From contig NZ_AP024412.1 of NCBI RefSeq assembly GCF_016865445.1, positions 1,178,001 through 1,242,000 on the forward strand: a stretch of 64,000 nt of DNA, read 5' to 3'. Position numbers and translations under genes: made by a program. Positions 1 through 64,000 of the stretch are shown piece after piece. The notes beneath the pieces were generated by a model. That model was not told the origin of the DNA. It made no database searches and was given only the letters and a program-made list of their open reading frames with translations. Numbering within the stretch: the stretch's first letter is position 1; every line of letters begins with the position of its first letter. The stretch is from Mariniplasma anaerobium (GTDB lineage: Bacteria > Bacillota_I > Bacilli_A > Acholeplasmatales > Acholeplasmataceae).

Positions 1-513
1 ATTATGATGGAAGTACTAGAAGATTATTTAAAAATCGGAGCATTTTATTTTATAGCAATCGGTTCTGGTGATGCTTTATATGAATCATATTTTATGAAAC
101 TTCAAAAGAAATATCCTGAATTTGTTTATTATAACGAAGGCTTTGATGTTAATTTAGAGCAAAAAGTTTATGCTGCATCAGATTTATTTATGCTACCTAG
201 TTTATTTGAACCATGTGGGTTAAATCATATGGTCGCGATGAAATATGGTGCACTTCCAATTGTTAGAGAAACTGGTGGATTAAAAGATACAGTAACTCCT
301 TACAATAAGTTTAGTGGTATTGGTGTAGGATTTACATTCAAAAATTATAATAAATCAGAGTTTGTAGAAGCAATTGACCAAGCTTTAAACTTGTATCATG
401 AAGATAAAGAAGCTTTTAATTCAATGGTTCGTCAGGCGATGCATATTAAATATTCAGTGTCAAAAATGGCTTCTCAATATGAAGAACTATATAATAAAAT
501 ATTAAATTCTTAG
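1..513 (+). CDS. glgA: Glycogen/starch synthase, C-terminal fragment
   Basis: This is the C-terminal part (about 170 residues) of a GT5 glycogen synthase, which transfers glucose from ADP-glucose to a growing alpha-1,4-glucan. The reading frame is open to the left window edge, so the N-terminal half lies outside and the ATG at position 4 is internal. The visible part is the nucleotide-sugar-binding Rossmann lobe, with IAIGSGD, the family motif FEPCGL and RETGGLKDTV. A bidirectional terminator follows the stop. The family call is firm; the completeness of the gene cannot be judged. Confidence 0.9.
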   Translation: MMMEVLEDYLKIGAFYFIAIGSGDALYESYFMKLQKKYPEFVYYNEGFDVNLEQKVYAASDLFMLPSLFEPCGLNHMVAMKYGALPIVRETGGLKDTVTPYNKFSGIGVGFTFKNYNKSEFVEAIDQALNLYHEDKEAFNSMVRQAMHIKYSVSKMASQYEELYNKILNS

Positions 514-521
514 TCATAAAG

Positions 522-556
522 AAAAAGCACAAATCAATTAAGATTTGTGCTTTTCT
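522..556. terminator. Bidirectional terminator between glgA and nfo
   Basis: The arms AAAAGCACAAATC and GATTTGTGCTTTT flank a short A/T loop, with A-rich and T-rich flanks on the two sides. It can therefore end the rightward glgA transcript and the leftward cshB-nfo transcript, whose genes converge here. Confidence 0.85.
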
Positions 557-1446
557 TATGATTTTTCTTCAATTTTTTCTTTTAAATTTGGATCAAACTT
601 TTTATCTCTTATCATTTGGATTTCTTCCAAATATGGTGCATTTTTTTCTATATAGGGTGTTTCTAATATTTTTGGAATATCTAAGAAATCTTTATGATAA
701 ACAACTTTCATAAGTGCATCATATCCAATATGACCAAAGCCAATATTTTCATGTCTATCTTTACTTGCACCTTTTTCATTTTTTGAATCATTAATATGAA
801 ATACTGATATATATGATGCGCCGACAACTTTGTCAAAATGTTTAATAACACTATCAAAATCATTTTTTACATCATATCCAGCATCATGCGTATGACAAGT
901 GTCAAAACATACACTAACTCTATCTTTATGATCAATGAGATCAATAATTTCTTTTAATTCTTCAAATGTTTTACCAACTTCATTACCTTTACCAGCCATT
1001 GTCTCTAAAGCAATTTTCACTTTTAAATCTTTTGTGTTTTCAATCACTTCATTCAAACCTTCAGAAATCCATTTGATGGCTTGAGGTCTATCTTTTCCAA
1101 CAGCACTTCCAGGATGTAATACGATTTGATCTGCATGCATATATGCAGTTCTTTTAATTTCTTCAGTTAAGAATGAAACTGCAAATGCTCTTTTTTCTTC
1201 ACTAGGATTTGCTAGATTCATAATATATGGTGCATGAACAACAACATTGTGTGGATCAAAACCTATCTCTTGCATATACGTAAGTGCTTCTTGGACTTTT
1301 AAAAGACTAGTATCTTTTCTTCTTGTATTTTGTGGTGCACCTGTATAAACCATTAATGCATTTGCTTTATAACTAGCTGCTTCTTGAACTGAAGCTAAAA
1401 ACATATCGTCACCAGACATGGATACATGACTACCGATTTTTACCAT
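556..1446 (-). CDS. nfo: Endonuclease IV (AP endonuclease)
   Basis: Endonuclease IV cleaves the backbone 5' of abasic sites in base excision repair, using three metal ions in a TIM barrel. The 296-residue protein shows the family signatures KIGSHVSMSG, HPGSAVG, ALETMAGKG, CFDTCHTHDAGYD, FHINDSKNEKGASKDRHENIGFGHIG and LETP, so the metal-binding His, Glu and Asp residues appear complete. An in-frame ATG at 1455 sits only 1 nt after AGGAGG, whereas the ATG at 1446 is 10 nt away and gives the conserved N-terminus MVKIGSH; I chose 1446. It overlaps the end of the helicase gene by 17 nt, so the two are co-transcribed. The order cshB-nfo next to ispH matches Bacillus. Confidence 0.95.
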   Translation of the reverse strand: MVKIGSHVSMSGDDMFLASVQEAASYKANALMVYTGAPQNTRRKDTSLLKVQEALTYMQEIGFDPHNVVVHAPYIMNLANPSEEKRAFAVSFLTEEIKRTAYMHADQIVLHPGSAVGKDRPQAIKWISEGLNEVIENTKDLKVKIALETMAGKGNEVGKTFEELKEIIDLIDHKDRVSVCFDTCHTHDAGYDVKNDFDSVIKHFDKVVGASYISVFHINDSKNEKGASKDRHENIGFGHIGYDALMKVVYHKDFLDIPKILETPYIEKNAPYLEEIQMIRDKKFDPNLKEKIEEKS

Positions 1447-2671
1447 ATAGTTCATTCCTCCTAGCTTGTTTTTTTGCTGTTTGTACTTCTATTTTGTTCT
1501 TCTTTTTATAGTTAGGTTTAACTCTACCTGGTTTTTTAATAGATTTGATAGCTTGTTTTTCAGCATCAGAAATCGTTTTTGCTTTACGTTGTTTTTTAAT
1601 GAGTCCTTCATTTGTAATGATATACTCTTTAAAATCAACAAGTTTTCTAAGTTTTTCTACTTTTCTATGATCATATACACTTAAGAAAGTGATTACTTTA
1701 CCAGAACTATGCATTCTACCTGTTCTACCACTTCTATGCATAAAGAATTCTAAATGATGTGGGAGATCAAAGTGAATCACATGTGATATTTCAAAATCAA
1801 GCCCTCTTGCTCCAAGATCTGATGTAACAACATATTGATATCTATGTGCTTTAATTTCTTCTATGACTTGTTTTCTTCTTTTGACACCTAAGCTTGATTT
1901 AAAACTAATAACATTTAATCCCATTTCATGCAATGCTTCATAAACTATATCTTGATTTTCTTTTTTACTAACGAAAATAAAACATGTAAATGGATTAATA
2001 TTTGCAATTACTTTTTTCAAACTTTCTAGTCTATCTTGATATTTGATATTGATTAGTTGATATTCAATATCTAAATCATGATCTTTTGTTGTATCTATTA
2101 AATCATATTGTCCAAAATAAGATTGAATAAAAGGTTGCATTTGACTTGTTATAGTCGCAGAAAAAAGCATAATTTTTGCTTGAAGTAACATAGGTAGAAC
2201 TTGATCGATAAAGCTCATGAAATCTTCGTCAAACATCATATCTGCTTCATCTAGTACAAAATACTTAGTTTTCTTAAATTTCAAGACTTGTTCATCAATC
2301 GCAAATAATTTTAATCTATTTGGCGTTGCAATAACAATGTGTGGTTGTGCTTTTTTTAACCAACTTATTTCTCTTTGTTTGTCACTACCACCATAATAAG
2401 CTTTTACAATAAATCGATCATCAATTTCCAATAACATTTGATGAACTTGAATAACAAGTTCATTAGTTGGAACGATAATGATTGCTTGAATTTCTTGTTG
2501 TTCAAGATTTAATCTTTCTAAAATAGGTAGTAAATAAGCATGCGTTTTACCCGTACCTGTTGGAGCGAGTCCAACTAAGTGTTTTTTATGATCGATATGA
2601 CTAAAAACACCATCTTGAATGGGTGTCGTTGTTTCATATCCTAATTGTTTAAGTTTTTCTTTTATATACAT
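1430..2671 (-). CDS. cshB: DEAD-box ATP-dependent RNA helicase (CshB-like)
   Basis: A 413-residue DEAD-box helicase that remodels RNA duplexes in the cytoplasm. Visible in order are the Q-motif region (LGYETTTPIQ), motif I APTGTGKT, motif II DEAD within VLDEADMMF, motif III SAT, the domain 2 motif ARGLD, and motif VI HRSGRTGR. The C-terminal tail is rich in Lys and Arg, suiting RNA contact. GGTGATT precedes the start. The position beside nfo and opposite ispH is the same as that of Bacillus cshB (yqfR), which supports the symbol; other DEAD-box paralogues cannot be excluded from sequence alone. Confidence 0.88.
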   Translation of the reverse strand: MYIKEKLKQLGYETTTPIQDGVFSHIDHKKHLVGLAPTGTGKTHAYLLPILERLNLEQQEIQAIIIVPTNELVIQVHQMLLEIDDRFIVKAYYGGSDKQREISWLKKAQPHIVIATPNRLKLFAIDEQVLKFKKTKYFVLDEADMMFDEDFMSFIDQVLPMLLQAKIMLFSATITSQMQPFIQSYFGQYDLIDTTKDHDLDIEYQLINIKYQDRLESLKKVIANINPFTCFIFVSKKENQDIVYEALHEMGLNVISFKSSLGVKRRKQVIEEIKAHRYQYVVTSDLGARGLDFEISHVIHFDLPHHLEFFMHRSGRTGRMHSSGKVITFLSVYDHRKVEKLRKLVDFKEYIITNEGLIKKQRKAKTISDAEKQAIKSIKKPGRVKPNYKKKNKIEVQTAKKQARRNELYGKNR

Positions 2672-2735
2672 ATAATCACCATTAATAATTATAACATAAT
2701 TATGTAAAATCTCCTGTTTTAAAACAAATATACGT

Positions 2736-2741
2736 TATAAT
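2736..2741 (+). promoter_or_regulatory. Putative -10 box of ispH
   Basis: A perfect TATAAT ends only 16 nt before the chosen ispH start at 2758. A transcript from here would begin near 2748 with almost no leader. No convincing -35 is seen. This arrangement argues against the upstream in-frame ATG at 2746. Confidence 0.45.
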
Positions 2742-2757
2742 ATAAATGGTGATGAAA

Positions 2758-3687
2758 ATGAAAGTAATTGAATTAACACCAAGAGGCTATTGCCATGGTG
2801 TTTTAAATGCAATGGCTATGGTTAAAAAAGTAGTTAAAACCCCTTCTTATCCACGGCCAATATATATATTAGGACAAATTGTTCACAATCAAAAAATAAC
2901 AGATGCCTTTAAAGAATATGGTGTCATTTCTCTAGATCAAAAAGGCAAAACAAGAGTTGAGATGCTTGATGAAATTAATGAAGGAACAGTTATTTTTACA
3001 GCGCATGGTATTAGTAGAAAAGCCATTGATAAAGCCAAAGAAAAAGGATTGACTTATCTTAATGCAACTTGTAGAGATGTATTAAAAGTTCATCATGCTG
3101 TTGAAAAAAAATTAGCAGAAGGATATAAAGTCATCTATATAGGGCATCGTAATCATCCTGAACCAGAAGCTGTTTTGGATATTGATTCATCTATTTTATT
3201 TGTTGAAAATGAAAAAGATGCACTTTTACTACCTAATGACTTAGTCAATGAGAAAGTTTTTGTAACTAATCAAACAACTTTATCTTTATACGATATTGAA
3301 TCAGTTTTAAAAATTATTGAATCAAAATATCCAGACTATGTTTTTGATAATGAAATTTGTAACGCAACTTTAGTTAGACAACAAGCTGTTATGGATCAAG
3401 AAGTTGTTGATTTAATGTTAGTTGTTGGCGACACTTTAAGTTCTAATTCAAATAAACTAGCTCAAGTATCTAAAAAAGCAAAATCAATACCTTCTCACTT
3501 AATAGCTGGTATAGAAGATATCAATCTTGATTGGCTTTCTGATATTAGTTCAGTAAGTGTAACTTCTGGAGCATCTACACCTACAAAAGTCACTGAAGAA
3601 GTCATAGCATTTTTAAAACAATATAAAAAAGATGATCCCAATACATGGCATCATCAAACTCAATTAAAAGAACAGGACGTTTTATAA
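2758..3687 (+). CDS. ispH: 4-hydroxy-3-methylbut-2-enyl diphosphate reductase
   Basis: IspH (LytB) carries out the last step of the MEP isoprenoid pathway, reducing HMBPP to IPP and DMAPP with an iron-sulfur cluster. The three cluster cysteines are visible in RGYCHGV, NATCRDV and EICNATLVRQ, with the substrate-pocket motifs TAHGIS and HPEPEA and the later TSGASTP. The protein is about 309 residues, normal for the family. Three ATGs lie in frame (2746, 2752, 2758); GGTGAT is properly spaced only for 2758, and a TATAAT box overlaps the upstream region. With dxs at 7.5-9.3 kb, both ends of the MEP pathway are in this window. A terminator follows immediately. Confidence 0.95.
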   Translation: MKVIELTPRGYCHGVLNAMAMVKKVVKTPSYPRPIYILGQIVHNQKITDAFKEYGVISLDQKGKTRVEMLDEINEGTVIFTAHGISRKAIDKAKEKGLTYLNATCRDVLKVHHAVEKKLAEGYKVIYIGHRNHPEPEAVLDIDSSILFVENEKDALLLPNDLVNEKVFVTNQTTLSLYDIESVLKIIESKYPDYVFDNEICNATLVRQQAVMDQEVVDLMLVVGDTLSSNSNKLAQVSKKAKSIPSHLIAGIEDINLDWLSDISSVSVTSGASTPTKVTEEVIAFLKQYKKDDPNTWHHQTQLKEQDVL

Positions 3688-3698
3688 CGTCCTTTTTT
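3672..3698 (+). terminator. Rho-independent terminator of ispH
   Basis: GGACGTT and AACGTCC form a stem around a TTAT loop that contains the ispH stop codon region, followed by six T. The converging dinB gene ends at its downstream edge. Confidence 0.85.
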
Positions 3699-4827
3699 AA
3701 TGCTTTTTAAATAGCTTTTCTTCTCTTTTTGTAAATTCTTGATAGTTAAATAACGTAATATCAATTTTCAAATCCTTTTTTTGCAAGATTTGTGATAAAG
3801 ATACTCCAGCTAGACGTATAGGCTGATTTTCATAATGCTTTTCAAATAAATTTAAGATATGATCATGAATAATATCATAATCATCGGTATAGTCATCAAA
3901 AGTTATAGATCGAGTTATTGTATTAAAATCAGTATCTCTTAATCTAATACCTACTGTTCTACAAACTAATTCATCTTTAACTAATCTTTGGTAAGATGTT
4001 TTAAGTTGATCTACGATTATTTCAAATACTGCATCAAACTCATCCATCGGATAATTAAACGTTGTTTCATTACTAATTGATTTAGCAATCCCATATTTAT
4101 CTGGATCAATGATATCACTACTCTTACCTAAAATATGCTCTAAATAATTTTGATATGATTGCTCACTCATAATTGTTAATATTTTATCTTTATGACTTTC
4201 TTTAGTGAAGTCTCCAATTGTCATAATCCCTAAATCCATAAGTCTTGGATAGGTTTTCTTTCCTATGCCAAACATATCTTTAATTGGAAGATTAAATAGT
4301 TTATTGACAATGTCTTTTTTTCTTAAAACAGTAATGCCCATTGGTTTTTGCATATCAGATGCCATTTTAGCAAGAAATAATGTTGGCGCAATCCCAATTG
4401 AACAGGGTAGTTTATGTTTTTCATAAAGACCTTGTTGTATCTCCTTTGCAAGTTCCAAAGGATGTTTAGTTTTTGAAGCCTCAGTCATATCCACATATGC
4501 TTCATCAATGGATCCAGGTAGCATTAAATCTGAATAGGTTTTTAAATATTCAAAAAATATATGAGAGTATTTTCTATACAATTTAAACTCAATAGGAACA
4601 ACAACCAATTTAGGATAAAGTCTAAAAGCATCATTCATATTCATTGCAGAATGGATGCCATGTTTTCTAGCTAAATAGTTAGATGTTGAGACAACGCCTC
4701 TTCTGGAAGTTGACGACCCACCGACGACAAACACTTTATCTTTTAGATATGGCTCTTTAATAACTGCACAACTACAAAAAAAGGCATTTAAATCGATATG
4801 AAATATGATTTTAACGTTGTTTTTCAT
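3697..4827 (-). CDS. dinB: DNA polymerase IV (Y-family)
   Basis: A Y-family translesion DNA polymerase of about 376 residues. The catalytic motifs HIDLNAFF (first metal-binding Asp) and GSIDEAYVD (Asp-Glu pair) are intact, followed by the thumb and helix-hairpin-helix region (IKDMFGIGKKTYPRLMDLGI) and a little-finger domain. The frame stays open upstream to 4929, but that extension is not protein-like and runs into the opposite-strand gene. The ATG at 4827 has AAAGGAAG 7 nt ahead and begins right before the catalytic motif, so I chose it. It ends convergently with ispH. An UmuC-type role is less likely from its length. Confidence 0.92.
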   Translation of the reverse strand: MKNNVKIIFHIDLNAFFCSCAVIKEPYLKDKVFVVGGSSTSRRGVVSTSNYLARKHGIHSAMNMNDAFRLYPKLVVVPIEFKLYRKYSHIFFEYLKTYSDLMLPGSIDEAYVDMTEASKTKHPLELAKEIQQGLYEKHKLPCSIGIAPTLFLAKMASDMQKPMGITVLRKKDIVNKLFNLPIKDMFGIGKKTYPRLMDLGIMTIGDFTKESHKDKILTIMSEQSYQNYLEHILGKSSDIIDPDKYGIAKSISNETTFNYPMDEFDAVFEIIVDQLKTSYQRLVKDELVCRTVGIRLRDTDFNTITRSITFDDYTDDYDIIHDHILNLFEKHYENQPIRLAGVSLSQILQKKDLKIDITLFNYQEFTKREEKLFKKH

Positions 4828-4894
4828 TAAATGACTTCCTTTCAATGCGTTTTTATAGTATAATAACAATGATTGAATAAACGAGGTGAAATTT

Positions 4895-5056
4895 ATGGCA
4901 AAACACGAAGTAAAATCAACTAAAACCACAAAAAATCATTACCACAATCCGACAGAGCAATGGTGGGGAAAATTTGTTGTTTGGTTACTACTTTTAGGTA
5001 TGGTTGGAGCAATCATTATTGGTTTCATTATTGCAGTCATTAGTGGAAACGGATAA
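4895..5056 (+). CDS. Small single-span membrane protein (53 aa)
   Basis: A short gene with GAGGTG 7 nt before ATG. It has a charged N-terminus containing several Lys and His residues, then an aromatic edge (NPTEQWWGK), one hydrophobic span of roughly 25 residues and a short GNG tail. The composition resembles the small one-helix DUF4044-type proteins of Firmicutes, but I do not claim that family. It is divergent from dinB, and TATAAT at 4859-4864 could be its -10 box. A terminator follows. The function is unknown. Confidence 0.75.
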   Translation: MAKHEVKSTKTTKNHYHNPTEQWWGKFVVWLLLLGMVGAIIIGFIIAVISGNG

Positions 5057-5080
5057 CAGATTAAATAGTTATAAGAATAT

Positions 5081-5103
5081 AGGTGATGATTCACCTTTTT
5101 TCT
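5081..5103 (+). terminator. Terminator of the 53-aa membrane protein gene
   Basis: AGGTGA and TCACCT pair around a short TGAT loop and are followed by a T run on the plus strand only, so it serves the small gene rather than recN. Confidence 0.75.
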
Positions 5104-5110
5104 TTATCTA

Positions 5111-6760
5111 CTAATGATTTAACAACATTTTGGCTTGTTCAATAGCAAAATGACTTAATTTTTCATCACTTAACATAAGAGCAATCATTTCAATGCGTTC
5201 ATTCATATCAAGTCTATTGATATGCGTAACCATTCTTTGGTTCTCTTTTATTTTATGGATACCGTAATGATGATCTGCTTTTGCAGCTACCTGAGGTAGA
5301 TGAGTAATGACAATTAATTGCATATTTTTTGATAAATCTTTCATCTTTTGTGCAACTTTTGCTGCTGTACGTCCACTAATTCCAATATCGATTTCATCTA
5401 AGACTAACATAGAAAGACGATTTGCTTTTGCATAGACGCTTTTTAATGCAAACATAAATCTTGCACGCTCGCCACCACTTGCAACTTTTGCTAATGGCTT
5501 GACTGGTTCGCCTTCATTTAAAGAAATCATGAATTCAACTTGATCTAATCCCGATTCTAATAATTGAGTTTCAAGTTTATCAATTGGATCAAAGATAATA
5601 TCAAAAATAGATTTGTCTAAATCTAAATCTTTTAATTCTTCTATCATTTCACTTGCTAATTTTTTAGCAAGTTTTTTTCTTAAATTACTTAACTTTAATC
5701 CAACTTCAAATGCTTTATCAAAGGCATCATCAACTTCTTTTTGTGCTTCTTTTAAATATTGATCAAAATCTGTAATCATTAAAAGTTCTTTTTTTATTTC
5801 ATGTGTATAATCAATTAAATCATTGATATCTTTTTGATATTTCTGTTCAATTTTTTCTAAATCATAATGTCTTTGTTGCATGAAATTAAAATGCTCTTGA
5901 TCAAAGTCTAAATTTTCTATTTGTTGATATAAAATTGATTTAACATCATCAATTTCATAATAACTAGAAGATAGTCTATCAAACATATCATGATATGCTT
6001 GATCGATGTCCTTTATTTTTTCTAATGAAAGGGCTGCTTCATAAATATGATCAATTTGATGTGCTTCACCATCCAGATACTCATATGCTTCATGAAATTG
6101 ATTCATTATTTTATCATAGTTTTTTAGTTTATTTAATTCTTCTTCTAAATTTTGTTTTTCATCAGGTATAAGTTGGTAAGCATCAAGTTCTTTAATTTGA
6201 TATTCTAAAAAAGACTGTTTTTCTACAGACTCTTGTTTTTTATTTTTTAATTTTGTAAATTCACTTTTCTTATCAATATAATTGCTTCTTTTAATTAAAT
6301 AAGCATTTAATATCTCATCAATTTTATGTTGATCTACTTGGTCGATAAAACTTAAGTAATAACTCTTATCAAATAATGTCATAGAATCATTTTGTTGATG
6401 AATATCACCTAAAGTTAACATAATTTCTCTAAGCTTATTTAAGGTGACTGTTTCATCATTGATTTTCATTTGATGGCGACCACTTGCATCTACATCACGT
6501 CTAACAGTGATAAATTGATTGAGTCCAAGAAGTTCTTGTTGATATGTAGTTAATTCGAATTCTCCGATAACTACAGCTTTTTGTTCGCCATATCGAATCA
6601 TCGTTTGATCACTTCTTTTACCAAACAATAAATGAAGCGATTCTAAAATAATGGTTTTCCCAGCACCAGTTTCACCTGTAAGTGCTGTAAGCCCATCATC
6701 AAAAGTGATTTCAAGATCTTCAATTAACGCAAAATGACTAACTTTTAATGATCTTATCAT
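5111..6760 (-). CDS. recN: DNA repair protein RecN
   Basis: RecN is an SMC-like ATPase that gathers broken DNA ends in recombination repair. The 549-residue protein has an N-terminal Walker A (TGETGAGKT), a long central coiled coil (about residues 150-370), and the C-terminal half of the ATPase with the ABC signature ASGGERAR, Walker B LVLDEIDIGISGR and the switch His (VITHLPQVAA). It is the last gene of the nusB operon and starts inside the tlyA stop (ATGA overlap), with GGAGA as ribosome-binding site. Length and architecture are normal. Confidence 0.96.
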   Translation of the reverse strand: MIRSLKVSHFALIEDLEITFDDGLTALTGETGAGKTIILESLHLLFGKRSDQTMIRYGEQKAVVIGEFELTTYQQELLGLNQFITVRRDVDASGRHQMKINDETVTLNKLREIMLTLGDIHQQNDSMTLFDKSYYLSFIDQVDQHKIDEILNAYLIKRSNYIDKKSEFTKLKNKKQESVEKQSFLEYQIKELDAYQLIPDEKQNLEEELNKLKNYDKIMNQFHEAYEYLDGEAHQIDHIYEAALSLEKIKDIDQAYHDMFDRLSSSYYEIDDVKSILYQQIENLDFDQEHFNFMQQRHYDLEKIEQKYQKDINDLIDYTHEIKKELLMITDFDQYLKEAQKEVDDAFDKAFEVGLKLSNLRKKLAKKLASEMIEELKDLDLDKSIFDIIFDPIDKLETQLLESGLDQVEFMISLNEGEPVKPLAKVASGGERARFMFALKSVYAKANRLSMLVLDEIDIGISGRTAAKVAQKMKDLSKNMQLIVITHLPQVAAKADHHYGIHKIKENQRMVTHINRLDMNERIEMIALMLSDEKLSHFAIEQAKMLLNH

Positions 6761-7497
6761 AAAACTTCTCCAATCATCTCTTTAAAATCTTTATGGCTAT
6801 ATTTGCTACCATCTATATGCAAAACATATTCTTGATTACCTTTTTTGCCTTTAATATGGGCTTTTTTTAAGTTAATGATGTGATATCCCATCTGATCAAT
6901 TTCAAAAATTACATGATTTAAAATGTTTTTATACATTTTTTTATCTTTAATAACACCTTTAAAATGATTATGCCCTGCCTCAAATTGTGGTTTTATTAAG
7001 GCAACCATTTCCTTGTCAAAACCTTTTAAGTGATTTAGAATAGGTAAAATTGACGTAAATGATACATCAATTAAACATACATCTACCTTTGGTACATCTA
7101 CATCCAATATATTTGTTTGTTCAAATAGTTTAATACGTTTATCTTTTTTGAGCTCAATATCCATTTGATCAGTTCCCACATCATATGCGTAAACTAATGA
7201 TGCTCCTTGTTTTAAAGAACACTCTGTAAATCCACCAGTAGATGAGCCTATGTCCATGACTATTTTACCATCGAGCTTCATATCAAATTCGATAAGAGCA
7301 TGATGCAACTTTTCCCCTGCACGGCTAACGAAATGTGCTTTTTCAATACATTTTATCAAATCAGTGTCATTTACTTGATATCCTGGCTTAAAAATTTCTT
7401 TGTCATTAACTAAAACAAGACCACGTTTTATATAATCCGTGGCCTGAGATCTAGATTTTACAAGTTCTTTTGAAACCATATATTGATCAAGTCTCAC
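6757..7497 (-). CDS. tlyA: TlyA-family rRNA 2'-O-methyltransferase
   Basis: A 246-residue protein with an N-terminal S4 RNA-binding domain (MRLDQYMVSKELVKSRSQA, then GLVLVNDK) and a C-terminal FtsJ-type SAM methyltransferase domain (motif I region VMDIGSSTGGFTE, later VDVSFTSI and LIKPQFEAG). In characterised members it methylates cytidine 2'-O in rRNA; 'hemolysin' is a historical label. The start is GTG, embedded in the dxs stop (GTGA), so translation is probably coupled. The usual argR neighbour between tlyA and recN is absent. Confidence 0.92.
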   Translation of the reverse strand: MRLDQYMVSKELVKSRSQATDYIKRGLVLVNDKEIFKPGYQVNDTDLIKCIEKAHFVSRAGEKLHHALIEFDMKLDGKIVMDIGSSTGGFTECSLKQGASLVYAYDVGTDQMDIELKKDKRIKLFEQTNILDVDVPKVDVCLIDVSFTSILPILNHLKGFDKEMVALIKPQFEAGHNHFKGVIKDKKMYKNILNHVIFEIDQMGYHIINLKKAHIKGKKGNQEYVLHIDGSKYSHKDFKEMIGEVL

Positions 7498-9320
7498 TTC
7501 ATCAAATCCTTTATATGTTTAATAATGGAATCTTTATCCATATGACATTTCTTTAATACATCTTGGTAATGTCCATGTTCAACAACCATATCTGTAATAG
7601 ACATTTCTACTATTTTATGTTTAAGTTCATGTTTTGCCATATATTTTAATATCATTGGATATAATCCACCAATATTAGATGCTTCTTCATAAACAAGAAC
7701 TTTAACATCTTTACTCAATATATCTTTTAACATATGTTCATCAATTGGTTTAATAAATCTTGCATTAATGATTGTAGCATCAATACCTGATTGATCAGCT
7801 GCATCTTTTAATAAATCCAAACTTGGACCATACCCAATTAATACAAGTGGATCAATGCCTTTTTTAAAATATGTCCATACTGGTTTTATAGTGTTAAATT
7901 TAATGTCTTCTTTTATATCATGTGAAACTCTACCTCTTGGATATCTAATAACAAATGGATGACTTTGATTCACAAAACCATAATATAATAAATCAAATGC
8001 TTCTTGTGCATCATAAGGCATCGTAATTACAAAATTAGGCATTAATCCAAACATAGATACATCAAATAAACCTTGATGTGTTGATCCATCTTCACCAACA
8101 ATACCTGCTCTATCAATACCAAATACTACGTGATGATTTGATCGAGCAATATCATTTAATATTTGATCAAATGCTCGTTGACTAAATGTGGCATAAAGTG
8201 GATAGAATACTGGCACACCTTGATGTGCCATCATGGCAGCCATGGTTGCTCCATGTTCTTCTGCTATACCAATATCAAAATATCGATTTGGATATTTCTT
8301 TTCAAAATTATCCATCTTAGTTCCAACTGTCATTGCAGGCATAATAACAAATGTTTCTTTAAATGTTTGTAGTTGATCTAATCCAGCAGCAATACACTGA
8401 CTCCATGTAATACCTTCTTTAACTTTATGAGAGACTTTAGAGACTCCATGATACGTCCCAATACTGTCGTTTTCCGCATCCTTATGCCCTTTTCCTTTAT
8501 CTGTGATAATATGAAGGACAACACTTTTTTTAATTTTAGAAATGCGTTTTAAGTTATAAATTAAACCTTTTAAATCATGCCCATCAATTGGACCAATATA
8601 CATATATCCTAGATCTTCAAATATGTTTTTTCTTTGTAATAAAGTTCTAACACTTCTTTTTATTCTAGATAATATTCTTAATATAATATCAGGCAATATA
8701 CGTTGCCATATTCTTTTAGATTTAATAACAACTTTGTTACTTCTAAATCTTATGAGTGCTTTTGATAAAGAACCAACACTTTTTGATATACTCATTTGAT
8801 TATCATTTAAAATGATAATCCCTCTTTTATTAGGATCATTACCCAACAAATTAAGTGCTTCTACGCTCATACCATTCATGATGGATGCATCTCCAATAAC
8901 GGCTATACCTTCACCATCTTCATTTTTCATCATTTTTGCATATAAAAGACCATATAGTGCAGACATCGCAGTTCCTGCATGTCCACTTTCCCACATGTCA
9001 TGTATTGACTCTTTATAATTGATATATCCAGATAACCCATCAGTTTGTCTTAAACTTTCAAACTCTTTTGCTCTACCAGTTAATATTTTATGCGTATATG
9101 CTTGATGACCCACGTCAAAAATAATTGCGTCTTTTGGACTATTAAATACATAGTGCAACGCAATAATTAATTCGACTGTTCCTAAATTGGAGCTTAGATG
9201 ACCACCTGTTTTTTTTAATGATTCAATCAAAAAAGATCTAATATCTTCACTTAAGTCTTCTAATTCAGTAAGACTTAAGTTTTTTAAAAAAGTAGGATCT
9301 TTGATGTCAAAAAGATTCAT
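7494..9320 (-). CDS. dxs: 1-deoxy-D-xylulose-5-phosphate synthase
   Basis: The first enzyme of the MEP pathway, a TPP enzyme that condenses pyruvate and glyceraldehyde 3-phosphate. Over 608 residues it shows KTGGHLSSNLG, VGHQAYTHKI, the TPP/Mg motif GDASIMNGMSVEALN with ILNDNQMSIS, the catalytic Glu in DIGIAEEHG, and DRAGIVGEDGSTHQG. GDA replaces the usual GDG at the start of the TPP motif, a mild deviation. The gene follows xseB by 4 nt and is coupled to it, with a weak ribosome-binding site. ispA, often between xseB and dxs in Firmicutes, is missing here. Confidence 0.95.
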   Translation of the reverse strand: MNLFDIKDPTFLKNLSLTELEDLSEDIRSFLIESLKKTGGHLSSNLGTVELIIALHYVFNSPKDAIIFDVGHQAYTHKILTGRAKEFESLRQTDGLSGYINYKESIHDMWESGHAGTAMSALYGLLYAKMMKNEDGEGIAVIGDASIMNGMSVEALNLLGNDPNKRGIIILNDNQMSISKSVGSLSKALIRFRSNKVVIKSKRIWQRILPDIILRILSRIKRSVRTLLQRKNIFEDLGYMYIGPIDGHDLKGLIYNLKRISKIKKSVVLHIITDKGKGHKDAENDSIGTYHGVSKVSHKVKEGITWSQCIAAGLDQLQTFKETFVIMPAMTVGTKMDNFEKKYPNRYFDIGIAEEHGATMAAMMAHQGVPVFYPLYATFSQRAFDQILNDIARSNHHVVFGIDRAGIVGEDGSTHQGLFDVSMFGLMPNFVITMPYDAQEAFDLLYYGFVNQSHPFVIRYPRGRVSHDIKEDIKFNTIKPVWTYFKKGIDPLVLIGYGPSLDLLKDAADQSGIDATIINARFIKPIDEHMLKDILSKDVKVLVYEEASNIGGLYPMILKYMAKHELKHKIVEMSITDMVVEHGHYQDVLKKCHMDKDSIIKHIKDLMK

Positions 9321-9324
9321 TTAA

Positions 9325-9507
9325 TTACTTGATTTCCTTAACAACTAGTTTTTCTGCACCTTCTAACATGTTATAACATGCTTTAGAAAGTTCCAATCCT
9401 AATTGATATTTTTTTACTGCTTCATCTAGTGGTATCTCTTTGTTTTCTAAATCTTTAACGACTTCTTCTAATTCCTTTAGAAGCGTTTCAAAATTTTTCT
9501 CTGCCAT
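9325..9507 (-). CDS. xseB: Exodeoxyribonuclease VII small subunit
   Basis: A 60-residue helical protein matching XseB: FETLLKELEEVVKDLENKEIPLDEAVKKYQ followed by LELSKAC. It forms the small-subunit bundle of exonuclease VII with XseA. Its start overlaps the xseA stop (TAATG), as is usual for this pair. Confidence 0.93.
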   Translation of the reverse strand: MAEKNFETLLKELEEVVKDLENKEIPLDEAVKKYQLGLELSKACYNMLEGAEKLVVKEIK

Positions 9508-10838
9508 TATTTTTCCTTCTTTCGTTTAACTTCAGTATATATATATCCATCTTTTAATTCAATTTCAATTTCATCATTTAATTTGATATCTTTAATGGTT
9601 GTTAAGATTTGTTTATCTCTTTTAATCATTGCATATCCTTTATCCATTAATCTTAATGGAGATAATGCATTTAATGCTTTTGTTAAAGACGCAAAACTAT
9701 TTTGTTTAGAGATAAGTATTGAATTCATATGTTGATATAACAAATATTCTAATTGAACTTGTTTTTCTTTTAAGTAATTAATTTTTTCAATAGGATTTTT
9801 AACTCTATCTGTTAAATACAATACTTTTTGTTTTTTATCTTCTAGTATATAACTAAATTGTTTGCCTAAATCAGAATTTAAACGTTCAAGGCTTTTTTTC
9901 AATTCTTCTAACTTACTAGTTGGAGATAATCTATCTAATCTTTGATCAAGATATAAAAGCGAAGTATTTAGTTTTTCTAAATAGATTTGAAACTGTTTAC
10001 CTATTTGATACTGATAATCGTCTATTTTGTCTAGTAAATCACTTTTATTAGGTGTAGCAAGTTCAGCTGCAGCACTAGGTGTTGGAGCTCTTAGATCACC
10101 TACAAAATCTGATATAGTGTAATCTGTCTCATGTCCAATGGCAGTGATAATCGGAATTTTCGATTGATAGATAGCTTCTATAGTTTCAATCTCATTAAAT
10201 CCCCATAGATCTTCAATAGATCCACCACCACGTCCAACAATTAAAACATCGACTTCATTTAATTTATTTGCTAGTTCTATTTGATGTTTAATACTTTTAG
10301 AAGAATCTGGTCCTTGTACTAAAGCTGGATATAAATGAATTTCAGCTAATAAATATCTTCTAGATACAGTGTTTTTTATATCTTCAATCACTGCACCAGT
10401 TGGTGATGTGATGACACCAATCTTTTTTGGGTATTTAGGAATTTCTTTTTTATGTGAAACATCAAAGTAGCCTTTAGTTTCTAAATCTTTTTTTAATTTT
10501 TCATATTTTAAATAAAGTTCACCAATACCATCAAGCGTTAGTTTTCTAACTTGTATAGAATAAGATCCACTTGGTTCATACACACTCATTCTTCCTTCAA
10601 CTAAGACATGATCGCCTTCTTTTGGATCAAATGCAACACTATTTGTATCTCTTGAAAACATAATACAACTAATTGATGCGCCTTCATCTTTTAATGTAAA
10701 GTAAAAATGCCCTCTACTGTGGCGTTTAAAGTTGGATAATTCACCTTTAATTAAAATATGAACAAGGTGTTTATCACCTTCAAGTTTAGTCTTAATATAT
10801 TTAGTTAAAGCACTTACGGTTAAATATATTTGGTCCAA
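9507..10838 (-). CDS. xseA: Exodeoxyribonuclease VII large subunit
   Basis: The large subunit of the single-strand DNA exonuclease VII. The 443-residue protein has an N-terminal OB fold (LTVSALTKYIKTKLEGD to the GRMSVYEPSG region), the catalytic domain with GVITSPTGAVIEDI, VLIVGRGGGSIEDLWGFNE, ITAIGHETDYTI and DLRAPTPSAAAELA, and a C-terminal coiled coil. The start codon is TTG: AAAGGGA lies 8 nt upstream and the conserved IYLTVSALT motif begins three residues in. It follows nusB by 5 nt. Confidence 0.95.
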   Translation of the reverse strand: MDQIYLTVSALTKYIKTKLEGDKHLVHILIKGELSNFKRHSRGHFYFTLKDEGASISCIMFSRDTNSVAFDPKEGDHVLVEGRMSVYEPSGSYSIQVRKLTLDGIGELYLKYEKLKKDLETKGYFDVSHKKEIPKYPKKIGVITSPTGAVIEDIKNTVSRRYLLAEIHLYPALVQGPDSSKSIKHQIELANKLNEVDVLIVGRGGGSIEDLWGFNEIETIEAIYQSKIPIITAIGHETDYTISDFVGDLRAPTPSAAAELATPNKSDLLDKIDDYQYQIGKQFQIYLEKLNTSLLYLDQRLDRLSPTSKLEELKKSLERLNSDLGKQFSYILEDKKQKVLYLTDRVKNPIEKINYLKEKQVQLEYLLYQHMNSILISKQNSFASLTKALNALSPLRLMDKGYAMIKRDKQILTTIKDIKLNDEIEIELKDGYIYTEVKRKKEK

Positions 10839-10843
10839 TTAAC

Positions 10844-11236
10844 TCATCCCTTTATGGCTTTTGCGATTTGATCGATAACCTTATTATTAAATTTGTGTTG
10901 TTTTTGGTCATCTAAGTTTGAATAAATTTTAGTTAGTTCTATTGCTTCATCAATAACGATATTGACTGGAATATCTCTTGCAAGAAGTTCATAAGTAGCA
11001 ATTCTAATGATGGCACGATCAAGATAACTTAAACGATATAAACTATAATTATATAAATTAGTTTCTATGGTTTGATCTATTTTTGTAAGCATTTCTACCA
11101 ATTCATGAAACATAACCTCTGCTTGGTCGTGTTCAAAGTTTGGAATAAAAGCTATTTTTTCACTTTGATATAAATCAAACTGATACATGACCTGCATCAA
11201 TTCAACTCTTATTGCGCGATTTTCTTCATTTAACAT
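10844..11236 (-). CDS. nusB: Transcription antitermination factor NusB
   Basis: A 130-residue all-helical protein of the NusB family, which with NusE binds boxA RNA for rRNA antitermination. Typical features are RVELMQVMYQFDL near the N-terminus, the central YSLYRLSYLDRAIIRIATYEL segment, and DIPVNIVIDEAIELTKIYS. It is the first gene of the operon, with CGAGG before ATG and a TAAAAT-like -10 near 11255-11260. Confidence 0.92.
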   Translation of the reverse strand: MLNEENRAIRVELMQVMYQFDLYQSEKIAFIPNFEHDQAEVMFHELVEMLTKIDQTIETNLYNYSLYRLSYLDRAIIRIATYELLARDIPVNIVIDEAIELTKIYSNLDDQKQHKFNNKVIDQIAKAIKG

Positions 11237-11305
11237 ATTATATACCTCGTTAATATTTTAGCATATATACCTTGATTTTAAAAATGTGAAACAACATTTT
11301 TTAAT

Positions 11306-11346
11306 ATAAAAAAGGTAAAAACTTAAGCTTAAGTCTCTACCTTTAA
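11306..11346 (-). terminator. Terminator after the pot operon
   Basis: On the minus strand AAAGGTA, GACTTAAG, CTTAAGT and TACCTTT form a long stem followed by six T. It lies between the potD stop and nusB, so it ends the potABCD transcript and insulates the housekeeping operon. Confidence 0.8.
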
Positions 11347-11368
11347 AAACATGTGTTAAATTATATGC

Positions 11369-12544
11369 TTATCTACGTTTTTTAATGATTGTTGTAACGA
11401 CTGTTGACATCACTAAAACACCAATGACTATGATTGCAGCGATCGCTCCAGTGCCCAATCCTTCATTATCATCGTAGCCTTTATCTGCAAGTATTTCTTG
11501 CCATTTTGTATCCATTTCTAATTTAAGTGATTCATTATAACGATAAACTTCATCATTATCATTTTGTCTCACATCATAACTAGTTGCATAATCAGCAAAT
11601 GATCCACCTACTGCAAGAACTTCTTCAAATACATCTTTCCTAGGTGAAGAATATCCAACAAATTCTGTATTTCTAAGTGCACTGTCATATGAAAGCATGA
11701 AGTTCATAAATTGATATGCATAATCCATATTTGCACCTTTTGGAGTGATAAATGCATCAACCCAAATATTTGTACCTTCTTCTGGCACAAAGAAATCTAA
11801 ATTTTCATTTTCACTCATTAAGTAATTTGCATCACCTGAATAACTAACAGCTAAATCATATCTAGCAGGATCAAGCATAGCGTCAAATATTTCATCTGTG
11901 ATGACATATGTTTCTGAAGTTAATGCATTGCCTAACCATGAAGCTGCTGTATCAAATTCATCATCAGTTGGAGTATTAATAGAATTTGCACCTGTTGCCT
12001 TAAGGGCTAACATAAATGAGTCTCTTGAACTATTATAAAATGCGATTTCATAATCACCATTTGTTAATACATCCCAACCTGTTAAATCAGCTGCATCTAC
12101 AGTTGTTGTGTCATATAAGATACCAACATTTCCCCAAAAATAAGGAATTGCGTAATCTAGAATGTCATAACCTTGTGCACCTTCAGATAGTTCTGTAAGA
12201 ATATCGTTTAATCCATCAGCTAAATCAGTGTCTCTATTGAAAGTCGTAATTTTTGTCCAGTCAATCATTTCAATTAAGTCTTCTTCGATTAATTGTTCAA
12301 TTGCATATTCACTAGGAATCACTAAATCATATTGATTCCCTGATTTTATTTGTGTTAAAGCAACTTCATTAGAATCAAATGCGATTTGTTTAACTTTAAT
12401 TCCTGTTTCATCTTCAAACTCATATACCAATTCATCATCAATATATTCTCCCCAATTATAAAGTCTTAAGGTAGGTCCTGATTCACATCCTACTAAAAGA
12501 GATATTGTTAAAATAAATAAACCTAACATTAATATTTTTTTCAT
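11369..12544 (-). CDS. potD: Polyamine ABC transporter substrate-binding lipoprotein
   Basis: The spermidine/putrescine-binding component of a PotABCD importer. The 391-residue protein has a lipoprotein signal peptide with lipobox LLVGC at about residue 19, then LRLYNWGEYIDDELVYEFEDETGI, typical of PotD. It also ends in a hydrophobic segment (about 361-385) followed by KKRR, which would be a second, transmembrane anchor; this is unusual for PotD. The start overlaps the potC stop by 4 nt. The substrate (spermidine or putrescine) cannot be decided by eye. Confidence 0.9.
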   Translation of the reverse strand: MKKILMLGLFILTISLLVGCESGPTLRLYNWGEYIDDELVYEFEDETGIKVKQIAFDSNEVALTQIKSGNQYDLVIPSEYAIEQLIEEDLIEMIDWTKITTFNRDTDLADGLNDILTELSEGAQGYDILDYAIPYFWGNVGILYDTTTVDAADLTGWDVLTNGDYEIAFYNSSRDSFMLALKATGANSINTPTDDEFDTAASWLGNALTSETYVITDEIFDAMLDPARYDLAVSYSGDANYLMSENENLDFFVPEEGTNIWVDAFITPKGANMDYAYQFMNFMLSYDSALRNTEFVGYSSPRKDVFEEVLAVGGSFADYATSYDVRQNDNDEVYRYNESLKLEMDTKWQEILADKGYDDNEGLGTGAIAAIIVIGVLVMSTVVTTIIKKRR

Positions 12545-13353
12545 TCCATTTCCTCTACTTTCTTATCATTTTTAAAATAATCATATGTAATCTTTCCACC
12601 AATAATTAATAAGATAATTGTTGATAATGCATTAATAATTGGTTTTGGTGAAAGTCTGTTTGTATATAAATAAATTGATATGTTTTTATCTCCACTAGAT
12701 CCAGCCACAAAATATGAAATAATGAAATCATCAAAACTCATGGTAAATGCAATTGCAGCTCCAGCTATAATCGCTACTTTTATTTGCGGTAAGATGACTT
12801 TAAACAATGCTTTTAGTGGTGACGCACCTAAATCATATGCAGCATCCGCAATATTGGGATCTAAGCTCTTTACTTTAGGATAGACGGTAATTAGTACATA
12901 TGGCGTTGAAAACGCAATATGAGCTAATAACATCGTATTATAACTTGGTGCAATTTGAAGTGCTCCAAATAAAACTAATAACGATACAGCCGTAATAATC
13001 TCTGGTGAAACAATAGGTATGTTATTGACTGACATGGTTATATCTCTAACTACTTTTTTTGTTTGTGTTAAAGCGATTGCTGCAAGTGTGCCTAAAATAG
13101 TGGATACAAATGTGGATACAACAGCTATCCAAATTGTCATAAAGACAATTGATTCTCTAGGATTTGTGTAGTTAAATAATTCTCGATCTTGAAATAATTC
13201 TTTATATCTGTCAAATGTGAATCCTTGCCATACTGTTAATGAATTTGCTTCATTAAATGAAAATACAGCAATCGATATAATAGGTGCATAAATAAATAAC
13301 ATCACTAATATTAAAAATATGATTTGATAAGGGTTAATACGCTTCTTTTTCAT
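12541..13353 (-). CDS. potC: Polyamine ABC transporter permease PotC
   Basis: A six-span inner membrane permease of the importer (270 residues). It has an N-terminal span with the PotC-like YAPIISIAVFSFN and the cytoplasmic EAA loop (DAAYDLGASPLKALFKVILPQI) that contacts the ATPase PotA. The gene lies between potB and potD with short overlaps on both sides, in the usual potABCD order. Confidence 0.93.
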   Translation of the reverse strand: MKKKRINPYQIIFLILVMLFIYAPIISIAVFSFNEANSLTVWQGFTFDRYKELFQDRELFNYTNPRESIVFMTIWIAVVSTFVSTILGTLAAIALTQTKKVVRDITMSVNNIPIVSPEIITAVSLLVLFGALQIAPSYNTMLLAHIAFSTPYVLITVYPKVKSLDPNIADAAYDLGASPLKALFKVILPQIKVAIIAGAAIAFTMSFDDFIISYFVAGSSGDKNISIYLYTNRLSPKPIINALSTIILLIIGGKITYDYFKNDKKVEEME

Positions 13354-14209
13354 TGCGATTTACCCCCTTATACTTATCTAATTTTTTAATATAAAATACA
13401 ATACCAAGAATAACTATAGCTAAAACGATTGCAATCGCAGATGCATAAGAGATGCGTCCATTATAAATAATCGATTTTTCTATTAAAGTTCCGATCATAT
13501 AAATGTTTTGACTTGGTGCTAAATATTGAGGAACTATAATTGTTGTTGCTGCTGGTAAAAATACCATCAATACACCTGATAATACACCTGATAAAGATAG
13601 AGGTATGATCACTTTAAGCATTGTTTTAAATCTCGAAGCACCTAGATCGGCAGATGATTCAATTAAATTTGGATCAATTTTAGATATCACTGCATAAATA
13701 GGTAAAACCATAAATGGAAGATACACATAAACCAACCCTATAACCACACCAGGTGCGGTGTTAATTAAAAATGGGAAAAACATGCGCATAATTTGTTCTA
13801 ATGCTCTTACTCTTAATAACATATTAATCCACATAGGTGCATTAATCAGTAATAAAAGTGCCATTTGTGTTTTAAATTTTAACTTTGTTAGTAAATAAGC
13901 TAGTGGATAACCAATAATAAGCGTTACGACTGTAGTTGCAAACGCAATCCATAAACTAGATGTCATTGCTCTTACAAAAGATGTAGCTCTAAAGAAGTCC
14001 ATGTAATGTGTTAAGGTAAATCCTATAGGAAATACGCCTTGTTGACGATCAAATTGAAATGAAGATATAATCATCAAAAATATAGGAATTACAACTAAAA
14101 CAATCATGACTATAAAATATGGGAAACTTAAATATTTTTCTATTTGACGAACTGATTTTTTCTTACTATTTTTTGGATTTTTATCATCGTAATATGCGTT
14201 GTGATTCAT
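13334..14209 (-). CDS. potB: Polyamine ABC transporter permease PotB
   Basis: The second permease (291 residues), with a basic cytoplasmic N-terminus, about six membrane spans and the EAA loop ESSADLGASRFKTMLKVIIPLS. Two ATGs are in frame; the one at 14209 overlaps the potA stop (TAATG) with GGAG 8 nt ahead, while the one at 14215 is too close to that GGAG, so I prefer 14209. Confidence 0.92.
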   Translation of the reverse strand: MNHNAYYDDKNPKNSKKKSVRQIEKYLSFPYFIVMIVLVVIPIFLMIISSFQFDRQQGVFPIGFTLTHYMDFFRATSFVRAMTSSLWIAFATTVVTLIIGYPLAYLLTKLKFKTQMALLLLINAPMWINMLLRVRALEQIMRMFFPFLINTAPGVVIGLVYVYLPFMVLPIYAVISKIDPNLIESSADLGASRFKTMLKVIIPLSLSGVLSGVLMVFLPAATTIIVPQYLAPSQNIYMIGTLIEKSIIYNGRISYASAIAIVLAIVILGIVFYIKKLDKYKGVNRNEKEAY

Positions 14210-15498
14210 TACCATTTCTCCATGATATGAATATCTTCAGGTCCAAAAATAATGCCTACCTTAGAATCAATCCCATGATAATCAGTTGTATGTATGGTAT
14301 ATGTTCTAAATTCTGTTTTAACATCAATCTCGTAATAGACACCTTTAAAGGCAATACTGTCTACAATACCTGATAAAAAGCCTTTGGTTTCATCTACAAT
14401 ATCAATATCTTCTGGTCGAATAACTATATCAACTTTTTCGTTTTTAGAAAATCCACTATCAACACATTTGTAATCAACACCATCAAAAGAAATTAAATAA
14501 TCATCTTTCATGACACCTTCAATAATATTAGATTCACCAATGAATCTAGCAACAAATGTATTAGCAGGCTCATTATATATATCTTCAGGAGTTCCAATTT
14601 GATAGATTTCACCTTGATTCATAACAACAATCTTGTCACTTATTGTTAAAGCTTCTTCTTGATCATGTGTTACAAAAAGAAAAGTAATTCCTGCACTTCT
14701 TTGTATTTCTTTTAATTCATATTGCATTTCTTGTCTAAGCTTTAAGTCAAGAGCTGCAAGTGGTTCATCTAAAAGTAAAACTTTAGGTTCATTAATTAAA
14801 GCTCTAGCAATTGCAACTCTTTGTTGTTGCCCACCAGATAGACGATGAACTTCTCTTTCATCATAACCTTCAAGCCCTACAAGTTTTAAATATTTAACTA
14901 CTTTTTGTTGAATATCTTGTTCAAGAGTTTTTCTAGTCACTAATTGATCTGATAATTCATCAATACGTTTTTGAAGATCTTTTGGATTGCTTGTTGTTTT
15001 TAATTCTTTTTTTAATTGATTAATTTCTTTTTTAACAAGTAAATTAGGATCTCGTAAAACTGAAATTTCTTCTCTTAATAATTTTTTATATGATTTAATT
15101 TCTGCCTTATCCTTAGTAGCCTTTATTTTAGCTTGATAAGTTTGTTGTACTTCTCTCATTTTTTCTAAAGTAGACAAGGAATCATTTTTAACTCTAAGTC
15201 CAAAAGCTACATTTTCAAAAACATTTAAATGAGGAAACAATGCATATCTTTGAAAAACAGTATTTGTAGGTCTCTTATGAGCAGGTGTATCTAGAATAGA
15301 AACACCATCAAATAAGACTTCACCAGCACTTGGTTCAACAAATCCCCCAATGATTCTAAGCGTTGTCGTTTTACCACATCCAGATGGACCTAGAAGGGTA
15401 ACAAACTCATTTTGTTCTATCGTAAGATCAATACCTCTTAATACAACTTGTCCATTAAATTCTTTTGTTATATCTTTTAATTCAATAAGTGCCGCCAT
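14209..15498 (-). CDS. potA: Polyamine ABC transporter ATPase PotA, with coiled-coil insert
   Basis: The ATPase that powers the importer: Walker [11 protein letters not shown]-loop [12 protein letters not shown] signature LSGGQQQR, Walker [13 protein letters not shown], switch His FVTHDQEEA, then a C-terminal TOBE-like domain. About 90 residues rich in Lys, Glu and Leu are inserted between FGLRVK and KYLKLVGL, predicted coiled coil; mycoplasma PotA proteins are known to be enlarged in this way. The frame is open to 15555, but AGGAGG 6 nt before ATG 15498 and the conserved [10 protein letters not shown] start fix the N-terminus. It is the first gene of the operon. Confidence 0.94.
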
Positions 15499-15692
15499 TT
15501 TGTGCCTCCTTAATGCGTTTACTAAAGTTAAATATTTACACCTGTTTAAGGTCATATGTTTAGTATATATAAACTGAAAGTTAAACCATCATAAACCGTA
15601 ACACATACATTATATATGATATAAATCATAAGTCAAGAAAAGAATAAAAAAACTTGTCTTGCATCTTTATATATTTATATATAAGTCTATGA

Positions 15693-15698
15693 TATAAT
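15693..15698 (+). promoter_or_regulatory. Putative -10 box of the 161-aa membrane protein gene
   Basis: TATAAT lies 38 nt before the ATG, with AGGGAG as ribosome-binding site closer in. The -35 region is only A/T rich. The rest of the 240-nt divergent region between potA and this gene is A/T rich and shows nothing else I can support. Confidence 0.4.
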
Positions 15699-15736
15699 TT
15701 TATTAAATCAAATGAATAGCATAAGGGAGTAGACAT

Positions 15737-16222
15737 ATGTTTAGACTTGCAATACAGAACTTTACTAAGAAAAAATACATCATACAGGCTGCCATATTTT
15801 TTATCGTATTTATGATTATTTATACGATTATAGATTCGCTTAATATGAGCTATACTGAAATGTTAGAAACTTACGGTCTATATTTAGTTATTATTAACAT
15901 TGGTCTTAATATAGTTATGAGTGCTTTATCTGCATTTTTAATGCATTTATCAACTTCAATGATTGAATTAAAAGCAAATGCTGATAAAGGATCTACTTTA
16001 GGATTCATATCAATCGTATTTGGAATTTTAACCTATGGATGTACATCGTGCGTGATTGCTTTTTTCGCAAGTATCGGAATTGCATTTTCAGTAGTTGCGC
16101 TTCCGCTAGCTGGCCTACCTTATAAGTTAATCTCACTAGTTTTGATTGTTTTAGGTATATTATTTATTAGATATGAATTAGAACATTCTAAATGCAAAGT
16201 AAAATTAGTAGAAAAAACATAA
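15737..16222 (+). CDS. Multi-span membrane protein with Cys motif, unknown function
   Basis: A 161-residue protein with four to five hydrophobic spans. Between spans 3 and 4 it has YGCTSCVIAFFASIG, a CxxC pair at the membrane face, then LPLAGLPYKL; a further Cys lies in the hydrophilic tail (HSKCKVK). The CxxC in a membrane hairpin recalls thiol redox or metal-handling membrane proteins, but I do not recognise a named family. A clear terminator follows, so it is a single-gene unit. Confidence 0.75.
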   Translation: MFRLAIQNFTKKKYIIQAAIFFIVFMIIYTIIDSLNMSYTEMLETYGLYLVIINIGLNIVMSALSAFLMHLSTSMIELKANADKGSTLGFISIVFGILTYGCTSCVIAFFASIGIAFSVVALPLAGLPYKLISLVLIVLGILFIRYELEHSKCKVKLVEKT

Positions 16223-16248
16223 GAAGCGAAAGCTTCTTTTTTTATTGA
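16221..16248 (+). terminator. Terminator of the 161-aa membrane protein gene
   Basis: GAAGC and GCTTC pair around a GAAA tetraloop-like turn and are followed by seven T. The -35 box of the tetR promoter starts right at its end. Confidence 0.8.
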
Positions 16249-16273
16249 CTTATTTAGTTTTAAATTATATAAT
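16245..16273 (+). promoter_or_regulatory. Promoter of the TetR/ABC exporter operon
   Basis: TTGACT at 16245-16250 and TATAAT at 16268-16273 are separated by 17 nt, a near-consensus vegetative promoter. It reads into the tetR-like gene 35 nt downstream. Confidence 0.8.
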
Positions 16274-16280
16274 AACAATA

Positions 16281-16294
16281 TGACAACCTTGTCA
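16281..16294. promoter_or_regulatory. Candidate TetR operator
   Basis: TGACAA and TTGTCA are perfect inverted arms separated by two bases. They lie between the -10 box and the GGAGG of the TetR-family gene, about where transcription should start, the usual place for an autoregulatory operator. Confidence 0.6.
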
Positions 16295-16307
16295 CATTGG
16301 AGGTTCT

Positions 16308-16916
16308 ATGCCAACACAAACATTTGATAATTTACCTATTGATAAAAAAAATAGAATTATTGACGCAATCCTTGATGAACTTGGATTACATACCTATGAA
16401 CATATAAATATACAAAATATTATTAAAGATGCAAAAATACCTAGAGGTAGTTTTTATCAATACTTTAAAGATAAAGATGATTTGTTTGCGTTTTTTTATG
16501 ACTATACAATCAATATAAAATATAAATATTGGGATAATATTTTATCTCCCTCTCTTGATATACCATTTTTAGAAAGATTAAAGTCTATATACTTAAGAGG
16601 CTATAAATTTAGTATTGACTATCCAAAATTTGTTAAAGTTGGACATCGAATATCTGAATCTCAAACATTTAGAAATGATGAGAACTACAAAAAAGGTATA
16701 AAAATGGCTATAGATTTATATGAAGGTTTCATCAAAACTGATCAAGAAAAAGGGATTATCAGAAAAGATATTGATGCAAGACTATTAGCTACATTCATTA
16801 CAGAATTTATTCAAAAGGTAACGCTAGATGAACTCCTAAATGAAGGATTCAATTTAAATATCATAGAAACAAAAGTAAATCAACTCATCGATATCATCGG
16901 GAAAGGAATCAAATAA
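16308..16916 (+). CDS. TetR/AcrR-family transcriptional regulator
   Basis: A 202-residue repressor with an N-terminal TetR helix-turn-helix (KKNRIIDAILDELG, then INIQNIIKDAKIPRGSFYQYFKDKDDLF) and a variable helical ligand domain. It heads a four- or five-gene unit with an ABC exporter, 1 nt before the ATPase gene, so it most likely controls that operon through the palindrome at 16281-16294. The effector is unknown. Confidence 0.9.
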   Translation: MPTQTFDNLPIDKKNRIIDAILDELGLHTYEHINIQNIIKDAKIPRGSFYQYFKDKDDLFAFFYDYTINIKYKYWDNILSPSLDIPFLERLKSIYLRGYKFSIDYPKFVKVGHRISESQTFRNDENYKKGIKMAIDLYEGFIKTDQEKGIIRKDIDARLLATFITEFIQKVTLDELLNEGFNLNIIETKVNQLIDIIGKGIK

Positions 16917-16917
16917 T

Positions 16918-17778
16918 ATGTTTAAAGTCGAAGATCTACACTACAGTTATCCAAAAAACAAAGAGGAAACAATTAAAGGTATCTCATTTGAAATTAAAAA
17001 AGGAGAGATTTTTGGTTTTCTTGGACCTTCTGGTGCAGGCAAATCAACTACACAAAAAATACTTATTAAATTATTAGATAAGTATCAAGGTATGATTACT
17101 TACAATAATAAAAACATCCTAGAACTTGGTGGAGAGTTTTATGAAAACATCGGTGTAAGTTTTGAAATGCCTATTCATTTTTCCAAGATGACAGCTATGG
17201 AAAATATTGATTTTTTCTTACAGCTTTATAAAAAAAATAATGATGTCCAATCCCTCATGAAAAAAGTTGGTCTATGGGAAGATAGAGATAAAATGGTCTC
17301 TGAATATTCTAAGGGTATGAAGATTAGATTAAACATTGTTAGAGCACTGTTAAATAGCCCAGAGATGCTATTTCTTGATGAACCTACAAATGGACTTGAT
17401 CCAACAAATGCAATGATTCTAAAAGACATGATTAAAGTCTTTAGATCTGAAGGTGGAACAGTATTTATCACAAGTCATATCATGAATGACATTGATCAAC
17501 TATGCGATCGAGTTGCGTTTATTGTAGAAGGTGAAATCAAGGAAATTGATACACCAAGAAACTTAAAATTAAAATATGGCAAACGTGTCATGACACTTGA
17601 ATACAAAGAAAATAAAAAAACGATTCATAAAGAATTTCCAATGGATGGCATTGGTAAAAATGAAGAGTTTTTAGAACTATTAAAAAACAAAGAGATTGAA
17701 ACACTTCACTCTGGAGAAACCACATTAGAAGAAATCTTCATTATGGTTACAGGTGTTGGACTAAATCATGAATCATAA
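16918..17778 (+). CDS. ABC exporter ATP-binding protein
   Basis: A 286-residue ABC-2 type ATPase with Walker A GPSGAGKST, a signature close to SKGMKIRLN (in place of LSGGQ), Walker B MLFLDEPTNGLDP and the switch His ITSHIMND. The C-terminal part is the short domain usual in drug or peptide exporters. It partners with the two permease genes that follow, the first overlapping its end. Under TetR control it is probably an efflux pump; the substrate is unknown. Confidence 0.9.
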   Translation: MFKVEDLHYSYPKNKEETIKGISFEIKKGEIFGFLGPSGAGKSTTQKILIKLLDKYQGMITYNNKNILELGGEFYENIGVSFEMPIHFSKMTAMENIDFFLQLYKKNNDVQSLMKKVGLWEDRDKMVSEYSKGMKIRLNIVRALLNSPEMLFLDEPTNGLDPTNAMILKDMIKVFRSEGGTVFITSHIMNDIDQLCDRVAFIVEGEIKEIDTPRNLKLKYGKRVMTLEYKENKKTIHKEFPMDGIGKNEEFLELLKNKEIETLHSGETTLEEIFIMVTGVGLNHES

Positions 17779-18505
17779 ACTTTTTGTTTTAATAAAAGGT
17801 GAATTGCAGCGACTTAATAAGTACAATGTTACAACTATTAGTTTAGTCGTTGCTCTTATATGGTTTCTACTTTTATATTTCATAGATGATATTGATATAC
17901 TTTCATCTATGTTGCCATTCATTATATTAGTAGATGCGACCATGATGGCTATTATGTATATTGGAGCTATGATGTTTTTTGAAAAAACAGAATCAACAAT
18001 TTCAACCATGTTAGTAACTCCTGTGACAAATAGTGATTTGGTATTATCAAAAGTAATCGCAAATACAATTCATTTATTAATTTCTTCAATGTTAATTATT
18101 ATTGTCTTTTTCTTCATTAAAAATGTAGATGTGAATTGGTTATGGATCATTGTTGCACTTATCTTATCAGTTTCATTTCATTCCTTATTAGGATTTGCAT
18201 TTAGCTATCACACAAAAGACTTCACTTCTATGCTTGTTGGAGTTATGATTTATTCTTTTGTATTTCTTATTCCACCTACTTTGAATTTCTTTAATATTTT
18301 ATTTAAAGGAGAAGTCTGGGAATACATTTTACTTATATTTCCTACTCAAGCTTCAATAAAACTCATTGAAGTAGGATTTGGAGCTCCTATAGAAGCTAAA
18401 TTCTTTATTAGTTTAGCTGTTATTGTTATTGGAGGCTTAGCATTATATAAATATTATGTGCTTCCTAAGTTCAAAGATTACGCTGCTAAGCAAAGTGGGG
18501 TGTAG
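17768..18505 (+). CDS. ABC-2 type exporter permease, subunit 1
   Basis: A 245-residue integral membrane protein with about six spans and a cytoplasmic N-terminus, starting inside the ATPase gene (11-nt overlap). The layout TetR, ATPase and two dissimilar permeases resembles fluoroquinolone-type ABC exporters, a family resemblance only. Confidence 0.8.
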   Translation: MNHKLFVLIKGELQRLNKYNVTTISLVVALIWFLLLYFIDDIDILSSMLPFIILVDATMMAIMYIGAMMFFEKTESTISTMLVTPVTNSDLVLSKVIANTIHLLISSMLIIIVFFFIKNVDVNWLWIIVALILSVSFHSLLGFAFSYHTKDFTSMLVGVMIYSFVFLIPPTLNFFNILFKGEVWEYILLIFPTQASIKLIEVGFGAPIEAKFFISLAVIVIGGLALYKYYVLPKFKDYAAKQSGV

Positions 18506-18507
18506 AT

Positions 18508-19224
18508 ATGTTTAAACGACTATTAAAACATGAACTAAAAAATATAACAAAAGATAAGATGTATCTATTTTTAGCAGTTTTCCCTATCGTTATGGCTATC
18601 ATCGCATATTTTCTTATTCCTTATTTAAAAGATCAATCAACTGAAGTGGTTGCAAACATTGTTGTATTAGTATTTATTTTATTAAATAGTTTTATGTTTG
18701 GCGCAATCACTGCATTTACTCTTTTAGATGATTCAGATGATAAAGTTTTATTATCTCTTAGAATCACTCCAATATCAGTTAAATACTATGTTTTGCTTAA
18801 ACTAATTATAAGCTATATTTTAGGTATATTCGCAACTATCATACTACTTTTAGTCACAAACTTTATAGAAACTTCAAATGTTTTAGATATGACATACATC
18901 ATCATCTTAGCACCTTTACAAGGACCTCTATTTGCACTTTTAATTAATTCTCTTGCAACAAACAAAGTCGAAGGTTTTGTGATCATGAAATTATCGGGTA
19001 TTATATTAATGATTCCTATAGCTGCTTTATTCTTAACAAAATGGACTGAACTTCTTTTAGGCATTGTTCCTGGTTTCTGGGTATCTAGAATCATTTCAAT
19101 GCAATTAATTGATCAAGATTATTTATTAGGTTCAACTACGATTTACTTCTTTGTTGGCCTTATCGTGCATTTAGTCATTGGTTATTTATTATTCAAACTA
19201 TATCAAAAGAAAGTAAATATTTAA
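18508..19224 (+). CDS. ABC-2 type exporter permease, subunit 2
   Basis: A 238-residue membrane protein with about six spans (FLAVFPIVMAIIAYF, IVVLVFILLNSFMFGAITAF and later segments). It follows the first permease by 2 nt and should form a heterodimeric channel with it. The ends of both proteins are basic, as expected for cytoplasmic tails. Confidence 0.8.
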   Translation: MFKRLLKHELKNITKDKMYLFLAVFPIVMAIIAYFLIPYLKDQSTEVVANIVVLVFILLNSFMFGAITAFTLLDDSDDKVLLSLRITPISVKYYVLLKLIISYILGIFATIILLLVTNFIETSNVLDMTYIIILAPLQGPLFALLINSLATNKVEGFVIMKLSGIILMIPIAALFLTKWTELLLGIVPGFWVSRIISMQLIDQDYLLGSTTIYFFVGLIVHLVIGYLLFKLYQKKVNI

Positions 19225-19237
19225 AAGGAGGTTACTT

Positions 19238-19429
19238 ATGGAAATCTTAGCAATCATACTTATTGTTTATGGAGTTTTACTCTTATTCGGATTTTTACTA
19301 CAAATACCATTAATCTACAACAATCCAAAATCAAAAGCATTAATTAAAATGATGGGTAAAACAGGTTACAACATTTTAATTGTTGTGCTGGGACTTACTT
19401 CATTAATAGTAGGAATTATTCTTTTATAA
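19238..19429 (+). CDS. Small two-span membrane protein (63 aa)
   Basis: It begins with a strong AAAGGAGG 8 nt before ATG, 13 nt after the second permease. Two hydrophobic spans flank a basic loop (NNPKSKALIKMMGKTGYN). It is probably the last gene of the exporter operon, perhaps a small accessory subunit. No family is recognised. Confidence 0.7.
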   Translation: MEILAIILIVYGVLLLFGFLLQIPLIYNNPKSKALIKMMGKTGYNILIVVLGLTSLIVGIILL

Positions 19430-19451
19430 CTCGCTTTTCATACTAAAAAGA

Positions 19452-19488
19452 GAAAAAGTGCCTTTCATAAAGAAGGCACTTTTTTATT
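19452..19488. terminator. Bidirectional terminator between the exporter operon and the giant gene
   Basis: AAAAAGTGCCTT and AAGGCACTTTTTT form a long stem with a short loop, with A and T runs on the two sides. It can end both the rightward exporter transcript and the leftward surface-locus transcript. Confidence 0.85.
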
Positions 19489-19499
19489 TTATTTTAAAA

Positions 19500-22400
19500 C
19501 TAATCCCAAGAGTTTTCTTCATCTGTAAATCCATAATCTCTGTCTGCTACTCTTGCGTTGCTAATGGTAATAACAAAGTTACGTGTTCTATTTTTTGTTG
19601 AACTATTGATATAATAGTATTTCCCGTTATCATTTGAACTAAGATCAAGATCATTAACACTATCAAGTTCATCAGTTCCATTGAGTTCAATTTTTATATC
19701 ATAAACATAACCTTCAAAATCTAAAACTTTTACATTAAAGCTGAAGAATCCGCTCTTGTTTCTACCAAATCTAAACTTATAATTCTCATTGTCTAGCATA
19801 AACAATAAATTTGTTGTGTTATCATAGCTAGTTACTGTATTAAATTGTGGAAGTGTTGTAACAACTGTATCTGTAACTGGTAGGTTTGTTGACATATTTC
19901 TAACATTAATAACTATAACAACATCTTCTAAGTCAGGCTTAACGCCATTACCCTCATAAATCACCTCAAATATATATGAAACATTATAAGTGACATCTGT
20001 TACAGTGATATGATAATACACTACACTATTTCCATCTTCTGAAGTAACTCTGTATGTAATGATAATATCATCAAGCTCAGAAACACCTTCTGCTGATGTG
20101 AAGTCGGCTGCAAGTTGATAAACGTTTATATCTTCAGGACCTGATACTTCATCAGAATATTCTGTTGGAGAAATTTGTCTAGCAATGGTTGCACCAAGAG
20201 GTAAATAATTTAAGAAATAAGGAATATATTCATCTAATGGAATATTTGAAACTTGACCATCAACTCTAAAATCAACAACATTGTTAACATCTGCTCCATC
20301 ATAGTCAATACCTGCATAATAAATAGTTGGATCATATGCACTATTTGTCACAGGTATACCCTCAGTGTCAGATTCATAGATAAGCGCATAATTAGTTTCT
20401 GTTGCAAGTTCAGCAAACTGAATATCTAATAAATAAGCATTTGTACCTTCATTTTTATGAATATATAACATACCTAAATCGATTGGATTTTCTCCAGTTC
20501 TATTATAGGTAATCGAAAATGAATAATCTCCCGCTCCTGCTGTGTTATCCACTTCAAAAACAAGATAATCATCTGTAACTGAAACAGTGATGCCTTCAGT
20601 TCCTGTAGAACTTGTTTCAAAATATGCATCAGGATTATCAGCTGCTAAATTGTAAACATCTTCTGAATATAATGTATCAATACCATAGTTAATTAAAACC
20701 ATCGTAGAAAGTGATTCTCTAGCTACAACAACAGGATTAGATACATCCATCACTACTTTATTATTATTTCTATACACATCTTCAATCTCAATAGGTCTTT
20801 CATATATTCTATGTGTGTAATTTGTACTTGATCCGCTTTCAGATGTAATTGTATATGTTATATTATAGATTCTAAATCCTTCTAAATCAAAGGTAGTATT
20901 ATTTATTTGAACATTTGAAATCGTTGAAAAGTCAGAAATTTCAATTTGATCTAAGAAAGGCAATGTGTAGTATTGAACATCTGATTGATATACTTTTGCA
21001 CTTGCATCTACTACTGGAGTGATTACACTAGAACTAAAATCTAGAGGATATCCAAAATTAACATAAGTCTCAATTAAAGTTCCAGTAGGTGTGATTGTAC
21101 CAGATGAATAATGTTCTATAGTTTCTATAGTACTTAATGTTGATCCAGCCTTTGTAAACGTGTGATATTCTCTAGTAGCATAAGGAAGTGTTCTAAATCC
21201 AACGCGATAAAGACCGCTTTTAAGATTTGGATTTACAAATAAAGTAAATGCAAATGGATGGTTTGTAGCATTTATTGATAGTTCTGAAGTAAGTGAATAA
21301 TCTTCGTAATCAACAAATACATAACTACTTGTCAATGGATTATAATACTCAAGTGTAACATTATCCATTTCTTCATCACTACCTAAATTTAAGATATTAG
21401 TACCTGTAGGTAGAATGCCTGATGGATCTCTAAAATTAAATTTTAATGATGTTCCTACTTCTGCTACTGTAATATCAGATACCATTGTCGGATTTATACT
21501 ACCACCATCAATTTGATAACTATATGCATAAGGCATAGTGGCTGTGGAACTATACGAAACATTAAGTCGTATTTCGTAATCTGTAACATAATTATCATTA
21601 ATAAATGACGCAAAGTTTTGTGAAACTTGACTATATGAAGACATATATCCTATAGATACGATACCTGTTGTTGGATTATTGATATCAAATGTATAACTAA
21701 AAACAGGATCTAAATCAGGTTTGTTCTCATCAAGTATATCTGGATCCGCAAAATCTTTTAATAAGATTTGATAACTAGCATAGTATGCAGACATATTTGT
21801 ACCATAACTAAATCCATAATAATCTTCTAGTGTTTTAGCAATCACTGCATTATTAGGAAGTAATGCATCTCTAATATTATAATTAACAGTAGCTGTATTA
21901 CTATTAGTAAAGTCAAGTAAATTTAAATCTAAATCAAAAATTATAATGCCATGTTCTGAAGGCGTTGAAGGTTGCACAACAATTGGATTATAAAGTTTCG
22001 TATATGATCCTTCAATTTCTTTTAAATATAATGATTCTTCATTATCATCAAGCAACTCTGATTTATCGCTATATAAAGTCTGATATAGTGTCTGATAATC
22101 TAATTGAAGTGCTTCATACATCGAATCTGTGCTTGCATCAATACGAACAGGATCATCATAATCTATATCATATGCTTGAACAGTACCATCTAAATTATCT
22201 TGTAGTGGTAAAAGTTTCGCAAAGGATATATTGACTGGTAAAATAGCTCCAAATGTCGATCCAGATGAAGTCGAGAGCACATACATACCATTAGGTCTTG
22301 AATTAATAAACGTTGGAGATAAGTTTCCATTTTCTGAATAATAAATATATTCTTGTAAAACAGGGTCTGTTTGCATATCGAAAGCAGGACTGTAAATATA

Positions 22401-25400
22401 CTGTCCTGTTTCATCAATTTCTTCTTCTGTAACAATTGGAACTGGTAAAACTTCACCAAAATAATAACTGCTCGCACCTTCTTGATAGTAAGATGATGAA
22501 CCTTGAATTCTAGTATCTTCAAGATCCCAGACTTGATCATAATGTGGAAGACCATAAACATTTTTATATTCTGCACTTGTACCTACAACAACTTGTGAGC
22601 CTGAAACTGCACTCCATCCTGAATCATTGTAACCAGGCATCCCATTTCTAGAAATCATAGTGAATTCATTATCTGAATATGACGCACTAGCGTACCCAAT
22701 TTTAGAATACTCGCGTCCATAATAAGAAATTTCAGTACGATTAGTTGTTTTATTATAAGTTGTTCTAGTCCATTGATCAGTAGCTCCATCATAAGCATAC
22801 ATATATTTTTGTGAGGTTATTGTAATATTGGTTGTATATCTATATACGTCTGGATCACGTCTACCTGCATAAAAATATGTATAACCAGTAAAAACAGCTT
22901 GTGTTGTATCATTTTTTCTAGCACTATAATAAACCGCATCAGAAAAGTCAAAATATGATACTGATGATGTAAAATTTAACACTTGGTCTAAACGACCAAT
23001 TAAATCAACATTAGGGTCCATATTTACAATAAAGTTAAAGGTAGAATTTGAATCGTTATTTCCGTACATGATTTCACCTCTAGCACGTTGAAGACGTCCA
23101 AAAATACCACCAAATCCACGTTTGTCTTCTGGAAATAATCTGATATCACTTAATACATTTGGGAAAATGAATTCATCATTAACAGCATAAAATCCATCAC
23201 GAATGGTTTCATAATCTAGAACATCTACATTGTTATAATTAGAATTTGATGTTCCTCTATTAAACGCTCTAACGCGTCCATAATTAATTGCGGTATCAAT
23301 TTGAACATATTCAGTATCAAGAACAAAAGTTGCTCCAGCAATACCACCTGCAACATCAGTTGAACTGATTTCGCCATGATTAAGCATACGTCTCATAACT
23401 GATAGTCCATAACCAATAATTCCACCAGCTGCGGCGTTTATCCCAGGTCTATCTCCTGATGAGGATTTTGTCCATGCATAATTGTTATAATAAGCTGAAT
23501 ATACATAAACAGGTAATGAGGAATCAAATTCAATACTGCCTGCTGTTGTGTAAACAGTTGAATCACTATACTCTGAGATTGTAACTGTTAAAGCTGAAAC
23601 ATTTCCGTAATTAATTGAATTTGTTAAGATTGAGTCCACAATATAATTATTATATGATGTATAGGTAAGTGCGATATTTCCTTTTTCTAATTCAACATAT
23701 GTCGCACTTCCTAAAATTCCACCTGCTCTAGTAAAGTTTTTAGATTTTGCAATAATTTCACCTTTATTTGCAGTATCATAGATTCTTGAATTATCACTTA
23801 AAACAGCTCCTGCGATACCACCAATAATTACTCCATATCTAAATTTTAATACAACTCCACCAGTGGTATCGTCATCTGAAAAATATACATTAGCAGTATC
23901 TACATTACTTAGATTTTCAAATCTTAAATCACCTAAATTTGCTGTATCTTGAATATCACCATCGTTAAATGTCGCAATCCCACCACCAAATACATTAGCA
24001 TGACCAGTAATTCCATAAATACTTGAATCATATGTTGATATTAAATTTGCACTATTAATTGAGTTAATAATACCTATCGTAGCTTTAGGCATTGCTAAAG
24101 TACCATCTGGATCCATGTTTCCTGAATTATTATAATTCACAAAACCACCCACATAAATATTATTCTTTTGTGTTTGATTAACAGTATTTGATGTGATTCC
24201 AGCAATTATGATCTCGCCATTGACTAAACTATTTTTAATGTATTTTCCATTTGTAAGAGTTTTTGTTATACCAGCAACAAAGAGCTCTTTATCAGAACCT
24301 GATGTTTGCATTAAGACATTTGAAACTCTTAATTCTGCATTATATACTACATTTAAATAATTGATATTTGTTGATAAAGAAATACCAGCTATATTTTGAG
24401 TTTGAGACATTGTTTGATTTTGATAAGTAATGTCTCCCTTATTTTCTACAAAACGCAACAATGAAGCTTGATTTGTTGTTGAATAATAAATACCTGAATA
24501 ATTATAAGCACCATATATTTCTATATCTGCATTATTATATGACTGTGATAAAGTAACTCCAGAACCTACATTATAAACAAGTGTCGTATAATTTAGATTA
24601 CTAAAATTACCAGTTACTACACCAGTACTTTGGTTAACAGTATAATAGTTCAGTGAACCTGTGCTCATATTATATAAATGAATAAATTCAGTTGAAGTAG
24701 AGTGATTTGAAACAAGTACACTTGAAGCATTAACAATATTAGTTCCACGAGCTAATACATCAATAACTCCTTTATTTTTAAATTGACCAAATGTTAGATT
24801 CATTTCATAAGCTAATCCACTACTCATACCGATAACTCCACCTATATAAATGGTTTCTGTACCTGCTGATTTCATTTCACCAGCTGATAGTGTAGCTTCG
24901 TTGGTTAAAAGGCCTAAGACATGCTTAGCTTCTATAGTATTTGTAACTTTCCCAATAACGCCACCCATATATACTGTTGGTGCTTGTGAAACTGTCATTT
25001 GTGTAGATGTTGTGCCTAGTCCGTTAATATCTACATTATTATAAATATCTGTTAAAACCAGTTGTGTTTGTCCAGTACTACCAATGACACCACCAAAATG
25101 ATAACTTGGATTAATTAAAATATCAGTTCGATATACATGATCAGTATTTGGAATAATAGTTCCTTCTAAATAAACGCCTGAAACTGTTCCGCTTGCTCTA
25201 CCAATAAGACCACCAACATGCATTTCACCTAAAGTTTGATGTCCTAGGTCAATTTCAACATTACCAAGTACATTTCTTATTTCTCCAGAAATAAAATCTC
25301 CCGCAAGAATACCAACATACGTAGAAACACCAGCATAATTATCAGTATTAGTTAAAGTTAATTTTGCATCATAAAAAATCAGGTTGTAAACATCTCCTGT

Positions 25401-26909
25401 GAGTATACCAAACATTCCAGCATAATAATCTTGCTGAACCATGCCATCTACTATTTCTAAACCATATATAGATACTTCATTTGAAATGCCTGCAAAAACA
25501 CCAGCAAATTCAACTGTAGGTGTTGTATATGAGTTTGGTGCAACACTACTCATATCAATATTACTAGTTACAACATAATTCATATCACGAAATGGTGTTA
25601 AATTTGATTCTCTTGTATAATCTAACATCTTAGAAAAAGCGACTAAATCTAATGAATTATCAATTACATAATAAGTGCTTAGTGTTACGATATCTAAAGG
25701 ATCATTAGAAAGTGAAATATCTGTTGGAGTAGAAATTAATTCTAATCCAAACGTAGATGGATATTTAGCATATGGATCATTTTCTGAAGGATAATAATAC
25801 CATCCAGATCCTAAAATATTATTTGATGATCTAAGCTCAGATGTTTCCATAGATGTTGCATAACTATTTGGCGTATTAATATTATAAGAACTACCACTAA
25901 TTGTAACGATTTCTTGATATAAAGTATCATCATAAGCTAGATTACTATAAGTCCCAGTTGTGTGATTTGTATATAGCACAGGTTGAACAGTAAATCTTGA
26001 ACCATATGAAGCATTCATAACAACTCTTGATGCATAATAAGCATCATTAAATGTACCATAATTATCAAATAGAACACCCGAAGCTTGACCTGCTGAAGCG
26101 ATCATACGAATACCAGATACTAGTGCAGAAGTTCTATAATCAATGACATAAACATGATTCACATTACCAGTTGAGCGATTCTCGCCAACTATGTTTGCTG
26201 CTTTATATAAACTTGAACTTTCAAAATTAAATTCATATGTTGGATTGATTAATCCAAAATTTTGGATAGTTCCTTCGTTATACGCAAACATTGCATAATA
26301 TTCTACATAAGATATTTCTATTTCAAACTCTGTGCCTTCATATAAAGATTCAGTCAAAAGATCAAATCCTGAGAAATATAGATTAGTAATTTCAAAACCA
26401 TTACCATCAAATGTTCCAGTGAAAGCTTGTTGGTGATGGGTCGCTTCTATATAAAAATCATATCCAATTGGATTAAATTGTTTAGATTTCATGACTGAGT
26501 AATCAATATCTCTACCAAGCGCATAATCAAGACTTAAAAGTTTACTGATTGCTGCATCTGTAAGCTTAGTTTCATATTGAGTAAATTTAAGATTATAAGA
26601 TACATCAATTGAAAAACGATACAGTTCATTAGCTGTATCAAAACGAATTATTTTATCAAATGTAGCTAAATTAATAGCTTCAATTTGAGCTGAAGTTAAA
26701 GCGATATTATTTCTGAAATCAGAATATGTAATATAAATATCATCTGGTAAAACTAATGGTGGAAGTTCTTCATATGTATGATCTGTAAAAATGCCATATT
26801 GGTCTTGAGCAATAGATGGAAAACTAATATTTAACAATTGACTTCCAACAACAAAACTAAATATTGTAATAAAAACAAATAATACTATTTTTTTAAATGT
26901 ATTTCTCAT
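19500..26909 (-). CDS. Giant secreted GLUG-repeat surface protein
   Basis: A secreted protein of about 2469 residues. The N-terminus is a classical signal peptide (basic MRNTFKK, hydrophobic core, then SFPSIAQ). Residues about 100-1300 contain many short repeats ending in GGVIG, GGIAG, GGILG, GGIIG or GGIFG, like GLUG/beta-helix adhesins; the C-terminal half resembles repeated beta-sandwich modules. There is no LPXTG motif and no C-terminal membrane span. An in-frame TTG at 26915 is upstream, but ATG 26909 has GGAGG 9 nt ahead and overlaps the previous stop (TAATG). It is the last gene downstream of the fourth c-di-GMP riboswitch. Probably an adhesin or matrix protein; its ligand is unknown. 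Confidence 0.85.
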   Translation of the reverse strand: MRNTFKKIVLFVFITIFSFVVGSQLLNISFPSIAQDQYGIFTDHTYEELPPLVLPDDIYITYSDFRNNIALTSAQIEAINLATFDKIIRFDTANELYRFSIDVSYNLKFTQYETKLTDAAISKLLSLDYALGRDIDYSVMKSKQFNPIGYDFYIEATHHQQAFTGTFDGNGFEITNLYFSGFDLLTESLYEGTEFEIEISYVEYYAMFAYNEGTIQNFGLINPTYEFNFESSSLYKAANIVGENRSTGNVNHVYVIDYRTSALVSGIRMIASAGQASGVLFDNYGTFNDAYYASRVVMNASYGSRFTVQPVLYTNHTTGTYSNLAYDDTLYQEIVTISGSSYNINTPNSYATSMETSELRSSNNILGSGWYYYPSENDPYAKYPSTFGLELISTPTDISLSNDPLDIVTLSTYYVIDNSLDLVAFSKMLDYTRESNLTPFRDMNYVVTSNIDMSSVAPNSYTTPTVEFAGVFAGISNEVSIYGLEIVDGMVQQDYYAGMFGILTGDVYNLIFYDAKLTLTNTDNYAGVSTYVGILAGDFISGEIRNVLGNVEIDLGHQTLGEMHVGGLIGRASGTVSGVYLEGTIIPNTDHVYRTDILINPSYHFGGVIGSTGQTQLVLTDIYNNVDINGLGTTSTQMTVSQAPTVYMGGVIGKVTNTIEAKHVLGLLTNEATLSAGEMKSAGTETIYIGGVIGMSSGLAYEMNLTFGQFKNKGVIDVLARGTNIVNASSVLVSNHSTSTEFIHLYNMSTGSLNYYTVNQSTGVVTGNFSNLNYTTLVYNVGSGVTLSQSYNNADIEIYGAYNYSGIYYSTTNQASLLRFVENKGDITYQNQTMSQTQNIAGISLSTNINYLNVVYNAELRVSNVLMQTSGSDKELFVAGITKTLTNGKYIKNSLVNGEIIIAGITSNTVNQTQKNNIYVGGFVNYNNSGNMDPDGTLAMPKATIGIINSINSANLISTYDSSIYGITGHANVFGGGIATFNDGDIQDTANLGDLRFENLSNVDTANVYFSDDDTTGGVVLKFRYGVIIGGIAGAVLSDNSRIYDTANKGEIIAKSKNFTRAGGILGSATYVELEKGNIALTYTSYNNYIVDSILTNSINYGNVSALTVTISEYSDSTVYTTAGSIEFDSSLPVYVYSAYYNNYAWTKSSSGDRPGINAAAGGIIGYGLSVMRRMLNHGEISSTDVAGGIAGATFVLDTEYVQIDTAINYGRVRAFNRGTSNSNYNNVDVLDYETIRDGFYAVNDEFIFPNVLSDIRLFPEDKRGFGGIFGRLQRARGEIMYGNNDSNSTFNFIVNMDPNVDLIGRLDQVLNFTSSVSYFDFSDAVYYSARKNDTTQAVFTGYTYFYAGRRDPDVYRYTTNITITSQKYMYAYDGATDQWTRTTYNKTTNRTEISYYGREYSKIGYASASYSDNEFTMISRNGMPGYNDSGWSAVSGSQVVVGTSAEYKNVYGLPHYDQVWDLEDTRIQGSSSYYQEGASSYYFGEVLPVPIVTEEEIDETGQYIYSPAFDMQTDPVLQEYIYYSENGNLSPTFINSRPNGMYVLSTSSGSTFGAILPVNISFAKLLPLQDNLDGTVQAYDIDYDDPVRIDASTDSMYEALQLDYQTLYQTLYSDKSELLDDNEESLYLKEIEGSYTKLYNPIVVQPSTPSEHGIIIFDLDLNLLDFTNSNTATVNYNIRDALLPNNAVIAKTLEDYYGFSYGTNMSAYYASYQILLKDFADPDILDENKPDLDPVFSYTFDINNPTTGIVSIGYMSSYSQVSQNFASFINDNYVTDYEIRLNVSYSSTATMPYAYSYQIDGGSINPTMVSDITVAEVGTSLKFNFRDPSGILPTGTNILNLGSDEEMDNVTLEYYNPLTSSYVFVDYEDYSLTSELSINATNHPFAFTLFVNPNLKSGLYRVGFRTLPYATREYHTFTKAGSTLSTIETIEHYSSGTITPTGTLIETYVNFGYPLDFSSSVITPVVDASAKVYQSDVQYYTLPFLDQIEISDFSTISNVQINNTTFDLEGFRIYNITYTITSESGSSTNYTHRIYERPIEIEDVYRNNNKVVMDVSNPVVVARESLSTMVLINYGIDTLYSEDVYNLAADNPDAYFETSSTGTEGITVSVTDDYLVFEVDNTAGAGDYSFSITYNRTGENPIDLGMLYIHKNEGTNAYLLDIQFAELATETNYALIYESDTEGIPVTNSAYDPTIYYAGIDYDGADVNNVVDFRVDGQVSNIPLDEYIPYFLNYLPLGATIARQISPTEYSDEVSGPEDINVYQLAADFTSAEGVSELDDIIITYRVTSEDGNSVVYYHITVTDVTYNVSYIFEVIYEGNGVKPDLEDVVIVINVRNMSTNLPVTDTVVTTLPQFNTVTSYDNTTNLLFMLDNENYKFRFGRNKSGFFSFNVKVLDFEGYVYDIKIELNGTDELDSVNDLDLSSNDNGKYYYINSSTKNRTRNFVITISNARVADRDYGFTDEENSWD

Positions 26910-27682
26910 TACCAACTACCTCCCCATGGAGTATCTGCAAGACCCCAATTATAGACAGGAGCCATGTTTCCAGCTTGAACAGCCTCAACTAATATAGCAA
27001 ACTGTAATGTATAACCAAAAGATTTTGTATCAAATTCATCTCCATCATATTCTTCTATAAAAGATATGGTTTCTGGTGAAGAATCCATTTCACGTTCAAT
27101 GACTTGTGGAAAGTAATAATATCCGTCATTTAATTTATTATCAAACCAATGATCAATCTTAGTAACAGTATCATTTATTGTAATACCACCAAGTGCAGTT
27201 TCTGCATCAAAAAGATCATCATATAAAGTTCCATTGACATCCCATTCTCTTGAAAAAGCATAATTGATAGGTTGGTCCACAATGGATACTTCTCCTTTAT
27301 TGCCTTCAAAATCTATAGTACTCAAAGTAAGTGCATCAATGATAGAAACTCTTAAATATGTGTCTACAGTGCTATTAACATGTATATCAACTCTAAGATT
27401 ATCAATATAATCATCAGCTTCAAAATCTGTAACATTAATTGAATAAATTCCAGTTTTGGTCATTGTTGAAGTTCCAGTGTCAATACTAAATTCATCTGGT
27501 TCTAACATGATACCATCTAAATAAATTGAATAAGAAATATCGATTTTTGCTGCAGTCGCAACAAATGAATCTGTTCTATTAATTAAAACAAACCAAGTAT
27601 ATGTTACAGTACCTAATATAGTCAAAAACAAAAAAGCTATAGTCAAAATTATGTACTTAAACTTTTTTGTTAGACTCATCAT
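26909..27682 (-). CDS. Camelysin/TasA-like secreted protein 5
   Basis: A 257-residue secreted protein. Its N-terminus is a SipW-type signal (KKFKYIILTIAFLFLTILG, then TYTWFVLINRTDSF), where the TxxWF block sits just after the hydrophobic core as in the camelysin/TasA group. The rest is acidic and rich in beta-strand formers, ending in NWGLADTPWGGSW. It lies between camelysin-like 4 (7 nt) and the giant protein (1-nt overlap). Likely a fibre subunit or an adaptor for the giant protein; that role is inferred. Confidence 0.65.
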   Translation of the reverse strand: MMSLTKKFKYIILTIAFLFLTILGTVTYTWFVLINRTDSFVATAAKIDISYSIYLDGIMLEPDEFSIDTGTSTMTKTGIYSINVTDFEADDYIDNLRVDIHVNSTVDTYLRVSIIDALTLSTIDFEGNKGEVSIVDQPINYAFSREWDVNGTLYDDLFDAETALGGITINDTVTKIDHWFDNKLNDGYYYFPQVIEREMDSSPETISFIEEYDGDEFDTKSFGYTLQFAILVEAVQAGNMAPVYNWGLADTPWGGSW

Positions 27683-27689
27683 AAACTAT

Positions 27690-28415
27690 TTACCCCTCAT
27701 TTATAAGTGAATAAAGACCATCTATTAATAATTCACCATCTTGAAAACCAGTGCCTTCATCAGGTGTGTATGGATCTAGAGAAATTGAAAATTCTATAGT
27801 TAAAATATGTTGTGATGCAATATTAGATTCAAATACTGTAATGTTATTATCAATTATCATATTTTCGCCATCCATATAATAATCATATAAATTATTTATG
27901 CGATATTCCTCTAAATTATACCCTAAATATTCAATATCTGTTCCATCGATTACATCTAAGGATATATCGTCTTCCAAATAATAGGTGTTATCAATAAAAT
28001 CTTGACTTGAAGCATACCATGTTAGGGTTACAATCCCATTATCAATATAAAAGAAATCTGTTAAATCATATTCAATATCTGTTTGAGCTGCTCTTATATT
28101 ATCTAGAACAATATCAATACTCATATCTGGATCACCAATTAAATTTGAGTTTTCTACAATAACCCTAATATTTATGGAATCTCCAGGTAACATACTGGAT
28201 AAATATGCATTAAGTGTAGCTGGTTCATTAAAACTATTGTACCCTCCACCATTAATTCCATATTCAATATCTAAATTTAATTCTCTTTTAACAACTTCTG
28301 TATTGACTTCTTGTAAATTGCTTTCATTTGACAGGCTGAACCAAGCATAAACTGCTGTAGAAAATAAAGCAATAGTAATAAGTATAACAATAGTTGATTT
28401 TATTATTTCTTTCAT
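27690..28415 (-). CDS. Camelysin/TasA-like secreted protein 4
   Basis: About 241 residues, with a SipW-type N-terminus (IIKSTIVILITIALFSTAVYAWFSLSNES). The open frame reaches 28478, but that upstream part is the riboswitch terminator read as protein; ATG 28415 has AAGGAG 9 nt ahead and is the real start. The mature part is acidic and beta-rich. It is the first gene behind the fourth c-di-GMP riboswitch, so its expression is probably gated by c-di-GMP. The fibre role is inferred from the family. Confidence 0.7.
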   Translation of the reverse strand: MKEIIKSTIVILITIALFSTAVYAWFSLSNESNLQEVNTEVVKRELNLDIEYGINGGGYNSFNEPATLNAYLSSMLPGDSINIRVIVENSNLIGDPDMSIDIVLDNIRAAQTDIEYDLTDFFYIDNGIVTLTWYASSQDFIDNTYYLEDDISLDVIDGTDIEYLGYNLEEYRINNLYDYYMDGENMIIDNNITVFESNIASQHILTIEFSISLDPYTPDEGTGFQDGELLIDGLYSLINEG

Positions 28416-28447
28416 CTCTTGGTTCTCCTTTTCATGAATTTTTAAGA

Positions 28448-28541
28448 CAAAAAGCCAGTTGAACTCTTTCGAGTGCAACTGGCTACCTTAATTTAAGGCC
28501 CTATAGCTTTGCGTCACTAGGTTACCCTAGTTTTGCCAATG
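28448..28541 (-). ncRNA. Cyclic di-GMP-I (GEMM-I) riboswitch D with terminator
   Basis: Read on the minus strand: TTGGCAAAACTAGG, a GTAA tetraloop, CCTAG, then TGACGCAAAGC, TATAGGGCCT, AAGGTAGCCAGTTGC. This matches the c-di-GMP-I aptamer core (GGCAAAC, GNRA-capped P2, GACGCAAAGC, GGCCU and GUAGCC). AGCCAGTTG is also the first arm of a perfect terminator stem with CAACTGGCT (28453-28484) followed by five T. Since TTGGC near the 5' end can pair with GCCAG, aptamer and terminator compete for the same strand, suggesting that ligand turns expression on. It begins 9 nt after a stop codon, inside the operon. Confidence 0.88.
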
Positions 28542-28549
28542 TTTTTAAT

Positions 28550-29206
28550 CTATGTATTTTGTCGTTCTTTTAATATTTCTTCTAGTATTTCTTTTTTCTT
28601 TTGTTCTTTTAATGCTTCTAATTCTTTTTCATGTGCTTCTTTTAAAGCTAATTGTTTATCTTCTTGATATGTGTTAACTAAATGAATGATTTCAGAGATT
28701 AACATAATTGTTAAAACCACTGCTAAGCCGCCAAATATTAAACCTTTAGATGATGTCATTAATGATGCAACTGGCTTTAAGAATGTTATTTTTGATTGAT
28801 AGATACCTTCGAAATTTTCTTCAGTAACGTAGTCTTGATACTGTGGTTGATCTTGTGAAGCATTGTTATCACCTTTTGTAATGATACCTTCTGCATCAAA
28901 TCCAATAACCCTATGAATAACTAGTATGGGTGCACCTGAATTGTTTTTCCCTTGAAAGACAATCACGTCGTTTAATTCAACTTCATCTATACTAGCTTTT
29001 CTTATTAAAACCATATCATTGATATCTAATGAATCTTCTTGTGTCCCAACCATTGAATCTGTTGGTACAACAGCTAGAGCTTTTGAAAATATAAATACAG
29101 GTTCATTTCTTCTAAGTGCAATTGTTCCTGATATCATCAAGAATATTGATGATACGAATATTAAGATGGCAAGTGCCGTGAAAACCCCTGTAAGCGTCTT
29201 TTTCAT
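28550..29206 (-). CDS. sipW: ER-type signal peptidase I (SipW-like), second copy
   Basis: A 218-residue membrane peptidase. An N-terminal span (residues about 7-30) is followed by VPTDSM, whose Ser (about 51) is the catalytic residue, and VIHRVIG, whose His (about 98) replaces the Lys of ordinary bacterial signal peptidases, marking the archaeal/ER or SipW type. ITKGDNNASQD holds the conserved Asp. A second span is followed by a highly charged, helical cytoplasmic tail (about 175-218). AGGAG precedes ATG. It probably processes camelysin-like proteins 4 and 5 directly downstream. Confidence 0.88.
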   Translation of the reverse strand: MKKTLTGVFTALAILIFVSSIFLMISGTIALRRNEPVFIFSKALAVVPTDSMVGTQEDSLDINDMVLIRKASIDEVELNDVIVFQGKNNSGAPILVIHRVIGFDAEGIITKGDNNASQDQPQYQDYVTEENFEGIYQSKITFLKPVASLMTSSKGLIFGGLAVVLTIMLISEIIHLVNTYQEDKQLALKEAHEKELEALKEQKKKEILEEILKERQNT

Positions 29207-29405
29207 ATATGCTCCTAAAATAATTTTATCATATAAATATGATTAATTCTATAGATTTGACTTATAACTATATTGCTATTTGAGTATGAAGTTTCAAATC
29301 CATCTCAATCAAATATTTTTAGATTTAACATAGACTACAAAGGTGTCAAAATTATTCTGTTAAGCCATTGTTTTATTCTTTTGTTTCGAGTTACTATCTT
29401 ATAAA
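29207..29405 (-). promoter_or_regulatory. 199-nt gap before the second sipW; possible weak promoter
   Basis: No gene fits here. On the minus strand TTGACA (29344-29349) is followed 16 nt later by TAAATC, a mediocre promoter. I see no terminator hairpin and no aptamer. The gap could hold a separate promoter for the second half of the locus, or merely be read through. Confidence 0.3.
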
Positions 29406-31265
29406 TTATTTCAATTGATCAACTTTTTTTTCTAATTTCTTAATAGCTTGGTCAGTAATTTTAGCTTTTTCTTTTTTAAGTCTTGCTTCAGATTGTTTAA
29501 CTAGTTTATCTTGCTGTTTTTTCAATCTTATTTTTTCTTGACTTCTTTGTTTAGCTAATTTTTCATTAAGTCGTTTTTGGTTTTCTTTATGTTGTTCTTT
29601 AATCTTTCTTAACTCTTCTTCATAAACCAATTTTGCCTTTTTCTTTTCTTCTTGGATGATTAATTTTTCTTCTGCTTTTAATTGTTTTCTAGTCTCTCTA
29701 ATCAAAGTTGTTGTTTCTTTATGTTCTTCTGTCATAACTTTCTTAGTTTCAGATACGTAAGAAAGATAAGTTGATAATGCTTCTTGGTTTTTCTTCAAAT
29801 TTTCTCTTTCTAACTTGATTTTTTCTTGAATTGCTGCTTTTTTAGCATCATCTTGTATCTTACGTTTTGTTTCTTTAATAAATTGCTTGTCAAGATCATC
29901 GATTTCTTTCATGATTCGTTTTTCTAGTCGAATTGTATTATTATAATCAACTTCTTTAATTTCTCGAATGATTCTAGCGACTCTTGCTTTTTCTTTAAGC
30001 TTATTAATTTCAGCTTCTGTATCATCTTTAACAAGCACTTTAAAATATGATTCTTCGCTATATGCATCATCTAAATCAAAATATGATTTATAAATTGCAT
30101 TTGATATTTCTAGAGTTTCTCTTAAAGCTTTTCTTAATGCCACTTCAAAGTTTGAAGAGTCTTCAAGATGTTCATCTAGAGATTTTTTAAATTGTTTTTT
30201 ATACTGTTCAAGATAGTATTCATTAATATTAACATCTTCAATATCAACTGAAGGGTTAGATTCAATTAAGTCTTCTAACCTTCTTGTAACAATTTTAGGA
30301 TTTTTTTTACGATACTCTTTTATATCTAAGTATTGATAATGTTCTTCTAATGCTTTTTGATTACCATAAACTGTTGCGAAAGTCTGTAATGCTAATTGAT
30401 ATACATTTTTAGTATAATATCTATCAAAAGTTAAATTTTGTTCTTGAATATCAACATCAAAATCTAGAGTATGATAACGATCTAAAAACATCCATAACGT
30501 ATAACAATTTTTATAATCAATATTTTTCAATAAGATTGAAGTTTGCATAATAGGTGCTTTTACAGGTGTTGATCCTTTTAAACCTACAATAAACGGAGTC
30601 ATTTTAAGTCCATTTACAAGTTTTAAAAGATTCCTAATTCTTGATAATAGCTCTTGATTTGTCTGATTGATTTTTTCATCGATCAAATCTTCTTTAACGA
30701 TGAAATTAATATGCATATCAACTTCTGAGTCTTGAATCTTAAATTGTGATTTTAAATCAAAATGTTTTTTGTTAAATGAATCTACATTTTTCTTAACTAA
30801 ATCATGTCTTCTACTAACAAAATCAAATAAACGATCGATTAATGTCTTGACAAATCTATTTTCATAAATTGCATATTCGATTTCTGCTTGTGTAGTTAAA
30901 ATTCTTTTAGGTATGACATCGGTGCCTCTAATCTCTTTGATTAAATGTGTATGAGATGCAAGATGTCTAATTGAGTCACTATTTGTCTTTTTTGCTTTTT
31001 CAATTGCTACAATTTCTTGATCATAACGCAATCCTGATTTAGGATCTCTAATAATTTTGTTTAAACTAGGGAAAAATGATTCGATTGTTTTTATCCAATC
31101 TTCATGAAATGTTTTTATTTCTGTAATACTTTTTTGATAGAGTTCATTTTCTCCACCTAAAAAGGCTTGATAGAAGTCATCTGGAAAAGGAAGTTCCATT
31201 TCCAAATCATGATAGGCTGAATTTAATTCTTGATGAAATTTTCTTAAATCGCCTAATTTCTTCAT
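29406..31265 (-). CDS. Coiled-coil protein with possible McrC/DUF2357-like segment
   Basis: A 619-residue cytoplasmic-looking protein with no signal or span. Residues about 120-145 read PKRILTTQAEIEYAIYENRF followed by VK, recalling the block in McrC/DUF2357 proteins that partner McrB-type ATPases; this resemblance is by eye only. Residues about 430-619 are an extended coiled coil very rich in Lys, Glu and Gln. No PD-(D/E)XK nuclease motif is obvious. It follows the AAA ATPase gene by 12 nt (AGGAG before ATG), so they probably act as a pair. The function in this surface locus is unknown; scaffold or assembly factor is an inference. Confidence 0.7.
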   Translation of the reverse strand: MKKLGDLRKFHQELNSAYHDLEMELPFPDDFYQAFLGGENELYQKSITEIKTFHEDWIKTIESFFPSLNKIIRDPKSGLRYDQEIVAIEKAKKTNSDSIRHLASHTHLIKEIRGTDVIPKRILTTQAEIEYAIYENRFVKTLIDRLFDFVSRRHDLVKKNVDSFNKKHFDLKSQFKIQDSEVDMHINFIVKEDLIDEKINQTNQELLSRIRNLLKLVNGLKMTPFIVGLKGSTPVKAPIMQTSILLKNIDYKNCYTLWMFLDRYHTLDFDVDIQEQNLTFDRYYTKNVYQLALQTFATVYGNQKALEEHYQYLDIKEYRKKNPKIVTRRLEDLIESNPSVDIEDVNINEYYLEQYKKQFKKSLDEHLEDSSNFEVALRKALRETLEISNAIYKSYFDLDDAYSEESYFKVLVKDDTEAEINKLKEKARVARIIREIKEVDYNNTIRLEKRIMKEIDDLDKQFIKETKRKIQDDAKKAAIQEKIKLERENLKKNQEALSTYLSYVSETKKVMTEEHKETTTLIRETRKQLKAEEKLIIQEEKKKAKLVYEEELRKIKEQHKENQKRLNEKLAKQRSQEKIRLKKQQDKLVKQSEARLKKEKAKITDQAIKKLEKKVDQLK

Positions 31266-31277
31266 AAGATACTCCTA

Positions 31278-32819
31278 TTAGTATGATTTCAAAATCGATG
31301 TTAAATATGACTGACATTCTACAAATGAATTTTTACCGAACAAACGATCAAGTAATACTGATAGTTCACCAATTTCTACTTGTGAGAAAGGTAGATTTAA
31401 ACTTTCAAATTTTCTAAATATTTTTCTAGCTACAATATAATCTAGTGCTTCATATTCTGAGCCACCAGCTGCTACATATACAGGAACAAATGATCTAATT
31501 TGTTTCATGATACGATTACCAAACGTAACTTTTAAGTTTTCAGTTATATATTTATCTAATTTTTCTAAGTTTTGAATTGCTTTTAAACTTAATGGATGAT
31601 CTTTTACTGCTGTTCTAAATAATTCTTGTAGATAATCATTTGACATGATGACACCATCAGTTGGAGGTGCATCGATGAAATTTGATTTAGTGTTAATTTC
31701 TATTGGTGTTGCTCTGTCATAAACTTTATCTGTAATTGTAAATGTTGAATCATCTTTATTTGCTGTTCCAACAAACCAAACATTTTGTGGAAGTAGTATC
31801 TTACCTTTTTTAAAGTTTTTAGGATCTGCAGGTTGTGTACTTGGGACGATATCAATAAACCATTGATCTGTATCAGGCATTTCAAGTAAAGATAGCAATT
31901 CTGCAAAATAATATTCAACACGCGCTAAGTTCATTTCATCTAGAACAATGATACAAATATCATCACGATATGTTGTTTCATAAATTGCTTCTAGAAATTC
32001 TGTTTCGTTAAACTTCTTTGTAAATTCATTTAAGTATCCAATCATTTCAGCGCGATCACGCCAAGATGGTTGAACAGCAATAATTTTGGAATCATTACCA
32101 AAGAATTTACCCATTGCATAAGGTAGGGAAGTTTTCCCGGTACCAGATATACCTTCTAAAATCATTGTTTTAGAAGATGCAAATCCTGCAAAGAATGCAG
32201 AGATGATTTTTCTATCATAGAAAAGTCCTAATTGAGATGCAGAGAAGTTAATAAATCTAGTTACTAGTTCTCGAAGATTTATCATATCTTCTTCTTTCAT
32301 CCTAATAGATGTCATTCTACTTTCGTAGTCTTTGTCAATATCAATAAGTTTAGTGAATCTTGATGGACCTTTATGTCCTTCTTCTTGTTCTTCTATAAAC
32401 TCTTGATCAGCTTTTCGTTGCTCTTCTGGAGATAATCCTAAGTTAGAAACCTTCAAAGCAAGTATCTTATTTTTCTCATCAATTAATTCAACAGTTTTTT
32501 CATTTAAAAATGATATTTCTTCTAAAAGCTCATCTTTTTCAATTTCTCGCTTTATAAAGCGGAAATATCGACTTGACCATTGATATAATTTGAGTAAAAA
32601 GAATATAATAAAAGCTAAATTAATAATTAAAACAACAAAAGCCATCACCCAATCGAGTAATGTGTATTGTGAACTTGACAGTATGAACTTTTGAAAGTAT
32701 TCAACAACATTATGAAAAAATAAATCGGCAAAGATTCCAAAAAGATTCTTAAAAAATTCACCGATATTTGCAAAAAGTTCTCTAATGAAGTCGATATAGT
32801 AACGTGCAAATTCTACCAT
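31278..32819 (-). CDS. Membrane-anchored McrB-like AAA+ ATPase
   Basis: A 513-residue protein. One N-terminal span lies at about 54-78 (DWVMAFVVLIINLAFIIFFL), followed by a coiled coil. The AAA domain has Walker A LEGISGTGKTS (about 221-229), VQPSWRDRAEMIGYLNEF, Walker B IIVLDEMNLARVEYYFAELL (about 288-305) and NVWFVGTANKDDSTF with KVYDRATP, the layout of the McrB/AAA_5 group. The GTP-type MNTADR motif of McrB is replaced by ANKDDST. AAGGAGA precedes ATG. It lies between the first signal peptidase and the coiled-coil partner. An energy-driven assembly or export role is inferred; a defence role is the alternative. Confidence 0.82.
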   Translation of the reverse strand: MVEFARYYIDFIRELFANIGEFFKNLFGIFADLFFHNVVEYFQKFILSSSQYTLLDWVMAFVVLIINLAFIIFFLLKLYQWSSRYFRFIKREIEKDELLEEISFLNEKTVELIDEKNKILALKVSNLGLSPEEQRKADQEFIEEQEEGHKGPSRFTKLIDIDKDYESRMTSIRMKEEDMINLRELVTRFINFSASQLGLFYDRKIISAFFAGFASSKTMILEGISGTGKTSLPYAMGKFFGNDSKIIAVQPSWRDRAEMIGYLNEFTKKFNETEFLEAIYETTYRDDICIIVLDEMNLARVEYYFAELLSLLEMPDTDQWFIDIVPSTQPADPKNFKKGKILLPQNVWFVGTANKDDSTFTITDKVYDRATPIEINTKSNFIDAPPTDGVIMSNDYLQELFRTAVKDHPLSLKAIQNLEKLDKYITENLKVTFGNRIMKQIRSFVPVYVAAGGSEYEALDYIVARKIFRKFESLNLPFSQVEIGELSVLLDRLFGKNSFVECQSYLTSILKSY

Positions 32820-32844
32820 ATGCTCTCCTTGAATCTTTTAGCCG

Positions 32845-33567
32845 TTATTTAGATTTTTTGTCTGTGCCTTTATCGTTTTTTAACTCAGCTAATATTTCTT
32901 GACGTATTTTTTCTTTTTCTGATTCTAAAAGTGCTTTTTGATCTTCTTTTTCGTGTGCATATTTTTCTTCCATTTTTGCACGATTAAGCTGAAGAATATT
33001 TCTTCCTAATATGAATCCTTCAAAAGCTAAAATAAATATGACTGGTAAGATCACAAATAATGCGAATCCTGTAGGTGATTGAATATAATCTAAACCATTA
33101 CCTAATCCAGATATTTTAGAACTGTAAGTCGCTAATGCTTGATCAAATGCTATTGGTTGATCAGGTTGCGTGTTTGTATTTTGTCCGATATAATTGTAAT
33201 CAGCTTGAGTTATCAAGTATTCTTCTTCTAAATTTATTTCGACAATTCTATGGGTATTGAACTCTTTGATTGTCATATCAAAATAAGTTACAATATCTCC
33301 CACTTGTAATTCTTTAACTGATTCCTCATCAAGCATCTTCACGAAGATCATATCGCCTTTTTCAAACGAATCTTCTTGATCACCAAACATTGAGTTTGAT
33401 TGTACTGATAAGAATCCTGTACCAAAGATATTTGCAATATCGTTTTCTTTTTTAACTTTAATGTTAGCTAATGAAAATATAAGTAATAAAATAATAAGTA
33501 AATAAAACAGTGAATTTAGTGATATTGATAATACTTTTTTCGTCGTTGATTTTTGTTTCTCGTCCAT
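32845..33567 (-). CDS. sipW: ER-type signal peptidase I (SipW-like), first copy
   Basis: A 240-residue membrane peptidase of the SipW/ER type. A first span (about 18-35) is followed by VQSNSMFG with catalytic Ser (about 59), EKGDMIFVK, and FNTHRIVEI with the catalytic His (about 106). The usual TKGD motif appears as TQAD, keeping the Asp. A second span (about 168-190) is followed by a charged helical tail of about 50 residues. AAAGGAG lies 9 nt before ATG. SipW enzymes cut the special signals of TasA/camelysin proteins, and three such genes lie directly upstream. Confidence 0.9.
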   Translation of the reverse strand: MDEKQKSTTKKVLSISLNSLFYLLIILLLIFSLANIKVKKENDIANIFGTGFLSVQSNSMFGDQEDSFEKGDMIFVKMLDEESVKELQVGDIVTYFDMTIKEFNTHRIVEINLEEEYLITQADYNYIGQNTNTQPDQPIAFDQALATYSSKISGLGNGLDYIQSPTGFALFVILPVIFILAFEGFILGRNILQLNRAKMEEKYAHEKEDQKALLESEKEKIRQEILAELKNDKGTDKKSK

Positions 33568-33630
33568 ATTAAAATACTCCTTTATCTATGTAATACTTCA
33601 CTGTCTATTTTAACACAATCCATGAGGATT

Positions 33631-33663
33631 GGTAAGTGCATTTTGTAATTAAATGCACTTACC
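33631..33663 (-). promoter_or_regulatory. Perfect 13-bp intergenic hairpin without T run
   Basis: GGTAAGTGCATTT and AAATGCACTTACC are perfect arms around a 7-nt loop, between camelysin-like 3 and the first signal peptidase gene. No U tract follows in either direction of interest, so it is not a standard terminator. It could protect the 3' end of a processed camelysin message or partly attenuate transcription. Confidence 0.6.
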
Positions 33664-33713
33664 AGACTAGACTGTCTTAATATACTAAGTATTTCTTCTG
33701 TTCTTTATACTAA

Positions 33714-34676
33714 TTAAACAGTTACACCTGAAAATACGAATTGAACAGATATTGTTCTAGATAAAACTGAGTTGAATGTATTTGCATCCCAACCTTCTAA
33801 CCAAACTCTAATCATTACTTGACCAAAGAAGTCAGCTTGATAATCAATTGGATCTCCTGATACATCTACCATTTCAATAACTAGATCGTCAGATATTACA
33901 GTTTGTGTTGCTAAAGTTACAACAGCATCAGCACCAAAAGGAAGTGTATTATTTTTTTCATAGTAATAATTCATTGATCCGCCAGTACCTAAATAGTCAT
34001 CAGCATTTCCTAAAATACCATCTATGTTTGATAATGGTCCTCTAAGGTCTCCACCAACACCTAATACATGATTAGCTGCAGTTGCTGGTTTTTCATATGC
34101 TACTGTATGTCCACCATAAGCTGCTTCAGAAATCATTGCAATTCTCATTGCATTTGATGCATCAACATTAACTGTCCCAGGAGTAGTTCTAGGTACATCA
34201 CCAAAATCTGTGAAAGCTACATCTATAGTCCAAGGATCTGCATCTGATGTTATACCAACTGATGTCCAGTCAATTTGATTTGCAGTATCTGATCTAAAGT
34301 TTAATGGGATTTCTAAATAACCATTAGTCGTTGCAGTCATTGATAATGCACCTAAAGTCATAAAGTTAACACCATCTGTAGTTGTTACGTGATTAAAAAC
34401 GATTCTACCTGCATTATATTCTGATTCAATGTAAGTTTGAATTGCTTCTGTTGTTAATGTTGTAACCCAGTTTAGTGAATTTGGATTATTTAATCCATCA
34501 TCATGTGCTCCTAATGCAACTTCAATCCCTGAATCAGCTACGATATCAGCTTCAAATGGTTGAATAGCTGACGTATTAGTCAGTGTGAACCACGCAAATG
34601 TTGTAGTTCCCAGTGCTACCACTGTTAATACAACCGTAATAATCGATAATAATAATTTTCTTGTAATCTTTGTCAT
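33714..34676 (-). CDS. Camelysin/TasA-like secreted protein 3
   Basis: A 320-residue secreted protein with a SipW-type N-terminus: basic MTKITRKL, a hydrophobic core, then GTTTFAWFTLTNTS, the camelysin/TasA pattern. The mature part is acidic and beta-rich and ends with IRVWLEGWDANTFNSV and a final ISVQFVFSG strand, a motif shared with camelysin-like 1 and 2. AAGGAG lies 9 nt before ATG. The strong hairpin follows it. In Bacillus such proteins form fibres or act as surface proteases; a fibre subunit is the favoured reading here. Confidence 0.75.
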   Translation of the reverse strand: MTKITRKLLLSIITVVLTVVALGTTTFAWFTLTNTSAIQPFEADIVADSGIEVALGAHDDGLNNPNSLNWVTTLTTEAIQTYIESEYNAGRIVFNHVTTTDGVNFMTLGALSMTATTNGYLEIPLNFRSDTANQIDWTSVGITSDADPWTIDVAFTDFGDVPRTTPGTVNVDASNAMRIAMISEAAYGGHTVAYEKPATAANHVLGVGGDLRGPLSNIDGILGNADDYLGTGGSMNYYYEKNNTLPFGADAVVTLATQTVISDDLVIEMVDVSGDPIDYQADFFGQVMIRVWLEGWDANTFNSVLSRTISVQFVFSGVTV

Positions 34677-34736
34677 TTTTCTAGTCTCCTTAAATTTTTT
34701 CTTTCTATTTTTTTATTTTAATTAACTTTCGTTAAG

Positions 34737-35708
34737 TCAATCCGTAATTTCTGGTGGAATCAATGCTTTAAACTGTAATTGAATCTTGACTCGATCGTTT
34801 TCGATCGCATCAAATGCATCTGCATCCCAACCCTCTAACCAAATATTAATTCGTACCTTACCACTGTAAATTGTTTTACCTTTTTCATTTACTCTACCAG
34901 TATCTTGTAAAACAGTTACTAGTGAATCATCATCTAATGATTGATAAGGATTTGTTGGATCAATTTCTGTAAGTCTGTAACTTACTTCTTGCATAGTTTC
35001 TGGTAATGTTATAAAGTATCTAGTTCTTTCTATAAAATAACTATAAGCTCCATAAGGTTTACCGTAACCTCTTTGTTCATCTCCACTTGGATCAAAAACA
35101 AATTTTTGTAAATCTTGAACGTTTCTTAAATCTAATTCATTTGTTTCATCTGTTAATTCAATGATTGCAATTCTTATACTATCACTTGCATAATATCTAT
35201 CTTCATCACCCTTTTGAATTAAATCAGTATCATCAGGGCCATACCAGAAATCATATTTTGCTGTCCACATGACACCATTTGATACAACATATGTTCCGGT
35301 TGCTGAAGTATCGTAAGATACGCTATTTGATACATTATTTACTAAATAAACATAATGTTCTACAACACTTGTTTGAAAATATAAGTCAAAACTTAAATAA
35401 TGTTCGTTTGCAACTGCTGGAGCTACATCTCTTAGTCCACCAGTTTGGAAAGTTACACCATCTGTTGAAGTTACATCTACTAATGAAATATCATCAAATA
35501 GTTCGTATAAGCTTTCAGCAGGTAATTGTGAACTAAAATTAATTCCGTCAAGGGAGATTTGTAATTCGTCTCCTCCTGATGCTGCTAATGATAAGCCTTC
35601 AATATTATTAATAGTTGATAAGCTAATCCAAGCAAACGTTACTGTTCCAAATGTTACAAATAATAAAATCAATGTGATCAGTGATATATATAATTTTTTA
35701 ATCATCAT
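34737..35708 (-). CDS. Camelysin/TasA-like secreted protein 2
   Basis: A 323-residue paralogue of the next gene. The N-terminus IKKLYISLITLILLFVTFG is followed by TVTFAWISLSTINN, a SipW-type signal. The C-terminal part has INIWLEGWDADAFDAIEN and a closing KIQLQFKA strand. AAGGTG precedes the two adjacent ATGs. It lies 11 nt after camelysin-like 1 and about 60 nt before camelysin-like 3, the three forming one transcript under the triple riboswitch. Confidence 0.75.
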   Translation of the reverse strand: MMIKKLYISLITLILLFVTFGTVTFAWISLSTINNIEGLSLAASGGDELQISLDGINFSSQLPAESLYELFDDISLVDVTSTDGVTFQTGGLRDVAPAVANEHYLSFDLYFQTSVVEHYVYLVNNVSNSVSYDTSATGTYVVSNGVMWTAKYDFWYGPDDTDLIQKGDEDRYYASDSIRIAIIELTDETNELDLRNVQDLQKFVFDPSGDEQRGYGKPYGAYSYFIERTRYFITLPETMQEVSYRLTEIDPTNPYQSLDDDSLVTVLQDTGRVNEKGKTIYSGKVRINIWLEGWDADAFDAIENDRVKIQLQFKALIPPEITD

Positions 35709-35719
35709 ATATCATCACC

Positions 35720-36433
35720 TTAATTCAGGCCATCTATTGAAAAGTTCATTTGAAGTTTAATTCTTCCGCCTAAGATGTCATCGTCTGTGTCTGGGTCATA
35801 TCCTTCTAACCACATGATTATACTGAACTTTTTAACTTGACCAGGTTCAAACTTAGTAAAATTTTCTCTTGCGATAATCGTATCATTTACAAAGAATTTA
35901 GGTGTTGGCATAATTTCTGGATAATAAGGAAGTTGCCCATCTGCATTTACTTTGTCAATTTTTTGATACATTGTTTCATCGCCATCTTCTATAACTAAAA
36001 TGCGAATTGCTTCATCTAAATTTCTATTTATTTCTGTCATTCTTATATGGTATGTAATATCTACTGTTTCAAAACCATCGTTTTTAACATAGAATGTATA
36101 AGCCACATAATCATAATCTGGATCTACATAATTCCCATCAGTTTGATCGACTTCATCAAGTTTCAACCAACTGTATGTCATATCTCTTGCATCTTCTATT
36201 GGATCTGTTAGAAGTCTAGGTGATGGATTTGTGAAGTCATAATCACTTGAAAGGATGATTCCTCTATTGTATGCATCATAATCCATTGACATCACGAAGT
36301 TACCAGCATTTTGTCCATAAAATGTAATTATTGCGAATGTTATACTTAATAACCCTGTAATAATAACCCCGAAGGTAAATATTCTACTTCTGAGTTTCTT
36401 TTTCTTTACTTCTAAAACTTTTGAAAGTCTCAT
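35720..36433 (-). CDS. Camelysin/TasA-like secreted protein 1
   Basis: About 237 residues and the first gene behind three c-di-GMP riboswitches. The N-terminus is very basic (KVLEVKKKKLRSR) with a hydrophobic core and then ITFAIITFYGQNAGNF, a variant of the SipW-type signal. It ends with IIMWLEGYDPDTDDDI and a KLQMNFS strand, related to camelysin-like 2 and 3. The frame is open to 36475, but that part overlaps the terminator of riboswitch C; GAAGGTGG lies ahead of ATG 36433, which I chose. It may be a minor or initiating subunit, given the divergent signal. Confidence 0.7.
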   Translation of the reverse strand: MRLSKVLEVKKKKLRSRIFTFGVIITGLLSITFAIITFYGQNAGNFVMSMDYDAYNRGIILSSDYDFTNPSPRLLTDPIEDARDMTYSWLKLDEVDQTDGNYVDPDYDYVAYTFYVKNDGFETVDITYHIRMTEINRNLDEAIRILVIEDGDETMYQKIDKVNADGQLPYYPEIMPTPKFFVNDTIIARENFTKFEPGQVKKFSIIMWLEGYDPDTDDDILGGRIKLQMNFSIDGLN

Positions 36434-36457
36434 AGAACCACCTTCTTTCTTATAAAT

Positions 36458-36547
36458 AAAAACCAGCATCATCACTTAGAATGACAACTGGCTACCATTT
36501 ATAGGCCCTATAGCTTTGCGTCCTTAGGTTTCCCTAAGTTTGCCCTT
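36458..36547 (-). ncRNA. Cyclic di-GMP-I riboswitch C (third of three in tandem)
   Basis: On the minus strand: GGGCAAACTTAGG, a GAAA tetraloop, CCTAAG, GACGCAAAGC, TATAGGGCCT, TGGTAGCCAGTTGTC. All conserved c-di-GMP-I core elements are present, including the canonical GACGCAAAGC. AGCCAGTTG is followed by a hairpin whose far arm is GATGCTGGTT with a T run, at 36461-36494. It is the aptamer nearest to the first camelysin-like gene. Confidence 0.9.
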
Positions 36548-36580
36548 ATACATTATATATATCTTAAGTTTTTTTAAAAC

Positions 36581-36672
36581 AAAAAGCCAGCATCATTATT
36601 TCTAATGACAACTGGCTACCATTTGACAGGCCCTTTAGTTTTGCGCCGCTAGGTTTCCCTAGGTTTGCCTTT
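36581..36672 (-). ncRNA. Cyclic di-GMP-I riboswitch B (second of three in tandem)
   Basis: On the minus strand: GGCAAACCTAGG, GAAA, CCTAG, CGGCGCAAAAC, TAAAGGGCCTG, TGGTAGCCAGTTGTC. AGCCAG pairs with CTGGCT in a terminator stem (36585-36617) followed by five T. The core reads GGCGCAAAAC instead of GACGCAAAGC. It is almost identical to riboswitch A, so one is a recent copy of the other. Confidence 0.88.
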
Positions 36673-36705
36673 TACATTCTTAATTTTGCTTTAAAAACAG
36701 GAAAT

Positions 36706-36799
36706 AAAAAAAGTCAGCATCATTATCTCTAATGACAACTGGCTACCATTTGACAGGCCCTTTAGTTTTGCGCCGCTAGATTTCCCTAGGTTTGCCTTT
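36706..36799 (-). ncRNA. Cyclic di-GMP-I riboswitch A (first of three in tandem)
   Basis: On the minus strand: AAAGGCAAACCTAGG, GAAA, TCTAG, CGGCGCAAAAC, TAAAGGGCCTG, TGGTAGCCAGTTGTC, with a terminator hairpin (AGCCAGT with GCTGACT, plus ATAATGA-type inner arms) at 36712-36744 and a run of seven T. It is the promoter-proximal aptamer, starting about 24 nt after the predicted transcription start. Confidence 0.88.
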
Positions 36800-36829
36800 A
36801 ACATCTGGATTTCTCCTATTTGTAGTTAC

Positions 36830-36858
36830 ATTCTAATACAAGTCAATACTTTTGTCAA
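36830..36858 (-). promoter_or_regulatory. Promoter of the riboswitch-controlled surface operon
   Basis: On the minus strand TTGACA (36858-36853) and TAGAAT (36835-36830) are separated by exactly 17 nt. Transcription would start near 36823 and run through riboswitches A, B and C. It lies just after the truncated giant gene; the remaining bases of this 484-nt stretch without a gene hold only the riboswitches and A/T-rich spacers. Confidence 0.8.
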
Positions 36859-36917
36859 CTATTTTATGCATTTTTATTAAACTTTTTTTTCTTTACGTAG
36901 TAAAGGGTTTTTAATTT

Positions 36918-39900
36918 TTATTCATTTTGGTCTAAAAAATCACTATAACCCCATTGGTTTTCTTCAATTTCATCACTAATAACGATTGTAATATAGTATC
37001 TTCTTGGCAAAATAGAGTCTTCTAAATAAAAACTTGAGCCATCTATTTGCGTTTCCTGTAATATAATTTGATAACTAAAACCTTTACCTAGATCAACAGT
37101 AATTTGATAAGTACCATGTGAAGTTGTTTGAAATTGTGTTTGCATATAAGTATCAGTCAATTCATCATATACTGAAAAAACACCCATCTTATAAAGTAGT
37201 GTTGCGTCATCACATGCTTCTTCACTTGAGCATATATCTATACCAACATAGATATTATCAATATCAATTGAACTTTGATTATCGATAGTTAAATCAAATC
37301 TAATATTATTTGTGACATCTTGAACTGCAACATAAAAATCAGTATAGTTTAGTGGATTATCTATATAATCTTCTGCATATACTCTATAATGAATAAAATT
37401 AAATGTATCAGCTGATGGTGAAAAGTCATCAGCTAAATCATCTGATTGATAACTTGGATCCATGTTATTTTCATCTACAACTCTTTTAATTTGTGCATAA
37501 TCACTAATGTAGAAAATTGGTTCATATAAAGAAAGATTTGTTTTTTGTACTTGCCCGATAATATAATATGCATCTTCAGAATCATATATATGGTAATTAA
37601 TACCAGTGGTAGGAAGTACATTGATAATTCTTTGACTAGGATCCATCATATATGTTTCATAAGCAAGTGGAGTTATATTTTGGATATCCATAATCGTGTT
37701 AAATCCTGAAAATATAGTATCAGATACAAATAGTATATCTTCTATTTTAGACTGGTCATTTCTTAATTTTTCTATGCTTATTTGATCAAATGTAGTATCC
37801 CAACTTAATACTTGACCCCAAAGAGATACTTCTTGTGTATAATGCATGTCAAAAGTATACTCACCTTTAGCAATATTTTCATTAAAGGCAATTTCATATC
37901 CTATCTCATCTTTATACTCAATAAAGTAATCAATTGATCTTATAGCTTCATCTCCAACATAAAGTGGTGTGAAACTACTGCTAAAACTAAATAAATCTGA
38001 TGATGTTATATATATATTAGATAAATCAAAAGCAACTCTTACAGTCGGTGCTTCGCTATATTTAATATCAACGCTAGTTATATCTTCTAATTCACCACCG
38101 TTTTTATAAACTTTAACCGGTGTCAAACTAACTTCTTTTTCAATTAATCGATGTGTAAATGTATATGTTGATAAATCTTCTGCTTCAATTGTGTATATAA
38201 TATCGTATTGATATCTTAAGTCAGTTAATCTTGAGATTTGTAAATCTATATCTAAGATTGTTGAAAAATAACTAATCTCTAAATCATCAAGATAAGCTGG
38301 AAGGTTTGATTCTATATCATTATAATAAACATTTGTAATCGAATCTAGATTACTAAAATCTACGCTAAAGGTTTCTTCTTTTTCCACATCATAATATAGG
38401 CCATAATCTATATATGAGATAACCATGTTTGTTTCAGGAATAGTTGTTTGGTTATTATAAGTTATGGAATTAACAACATTTAAACTACTTTCATCTTTAA
38501 TAAATTCTATATCATAAGTTTGTCCACTTAAAAGTGTTGTTCTTAATATATAGTGACCACTTTCAAAGTTTTCTAATGGTTCAAAAAGCATATCAAAAGA
38601 TCCAGTGCCCCATGTGCCATCTAGATTATTAAATGTGTTATCTGTCGATACATACCCGTAATCTAATCGATAATAAGAGCTTGTTACTTTAGTTAATGTA
38701 TCAAAATTGTAAACATCAATATGTTTTAACATATAGTATAAGTCTGAGCTATTTAATGTTTCATAAGTCACTTCAATGATGTTTTGACTTGTTCCATCTA
38801 AATCTAGATTCGCTATGATTTGTTCTACATTGTATACTGTATCAAGTGCATCTATATCATTAACTGTTAAGTTTAATATATCAGTAATACTTTCATCAGC
38901 TGTTCTAATAATTCTAATTTCATAGTCTTTATATGTTGATGGGTCTGATTGGTTATATGCACTGGAAAATACTCTTACAGAGCCATAATGGTCTTCTACA
39001 CTATCTATATAAGTTCCTTGGTAACTCATTAAATCATAGATTCCATAACTTCTTGGAATTGAGATTAACGATGTTTGTTCTTGACCTAAATAAGTTAAGC
39101 TTGCTTGTTCAGATATTTGATAAGTCGTCTCATCAAGACTTGCTTTAAAGTAAACCCCTGCATCATCAAATACTGAAACACCATTGATATTATCAGATTC
39201 AACATAAGTTACATTCTCTTGTGATGGTCCAGCATATCTATAAAGCGTAGGATAATTAGGCAAACTAAAGGTTTCATATGAAGCGTATCCTGGCGCCAAA
39301 GCTGCACTTGGAGTTACTTGGTAACCTGATGCTCTCCAGCCAATAGACCAGATTAAAAAGAACATCTCTATATTTGGATTATGCGTAAATATACTATCTA
39401 TGGCACCTAATGTATCATATGGAGCTGCTGAATAAGTATAGACAGGATTATTCCTGCTTGTTGAATCATAATTTACAAATGTTGAAGTTAAATCATATAT
39501 ACCAGTGCTATGATAGGGTCCGATTTCTATCATTTGATCGCCAGATTTTTTATGAGTTCCTACCCATGTATACGTAGCTTGTGAACCTACTAATAAGTCA
39601 AGAACTTTTCTTGCATTAGGTATACCAGCAGAGACTTCAACAAAACTATCTACATTTATTAAGGTTGAAGATTGATCTTGTAAAATGCTTGCGTTACTTG
39701 GTAAATAGTAAGTGATAAGATTTCTTTGTTCATCAATAATTGGATCTTTTAAAGTTAATCCATCTACAATTTCATTTCCATTAATATCAGTTTGACTGAT
39801 TTCTAAATCATAAATTGTAGTTGCTAAATCCATTTTTATTTGACGCATTTCTACATATAACTGATTACTAATAGTTTCTGTTGTGTCAGGATCTCCTAAA

Positions 39901-41339
39901 AAACTAGAATCTCCATCAGGAAAATCAGCAGAAAACTCATTTAAATTTTCTGTCTCAAAATTATCAGGAATAAATATACCATTGCCGATACCTTTACTAC
40001 TGGATAAAGCATAAAAACCTGGATATGAAGTCGTTATATTTGCTTCAAGTCTATCTAGCATCTCAGTTGATATTTTATCTCTTGGTATATATGAAATATA
40101 ATCAAGGATATATTGATCGGTTCCTTTATAAGCTGGTCTAATAGATCTAAATGCAAAATCTTCATAAAATATACCTGTATCATCTTCTGTTAAATCATAG
40201 TATGATATTTGTTTCCCTAGATTTTGTCCAATAAATCCACCTGCATAAAACACTGAAAATGGTGCTGCAGAATCATCATCAGGATTCGTTGTTGCCATAT
40301 ATTTTTGCATCTCTAAAATAGCTAGATTTGCTACTGTTGCATCTCCATCAAATACATCTTGCCAACTACTTGAAAGTGCAGGAGCACTTGAAAACATATC
40401 AATTTTTGCATCAAAATTAAGTAAATAACCAAAATATATACGATCTATTGGATACATTACATCACCAGCAAAAGCCCAAGTACTTGTATTCGTATGAATT
40501 TTGCCTACAATTGCTGCAAATGCTTTATTGTTACTTGTAGATGGAGCTTGTGTCATATCAATCGTAAAACTCGTATTATATGCGTCATATGCTAAGATTT
40601 CTCTAACATATCCGTAATTCATTGAATTAGCAATATAAACTTCATCATATCCAATAGTTCCAAATTTGTTTAAGTATATGAATCCTATCATTGCACTTGC
40701 TAAATGATTTGAATAAATATTACCAAAGTTTACATTATTAACAGATGATAACAAACCTATGGCTAATATACCCGAAGCTTTACTCTTTGTTTCATCAACA
40801 ATACTATAACTTGACTCATCGTTGTTATTATAGGCATAAACATCCCCATAATTTGCAGAAAACATAATTTTAGCAAATTGATGTGTACCTTCTTGGTTAA
40901 TATCAGCGCCTGATTCTAATCGATCATTTCTTAAAACAATCCCTGATGCATGTGCAAATCCTAAACTTGTATTTGAAACTACAACGACATCACCATTGTT
41001 TGCAGCATCTTTGATGCTAGCATATGCTCCAACCATTGCATATGCGATGCCTGCTGCTTCTATTTGGTCATTAAGTGTCTGAACATCATTAAAAATACTA
41101 ATATTACCTAAATTAATTGCATTCGTTAAAAGTCCATAATTAAACATGATGATACCTGATGCTTTAATGTTTCCATCAAAATTTCCAGATATTTGAATAT
41201 CCCCATCATTAAGCATCATATTCATTGATCCATTTATTTCATTTATTTCTATGGATTCATTATCTATATTATGTTGGTCATAATAATTAGTGTTTTCTTG
41301 TTTATAGGAAATAGCACTTATAAATAAATCATAACTCAC
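36918..41339 (-). pseudogene. 5'-truncated paralogue of the giant surface protein
   Basis: An open frame of about 1473 residues matching the C-terminal part of the 2469-residue protein: both have a EIS(D/Y)FSTI block, a THR(I/L)-E segment, and the ends YYITIVISDEIEENQWGYSD and NFVITISNARVADRDYGFTD. The N-terminus starts in the middle of the GLUG-like region (NLGNISIFND), with no signal peptide. The only start in frame, GTG 41339, has no ribosome-binding site; the frame runs on upstream to a TAA at about 41417, just after the terminator of the GGDEF-EAL gene. Most likely a remnant left by a deletion, or a silent copy for recombination. A functional gene with an unseen start is less likely. Confidence 0.7.
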
Positions 41340-41477
41340 ATCATTTAATTCACTTTTACTTACAGAAATATCTCCACCTTGATAGATATATTGTGCAAGT
41401 TGATCTTGGCTTAATTATGAAATACTTTCTATCTTCATTTATTAGTAAGGCAAATGATAGTTTTTCTGAATAAACGC

Positions 41478-41514
41478 AAAAAAAACATCCATAATTTTTG
41501 ATTATAGATGTTCT
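41478..41514 (-). terminator. Terminator of the GGDEF-EAL gene pair
   Basis: On the minus strand ACATCTATAAT and ATTATGGATGT form a stem with a short A-rich loop, followed by eight T. It separates the c-di-GMP genes from the truncated giant gene. The 139 nt between this and the truncated frame show no clear promoter. Confidence 0.8.
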
Positions 41515-41540
41515 AATTAATGACTTTATTTATTTAATTT

Positions 41541-42974
41541 TTATAATTGATTATTCCATGCATCTGTTCCAATATAGCCTCTTAGTGCTTCTGCTGATAA
41601 AGGTTTTGTAAAATAGAATCCTTGCATGATGTGAATATCATAATTTTTAGATTCTTCCATCATTTCTTTAGTTTCAATCATTTCACTAATGATTTCATAT
41701 TCATTCTTATGTGCAAAATCAATAAGTAGAGTCGCAAATTTCGCTTTCATATATGCTTCTGATTCTTTTAAGAACTCATTATCAAGTTTTATAATATCAA
41801 TATCCATTTTTTCAACTTTAGATAATGTTTGATAATCAAGACCAAATCCATCAATCGCAATTTTGAATCCCATTTCTTTAAATAGTTTTAGATTGTTGAA
41901 TATATTTTCTTGTTTTTCAAAAACTGCAAACTCGATGATTTCTAAAATAATATGTTCTGCATTCATTCTATACTTCTTTAAAATCTTTTGGAAATCACCT
42001 GGAAGTGATTGATTCATTAATTGTTTAGGACTTAAGTTCATTGAAAACTTAATATCTTTTTTAGGAAAAACTTGATTTAACTCTTGATATGTTTTAATTA
42101 ATGTTTCTAATCCCCATAAACCAATCCAATGTACATCTCCTGATTGTTCCATGATACCTAAGAACTTAAATGGAGAAAGTAGACCATGCTCTGGATGATT
42201 CCATCTAATAAGTGCTTCAACTCCATAAATATCTTTAGTTTTTGTATTAATCATTGGATGATAATATAATTGGAACTCTTTATGTTGGATGGCATGCTTA
42301 ATTTGATAATAATACTCAACATGCTCTCCACCTTGATCACTCATCTCTTCTGAATAAACTCTAATGTTATCTCCACCGCCTTTTTTAATGATATAAGTTG
42401 CGATTTGCATAGAGCTTAATAGATCTTTAAGATTACTACCATGAATAGGATAAAATGCAATGGCAATAGATGCAGTTGCGCTAATCATTGTATCGCCAAA
42501 TAGGCGAATAGGTTTAGCTAATGCTGCTTTTATTTTATTAGCCATATCGACTGCTTCTGTTCTATCAAAATCCATTGTCAAAAATATTAAGAATTCATCA
42601 TTTTGCATTCTTGAGATTTTTACACCTTTTGGTAAAACATTTTCAATATTCTTAATAATTTTTTCAATGATCTTTTCGCTTTCGCTTTTTCCAAATGCAT
42701 TGACAAAATCCGTGAATTTATCTAAATCAATATAAATTAAACTAAATTGTGTTTCTTTACTAGATCTAGCAATATATGATGCAATTACAGAATGAATTTC
42801 AGATCTTGTAAGCACACCTTCTATAGTTAAAGCTCTTTCTTCCATAATACGTTTGCGTTCTTTAAAAAATGAACGCGCTAAAAAGTAGATAAAAACAACT
42901 AAAACTGCAATGATAATGAGAAATAAGACGTAAGTTAATACTGGATCTATCTCATAAATTCTAAACATATTCAT
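41541..42974 (-). CDS. Degenerate GGDEF-EAL protein, possible c-di-GMP receptor
   Basis: A 477-residue protein with one N-terminal span (about 13-35), a GGDEF domain and an EAL domain. The cyclase motif reads RMQNDEF instead of RxGGDEF, so it should not make c-di-GMP. In the EAL part, VEALIRW, MNLSPKQL, LEIIE, IIKLD, SEMIET and MQGFYF are kept, but the DDFGTGYSS loop is DGFGLDYQT, losing one metal-binding Asp. Hydrolysis may be weak or absent, leaving a binding or scaffolding role. Its start overlaps the stop of the upstream EAL gene (ATGA), so both are made together. It lies next to the riboswitch-controlled locus. Confidence 0.88.
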   Translation of the reverse strand: MNMFRIYEIDPVLTYVLFLIIIAVLVVFIYFLARSFFKERKRIMEERALTIEGVLTRSEIHSVIASYIARSSKETQFSLIYIDLDKFTDFVNAFGKSESEKIIEKIIKNIENVLPKGVKISRMQNDEFLIFLTMDFDRTEAVDMANKIKAALAKPIRLFGDTMISATASIAIAFYPIHGSNLKDLLSSMQIATYIIKKGGGDNIRVYSEEMSDQGGEHVEYYYQIKHAIQHKEFQLYYHPMINTKTKDIYGVEALIRWNHPEHGLLSPFKFLGIMEQSGDVHWIGLWGLETLIKTYQELNQVFPKKDIKFSMNLSPKQLMNQSLPGDFQKILKKYRMNAEHIILEIIEFAVFEKQENIFNNLKLFKEMGFKIAIDGFGLDYQTLSKVEKMDIDIIKLDNEFLKESEAYMKAKFATLLIDFAHKNEYEIISEMIETKEMMEESKNYDIHIMQGFYFTKPLSAEALRGYIGTDAWNNQL

Positions 42975-45568
42975 CGTTTAGCCTCCCTTGTCTTTGTTTT
43001 TATAACATGAATCTTCTTGGTTTTATTTATATTATAGTCTTCTATAAGCTTAATTGCTACCTCTTTTGGAACCGGTGGACCAATTAAATATCCTTGGATA
43101 ACATTACAACCTGCTTTAAACACGATATTGTTTTGTCTTTCAGTTTCAACACCTTCAGCAATTACATCAAGATCAATATTTTTAGCTAAGTTTGAAATCA
43201 TCGTAACAATTGCTCTACTATGTGCATCAGTTTCAACATCATCGATAAACGCTTTATCAATTTTTATTGTATTAATAGGTAAGTCTCTTAAATATTGTAG
43301 AGATGAATACCCTGTCCCAAAGTCATCTAAGTGAATATTAAATCCATGTCGCTTGAAAATATTCAACTTATTAATAACCAATTCAAATGAATCAATCAAA
43401 AATGTTTCGGTAATTTCTAAGCTTATGCTACCAGGTTTTAAGTCATATTGCTCAAAAATAGAAATAACTTCGTTTACAAACCCTGCTTGTAGCATTTGTA
43501 CTGGGGAAACATTAATTGAAATATGAACATTATATGGTTCTAATTCTTTTGCAATCAAAAATGTTTCATGAAGTGCAATACGCCCAATATCAACAATCAT
43601 ATTATTATGTTCAGCCATTTGGATAAACTTAAGTGGTGATTCAGCAGAATATTTAGGGTTTGTCCAACGTATTAGTGCTTCAAAACCTATGATTCTTTCT
43701 TCGACATTACTATATTGTGCTTGAAGTGCCATTTGGAATTCTTGATTTGTAATCGCGTTAGCTAAGTCTAATTCCATTCTTTGCTCTCTAGATGCGACTA
43801 ATGATAACGATACATCATATAAGAAAGAAGGTTTTGTAGAGCTTTCTTTGGCATGGTTTAAGGCTAGTTTAGCATTTTCTAAACAAATCTCTGAAGTTAA
43901 GATTTCATATTTTTGAGATTCAATATTAAATATCCCTATTTTAACATCTACGTTCAAGAAATTTCGATCCATCGTAATTGGTTTATCTAATTTGTTTAAG
44001 AATAAATCAACCCATGTATTAATCCATTGATAAGATTCTAAGTTTGTAAATAGTATCGCAAATTGGTCAACTCTCAAATTATATAGCTTAGCTGGATAAT
44101 TCTCTAATGATTCTTTTGCTAATTCTGCTATAAATTGTAGGAATCTATCCCCACTTTCCTCACCTAATACTAAACTTATCTTAGAGAAAGCTACAATATC
44201 AAAAGTAACTATAACATTAAATTGTTCTAATATTTCTTGATCTTGGAAAACTTTATCAAGATCACTGATTAAAACATTTTGATTCGGAAGATTTGTTACT
44301 GGATTAAATAATGCTAATTTTTCAAACTCATCAAATTTACCTTCAATATGCGTGATATCATCACCTACAAGAATATAACCTCCTGTTGATCTAGTAACAA
44401 TAAATCTAATATATACTGCTTTATCCATAATTTCTAAAATCATTGTAAATGCTTTTTGTCTATGTAATCTTTCAACAACTGATGTTTCTTCAAATGATTC
44501 TTTAATTACAAAATCAGCAATATTACTATATGTATCTGTATCACCAAGCAATTGATTAAAAGCTCTATTATAAGATCTAATTTTACCTGACTTCTTCACT
44601 TTAATGATATATGGTTTTGCGTAATATAAAGATAATCTTGCGTTTTCTATATCATGTATCTTTTCTTCTAAGATCTTATATATAACAATTATCGTAATTG
44701 AAAACAAAACAAAAATAACTGCAAATAAAGCCCATAATGTTGTGGATAGATAAGTTAAAGAATTAATAACTGTAGTTTCTTCGTATATTTGAACTAAGTA
44801 ATAAGTTGCTGGTGTTAAATCACTAAACACAGGTACGAAAGATAAAATAGAATTTTGATCTAGAAAATTCAAACTAAAAATACCTGATTCATGATTAACA
44901 ACGACTTCTTTTATTGTATCTATATGATCTTCAGAATAACCCGCTTCTCTTAAATAGTTATAAAATAAAATTTCATCTGGATTGAGCGTTGAACTCACAT
45001 AGATTGTATTTTCTTCTCCCATAAAGACATATTCATTTTCTATTTTTTCAGCTGTTAAAAATGTAGCCATATAAGGTTCTAATTCAAACATAGCAACATA
45101 TTCATCAACTTTAAAAACACCATACATCGTCATGTCTTCTGTCCCAAATGCTCGTTTAAAATTGTAAAAACCTATTTGTTGATTGAAATTATATGTTGTG
45201 AAATTATCTGTAAAGTCATAAGTTTGATCATTTATTGTGACTTGTCTATTATCTATATCAATACTACCGAAATGACTATATGTTCCACCAAGTATAGTGA
45301 TCGTATCTGATCGATTATCTAATTCAACTAATGGATCTAGACTATCTTCTATAAAACCGGTAACAAGATTTTCAAAATTTGCATAATCATAAGTTAGTTG
45401 AAGTTCAATTTGTTTAGAAACAACTTCTCCGGATTCAGTTAACTGGTCTTCTGCTTGATTCATAATAAAATTTTGAGATATTTGAGTATATGCAAAAACA
45501 ACTACAACCATCAATATGATGTAGGAGATGACAAATGCTATTCCAAGTTTCCAAGTATATCTCTTCAT
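42971..45568 (-). CDS. Sensor c-di-GMP phosphodiesterase (degenerate GGDEF, intact EAL)
   Basis: An 865-residue membrane sensor. Two spans (about 9-28 and 270-297) enclose an extracellular domain of about 240 residues, then a PAS-like region, a GGDEF domain whose motif reads LRVDQF (inactive), and an EAL domain with all key motifs: GFEALIRW, INVSPVQM, LEITET, LDDFGTGYSSL, TIKIDKAF, IAEGVET and IQGYLIG. It should therefore hydrolyse c-di-GMP in response to an outside signal, with the dead GGDEF perhaps binding GTP. Co-transcribed with the degenerate partner downstream and divergent from a histidine kinase. Confidence 0.9.
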   Translation of the reverse strand: MKRYTWKLGIAFVISYIILMVVVVFAYTQISQNFIMNQAEDQLTESGEVVSKQIELQLTYDYANFENLVTGFIEDSLDPLVELDNRSDTITILGGTYSHFGSIDIDNRQVTINDQTYDFTDNFTTYNFNQQIGFYNFKRAFGTEDMTMYGVFKVDEYVAMFELEPYMATFLTAEKIENEYVFMGEENTIYVSSTLNPDEILFYNYLREAGYSEDHIDTIKEVVVNHESGIFSLNFLDQNSILSFVPVFSDLTPATYYLVQIYEETTVINSLTYLSTTLWALFAVIFVLFSITIIVIYKILEEKIHDIENARLSLYYAKPYIIKVKKSGKIRSYNRAFNQLLGDTDTYSNIADFVIKESFEETSVVERLHRQKAFTMILEIMDKAVYIRFIVTRSTGGYILVGDDITHIEGKFDEFEKLALFNPVTNLPNQNVLISDLDKVFQDQEILEQFNVIVTFDIVAFSKISLVLGEESGDRFLQFIAELAKESLENYPAKLYNLRVDQFAILFTNLESYQWINTWVDLFLNKLDKPITMDRNFLNVDVKIGIFNIESQKYEILTSEICLENAKLALNHAKESSTKPSFLYDVSLSLVASREQRMELDLANAITNQEFQMALQAQYSNVEERIIGFEALIRWTNPKYSAESPLKFIQMAEHNNMIVDIGRIALHETFLIAKELEPYNVHISINVSPVQMLQAGFVNEVISIFEQYDLKPGSISLEITETFLIDSFELVINKLNIFKRHGFNIHLDDFGTGYSSLQYLRDLPINTIKIDKAFIDDVETDAHSRAIVTMISNLAKNIDLDVIAEGVETERQNNIVFKAGCNVIQGYLIGPPVPKEVAIKLIEDYNINKTKKIHVIKTKTREAKR

Positions 45569-45729
45569 GTTTTTTAATACCTCTTATTAGTCTTTATTTT
45601 ATTATATATCAATTTAGGCCATTTGTAATCATAGATATCTCATTGTTTTAACAATAGTTTACCATTAAATGCTATAAATAATAAAGACATTTTATGCAGA
45701 TAACTTATCCAAGTCATATTTAACCGTGA

Positions 45730-45735
45730 TATAAT
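45730..45735 (+). promoter_or_regulatory. -10 box of the hybrid histidine kinase gene
   Basis: TATAAT includes the ATG at 45734, which would be the longest start of the next gene. It is better read as a promoter element; the real start at 45761 has its own AAAGGGAGG. The -35 region (TTATCC) is weak. The rest of the 192-nt divergent spacer shows nothing clear. Confidence 0.45.
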
Positions 45736-45760
45736 GTTTACAAAGGGAGGTTTTATAACT

Positions 45761-47215
45761 ATGAAATTTAACTCTAAAAAGACAAATCAGCAGCAAAAAT
45801 CTAAACATTTAAATAATATATGCATGTCTTTTTCGATGAATGAGCATGATAAACTAATTTTATCTGATGAATTAGCCTCATTTTTATCTATAAAATCTCC
45901 AACTGATTTAATAGTATTTAAAACCTTATTTTTGCCTTCTGAAGATTCAATTATAGATGATATATTTGTTTCACAAAAGAAAAGTTCTGTTTTAGTTGAA
46001 CTTTTAGAACATAAGATATGTAGACTTAGTTATGATCATTTAAAACAAATTGGTTATATGCTTTATCTACCTGAAATCACTAGTTTTAAAAAGGATTTAA
46101 GTATTTCAAAAGAGCTGTTAAAGAAACAAGAATCATTTTTATATCAAATGAGTCATGAATTAAAAACCCCTTTATCAGCTATATCTAGCTATCTTGATTT
46201 ACTTAGACAAAAGGATTTAGATAAAGACTCTATGACATATATAAATCAAATACAAAAAGCATATGATCAAGGGCTGTATCAAATGAATTCAATTCTTGAC
46301 TTATCAAAATTAAATTATCAGCATACAATATTAAAAGACGATCAAATTGTTTTAAAAACTATATTTGAAGATGTTTATCATATGTTTAAAGCTTCAATAG
46401 AAAATAAAGGGTTATTGTTTCATATAACTCATCATGATGACTTTTCATTTATAAGTGATCAAGCAATGATTAAACAAGTACTTACAAATTTAATATCAAA
46501 TTCAATTAAATTTACAGAACACGGATCTATTTCAATAGAAACATTTCTAGTTGAAAACAATAGTACCCATGAACTTAATATTTGTCTTTCCGATACAGGT
46601 ATTGGTATGACTGATGATGAGCAAAAACAAATTTTTTCTACATTTTCTCAGGCTAATGAAAGCATATCAAAACTCTATGGTGGCTCTGGTTTAGGATTAT
46701 CAATAAGTCAAAAATTAATATCCTTACTAAATGGCTCAATAAAAGTTGAAAGTCAATACAAAGTTGGAACAAGTTTTACAATTAATATTCCTATTATACT
46801 TCTTAAAAATACACCTTCTAAAGACATAATAGAGCAAGATTTTAAAAAACCAAAACCTGGATTATCCATTTTGATTGCTGAAGATAATGTCTTAAGTGCA
46901 GATGCAACACTTAATTTATTAAAACAAATAAATCTTAATGCACAAATCGCTAAAAATGGTAAAGAGGCTGTTCAGATGTTTTTAGAATATCCTTTTGACT
47001 TAATTTTAATGGATGTATCAATGCCACTTTTAAATGGCTTTGAAGCTAGTCTTAAAATCAGAGAAAAAGATTCACAGATTCCAATTATCGCAATGACTGC
47101 AAATACTTATCAGGATCATCATAAAAAATGTATGGATGCTAAAATGAATGATGTTTTATATAAACCTTTTAAATCGCAGGAACTCTATCACATCATCAAT
47201 AAATATACGAAATAA
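45761..47215 (+). CDS. Hybrid histidine kinase with C-terminal receiver
   Basis: A 484-residue soluble hybrid kinase: an N-terminal region without spans, the phospho-accepting His box FLYQMSHELKTPLSAISSYL (about 135), the ATP-binding N box (NLISNSIKFTEHG), G1 (DTGIGM) and G2 (GGSGLGLSIS), then a receiver domain with LIAEDN, the phospho-Asp in LILMDVSMPLLNG, MTAN and the Lys in YKPF. No output domain is present, so it must relay phosphate to an unseen partner. The start at 45761 follows AAAGGGAGG. It is divergent from the c-di-GMP phosphodiesterase, which suggests shared signalling, an inference only. Confidence 0.9.
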   Translation: MKFNSKKTNQQQKSKHLNNICMSFSMNEHDKLILSDELASFLSIKSPTDLIVFKTLFLPSEDSIIDDIFVSQKKSSVLVELLEHKICRLSYDHLKQIGYMLYLPEITSFKKDLSISKELLKKQESFLYQMSHELKTPLSAISSYLDLLRQKDLDKDSMTYINQIQKAYDQGLYQMNSILDLSKLNYQHTILKDDQIVLKTIFEDVYHMFKASIENKGLLFHITHHDDFSFISDQAMIKQVLTNLISNSIKFTEHGSISIETFLVENNSTHELNICLSDTGIGMTDDEQKQIFSTFSQANESISKLYGGSGLGLSISQKLISLLNGSIKVESQYKVGTSFTINIPIILLKNTPSKDIIEQDFKKPKPGLSILIAEDNVLSADATLNLLKQINLNAQIAKNGKEAVQMFLEYPFDLILMDVSMPLLNGFEASLKIREKDSQIPIIAMTANTYQDHHKKCMDAKMNDVLYKPFKSQELYHIINKYTK

Positions 47216-47243
47216 AAAAATCTCTATTGCTAGAGATTTTTTT
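47214..47243. terminator. Bidirectional terminator after the histidine kinase
   Basis: AAATCTCTA and TAGAGATTT pair around TTGC with A and T runs on both sides. The converging ogt gene ends inside it. Confidence 0.8.
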
Positions 47244-47694
47244 CTATATTTAATAGTTTTTCCTTGATATGTATATATTCCTTACCTGAATACCCAGTTA
47301 AAGAATGATCTTTACCAATAACCCGATGACAAGGAATTACAATTCCTATCGGATTTTTTTTGCACGCTTGCCCAACTGCTCTAAAAGCTTTAGGTCTACC
47401 AATAGTTTTAGCTATTTCTTCATAACTTCTTGTTTGACCATAAGGTATATTTAATAATGCTTGAAAGACTTCTTGTTGAAACGGTGTATAACTTGAAAAT
47501 CCAACTTCTATTTTAAACTCTGTAAGTTCGTTTTTAAAATAGGCATCAAGTTGTTTATTGATCCATGAATTTTTTTGATAGTCTTTTAAAGGTCTTTGTA
47601 GTTTATCATTAATTTGCATATTATATAGTTTATTAAATTCATACGTATATTCAATAAACCCGATTGGTGAATCAAAATAACCGATATTTTTCAT
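47230..47694 (-). CDS. ogt: Methylated-DNA-protein cysteine methyltransferase
   Basis: A 154-residue suicide repair protein that takes the methyl group from O6-methylguanine onto its own Cys. The active site IPCHRVIGKD is intact, preceded by the helix-turn-helix DNA-binding segment (IPYGQTRSYEEIAKTIGRPKAFRAVG). The N-terminal domain is short, as in Ogt proteins without an Ada part. It lies 12 nt after pckG, in the same transcript. Confidence 0.94.
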   Translation of the reverse strand: MKNIGYFDSPIGFIEYTYEFNKLYNMQINDKLQRPLKDYQKNSWINKQLDAYFKNELTEFKIEVGFSSYTPFQQEVFQALLNIPYGQTRSYEEIAKTIGRPKAFRAVGQACKKNPIGIVIPCHRVIGKDHSLTGYSGKEYIHIKEKLLNIEKNL

Positions 47695-47706
47695 GTGTAA
47701 TAAACC

Positions 47707-49509
47707 TCACTGGACATAATTTTTTAATCTAAATTCTAATTGATTTAATTCATTGACTAAATCTATTGGACACTTATTACCAATTGTTTTATAATATGCT
47801 CTTATTGATTTAACCTCATCAAACCATAGGTTAACATCAATTTCAGTTAAAGCTTCGATATCTTTTTCACTCACATCTAAATTAGACAAATCAATAGAGT
47901 CTCTATCTGGTACATAACCTATTGGTGTAAGTTTTGCTGAGGCTTTTTGATCAACTCTTTCAAAAATCCATTTTAATACTCTTGAGTTTTCGCCAAAACC
48001 TGGCCACATAAACTGACCATCATCATTTTTTCTAAACCAATTGACATAATAAATTTTAGGCAAAAATTCTTGATTTGCTTTTTGTCCCATATCTATCCAA
48101 TGTTGCAGATAATCACCTACATGATATCCTATAAAAGGAAGCATTGCAAAAGGATCTCTTCTGACCATGCCTATTTGATCTGAAATCGTTGCTGCAGTTA
48201 TTTCTGATCCCATCATAGAGCCCATAAACACACCATGTTTCCATGATAGAGCTTCATGTACAAGTGGTATAGTTGAAGGTCTTCTACCTCCAATTAAAAT
48301 TGCTGATATCAAAACTCCATTTGGATCTTCCCATTCATTGGCTAAAACTGGAGATTCAGTTGCTTCAACTGTAAATCTTGAATTTGGATGCGCTGCTGGA
48401 TACGTACATGAAATATCATAATTATGCAATTGCCAATCTTTTAAATGTTTTGGTTTTTCTTTATCAATGCCTTCCCACCAAACATCTAGATCATCTGTTA
48501 AGGCAACATTTGTAAAGATTGTATTTTTTTCAATTGCTTTCATCGCATTAGGATTTGAACGATAAGAAGTGCCTTTAGCTACTCCAAAAAAACCTTTTTC
48601 TGGATTAATTGCATAAAGCTTTCCATCTTCTTTCATCCATATCCAAGCAATATCATCACCAATAGTTTCAACTTTCCAGCCTGGAATAGTTGGTATTAGC
48701 ATGGAAAGATTTGTTTTCCCGCATGCACTTGGAAAAGCTCCTAAAATATATTTAGATTCTAAATCTGGATTTGTTAATTTTAAAATAAGCATATGTTCAG
48801 CCATCCATCCTTCATCATATGCGATTTTAGATGCGATTCTTAGTGCTAAACATTTTTTACCTAACAAAGCATTCCCACCATATCCAGATCCATAAGACCA
48901 AATAAGTTTTTCATCAGGAAAATGTGCTATATATTTTTTTTGCATTTTTGCACATGGCCACATACTATCAATGACTCCATTTTTTTTAGGTGCTCCAATA
49001 GAATGTAAGCCAATATAAAATGGTGTTTCATTTTTTATTTTATCTAAAACTTGTGTACCTGTACGAGTCATTTTTATCATATTTACAACAACATATAAAC
49101 TATCAGTTATTTCAATACCTATCTTAGAAATAGGTGCATCTATAGGTCCCATAACATAAGGAATCACATACATCGTTCTTCCTTTCATGGAACCTTTATA
49201 TAGTTTTGTCATTATCTTTTTAAGTTTTTGCGGTTCTATCCAATTATTAGTAGGACCAGCATCTTCCTTTTTATTTGATGCAATAAAAGTCCTTTTTTCA
49301 ACTCTTGCAACATCAGAAGGATCACTAAAAAAAGCGTATGAATTTGGCCTTAGTAAAGGATTTAACTGAATTGCCTTTTGGTCTCTAACGAGTTCTTCAA
49401 AAAATGATTTTTCTTCTGCTTTATCCCCCGTAACAAAATGAATACTATCTGGTTGACATAGATTTTTAACTTCATCAACCCATTTTTCTAATTCTGAAAA
49501 ACTCTGCAT
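47707..49509 (-). CDS. pckG: Phosphoenolpyruvate carboxykinase (GTP type)
   Basis: A 600-residue GTP-dependent PEP carboxykinase that interconverts oxaloacetate and PEP. The family motif with the reactive Cys, FPSACGKTNLSM, is intact, together with MYVIPYVMGP, GEN-like GDDIAWI, NPEKGFFGVAKGT and GGRRPSTIPLV. In a fermentative bacterium without visible TCA genes it may work in the PEP-carboxylating direction, an inference. GGAGGG precedes ATG. The gene lies about 33 nt after a NUDIX gene and before ogt. Confidence 0.95.
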   Translation of the reverse strand: MQSFSELEKWVDEVKNLCQPDSIHFVTGDKAEEKSFFEELVRDQKAIQLNPLLRPNSYAFFSDPSDVARVEKRTFIASNKKEDAGPTNNWIEPQKLKKIMTKLYKGSMKGRTMYVIPYVMGPIDAPISKIGIEITDSLYVVVNMIKMTRTGTQVLDKIKNETPFYIGLHSIGAPKKNGVIDSMWPCAKMQKKYIAHFPDEKLIWSYGSGYGGNALLGKKCLALRIASKIAYDEGWMAEHMLILKLTNPDLESKYILGAFPSACGKTNLSMLIPTIPGWKVETIGDDIAWIWMKEDGKLYAINPEKGFFGVAKGTSYRSNPNAMKAIEKNTIFTNVALTDDLDVWWEGIDKEKPKHLKDWQLHNYDISCTYPAAHPNSRFTVEATESPVLANEWEDPNGVLISAILIGGRRPSTIPLVHEALSWKHGVFMGSMMGSEITAATISDQIGMVRRDPFAMLPFIGYHVGDYLQHWIDMGQKANQEFLPKIYYVNWFRKNDDGQFMWPGFGENSRVLKWIFERVDQKASAKLTPIGYVPDRDSIDLSNLDVSEKDIEALTEIDVNLWFDEVKSIRAYYKTIGNKCPIDLVNELNQLEFRLKNYVQ

Positions 49510-49541
49510 GATGTGCCCTCCATATATTTTTATATACTAGA

Positions 49542-50105
49542 TCATACAATAATTTGCTTTATTTTTTGAATTGCTTTTTTAAATACTGGAACCATTCTTT
49601 CTTCACTAATATGATTAAATACATCATCAAGATCAAACCATCTTACGTCTTGGTTTTCATCTTTTTTAACGACTAATGTATCTGATTCATCTCCAACAAG
49701 TAAAAAAGTTACATTTAAATGAAGATGATCTCCAACATATTTTTTATGCTTGATATGATTGCTGACATAGATTACATCAATCATAAAAATGTCACTAGAA
49801 AAAGCTTTGACATGTTTAATTCCAGTTTCTTCTTTTGTTTCTTTGATTGCTACTTTTAATAAATCTTTATCTCCATCAAGGTGGCCTCCCAACCAACTCC
49901 ATGATTGATAAATATTATGAAATGCAAATAATACTTTTGTGTAATCTTTATTTAAAACTATTGCTGAAGAAGTTAAATGCGCAACTAAATTTGTTCTAAC
50001 TAGATGATTATCATTTTGACTAATAAAATCTAATATAGCTTTCTTGTCTCTAACTTCTTGTTCATTATATGGTTCGTATTTTTCTATAAGGTCTATATAA
50101 GTCAT
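49542..50105 (-). CDS. NUDIX hydrolase
   Basis: A 187-residue NUDIX protein. The box reads GGHLDGDKDLLKVAIKETKE followed by ETGI, so the REUXEE core appears as KETKEE, with Lys in place of Arg and the metal-binding Glu residues kept. The substrate cannot be predicted; the conserved HLDGDKD fits the group that includes 8-oxo-dGTP- and IPP-isomerase-like members. It starts 8 nt after the channel gene. Confidence 0.88.
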   Translation of the reverse strand: MTYIDLIEKYEPYNEQEVRDKKAILDFISQNDNHLVRTNLVAHLTSSAIVLNKDYTKVLFAFHNIYQSWSWLGGHLDGDKDLLKVAIKETKEETGIKHVKAFSSDIFMIDVIYVSNHIKHKKYVGDHLHLNVTFLLVGDESDTLVVKKDENQDVRWFDLDDVFNHISEERMVPVFKKAIQKIKQIIV

Positions 50106-50113
50106 ATAAGCCT

Positions 50114-51115
50114 CTAATCTACATCAAGTGACATTTGTTTAAGTTTTTCGATTTGCTCTTTAGAACCTACAACAATCATATTATCATTAGCTCTTAGGAC
50201 TTCATCTGCTTTAGGATTAAAAATAAAGATATCTTCATCTCTTCTTAAAGCTAAAACGATTAATCCAGCTTTTTCTGATATTTTAGTATCACGTAATTTT
50301 TTATTAACTAATCCTGAAGTTTCTTTAATAAGAACTTCTTCCATATCAATAGACATATTTTTTGTATCAATAATGTTATCTACAAAATATTGAACGTGTG
50401 GTGAAATCATAAGTGCTGCCATTTTTTTACCACCAATTTCATCTGGAGATACAGTTTGATTAGCTCCTGCATGGATCAATTTTTTTTCAGCACTGCTTTC
50501 ATGGAATCTAGAAATAATATGTATGTTAGGATTTAACTGTTTTGCAGTTAAGACAACAAAGACATTATCAGCATCTGTTGAAAGTGTTGTAATAATACCT
50601 TTAGCTTCTTTCAAACCTGCTTGAATTAAAACTTCTTCTTTGGTAGCATCATCAAAAATATGAGGACATTTTAGTTCTTTTAAAGTCTCAATAATTTTTT
50701 CATCGTTATCTACAACGACGATATCAACATCACGTTTCATCATTTGTTTAATAACATTAATGCCAGTTTCTCCACCACCACAAATGATAATATGATCTTT
50801 TAATTTGTTAATTTCTTTAAGCATCTTTTTTCTCCTCCACGTTTGATTAAAATTATTTTCTCCAAAAAAATCAAAACTAGCCTTAACTAAATACCCAACC
50901 ATACCTACACTAATAATTATAAATATAATGGAAAACAATTTAGCCAGTGGTGTCATCAATGCAACTTCTCCATATCCTACAGTTGATATGGTAATAATTG
51001 TCATATAAAGACCATCAACAAATGGAACATCTAATATTAAAGTATATCCGATAGCTGCACCAAAAATAATGGTGATCATAATTAAACCCCATAATACTAT
51101 TTTCTTTATTTTCAT
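50114..51115 (-). CDS. Potassium channel with TrkA/RCK domains
   Basis: A 333-residue channel subunit. Two membrane helices flank a pore loop with the K+ selectivity filter TVGYGEV, followed by a TrkA-N (RCK) Rossmann domain with IICGGGETGINVIK and a TrkA-C domain. This is the MthK/Kch-type layout: tetrameric K+ channels gated by nucleotide or ion binding to the RCK ring. GGAGGTG precedes ATG. Confidence 0.9.
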   Translation of the reverse strand: MKIKKIVLWGLIMITIIFGAAIGYTLILDVPFVDGLYMTIITISTVGYGEVALMTPLAKLFSIIFIIISVGMVGYLVKASFDFFGENNFNQTWRRKKMLKEINKLKDHIIICGGGETGINVIKQMMKRDVDIVVVDNDEKIIETLKELKCPHIFDDATKEEVLIQAGLKEAKGIITTLSTDADNVFVVLTAKQLNPNIHIISRFHESSAEKKLIHAGANQTVSPDEIGGKKMAALMISPHVQYFVDNIIDTKNMSIDMEEVLIKETSGLVNKKLRDTKISEKAGLIVLALRRDEDIFIFNPKADEVLRANDNMIVVGSKEQIEKLKQMSLDVD

Positions 51116-51146
51116 TGACCCACCTCCTTAACTATTTTAATTACTT

Positions 51147-51545
51147 CTATTTTTGTTTAAAAACTATATTTAATTTAATATCGCTAACTTTACTAATGGT
51201 TTCATGAATTGAGCAATGTTGTGCGCCTAAGTGAGCCGCTTTTTCTAATCTTGCCTCATGACTTGGATTATAAACAACCATGTCAATAACTACATATTCT
51301 AGAGTTGCTGGATTTTCATCTCTTTTAGTGCCAGAGATTTCAAGTTCGGCATCATCAAATGTTAATCTCATTTTATTAGCGATACTTAAAAAAGTAGCAA
51401 AAAAACAAGACCCCAGTGCACCATATAGTAAATGATATGGAGCTTGTCCATTGTCTTGAGATCCAATAGGAATTTCACCTTTTGGAGATGTCATTGATCC
51501 TATAAATTTATTGTTAAATTTCATTGTAATATTGTCTGTTTTCAT
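51147..51545 (-). CDS. OsmC/Ohr-family peroxide-handling protein
   Basis: A 132-residue OsmC-family protein. The two reactive Cys are visible in GALGSCFFATF and GAQHCSIHETI; members reduce organic hydroperoxides. The MTSPKGE start of the fold and KVSDIKLNI end are typical. It lies alone between the channel gene and a DUF4256 gene. OsmC versus YhfA-like subgroup cannot be told by eye. Confidence 0.87.
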   Translation of the reverse strand: MKTDNITMKFNNKFIGSMTSPKGEIPIGSQDNGQAPYHLLYGALGSCFFATFLSIANKMRLTFDDAELEISGTKRDENPATLEYVVIDMVVYNPSHEARLEKAAHLGAQHCSIHETISKVSDIKLNIVFKQK

Positions 51546-51624
51546 GATTTACCCCATTTTTATATGAATGCATAGCATATATACTTTTATTATATCTTTT
51601 TTATTGTAAAAAATAAACCAATTT

Positions 51625-52170
51625 TTAATAGATTTTAATATACCCTCTAAACCCTCTTACTCCATAGTAAGAATCTGCACCATTATGATAGATAAACGTT
51701 TCATTATATCTTTTATCTCCATACAAAGCACCACCTAATTTTCTAATATTTTCAGGTGTTTTTATCCAACTAGATGTTTTTAAATCAATGTCTTCAATTT
51801 CTTGTAGTTTCATATACATATCTTTATCTAAAACTTCTATTTTCATCTCTTCTGCCATCTCTAAAACAGAAGTTTTTGGTGGAAACTTCTTACGTCCTAG
51901 TCTAGCTTTTTTATCATAGCATATACTTCTTCTATCTTTAGGTGTTTCTTTTGCCATATCTACAAAAAATAAGTTGTTTTCAAAACAAACTGCATCTGGT
52001 TGACCACCAGTTAATTCCATATGATAAATTGAATATATATGATCCTCTGATAAATGAGATAATATGTCATCCCAGCTCACTGTTTGATGTCTTTTGACAT
52101 GTTTTTCAAATCTTTCTTTCAAGACTTTGAGTAATCTATCTTGTTCTACTTTGTTAATGTTTTCACTCAT
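51625..52170 (-). CDS. DUF4256 family protein
   Basis: A 181-residue soluble protein that matches the DUF4256 family: ELTGGQPDAV, KETPKDRRSICYD, KTSSWIKTPENIRKLGGALY, then FIYHNGADSYYGVRGFRG. The function of the family is not established. GAAGAGG precedes ATG. It is divergent from an acetyltransferase gene. Confidence 0.85.
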   Translation of the reverse strand: MSENINKVEQDRLLKVLKERFEKHVKRHQTVSWDDILSHLSEDHIYSIYHMELTGGQPDAVCFENNLFFVDMAKETPKDRRSICYDKKARLGRKKFPPKTSVLEMAEEMKIEVLDKDMYMKLQEIEDIDLKTSSWIKTPENIRKLGGALYGDKRYNETFIYHNGADSYYGVRGFRGYIKIY

Positions 52171-52219
52171 TTTATTTACCTCTTCTACATTTTTTTCATT
52201 AAAACGAATATCATTTTAT

Positions 52220-52259
52220 TTGACATCTAAATTAAGATGTTGCTATACTTGATTATAGC
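52220..52259 (+). promoter_or_regulatory. Promoter with overlapping inverted repeat, upstream of the acetyltransferase
   Basis: TTGACA (52220-52225) and TATACT (52244-52249) are 18 nt apart. GCTATA and TATAGC (52242-52259, 6-nt spacer) form an inverted repeat over the -10 box, a plausible operator. The gene starts 26 nt further on, after GGAGAG. Confidence 0.6.
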
Positions 52260-52285
52260 ATATTAATATATATTGGAGAGAATTT

Positions 52286-53089
52286 ATGAAAAACAATATT
52301 GTTACAATCATTAGACCATTTGAAAAAGAAGATTATCCAAGTGTTGTGGATATAATTGCAGACTCTTTTTCAAGTAAATTTAATAAATTAACAAAGATGG
52401 GTATTGAAAAAACAAAAGATTTTATGATTGATTCTACACTTTTTGATGATCAACCTCAAGACGGTTATTGGGTTGCTCAATATGATGATAAAATCGTAGG
52501 TGTCCTCAAGTTAAAAACAGATCAACTGATAAAAATCAAAAATAAGATCAAACCTTCATTTTTTAAACTATCAAAAACTTATGGTTTTATAAATGTTATT
52601 AAATTAAGTCTAGCTGGGCTTATTCTAAATGATTCACCTAAGAAAAATACATGCTATATTGAACATATTGCAGTTGATAAAAATGCTCGCGGTCTTGGAA
52701 TCGGAAAAAAACTCATGGCAAAAGCAACTGAACAATTACAGAATAATCCTAATATTAACCGTCTTACTTTATATGTTGCAAGTGATAATGATGGTGCTAT
52801 CAAATTATATGAAAAGCTCGGTTATAAAACTATAAAAATTACTAAAAGTCTTTTAACAAAACTACTATTAAATGAAAAAAAATGGCTCTATATGGCATTA
52901 TATGAGGATGAAACCACTTTTCACAAAAAGTCTTTTAACTCACACTGGTATCTAGGCTTTCTTGGATTCATCATACTATTTTTTATCCCAGATATTTTAT
53001 CTGCATTTACACAAACAGGTAGTTATTGGAGTCTTTTACATCTACTATGGTTGTTTTGGTTTTCTTACTTTATACCTGAAAATTTATAA
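52286..53089 (+). CDS. GNAT acetyltransferase with C-terminal membrane tail
   Basis: A 267-residue protein. The N-terminal part is a GNAT domain (IRPFEKEDYPSV at the start, IEHIAVDKNARGLGIGKKLM as acetyl-CoA motif A, LYVASDNDGAIKLYEKLGY as motif B). About residues 218-262 add two hydrophobic spans (YLGFLGFIILFFIPDIL and LLHLLWLFWFSYF), so the enzyme is probably membrane-bound. The substrate is unknown. This fusion is not common among stand-alone GNAT enzymes. Confidence 0.85.
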   Translation: MKNNIVTIIRPFEKEDYPSVVDIIADSFSSKFNKLTKMGIEKTKDFMIDSTLFDDQPQDGYWVAQYDDKIVGVLKLKTDQLIKIKNKIKPSFFKLSKTYGFINVIKLSLAGLILNDSPKKNTCYIEHIAVDKNARGLGIGKKLMAKATEQLQNNPNINRLTLYVASDNDGAIKLYEKLGYKTIKITKSLLTKLLLNEKKWLYMALYEDETTFHKKSFNSHWYLGFLGFIILFFIPDILSAFTQTGSYWSLLHLLWLFWFSYFIPENL

Positions 53090-53091
53090 AA

Positions 53092-53138
53092 ATAAAAAAC
53101 ACTATCACTTTTTAAAAAGGTCATAGTGTTTTTTCTAT
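53092..53138. terminator. Bidirectional terminator after the acetyltransferase
   Basis: AAAACACTAT and ATAGTGTTTTTT form the stem around an A/T-rich inner hairpin, with A and T runs on the two sides, between two converging genes. Confidence 0.8.
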
Positions 53139-53153
53139 ACGATCATATTATAA

Positions 53154-54689
53154 TTATAAAAATATTAATGAGAATAATACTCCAACAACACCTAATATAG
53201 CTAAAATAGCAACTGCTTTTTTAGGCATTTTTCCATCATTACTCATCGCTTTACCAAACATGCCAAATACAAGAGGATGTATTAAGAAAGGCATCGCAAA
53301 TATAAATGAAATTAAAGCAACAGAACTAAATGCTGGATTAACACTTTCAAACATTCCACCTTGAACTGCTGCAAACAATCCAAAATGAGATATAGCACTA
53401 CTATTTGCCATAGCAGCACTTTCTAAATCCATACCTGCAAAGTCTAGTAACAAAAACCCGCCAAAGACAGCAACTAATTGCCATCCTAAAGAAAAGAACA
53501 CCAAACCTTTTATTTCTTCTTTTTCTCTTCCTTCTGCTCTTCTAAGCGTCTTTAGTGCAATATAGGTTAAACCCACACCTAATAAAACAACAAGAATTGC
53601 AGGAATTAACAGTAAATCTCCTCTAGTCACACTAATTGCTAGTATTGTGAAAACAAATAGATGTCCAAAAAATGGAATGTTAATCATAATTGGTGCACGT
53701 TCTTTAGCAACTTCACCAATATCACCGGCTGTACAAGCACCAGTTAAGCCACTATGTGATAAACTTCCAGCCATACCTGGAGCAAGAATATCTACATCAT
53801 TGGATTTACCAACAAATACTAATAAAGCTATACCAACAAACATCCAAAATAATTGTCCAAAGAATCCATAAGCCATAACTTGCAACATCCCATCAAGAGA
53901 AAATGCATCAAGTAATCTTGTTCCTCCAGTAATAAACACACCAGCTAGAACTATTGGTATCCCACCAAATAATAAAGCTCTCATCGTAGGACCTTCTCTC
54001 CAATCACTAAACACCATACCTAATGTTGATGAAATAATCATCGCAAAGAATATCTGAGGTAATGCGATCAAAGGATTAATAAGATCTGAAATGACTTTCC
54101 CTAACAATAAAATAGATAAAATAATAACTAATTCTATAAGACCTCTTTTTAGATATTGTCTCTTGTTCTTTACTTTCGCTTTACTATCAATCAAAATGAT
54201 AGCAACTGCAATTCCAAAAAATGCTAATAAAGGATATGTATTTTGAAGTGCATCTCCTGTTGGATAAATCATTCTATATAATGATTGAATCCCAATAAGA
54301 ATAAAGAACGCTCTAACTAAGAAAATTAATTGAGTTCCCTTAGTTCCTAAAAGCACTTCTTCATTATTTAGCTCTACATCATCTTCTTTAGGAGTTTTTG
54401 GTTTCCAAAAAGTATTTCTTAACTTTTGTCCACCTACAAAAAAAGTAGCAATCAAAGCAATAATTGTTGTGCTTCCAGATAAACCAACAACTGGAAATTC
54501 TGCCAATCCAGGTGTTGAAAGTCCGGTTAACTCTAAAACCATCCCTAAAGCTAACCCAAAAACTACAATAATTAAAATTGGTGAATATTTTGTCTCAGCA
54601 ACTACTGATCTAGCAATTAAGACAACAACTATAATAACAGCAAGACTTAATAGTAAGTGATTGAAAATTTCTAGAATTTCTGTTCCCAT
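53154..54689 (-). CDS. Polytopic membrane protein, putative transporter
   Basis: A 511-residue protein with about 12 hydrophobic spans, grouped in two halves around charged loops (KPKTPKEDDVELNNEE and RRAEGREKEEIKG). Conserved-looking Gly/Ser segments such as GMAGSLSHSGLTGACTAGD lie in the middle and could form a substrate path. It resembles secondary transporters in general but I do not recognise the family. AGGGAGA precedes ATG; it forms a single-gene unit. Confidence 0.75.
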   Translation of the reverse strand: MGTEILEIFNHLLLSLAVIIVVVLIARSVVAETKYSPILIIVVFGLALGMVLELTGLSTPGLAEFPVVGLSGSTTIIALIATFFVGGQKLRNTFWKPKTPKEDDVELNNEEVLLGTKGTQLIFLVRAFFILIGIQSLYRMIYPTGDALQNTYPLLAFFGIAVAIILIDSKAKVKNKRQYLKRGLIELVIILSILLLGKVISDLINPLIALPQIFFAMIISSTLGMVFSDWREGPTMRALLFGGIPIVLAGVFITGGTRLLDAFSLDGMLQVMAYGFFGQLFWMFVGIALLVFVGKSNDVDILAPGMAGSLSHSGLTGACTAGDIGEVAKERAPIMINIPFFGHLFVFTILAISVTRGDLLLIPAILVVLLGVGLTYIALKTLRRAEGREKEEIKGLVFFSLGWQLVAVFGGFLLLDFAGMDLESAAMANSSAISHFGLFAAVQGGMFESVNPAFSSVALISFIFAMPFLIHPLVFGMFGKAMSNDGKMPKKAVAILAILGVVGVLFSLIFL

Positions 54690-54711
54690 ATATTTCTCCC
54701 TATTTAGTTTA

Positions 54712-54813
54712 TAAAAAAGAATAAAATAACTTTTGCATTATTTTATTCTTTTTATGTCTTTTAATTATACTAAAAAAATGACATTTCATCAAGAGAAATA
54801 TCATTTTTTATTT
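54712..54813 (-). terminator. Two stacked terminator hairpins after the 7TM diguanylate cyclase
   Basis: The first met on the minus strand is the stem of AAATGATATTTC and GAAATGTCATTT (about 54774-54811) followed by T. The second pairs GAATAAAATAA with TTATTTTATTC (54719-54748) and ends in T6. The second also lies upstream of the transporter gene. Confidence 0.65.
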
Positions 54814-54836
54814 GAAATTCAAAATATATTAAATTT

Positions 54837-55934
54837 TTAATGCTTTATATCTTTTTTTTGCTCTTTTTTATCTTCATACATATGCTTATCAGCTTCTCTG
54901 TAGACATCTTGAAATGATAGAGATTTCTTGCCATTATGAATTGAATATCCTATAGAAATTGTAGGAAGCATTTTGTTATTCTTTCTTCTTTCATCTAAAC
55001 CACATTTTATAGTATTCAAATAATCAGAAATTATAATTTCATCTCTTGTTTCTAGTATTAGAGAAAATTCATCTCCACCAATACGATACCCATTTAGTTC
55101 ATAGCTTATTGAGTTCTTAATGACTTCGGCAATTTCTTTTAAAGCTAAGTCTCCTGTATCGTGACCATGTTCATCATTGGTTTTTTTAAAATGATTAATA
55201 TCTATTAGAATAATTGTATATGGCTTTTTATAAGATAATGTGCTTGTTGCTTTTTCAAATGCAAGACGATTGAAAAGACCTGTTAATGCATCAAAACTAT
55301 TTTCAAATACAGATAGTAATATAAAAAGCAAAAATAAAGCTAATGTAACAACATGCCATGAGGATATAACTTCAGGAAGGATAAGTTGAATACATGTTCC
55401 GACGATTGTAAATAAAGATAAGCCTAATATCTTCCATTTAATAGGAAAAAATCTTTTTCTACCACTTAACCAAACAATATGTGATAATACTAAAATATTA
55501 ATGATATATACAACAACAAAGATGATAAATAAACTACCTCGTTCATACTGATTATCAATATTAATTTTATAAATCCATCCAAACCAAGGTGATAATAAAA
55601 CAGCTATAGCATTTAATATAGAAGGTATAAATACAAATTTATGCTTTTTTAAAACATTTTGACTAAATAATTCAATAAGCATAAGAGGAATTAAAGGTGT
55701 CAAAGAAAAACCAACAATATTAAACATCTGATTTAAAGGTTTTAAACTAGATCCTTGATTATCTACAGCTAATGATCCTAATTCAGCAATAATTATGATG
55801 ATTGTTAAAAAGATACTGTATTTAAAAAATCTTTTGCTATGAAGGTTTAATAAGTTTTCTTTGGTTAGCAAACCTAAGAGCATTAGTAATGCAATAATAT
55901 CTGTCGCATATTGTGCGATAAGTGTTAAGTTCAT
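54837..55934 (-). CDS. Seven-span diguanylate cyclase
   Basis: A 365-residue protein with seven predicted membrane spans (about residues 1-215), followed by a C-terminal GGDEF domain. The signature DALTGLFNR, the Mg-binding LIDINHFKKTND and an intact GYRIGGDEFSLIL suggest an active diguanylate cyclase making c-di-GMP. The RxxD inhibitory site is not present in the expected position (the stretch before the motif reads YELNGYR). AAAGGA precedes ATG. This enzyme is a candidate source of signal for the four riboswitches. Confidence 0.92.
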   Translation of the reverse strand: MNLTLIAQYATDIIALLMLLGLLTKENLLNLHSKRFFKYSIFLTIIIIIAELGSLAVDNQGSSLKPLNQMFNIVGFSLTPLIPLMLIELFSQNVLKKHKFVFIPSILNAIAVLLSPWFGWIYKINIDNQYERGSLFIIFVVVYIINILVLSHIVWLSGRKRFFPIKWKILGLSLFTIVGTCIQLILPEVISSWHVVTLALFLLFILLSVFENSFDALTGLFNRLAFEKATSTLSYKKPYTIILIDINHFKKTNDEHGHDTGDLALKEIAEVIKNSISYELNGYRIGGDEFSLILETRDEIIISDYLNTIKCGLDERRKNNKMLPTISIGYSIHNGKKSLSFQDVYREADKHMYEDKKEQKKDIKH

Positions 55935-55959
55935 AATTTATCCTTTCTAATGCATAAAA

Positions 55960-56277
55960 TCATTTTGTTGTTTTTACTTTTGGATTTGGCAAATCTTTGT
56001 ACATTTCTTTTATCATATCGCAAAGCAACTGACCTTTTGAGATATCTTCAACTAATATTTTTTCTTTAGCTCCTTGATAAGGAGGCATAACTTTTGCATA
56101 TGGTAAATATTTTTTACTAGATTTTGTAATTTTAACCATGAATCCAAGAGAATAGATGCCACCAAACAATCTGTTTTTATAATAAAAAAGATATCCACCC
56201 ATCATTGCTTTATAAGTGATATCATCAATCTCATTTAACTGATTCATAACCTCTTTGAAAAGTTCTTTTGATGTCAT
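55960..56277 (-). CDS. TfoX N-terminal-like domain protein
   Basis: A protein of about 105 residues of the TfoX N-terminal fold: KAMMGGYLFYYKNRLFGGIY in its centre is typical. TfoX is a competence regulator in Haemophilus, but stand-alone domains like this are widespread and mostly uncharacterised. The frame is open to 56322, but that extension has no ribosome-binding site; ATG 56277 has AAAGGCG ahead and gives the usual MTSKELF start. It lies 25 nt upstream of the cyclase gene, in the same direction. Confidence 0.82.
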   Translation of the reverse strand: MTSKELFKEVMNQLNEIDDITYKAMMGGYLFYYKNRLFGGIYSLGFMVKITKSSKKYLPYAKVMPPYQGAKEKILVEDISKGQLLCDMIKEMYKDLPNPKVKTTK

Positions 56278-56431
56278 TTTTCTTACGCCTTTAGTCTCAT
56301 ATGTTAAAAAATATTTAAGCATTTTTATTCTATCAAAATTATATCACTTAATACCTAGTAATAAAAGATATAATTTTAAAAACATCCTTTTTTCATTATT
56401 TTATTCATAGTATGTTATGATCAATAAAACA

Positions 56432-57223
56432 TTATTTGTCCGTTTTGAAATGTCTTAAAAATTGTTGTTTATCATTCAAAAAATGTCTTAATAAGTTAAT
56501 ACTTTCTATATCATCATAATCTACTTTAACAAATTTATTATCTGTAATTTCATAAATTGTTGCATCAGGTATTGCAGCTAAAATAGGGGAATGCGTTGCA
56601 ATAATAAATTGGCACCCTCTCTTTGTTGCATCCATAATCATTGCTAATAATGTTAACTGATTTTGAGTAGATAAAGGTGTTTCCGGTTCATCTAATAGAT
56701 ATATTTGGTTATCCCTAATTCTTGATGAAAAGAAATCTAGATAAGCTTCACCATGAGATGATTCAGTTAAATCTTTATCATACATATTATCTAATTCATA
56801 AAGAGTACGATTATATGGAGATTTTGCTAAAGCTTTTGAATAATCAGGTTTGTCTTTATATTCTTGATCAATTCTTATTATTTCTTTTTGTGCGTGTTCA
56901 ATTTCTCTTTTTAAATAAGAAAGATAGTTAATGAATTTAACACTTTCAAAAAAGAAGCCTTTTGGTTTCAATAATTCCAGAGTTATCTTCACATCATTCT
57001 TATTCACATCAACTATATCATCATCTTCTGGCAATTTTATGCTAACCAATGATAATTTTGATTGGATCAATTTAAGCATACTAGATTTTCCAGATCCATT
57101 AGCACCAACTAAAACAGTAACTGAATGATTAATATCTAGCTCAATTTTCTTTTGAAATAATGGCAAATTAAAAGGATATTTTTCTCTTTGATTTGATTGA
57201 ATTAAAACAGTTTTTATCAACAT
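56432..57223 (-). CDS. AAA/ABC-type ATPase (AAA_21-like)
   Basis: A 263-residue soluble ATPase with Walker A VGANGSGKSS, Walker B IYLLDEPETPLS and the switch His FIIATHSPILAAIPDATIYE. This stand-alone layout resembles the small AAA_21/YhbG-like predicted ATPases, whose function is mostly unknown; there is no partner permease. Three ATGs are clustered; AAAGGA is best spaced for 57223. No toxin or nuclease neighbour is visible, so a defence role is not supported. Confidence 0.82.
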   Translation of the reverse strand: MLIKTVLIQSNQREKYPFNLPLFQKKIELDINHSVTVLVGANGSGKSSMLKLIQSKLSLVSIKLPEDDDIVDVNKNDVKITLELLKPKGFFFESVKFINYLSYLKREIEHAQKEIIRIDQEYKDKPDYSKALAKSPYNRTLYELDNMYDKDLTESSHGEAYLDFFSSRIRDNQIYLLDEPETPLSTQNQLTLLAMIMDATKRGCQFIIATHSPILAAIPDATIYEITDNKFVKVDYDDIESINLLRHFLNDKQQFLRHFKTDK

Positions 57224-57280
57224 AACCATCATCCTTTAAATACTCTTGAATATATAAATATGATTCTTAGATATACTTTA

Positions 57281-58582
57281 TTATATTTGCTTTATAACTA
57301 GTGAAACTACACTTTCAACATGTATAGTTTGAGAAAACATATCTACAGGTTGGATTTCAATAATATCATATACTTCTTTAAGTAAATCCAAATCTCTTAC
57401 TTGTGTTTTTGGTTCACAAGAAATATAGATAATCTTTTTAGGTTTCAATTCTAAAACAGCATCTAAAAAATCTTTTGTTGATCCATCTCTTGTAGGATCC
57501 ATAAATAAAACATCAATATGTGTATCTAATGTTTTGATGGTATTACTAACATCATCACAAATAAAATCAACATTGGATATTTGATTATATCGTTTGTTGT
57601 TTACTGCATCAATATGTGCATCACGATTCACTTCTACAGCAATTACTTTCTTAGCAACTTTAGATAGCAACAAAGATAATGTGCCTATACCTGAATATGT
57701 ATCTAAAACTACATCTTTATCAGATATATCTGCCATTTCTATAGCTTTTTTATATAGTTTAAACATTTGTTCTGGATTGATTTGATAAAATGATTTTGCA
57801 GATAGTCTAAATGATAAATCATCAATTTTATCTATTAAATATCCTGGACCGTAAACGACTTTTTCATCATCTAATAAAACTAAATGTGTGCTTTTATAAT
57901 GAATATTTTGAACTGTTGTAACAACTTGACTATGTTTTTTAACAAGCTCTTGACTTATTTTTTTTGCGTTCGGAAGTAAATTACCATTTGTTACAAATAC
58001 AACCATCATTTCATTTCGATCATAGGATTTTCGAATCAATACATGTTTTAAAATACCAGTATTAGATTTTAAATCATATGCACCAATTTTATATTTATTC
58101 ATTAATATTTCTATAGTCTTTAATACATTATTGGCATCTCTATCATGAATAAAACAGCCTAAAAAAGGTAATACTTCTCTAGTATGTTCTCTATAAAGAC
58201 CTAATCTAAGCTTTTGTTTATTAGTTTTAGCTGATAAAACAGCCTTATGTCGATAATGTAGCGGTCTATCACTTTTTATAATAGGATTTACAACATTTGA
58301 ATATCCATGTTCTTCAAATAGGTTTTGAACGTAAGCTTGTTTCATATCAAGTTGGTGTTGATAATCAATATGAAGAAAATCACATCCACCACACTCATAA
58401 AATATAGGACAAACTGGTTTTTTTCTAAACTCGCTATTTTCATAAACGTCTTTATCTTTTATTATTCTATTGTTTTGATCATCTATTTCTGCAATTTCAT
58501 CTGGTAAAAGATATTTAAATCTAGAACCATCTTCTATTATAGAATCTTTCATTTCTTCTAATCTAATACATTTGATTTTCAT
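57281..58582 (-). CDS. rlmD: 23S rRNA (uracil-5)-methyltransferase, RlmD/RlmCD type
   Basis: A 433-residue RumA-family methylase. The 4Fe-4S cysteines are visible in CPIFYECGGCDF and LGCFIHD; the SAM-binding motif is VLDTYSGIGTLSLLL and the catalytic Cys is in YISCEPKTQVRDL. The N-terminal TRAM domain is reduced. ATG 58582 follows AGAGGGA, while the upstream in-frame ATG 58603 lacks a site. RlmD and RlmCD cannot be separated by eye. Confidence 0.88.
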   Translation of the reverse strand: MKIKCIRLEEMKDSIIEDGSRFKYLLPDEIAEIDDQNNRIIKDKDVYENSEFRKKPVCPIFYECGGCDFLHIDYQHQLDMKQAYVQNLFEEHGYSNVVNPIIKSDRPLHYRHKAVLSAKTNKQKLRLGLYREHTREVLPFLGCFIHDRDANNVLKTIEILMNKYKIGAYDLKSNTGILKHVLIRKSYDRNEMMVVFVTNGNLLPNAKKISQELVKKHSQVVTTVQNIHYKSTHLVLLDDEKVVYGPGYLIDKIDDLSFRLSAKSFYQINPEQMFKLYKKAIEMADISDKDVVLDTYSGIGTLSLLLSKVAKKVIAVEVNRDAHIDAVNNKRYNQISNVDFICDDVSNTIKTLDTHIDVLFMDPTRDGSTKDFLDAVLELKPKKIIYISCEPKTQVRDLDLLKEVYDIIEIQPVDMFSQTIHVESVVSLVIKQI

Positions 58583-58613
58583 ATAGTTCCCTCTACTAAT
58601 CATTATAGCATAT

Positions 58614-58642
58614 AAACAAAAAGGGCATAGCCCCTTTTAGAT
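58614..58642 (-). terminator. Terminator of the tdh-kbl-DGC-acyltransferase operon
   Basis: On the minus strand AAAAGGGGC and GCCCTTTTT form a stem around TAT, followed by T. Confidence 0.75.
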
Positions 58643-58647
58643 TTAAT

Positions 58648-59889
58648 TTATGTCAAATTTTTCTTTTCTTTTTCTAAAATATATAACTCTTCTACAGCTA
58701 ATTGTATTTTAGTAACTACATTTTTTTTATGCATAGGATAAATATAAAATGTATCATGCAACGTTGATAAATCAACACAATCACCTTTATGCATATAATC
58801 ATATTCCACATGGCATCCATACATTGATAACGGTTCTTTTTCTAAATTAATATCGTAAGTCTCATTTTTTAATTTTAAACTAAATCCGTTTGAATCATGG
58901 GTCAGCCAACCATTTCCTAAATTAATATATCCTTTAGTATTTGGTAGAGCTTCTACAATTACTTCATCACTAAAACTATATGTTTTATTTTTTAACTGCT
59001 TGATTACTTCACTTCTTTGCCATTCATACCAGTCAGGAATATGTGAAAACTCAGTGTCACCTTTTTGAGCCTTAAGTTCTCCATAAACACTCATTTCATA
59101 TGTTTTTCCACAGGCATTACACCATATGTAATGCTCATCAGAATCCATTTGGTGTTCCTTATGACAACTAGGGCATTGATATAAAATTTTATGAATATTT
59201 TTTGCTCTATCTTTGAAATCTATTTTAATATGATTATCCTTTTGCCACTGATACTCATCATAAGTCATAGCTTTACGAATTGATGCATTGATCTCATCAA
59301 TTGAAAGTGTCTTTAAATCTTCTGGATCAAAGAGCTTAGTCATATCTGCTTTTAAAGGAACTTTTCTCATCTTCAAATTCCATACCGGTTGAGTTAAATA
59401 GTCTCCATGCATATTTAAAACAACGACAGGTTTATTAAGCACCTTAACCATTTTTCCTAATGAATCAGGCAAAATGGATGATGTACCGATTAAAGAATAT
59501 CTTGCTTCTGGATATATAGCGACAATATTATTTAATTTTTCTAATGCGTATTTAATATGTCTAAATAAAACTGTATCATTAGTGAATTTTCGTTTCTCGA
59601 TTGCACCGACATTCCTTAACAACCATTCTCTTTTTATAAAACCATCAATTGCTACAATATAATTGGCTCTATGTGGAAAAATTGCTTTCGTAGTGACTTT
59701 GAAATCTAGAAATGAATGATGCGTACATATTAAAACATAAGGAGGCTTTAGCCCCTTCATACCAACCTTATTTATTTTTAGTTTTCTTCTCCAAACTGTT
59801 GGAAAAGATAAAAGCCATGCTACAGGAGTTAAAAAAAACTTTTCCTTACGTGGCTTTTGTGTAATATCAAATCTCTCATATTGATCCAT
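58648..59889 (-). CDS. PlsC-like acyltransferase with C-terminal zinc ribbon
   Basis: A 413-residue protein. The acyltransferase part has the HX4D motif in CTHHSFLDF and the PEARYS motif in place of PEGTRS, with VVLNMHGDYL following. At about residues 250-285 there is a zinc ribbon of the CPSC-x16-CNAC type (CPSCHKEHQM, IWCNACGKTYE), unusual in PlsC. It probably acylates a glycerophospholipid intermediate; the ribbon's role is unknown. ATG 59889 has GGAG 5 nt ahead. It is the last gene of the tdh operon. Confidence 0.82.
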   Translation of the reverse strand: MDQYERFDITQKPRKEKFFLTPVAWLLSFPTVWRRKLKINKVGMKGLKPPYVLICTHHSFLDFKVTTKAIFPHRANYIVAIDGFIKREWLLRNVGAIEKRKFTNDTVLFRHIKYALEKLNNIVAIYPEARYSLIGTSSILPDSLGKMVKVLNKPVVVLNMHGDYLTQPVWNLKMRKVPLKADMTKLFDPEDLKTLSIDEINASIRKAMTYDEYQWQKDNHIKIDFKDRAKNIHKILYQCPSCHKEHQMDSDEHYIWCNACGKTYEMSVYGELKAQKGDTEFSHIPDWYEWQRSEVIKQLKNKTYSFSDEVIVEALPNTKGYINLGNGWLTHDSNGFSLKLKNETYDINLEKEPLSMYGCHVEYDYMHKGDCVDLSTLHDTFYIYPMHKKNVVTKIQLAVEELYILEKEKKNLT

Positions 59890-59922
59890 ATTTTCTCCAT
59901 GCCAAATACATAAAAACAAAGA

Positions 59923-60813
59923 TTATGCTTCTACATATTTAATTAAATTTTTGCCTTCTTGCTTTGCTTCATACATCGCTTGATCTGCTATATCAATCAT
60001 ATCCATGATATTTGAGCCATTTTTCATAACAGTTAATCCCATAGATGTATTTGTCAAATTCTCATCATCAATATCTCTAATTTTAGTTGCTTTTATCAAA
60101 ACTTGTAATACTTTAGCTTTTTTAATAAGTGTTGATTTTTTTGCTTTACTAAACATGACAATGAGTTCATCTCCACCAAAGCGGAATGCAAAATCATCTT
60201 CTTCTAAAAAATTTAGAATCGTATTAGAAACAGATGCTAAGACCTGATCACCAATAAGATGTCCATAGGTATCATTTGTCCGTTTAAAGTTATCTAAATC
60301 TAAAAATATAATGCCCCATTCTTGTAATTCGCGTTTATCTAAAAATGTTTGTAATTCATATTTCATAAACAAACGATTCAAAAGACCGGTTAGTGGATCA
60401 ATGTATTTAATGATTGCATTTATCTTTTCATTTTCATATAATAAAGAACGTTTTGTTTGATCAGTAAATACTTCAATTGCGCCAATAACTTTTCCATTTT
60501 CAATCAAAGGAATGGCTCTTACATGAACGATGATTCTATGTCCTTTTTTATGTTGTAAATAAACAAAATTATCAGTAACTACATTTTCTCTTATTGATTT
60601 TTGTAATGGACATCCATCAAGACAAAGTTTTTTTCCATCTTCATCTATATGATTTAATTTATTATCATAACAATGCGTATTTTCCATTTCTTCTTTTGTA
60701 AAGCCTGATATTTTTTCAGCAATCGGATTATAATATAAGATCTTTCTGTCAGGATCGACTATATAAACTGCTTCATGAAAATTATCAAAGTATTTTTTTA
60801 GTTGTTCCAACAT
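59923..60813 (-). CDS. PAS-GGDEF diguanylate cyclase
   Basis: A 296-residue soluble protein: an N-terminal PAS domain (YIVDPDRKILYYNPIAEKIS) with a Cys cluster (THCYDNK, KKLCLDGCPLQ), which may bind metal or a redox cofactor, then a GGDEF domain with DPLTGLLNR, LDLDNFKRTND and FRFGGDELIVMF. Intact catalytic residues suggest an active cyclase; the RxxD inhibitory site is replaced (EEDDFAFR). It begins 16 nt after kbl with AGAGG, so it belongs to the threonine-degradation operon. Confidence 0.9.
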   Translation of the reverse strand: MLEQLKKYFDNFHEAVYIVDPDRKILYYNPIAEKISGFTKEEMENTHCYDNKLNHIDEDGKKLCLDGCPLQKSIRENVVTDNFVYLQHKKGHRIIVHVRAIPLIENGKVIGAIEVFTDQTKRSLLYENEKINAIIKYIDPLTGLLNRLFMKYELQTFLDKRELQEWGIIFLDLDNFKRTNDTYGHLIGDQVLASVSNTILNFLEEDDFAFRFGGDELIVMFSKAKKSTLIKKAKVLQVLIKATKIRDIDDENLTNTSMGLTVMKNGSNIMDMIDIADQAMYEAKQEGKNLIKYVEA

Positions 60814-60828
60814 AAGATAGCCTCTTTT

Positions 60829-61998
60829 CTATAATACACGTAGTTTTTTTGCCGTTTTCTCCATGATATCAATTGCTTTATCTAACTGCTTTTTCGTATG
60901 TAGTGCAGATACCATACATCTAATTCTTCCTGTTCCCATAGGAACAGTTGGGAAAATAATGCCAGAAACATATACTCCATTGTATAATAAACTTTCTGAA
61001 AAAGCCATAGTCAGCGCTTCATTTCCTATTATAATTGGTGTAATTGGTGTTTGACTATGCCCTATATCAAAGCCTAGTCTTTCCAATTTTTCTTTAAAAT
61101 ATTTTGCATTGCTCCATAATTTTTCTGTATATTCATCTGATGTTTCAAGCATATTGAATGCTTCGATAATTGCTGCAGCTGCAGCAGGCATCATTGCAGT
61201 TGAAAATAACAAAGGTCTTCCTCTATGCAATAGCCAATCTCTCATTTCAGCTGAGCCACATACATAACCACCTACAACACCGATAGCCTTAGATAAAGTA
61301 CCTACAATAAAATCTACTTGCCCATGTAGTTTAAAATGATCTACTGTGCCTCTTCCTCTATCTCCTAAGACCCCAGATCCATGTGCATCATCAACATAAG
61401 TTAAACACTTATATTGTTTAGCTAACCTTACTATTTCTGGTAAATTCGCAATGTCGCCATCCATTGAAAATACACCATCAGTAATAATTAATACTTGTTC
61501 ATATTGATCTCTTTTTTCTATTAAAATACGTTCTAAATCCTTCATGTCGCTATGTTTGAATACAGCTCTACTTGCTTTTGATAAGCGAACTCCATCAATG
61601 ATTGATGCATGATTTAATGCATCAGATATAATTAAATCTTTATCTGTTGTGATTGCTTGAATAACACCAGCATTAACATTATATCCAGATTGAAAAACAA
61701 GTGCAGCTTCTTCATGCTTAAAATCAGCAATCACTACATCCAATTGTTCATGAATATCCATATTACCAACGATTGTTCTAACTGCTCCAGCACCCACACC
61801 ATATTTATCTATAGCTTCTTTAGCCGCTTTTTTAAGTCTTGGATGATTTGCAAATCCTAAATAATTATTTGATGATAAGTTGATTACTCTTTTACCATTT
61901 AAAGTAATTTCTGCATCACATGGGCCTTCATTTATAGGTAATTTTCTATAGACTCCATCTTTTTTTAATTGATCAATATTTGCTTTTAAAAATGACAA
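60829..61998 (-). CDS. kbl: 2-amino-3-ketobutyrate CoA ligase (glycine C-acetyltransferase)
   Basis: A 389-residue PLP enzyme that cleaves 2-amino-3-ketobutyrate, the product of Tdh, to glycine and acetyl-CoA. Visible are [35 protein letters not shown] and the PLP Lys in [14 protein letters not shown]. The frame begins with GTG 62007, but AAGGAG lies 8 nt before TTG 61998, which gives the expected N-terminus [11 protein letters not shown] chose TTG. It follows the tdh stop by 3-5 nt. Confidence 0.93.
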
Positions 61999-62003
61999 TG
62001 TTA

Positions 62004-63053
62004 TCACTCCTTACTTTCCGGTATTAAAACTATTTTCCCACTATTTCCAGAAATCATAATCTCCATACCTTTTTCAACTTCCTTTAATGGAAGTCTGTGT
62101 GTAATTATTAAATCTAAATCTAATTGATGATTCTTTATTAAAGATGTGACTTGATTCCATGTTTCAAATAAAAGTCTACCAATCACACCATACATTGTAA
62201 TACCCTTGAAAATAAAATCGTTTGATAAATCAAATTCTACTAAATCTGGAGTAATGCCAAGCATTGACATCTTGCCACCAGCTTTGATATATTTAAATGA
62301 ACTTTCGATAGCAGATTTATTTCCAGAGAATTCACAAACGACATCAACACCTTTGCCATTTGTTTCTTCTAAAACACGTTCGACTACATTTTCTTCTAAT
62401 GGATTGATAACTACATGAGCTCCAAGTTTCTTAGCTAGTTCAATACGATACGGGTTAATTTCAATTGCTATAATTTTTTTAGATTTCATAGCTTTAGCAA
62501 TATTTACACCCATTAATCCAATTGGACCACATCCAACGATAGCAACAGTTTTATCGATAATATCAAAATGAAGCATCGTATGAACTGCATTACCAAGCGG
62601 TTCTTGTATAGATAAATATGCTGGATCGATATCCATGTTATTTACAATCAAATTAAATTCTGGCATTTTAATGTATTCTGCAAAACATCCATCTGTGTCA
62701 ACCCCAATGATTTGAGTGTTTTCACATATATGGTATTCCCCTCGCTTACAAAACTCACATGTACCACAAACTAGATGTGTTTCTGATGAAACAATATCCC
62801 CTAGTTTAACTTTAGTAACTTCATTTCCTACCTTAATCACTTGTCCAGAAAATTCGTGTCCCATAATGTTAGGTGGATTCACTCTTTTTGAACTCCATTT
62901 ATCCCACTTGTATATGTGGACATCAGTTCCACAAATCGAAGTTGCAAGTACTTTAATCAAAACCTCATTGGGTTTTAGTTGCTCAGGAACAATCGCTGTT
63001 GTTACCTTACAACCCTTATCTCTTTTTTCTTTAATAATTGCAGTCATTTGCAT
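62004..63053 (-). CDS. tdh: Threonine 3-dehydrogenase
   Basis: A 349-residue zinc-dependent medium-chain dehydrogenase that oxidises threonine to 2-amino-3-ketobutyrate. The catalytic zinc ligands are in SICGTDVH and GHEFSG, the structural zinc cluster in [15 protein letters not shown], and the NAD motif is [16 protein letters not shown] lies 10 nt before ATG. Kbl directly follows, so the pair turns threonine into glycine and acetyl-CoA, yielding NADH and, through acetate, ATP. Confidence 0.94.
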
Positions 63054-63082
63054 GAGTACATATCTCCTTATGTAGTTTTTAA

Positions 63083-63096
63083 TAAAAACGCTTTCA
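63083..63096 (-). promoter_or_regulatory. Candidate catabolite-responsive element (cre) at the tdh promoter
   Basis: On the minus strand TGAAAGCGTTTTTA matches the cre consensus TGWAANCGNTNWCA at all but one position. It lies immediately after the predicted start of transcription (-10 TATAAT at 63109-63104), where CcpA binding normally represses. Confidence 0.5.
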
Positions 63097-63103
63097 TAAT
63101 TTT

Positions 63104-63109
63104 ATTATA
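63104..63109 (-). promoter_or_regulatory. -10 box of the tdh-kbl operon
   Basis: TATAAT on the minus strand, with a moderate -35 (TTTATA at 63132-63127) 17 nt upstream. It reads into the cre-like site and tdh. Confidence 0.55.
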
Positions 63110-63139
63110 CGCTAAAATAAGACAAATATAAACCCCCTA

Positions 63140-63173
63140 ATAAAAAAAATAAATAGTGTTTAACTATCTATTT
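63140..63173 (-). terminator. Terminator of the nudF operon
   Basis: On the minus strand AAATAGATAGT and ACTATTT form the stem, followed by an A and eight T. It separates nudF from the tdh promoter. Confidence 0.7.
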
Positions 63174-63704
63174 TTAAGTGTATATCCAATTTGTTAATGC
63201 AATTAATGTTTTACCATCCTTTATTTGATTATTTATCAATAAATTTTTGGCTTCTTGTTTGCTAAAAAGATATACTTCAATAAATTCATCAACATCCTTA
63301 TCAATAGGTTTTTCTACCTTATAAGCATCTTTAGCAAGAAAGATTTCAATCTTTTCATCACTGTATCCAACACATGGATATACTTGATAAAGAAATGAAA
63401 CATCTTTTGAATAATATCCAGTTTCTTCTTCAAGTTCTCTTATTGCACAATCTCTAAATGACTCATTTTTGACATCCATTTTTCCAGCTGGTATCTCAAA
63501 TATGATTTCATCTAAAGGATATCTATATTGTTTAATTAAAATAACCTTATCCTTTTTAGTAATTGCAAGCATCGCTGCACCACCAGGGTGTTTAATATAG
63601 TTACGTTTAGCAACTCTTTGATCTGGCAATCTTACATCATCTTCATAAACATCCATAAATGAGCAAGTGTATACTTTTTTTGAATTTATTTTGATTTCTT
63701 TCAT
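63174..63704 (-). CDS. nudF: ADP-ribose pyrophosphatase (NUDIX)
   Basis: A 176-residue NUDIX enzyme of the ADP-ribose pyrophosphatase type. The box IPAGKMDVKNESFRDCAIRE followed by LEEETGY is complete, with the substrate-group marker VYPCVGYSDEKIEIF downstream. It hydrolyses ADP-ribose to AMP and ribose 5-phosphate. The start overlaps the stop of the upstream peptidase gene (ATGA). Confidence 0.9.
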   Translation of the reverse strand: MKEIKINSKKVYTCSFMDVYEDDVRLPDQRVAKRNYIKHPGGAAMLAITKKDKVILIKQYRYPLDEIIFEIPAGKMDVKNESFRDCAIRELEEETGYYSKDVSFLYQVYPCVGYSDEKIEIFLAKDAYKVEKPIDKDVDEFIEVYLFSKQEAKNLLINNQIKDGKTLIALTNWIYT

Positions 63705-64000
63705 TTTTTTATACCGACTTCTTTATCCTTATATTTAATATATGAAATAAAGATGTCTAAAGCATATACTACAACATTAAAATTAACATGTTCTAATGTA
63801 TCATCAGGAGTGTGATATGAGTTCATTCTATTATCGTTTGTCCATGGCATCCCGATTAACGTGGTTGCTTTAATTCCTTCTTTAGCAAATTCTGCTGCAT
63901 CAGTACCACCTGTTAAAAATGAAATAGGTTGTTTAAATACAAATCTACCCGCAACTTCAGATACTTCTAATAACTCATCTATAAAATCTTCATCGTACTT
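63701..64000 (-). CDS. M28-family metallopeptidase, C-terminal fragment
   Basis: The open frame enters from the right window edge and ends at TGA inside the nudF start. The last 99 residues contain LTGGTDAAEFAKEGIKATTL and, after it, NSYHTPDDTLEHVNF, the C-terminal zinc-ligand His block of M28 aminopeptidases. The N-terminal half lies outside the window. Probably an intracellular or exported aminopeptidase. Confidence 0.85.
   Translation of the reverse strand, partial: KYDEDFIDELLEVSEVAGRFVFKQPISFLTGGTDAAEFAKEGIKATTLIGMPWTNDNRMNSYHTPDDTLEHVNFNVVVYALDIFISYIKYKDKEVGIKK

Follow-up and report, generated by a model that had tools for sequence, protein, structure and literature searches.

A putative c-di-GMP-controlled surface fibre and adhesin locus with a McrBC-related NTPase pair in Mariniplasma anaerobium

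In the tapA-sipW-tasA operon of Bacillus subtilis and the sipW-calY pair of Bacillus cereus, a dedicated SipW-type signal peptidase is encoded together with beta-rich secreted subunits. McrBC type IV restriction systems combine a McrB AAA+ domain with the DUF2357 domain of McrC. Bell et al. 2024 give a name, CoCoPALM, to a McrBC-derived group in a single passage that defers the details (PMC11090510). According to that passage, an NxD-type McrB GTPase (a McrB signature in its NxD variant, with D or E usually next) is fused to an FtsB-like transmembrane (TM) and coiled-coil segment and accompanied by a nuclease-free coiled-coil McrC and signal peptidases. A literature search found no follow-up paper on CoCoPALM. 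In Bacillus thuringiensis, the Bc2 RNA, a c-di-GMP-I riboswitch with a terminator upstream of the cap adhesin, acts as an ON switch (PMC4933901).

We analyzed a window of 64,000 nucleotides from M. anaerobium, in which the original prediction had placed a surface-fibre locus on a single strand under four riboswitches. An ORF check of the window found all ORFs of the locus on the minus strand, at coordinates agreeing with that prediction, and four c-di-GMP-I aptamers were recovered. Along the minus strand, three tandem riboswitches are followed by CAM1-CAM2-CAM3, SIP1, a McrB-like NTPase, a DUF2357/coiled-coil protein, and SIP2, after which the fourth riboswitch opens a second unit, CAM4-CAM5-GIANT. 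The assignment of the locus is strong. The predicted gene linkage held, while the camelysin count, the GLUG label, and some gene starts did not, and a remnant of a second giant (GIANT2) and two GGDEF-EAL genes of the conserved locus, GE1 and GE2 (41541-45568), had been overlooked. The features are as follows.

42971-45568, minus strand: GE2, membrane GGDEF-EAL protein, 865 aa (Pfam, motif alignment)
41541-42974, minus strand: GE1, single-TM GGDEF-EAL protein, 477 aa (Pfam, motif alignment)
36918-41339, minus strand: GIANT2 remnant, the C-terminal 1473 aa of a ~2323-aa giant that belonged to a second module, now lost (DNA comparison with relative G024)
36830-36858, minus strand: sigma-70-like promoter TTGACA-17-TAGAAT, 11/12, upstream of the tandem riboswitches (consensus scan only)
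36731-36806, 36604-36679, and 36480-36554 (span 36480-36806), minus strand: three tandem c-di-GMP-I aptamers (Rfam RF01051, folds)
35720-36433, minus strand: CAM1, 237 aa, N-terminal TM/signal, C-terminal W-LEG-D motif
34737-35708, minus strand: CAM2, 323 aa, SipW-type signal (TFAWI)
33714-34676, minus strand: CAM3, 320 aa, SipW-type signal (TFAWF), predicted TasA/FimA-like donor-strand fold (AF2, fold searches)
32845-33567, minus strand: SIP1, S26 ER/SipW-type signal peptidase (SxSM, HR) with charged cytosolic tail (TIGR02228, alignment)
31278-32819, minus strand: membrane-anchored McrB-like NTPase, 513 aa, Walker A GISGTGKT, DEMN, NxD motif (NKDD)
29406-31265, minus strand: McrC-like DUF2357 domain with ~200-aa coiled coil, no nuclease fold in the model (Pfam, AF2)
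28550-29206, minus strand: SIP2, second S26 signal peptidase with charged tail (Peptidase_S26 24.3 bits, above cut-off)
28471-28547, minus strand: fourth c-di-GMP-I riboswitch with overlapping terminator, heading the CAM4-CAM5-GIANT cassette (RF01051; fold z -5.1)
27690-28415, minus strand: CAM4, 241 aa, SipW-type signal (VYAWF)
26909-27682, minus strand: CAM5, 257 aa, SipW-type signal (TYTWF), stop overlapping the GIANT ATG
19500-26909, minus strand: GIANT, secreted repeat protein of ~2470 aa with GG-x-x-G motifs and no cysteine

The starts of CAM1 and CAM4 were corrected to the ATGs at 36433 and 28415, since the longer ORFs overlap aptamers and these downstream ATGs have ribosome-binding sites; GIANT starts at the ATG at 26909. 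We also considered 36918-41339 as a full second giant and dropped this model, because DNA comparison with the tandem module of G024 shows a remnant left by a deletion, with its junction at 41418-41425. Module 1 in relatives has no DUF2357 gene or SIP2 of its own.

The cluster is common to hundreds of relatives. Its core order recurs in ~40 genomes, about half of the Acholeplasmataceae searched, and is widespread far into the Bacillota, in Clostridia and Ruminococcus. Among 80 named loci, which extend to these latter groups, 77 have a SipW-like gene no further from the ATPase than three genes on the upstream side or four on the downstream side, and in 70 DUF2357 is among the next two genes after the ATPase. 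A camelysin-like gene is upstream of the ATPase in 58 of the 80, the CAM genes of distant loci having been assigned by iterated profiles that may drift along the signal region. Riboswitches were found in 31 of these loci (47 copies), and 45 of the copies immediately precede a system gene. Within the family, ATPase and riboswitch occur together in 41 genomes, only one of them occurs in 7, and neither occurs in 40. Nine loci form one clade inside the fibre clade in which the SipW and CAM genes have been lost but the linkage of the ATPase with DUF2357 and a degenerate GE1-like protein is kept; a giant surface protein is present in them wherever the contig reaches that far. The original prediction would have been refuted by genes scattered in close relatives or by an ATPase pair linked to defence genes and not to camelysins; instead, the genes are not scattered, and close relatives of the ATPase adjoin SipW/camelysin-type genes. 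This recurrence in the family and across the Bacillota lends good support to the original notion of a surface-structure system that is self-contained and controlled by c-di-GMP. Related loci also occur in the culturable Acholeplasma granularum and Ruminococcus flavefaciens and probably in A. laidlawii, so the idea is testable.

Pfam and TIGR profiles and alignment identify both SIP1 and SIP2 as S26/SipW-type peptidases, as had been proposed. Against TIGR02228 (ER/archaeal type; cut-off, 51.85 bits), SIP1 passes with 57.6 bits and SIP2 is borderline, at 51.0 bits in one scan and 52 in another that included neighbours, and neither reaches the SipW equivalog NF046067 (65.2 and 30.0 bits; curated cut-off, 190). 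The same genome contains another riboswitch-headed SipW/camelysin operon without the NTPase. Given this operon, and given that Bacillus TasA polymerises without such an NTPase, SipW-type maturation in itself does not depend on the NTPase.

The description of the CAM proteins as five camelysins went too far. Homology runs through most of the length of CAM1, CAM2, and CAM3 (CAM2 to CAM3, hhalign 99.8%), and CAM1 is the most widely conserved subunit, but the similarity of CAM4 to these three is limited to the signal and first strands and that of CAM5 to the signal region. No CAM reaches the Pfam camelysin family PF12389 (best locus score, 12.2 bits; cut-off, 22.5). With the AF2 model of CAM3 (pLDDT 86), Foldseek placed the TasA fibre at rank 1 (E 0.017) and VIA-align placed donor-strand pilins on top (FimA, Z 5.1; TasA, Z 5.0, rmsd 3.6, 134 aligned), with archaeal threads and bundling pili ranking below these two; the structural scores are middling, below the tool's level for a clear match. 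A CAM3 profile gave no match among PDB sequences up to E 5. The locus resembles tapA-sipW-tasA and sipW-calY in its dedicated SipW-type peptidase and beta-rich secreted subunits, with TasA among the best fold matches of CAM3. It differs from them in having two peptidases, a McrBC-derived NTPase pair, c-di-GMP riboswitches, a giant, and a host with no cell wall, and in sequences that fall below the camelysin and SipW equivalog cut-offs.

The proposed McrB-like AAA protein and coiled-coil partner were both confirmed. A profile of the AAA protein matches only McrB in the PDB (E 4e-4). By eye, one TM segment and a charged heptad-like stretch precede the AAA domain; the protein has this membrane anchor in place of a DNA-binding domain. 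All 135 sequences with a readable GT-N motif have N-x-D-D/E, which reads NKDD in the window. The partner carries a DUF2357 (McrC N-terminal) domain (E 5e-13) and a helical C-terminus of ~200 residues, an unbroken helix (416-618) in the AF2 model. The best four VIA-align rows for this model are McrC chains (Z 7.1-7.6, 136-144 aligned), and its profile gave coiled-coil matches only against PDB sequences; the McrC kinship rests on Pfam and the structural model. No PD-(D/E)xK nuclease fold or Pfam match was found in it, the coiled-coil C-terminus standing instead. Compared with McrBC, the pair shares the AAA+ and DUF2357 domains but lacks a nuclease or DNA-specificity domain, is membrane anchored, and has NxD for NxxD.

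The predicted giant is present, with nine GG-x-x-G motifs, but no Pfam GLUG match was found in it or in two related giants (L031 and L034). GIANT is interchangeable among relatives: compared with relative G022, core proteins are 64-89% identical and CAM4, CAM5, and GIANT 21-25%.

The four aptamers score 53-64.5 bits against RF01051 (gathering threshold, 35), and the tandem ones form a 102-nt repeat unit with spacing 124/127. In folds, a terminator-like hairpin follows each tandem aptamer and overlaps its 3' strand, such that GCCAGUUG is at once the terminator 5' arm and the aptamer 3' strand. This is the layout expected of an ON switch (compare Bc2). Both have a c-di-GMP-I aptamer with a terminator ahead of a surface-protein gene (PMC4933901), whereas here three tandem copies and a fourth inside the operon govern an assembly system, with a predicted ON direction. 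Promoter-like sites in the region are no more numerous than in shuffles (consensus scan). With 19 GGDEF matches in its genome, the bacterium is able to make c-di-GMP.

GE2, which also heads the locus in related genomes, has a degenerate GGDEF site (RVDQF) and an intact EAL site (EALIR, DDFGTG) and is, from these motifs, probably a c-di-GMP phosphodiesterase. In GE1, both catalytic sites are degenerate, as in the LapD/FimX type (QNDEF; DGFGLD for DDFGTG, EALIR kept), with the remaining EAL residues largely kept, making it a candidate c-di-GMP receptor. Because several EAL-site residues are kept and DDFG is intact in some Clostridia, GE1 may not be dead everywhere. A GE1-like protein adjoins the ATPase even in SipW-less loci.

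The original prediction could match the combination to no described system. This holds in part: the ATPase-DUF2357-SipW association fits CoCoPALM as far as that passage describes it, sharing the NxD motif, the coiled coil on the McrC homologue, and the signal-peptidase neighbours, but riboswitches, GGDEF-EAL proteins, giant adhesins, and tandem modules are absent from the passage (PMC11090510). Neither TasA nor camelysin is mentioned in the searched parts of that paper's main text, and literature on Acholeplasma with c-di-GMP, signal peptidase, or camelysin yielded nothing on the present locus. What the present analysis adds is a set of likely substrates, the double control by c-di-GMP, the design of conserved core and swappable cassette, and the derived branch without SipW and camelysins.

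We put at roughly 60% the probability that this locus of a wall-less host serves the c-di-GMP-controlled assembly of surface fibres and adhesins by means of a restriction-derived NTPase platform. At high c-di-GMP, the aptamers would sequester the 5' arm of the terminators, allowing read-through into CAM1-3, SIP1, the NTPase, DUF2357, and SIP2 and, separately, into the CAM4-CAM5-GIANT cassette. CAM proteins would be exported, cleaved by both SipW-type peptidases, and polymerised through donor-strand exchange, like TasA, with GIANT shown at the surface as an adhesin. The NTPase, activated by the McrC-like protein, may form a cytoplasmic platform with the coiled coils, coupling nucleotide hydrolysis to precursor release, ordering, or retention at the membrane. 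GE1 would gate this platform by binding c-di-GMP and contacting the NTPase, and GE2 would switch the system off by breaking down c-di-GMP. Against this reading stand the middling CAM3 scores, the lack of a camelysin match in Pfam, the motor-free polymerisation of TasA, the SipW operon without an NTPase, the missing DUF2357 and SIP2 in module 1 of relatives, and the EAL residues that GE1 retains. More tentatively, a McrBC-derived GTPase/activator pair may have exchanged its role in DNA restriction for that of a c-di-GMP-gated motor in a previously uncharacterised fibre/adhesin machine that is widespread in the Bacillota, including wall-less Mollicutes, with the degenerate EAL protein as a post-translational gate and interchangeable cargo cassettes.

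The ATPase-DUF2357 pair could instead be a type IV restriction or abortive-infection defence whose operon happens to include surface genes. Its McrB and McrC homology would suit this, relatives of the pair in PMC11090510 are predicted defence systems, and PADLOC PDC-M26A matches the AAA part of the NTPase (E 6e-41). That match is unspecific, however, since every NxD McrB-like protein tried matched, over the AAA part only, and most strongly a soluble one. Soluble distant proteins of this kind (L168-L170) form a separate branch from the membrane forms, its position unsure owing to long branches, and have no SipW neighbours. With no nuclease fold, a TM anchor in place of a DNA-binding domain, SipW/camelysin-type neighbours throughout the Bacillota, and shared c-di-GMP riboswitch control unlike that of defence, we judge this explanation very improbable.

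An alternative that keeps the surface function is that fibres self-assemble like TasA and the NTPase pair is a membrane quality-control chaperone extracting or clearing jammed precursors and signal peptidases rather than an assembly driver. AAA+ proteins are commonly unfoldases, TasA/SipW and the second SipW operon of this genome manage without a motor, and the charged cytosolic tails of SIP1 and SIP2 could recruit the pair. The near-invariant linkage to particular substrates suggests regulation and not housekeeping, as does the degenerate c-di-GMP protein that stays beside the ATPase even without SipW, and we regard this role as rather unlikely. It is also doubtful, somewhat more so, that the products are monomeric or short surface adhesins plus a giant adhesin, the CAMs being ordinary secreted beta-sandwich proteins. 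The restriction of the fold family to CAM1-3, the subthreshold camelysin scores, and the middling CAM3 Z-scores are consistent with this, but the signals are of SipW type and donor-strand pilins turn up repeatedly among the top structural matches, which speaks for polymers.

The preferred reading, a c-di-GMP-controlled assembly system, would supply likely substrates and a control circuit for CoCoPALM, a group so far named in passing in the passage cited above. It also brings a caution: because their AAA domain matches PDC-M26A, these surface-system proteins are marked by defence databases as candidate phage defence. The locus suggests that restriction-type NTPases have been recruited for building cell-surface structures and, if the reading is true, it represents a c-di-GMP-regulated fibre system in bacteria without a cell wall to anchor the fibres.

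The window occupies G000:C1:1178001-1242000 in the 1.9-Mb, two-contig genome of M. anaerobium (G+C content, about 30%). The relatives returned with names belong to the Acholeplasmataceae, a family within the Mollicutes, a class that lacks a cell wall (PMC11122141). Gene content on the minus strand and an order that is kept in relatives indicate that the linked surface system described by the original prediction is real:

Minus strand, 5' to 3': GE2 and GE1 (GGDEF-EAL proteins), giant remnant, three tandem c-di-GMP-I riboswitches, CAM1, CAM2 and CAM3 (fibre-subunit-like proteins), SIP1 (SipW-type signal peptidase)
Minus strand, continued after SIP1: McrB-like NTPase, DUF2357 protein (McrC-like partner), SIP2 (SipW-type signal peptidase), fourth riboswitch, CAM4 and CAM5 (fibre-subunit-like proteins), GIANT (secreted repeat protein)
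36918-41339, minus strand: truncated second giant, C-terminal part, remaining after deletion of 9.4 kb that is present in the related genome G024

We put the probability that the locus encodes a dedicated c-di-GMP-controlled surface assembly at about 0.9, and we lean toward the full mechanism proposed for it. The McrB-like ATPase was found in 43 of 88 family genomes, with gene order maintained among the family loci, and its relatives occur in 83 of 392 genomes of a phylum-wide sample. Among candidate stretches from a scan of named genomes, 501 relatives were confirmed; the best 80, which were retained, come from Acholeplasmatales, Izemoplasmatales, Anaeroplasma, Clostridia, Christensenellaceae, and Ruminococcus. 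The gene-neighbourhood search that the original prediction had proposed was run on these best 80 of 501: SipW-like genes lie beside the ATPase in 77 loci, DUF2357 follows it in 70, and camelysin-like genes are upstream in 58, counts that rest on iterated profiles, so that CAM labels at distant loci deserve less confidence than those for SIP, ATPase, and DUF2357. Some linkage exceptions are contig-end cuts or copies from tandem modules without DUF2357 (module 1, below).

All four predicted c-di-GMP-I aptamers exceed the Rfam threshold. A 102-nt direct repeat corresponds to the three tandem aptamer units, spaced 124 and 127 bases apart. Each aptamer is followed by a terminator-like hairpin and then a U-run, and the 5' arm of the hairpin (AGCCAGUUG...) is shared with the aptamer as its conserved 3' strand. 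Because the aptamer and hairpin folds are mutually exclusive, ligand binding should block termination. Such ON logic has been demonstrated for the Bc2 RNA of B. thuringiensis (PMC4933901), and we infer that it would operate at this locus. Using a search model built from 21 aptamers, we found 47 riboswitch copies in 31 of the best 80 of 501 relatives, with 45 copies directly preceding a gene of the system, Clostridia included. Presence of the ATPase and the riboswitch was concordant in 81 of 88 family genomes (P = 5e-17, a significance inflated by genome kinship). Elsewhere, at L053 7888-7963, a c-di-GMP-I riboswitch lies 5' of a gene for a 282-aa protein and signalling genes, with no fibre linkage.

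The genome contains 19 GGDEF matches, enough to make c-di-GMP. GE2 has a degenerate GGDEF site and intact EAL motifs and is therefore probably a phosphodiesterase, judging by these motifs. Both sites are degenerate in GE1; its equivalent in Ruminococcus is an EAL-only protein without the motifs, and equivalents in a few Clostridia retain DDFG. Nine family loci (L043, L045, L047, L050, L055, L057, L059, L060, and L061, the last cut by a contig end) lack SipW and CAM genes and encode in a row a giant surface protein (one with fourteen cadherin-like domains), a degenerate GE1-like protein, the ATPase, and DUF2357. They nest within the fibre clade of the ATPase tree (FastTree, support of 92) and thus look derived. 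Mainly because GE1 stays with the NTPase where peptidases and subunits have been lost, we propose that GE1 may act as a post-translational c-di-GMP gate.

SIP1 and SIP2 both carry the Ser (SxSM) and His (HR) active-site signatures expected of the two predicted signal peptidases, along with hydrophobic segments close to both ends and charged tails. The prediction of five camelysin/TasA-like proteins held in part. CAM1 to CAM3 form one family (hhalign, 98.2% and 99.8%), and the confident CAM3 model (pLDDT of 86) has as its best structural matches donor-strand pilins, at middling scores: the TasA fibre (Foldseek rank 1, E = 0.017; VIA Z of 5.0) and FimA (VIA Z of 5.1), with archaeal TasA-like pili further down the list. 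CAM4 and CAM5 share mainly the SipW-type signal with CAM1 to CAM3, and the Pfam camelysin family did not match the subunits. A second riboswitch-headed operon in this genome (L052 7680-12591, within G000:C1:1512000-1531999) has no ATPase gene; its products are camelysin-like proteins, a CBM5/12 protein, and a set of three SipW-like proteins, of which one lacks the SxSM site. Around G000:C1 1024760 (L171), a 4,693-aa open frame shows weak camelysin-profile likeness over 47 positions (E = 0.1).

Compared with the congener G022, identity is 64 to 89% for the proteins from GE2 to SIP2 but only 21 to 25% for CAM4, CAM5, and GIANT, which argues that relatives retain the assembly core but swap what follows the fourth riboswitch. 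Several relatives (L039, L069, L073, and L076) have an alternative cassette of a CAM-like gene and an ~620-aa AWF-signal protein. Most congeners and many relatives carry the module twice in tandem, at a distance of about 14.7 kb, with DUF2357 and SIP2 absent from module 1. In module 1 of G024, a 119-aa frame stands alone at the expected SIP1 site (L031 8336-8695), and SIP1 looks broken there. The sequence absent from the window genome corresponds to L031 5447-14809; at the junction (window 41418-41425), 8 bases overlap. As both ATPase copies are present in all four congeners, loss of the second module in the lineage of the window genome is the simplest reading.

The predicted pairing of an McrB-like ATPase with a coiled-coil partner was upheld. 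The NTPase has one transmembrane segment (TM), read from sequence, ahead of an AAA domain with Walker A GISGTGKT, DEMN, and NKDD motifs, and McrB is the sole PDB match of its profile. Its partner matches DUF2357; the four best rows for the partner's model are McrC (Z of 7.1 to 7.6), residues 416 to 618 are modeled as a single long helix, and no nuclease domain was found in the model. N-x-D-D/E is present in every NTPase relative with a readable motif, and the NxD form (here NKDD) is, according to PMC11090510, the mark of the CoCoNuT/CoCoPALM branch. The system is provisionally best filed as CoCoPALM-type, in this case combined with TasA-like substrates and with control by c-di-GMP.

Other membrane McrB/McrC sets were also found. 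L151 to L154 and L048 have tandem ATPase-DUF2357-ATPase genes (membrane NxD; AAA domains near-identical in L048) with very large single-TM proteins. In L155 to L160, the ATPase form is ~600 aa long with ~4 TMs, and it is accompanied by a 3-TM SipW-like protein, a pair of small proteins whose signals are SipW-like (AWI-like), and, in most of these loci, a 12-TM protein. L161 to L166 have a 12-TM ATPase form that is not itself linked to SipW. The window genome also has a 12-TM McrB-like ATPase and its DUF2357 partner (L051 7665-11885, G000:C1), with the ATPase split into 664- and 220-aa frames; in G023 and G024 it is unbroken. These further membrane NxD ATPase-DUF2357 sets suggest that membrane McrB/McrC pairs may generally function at the cell surface.
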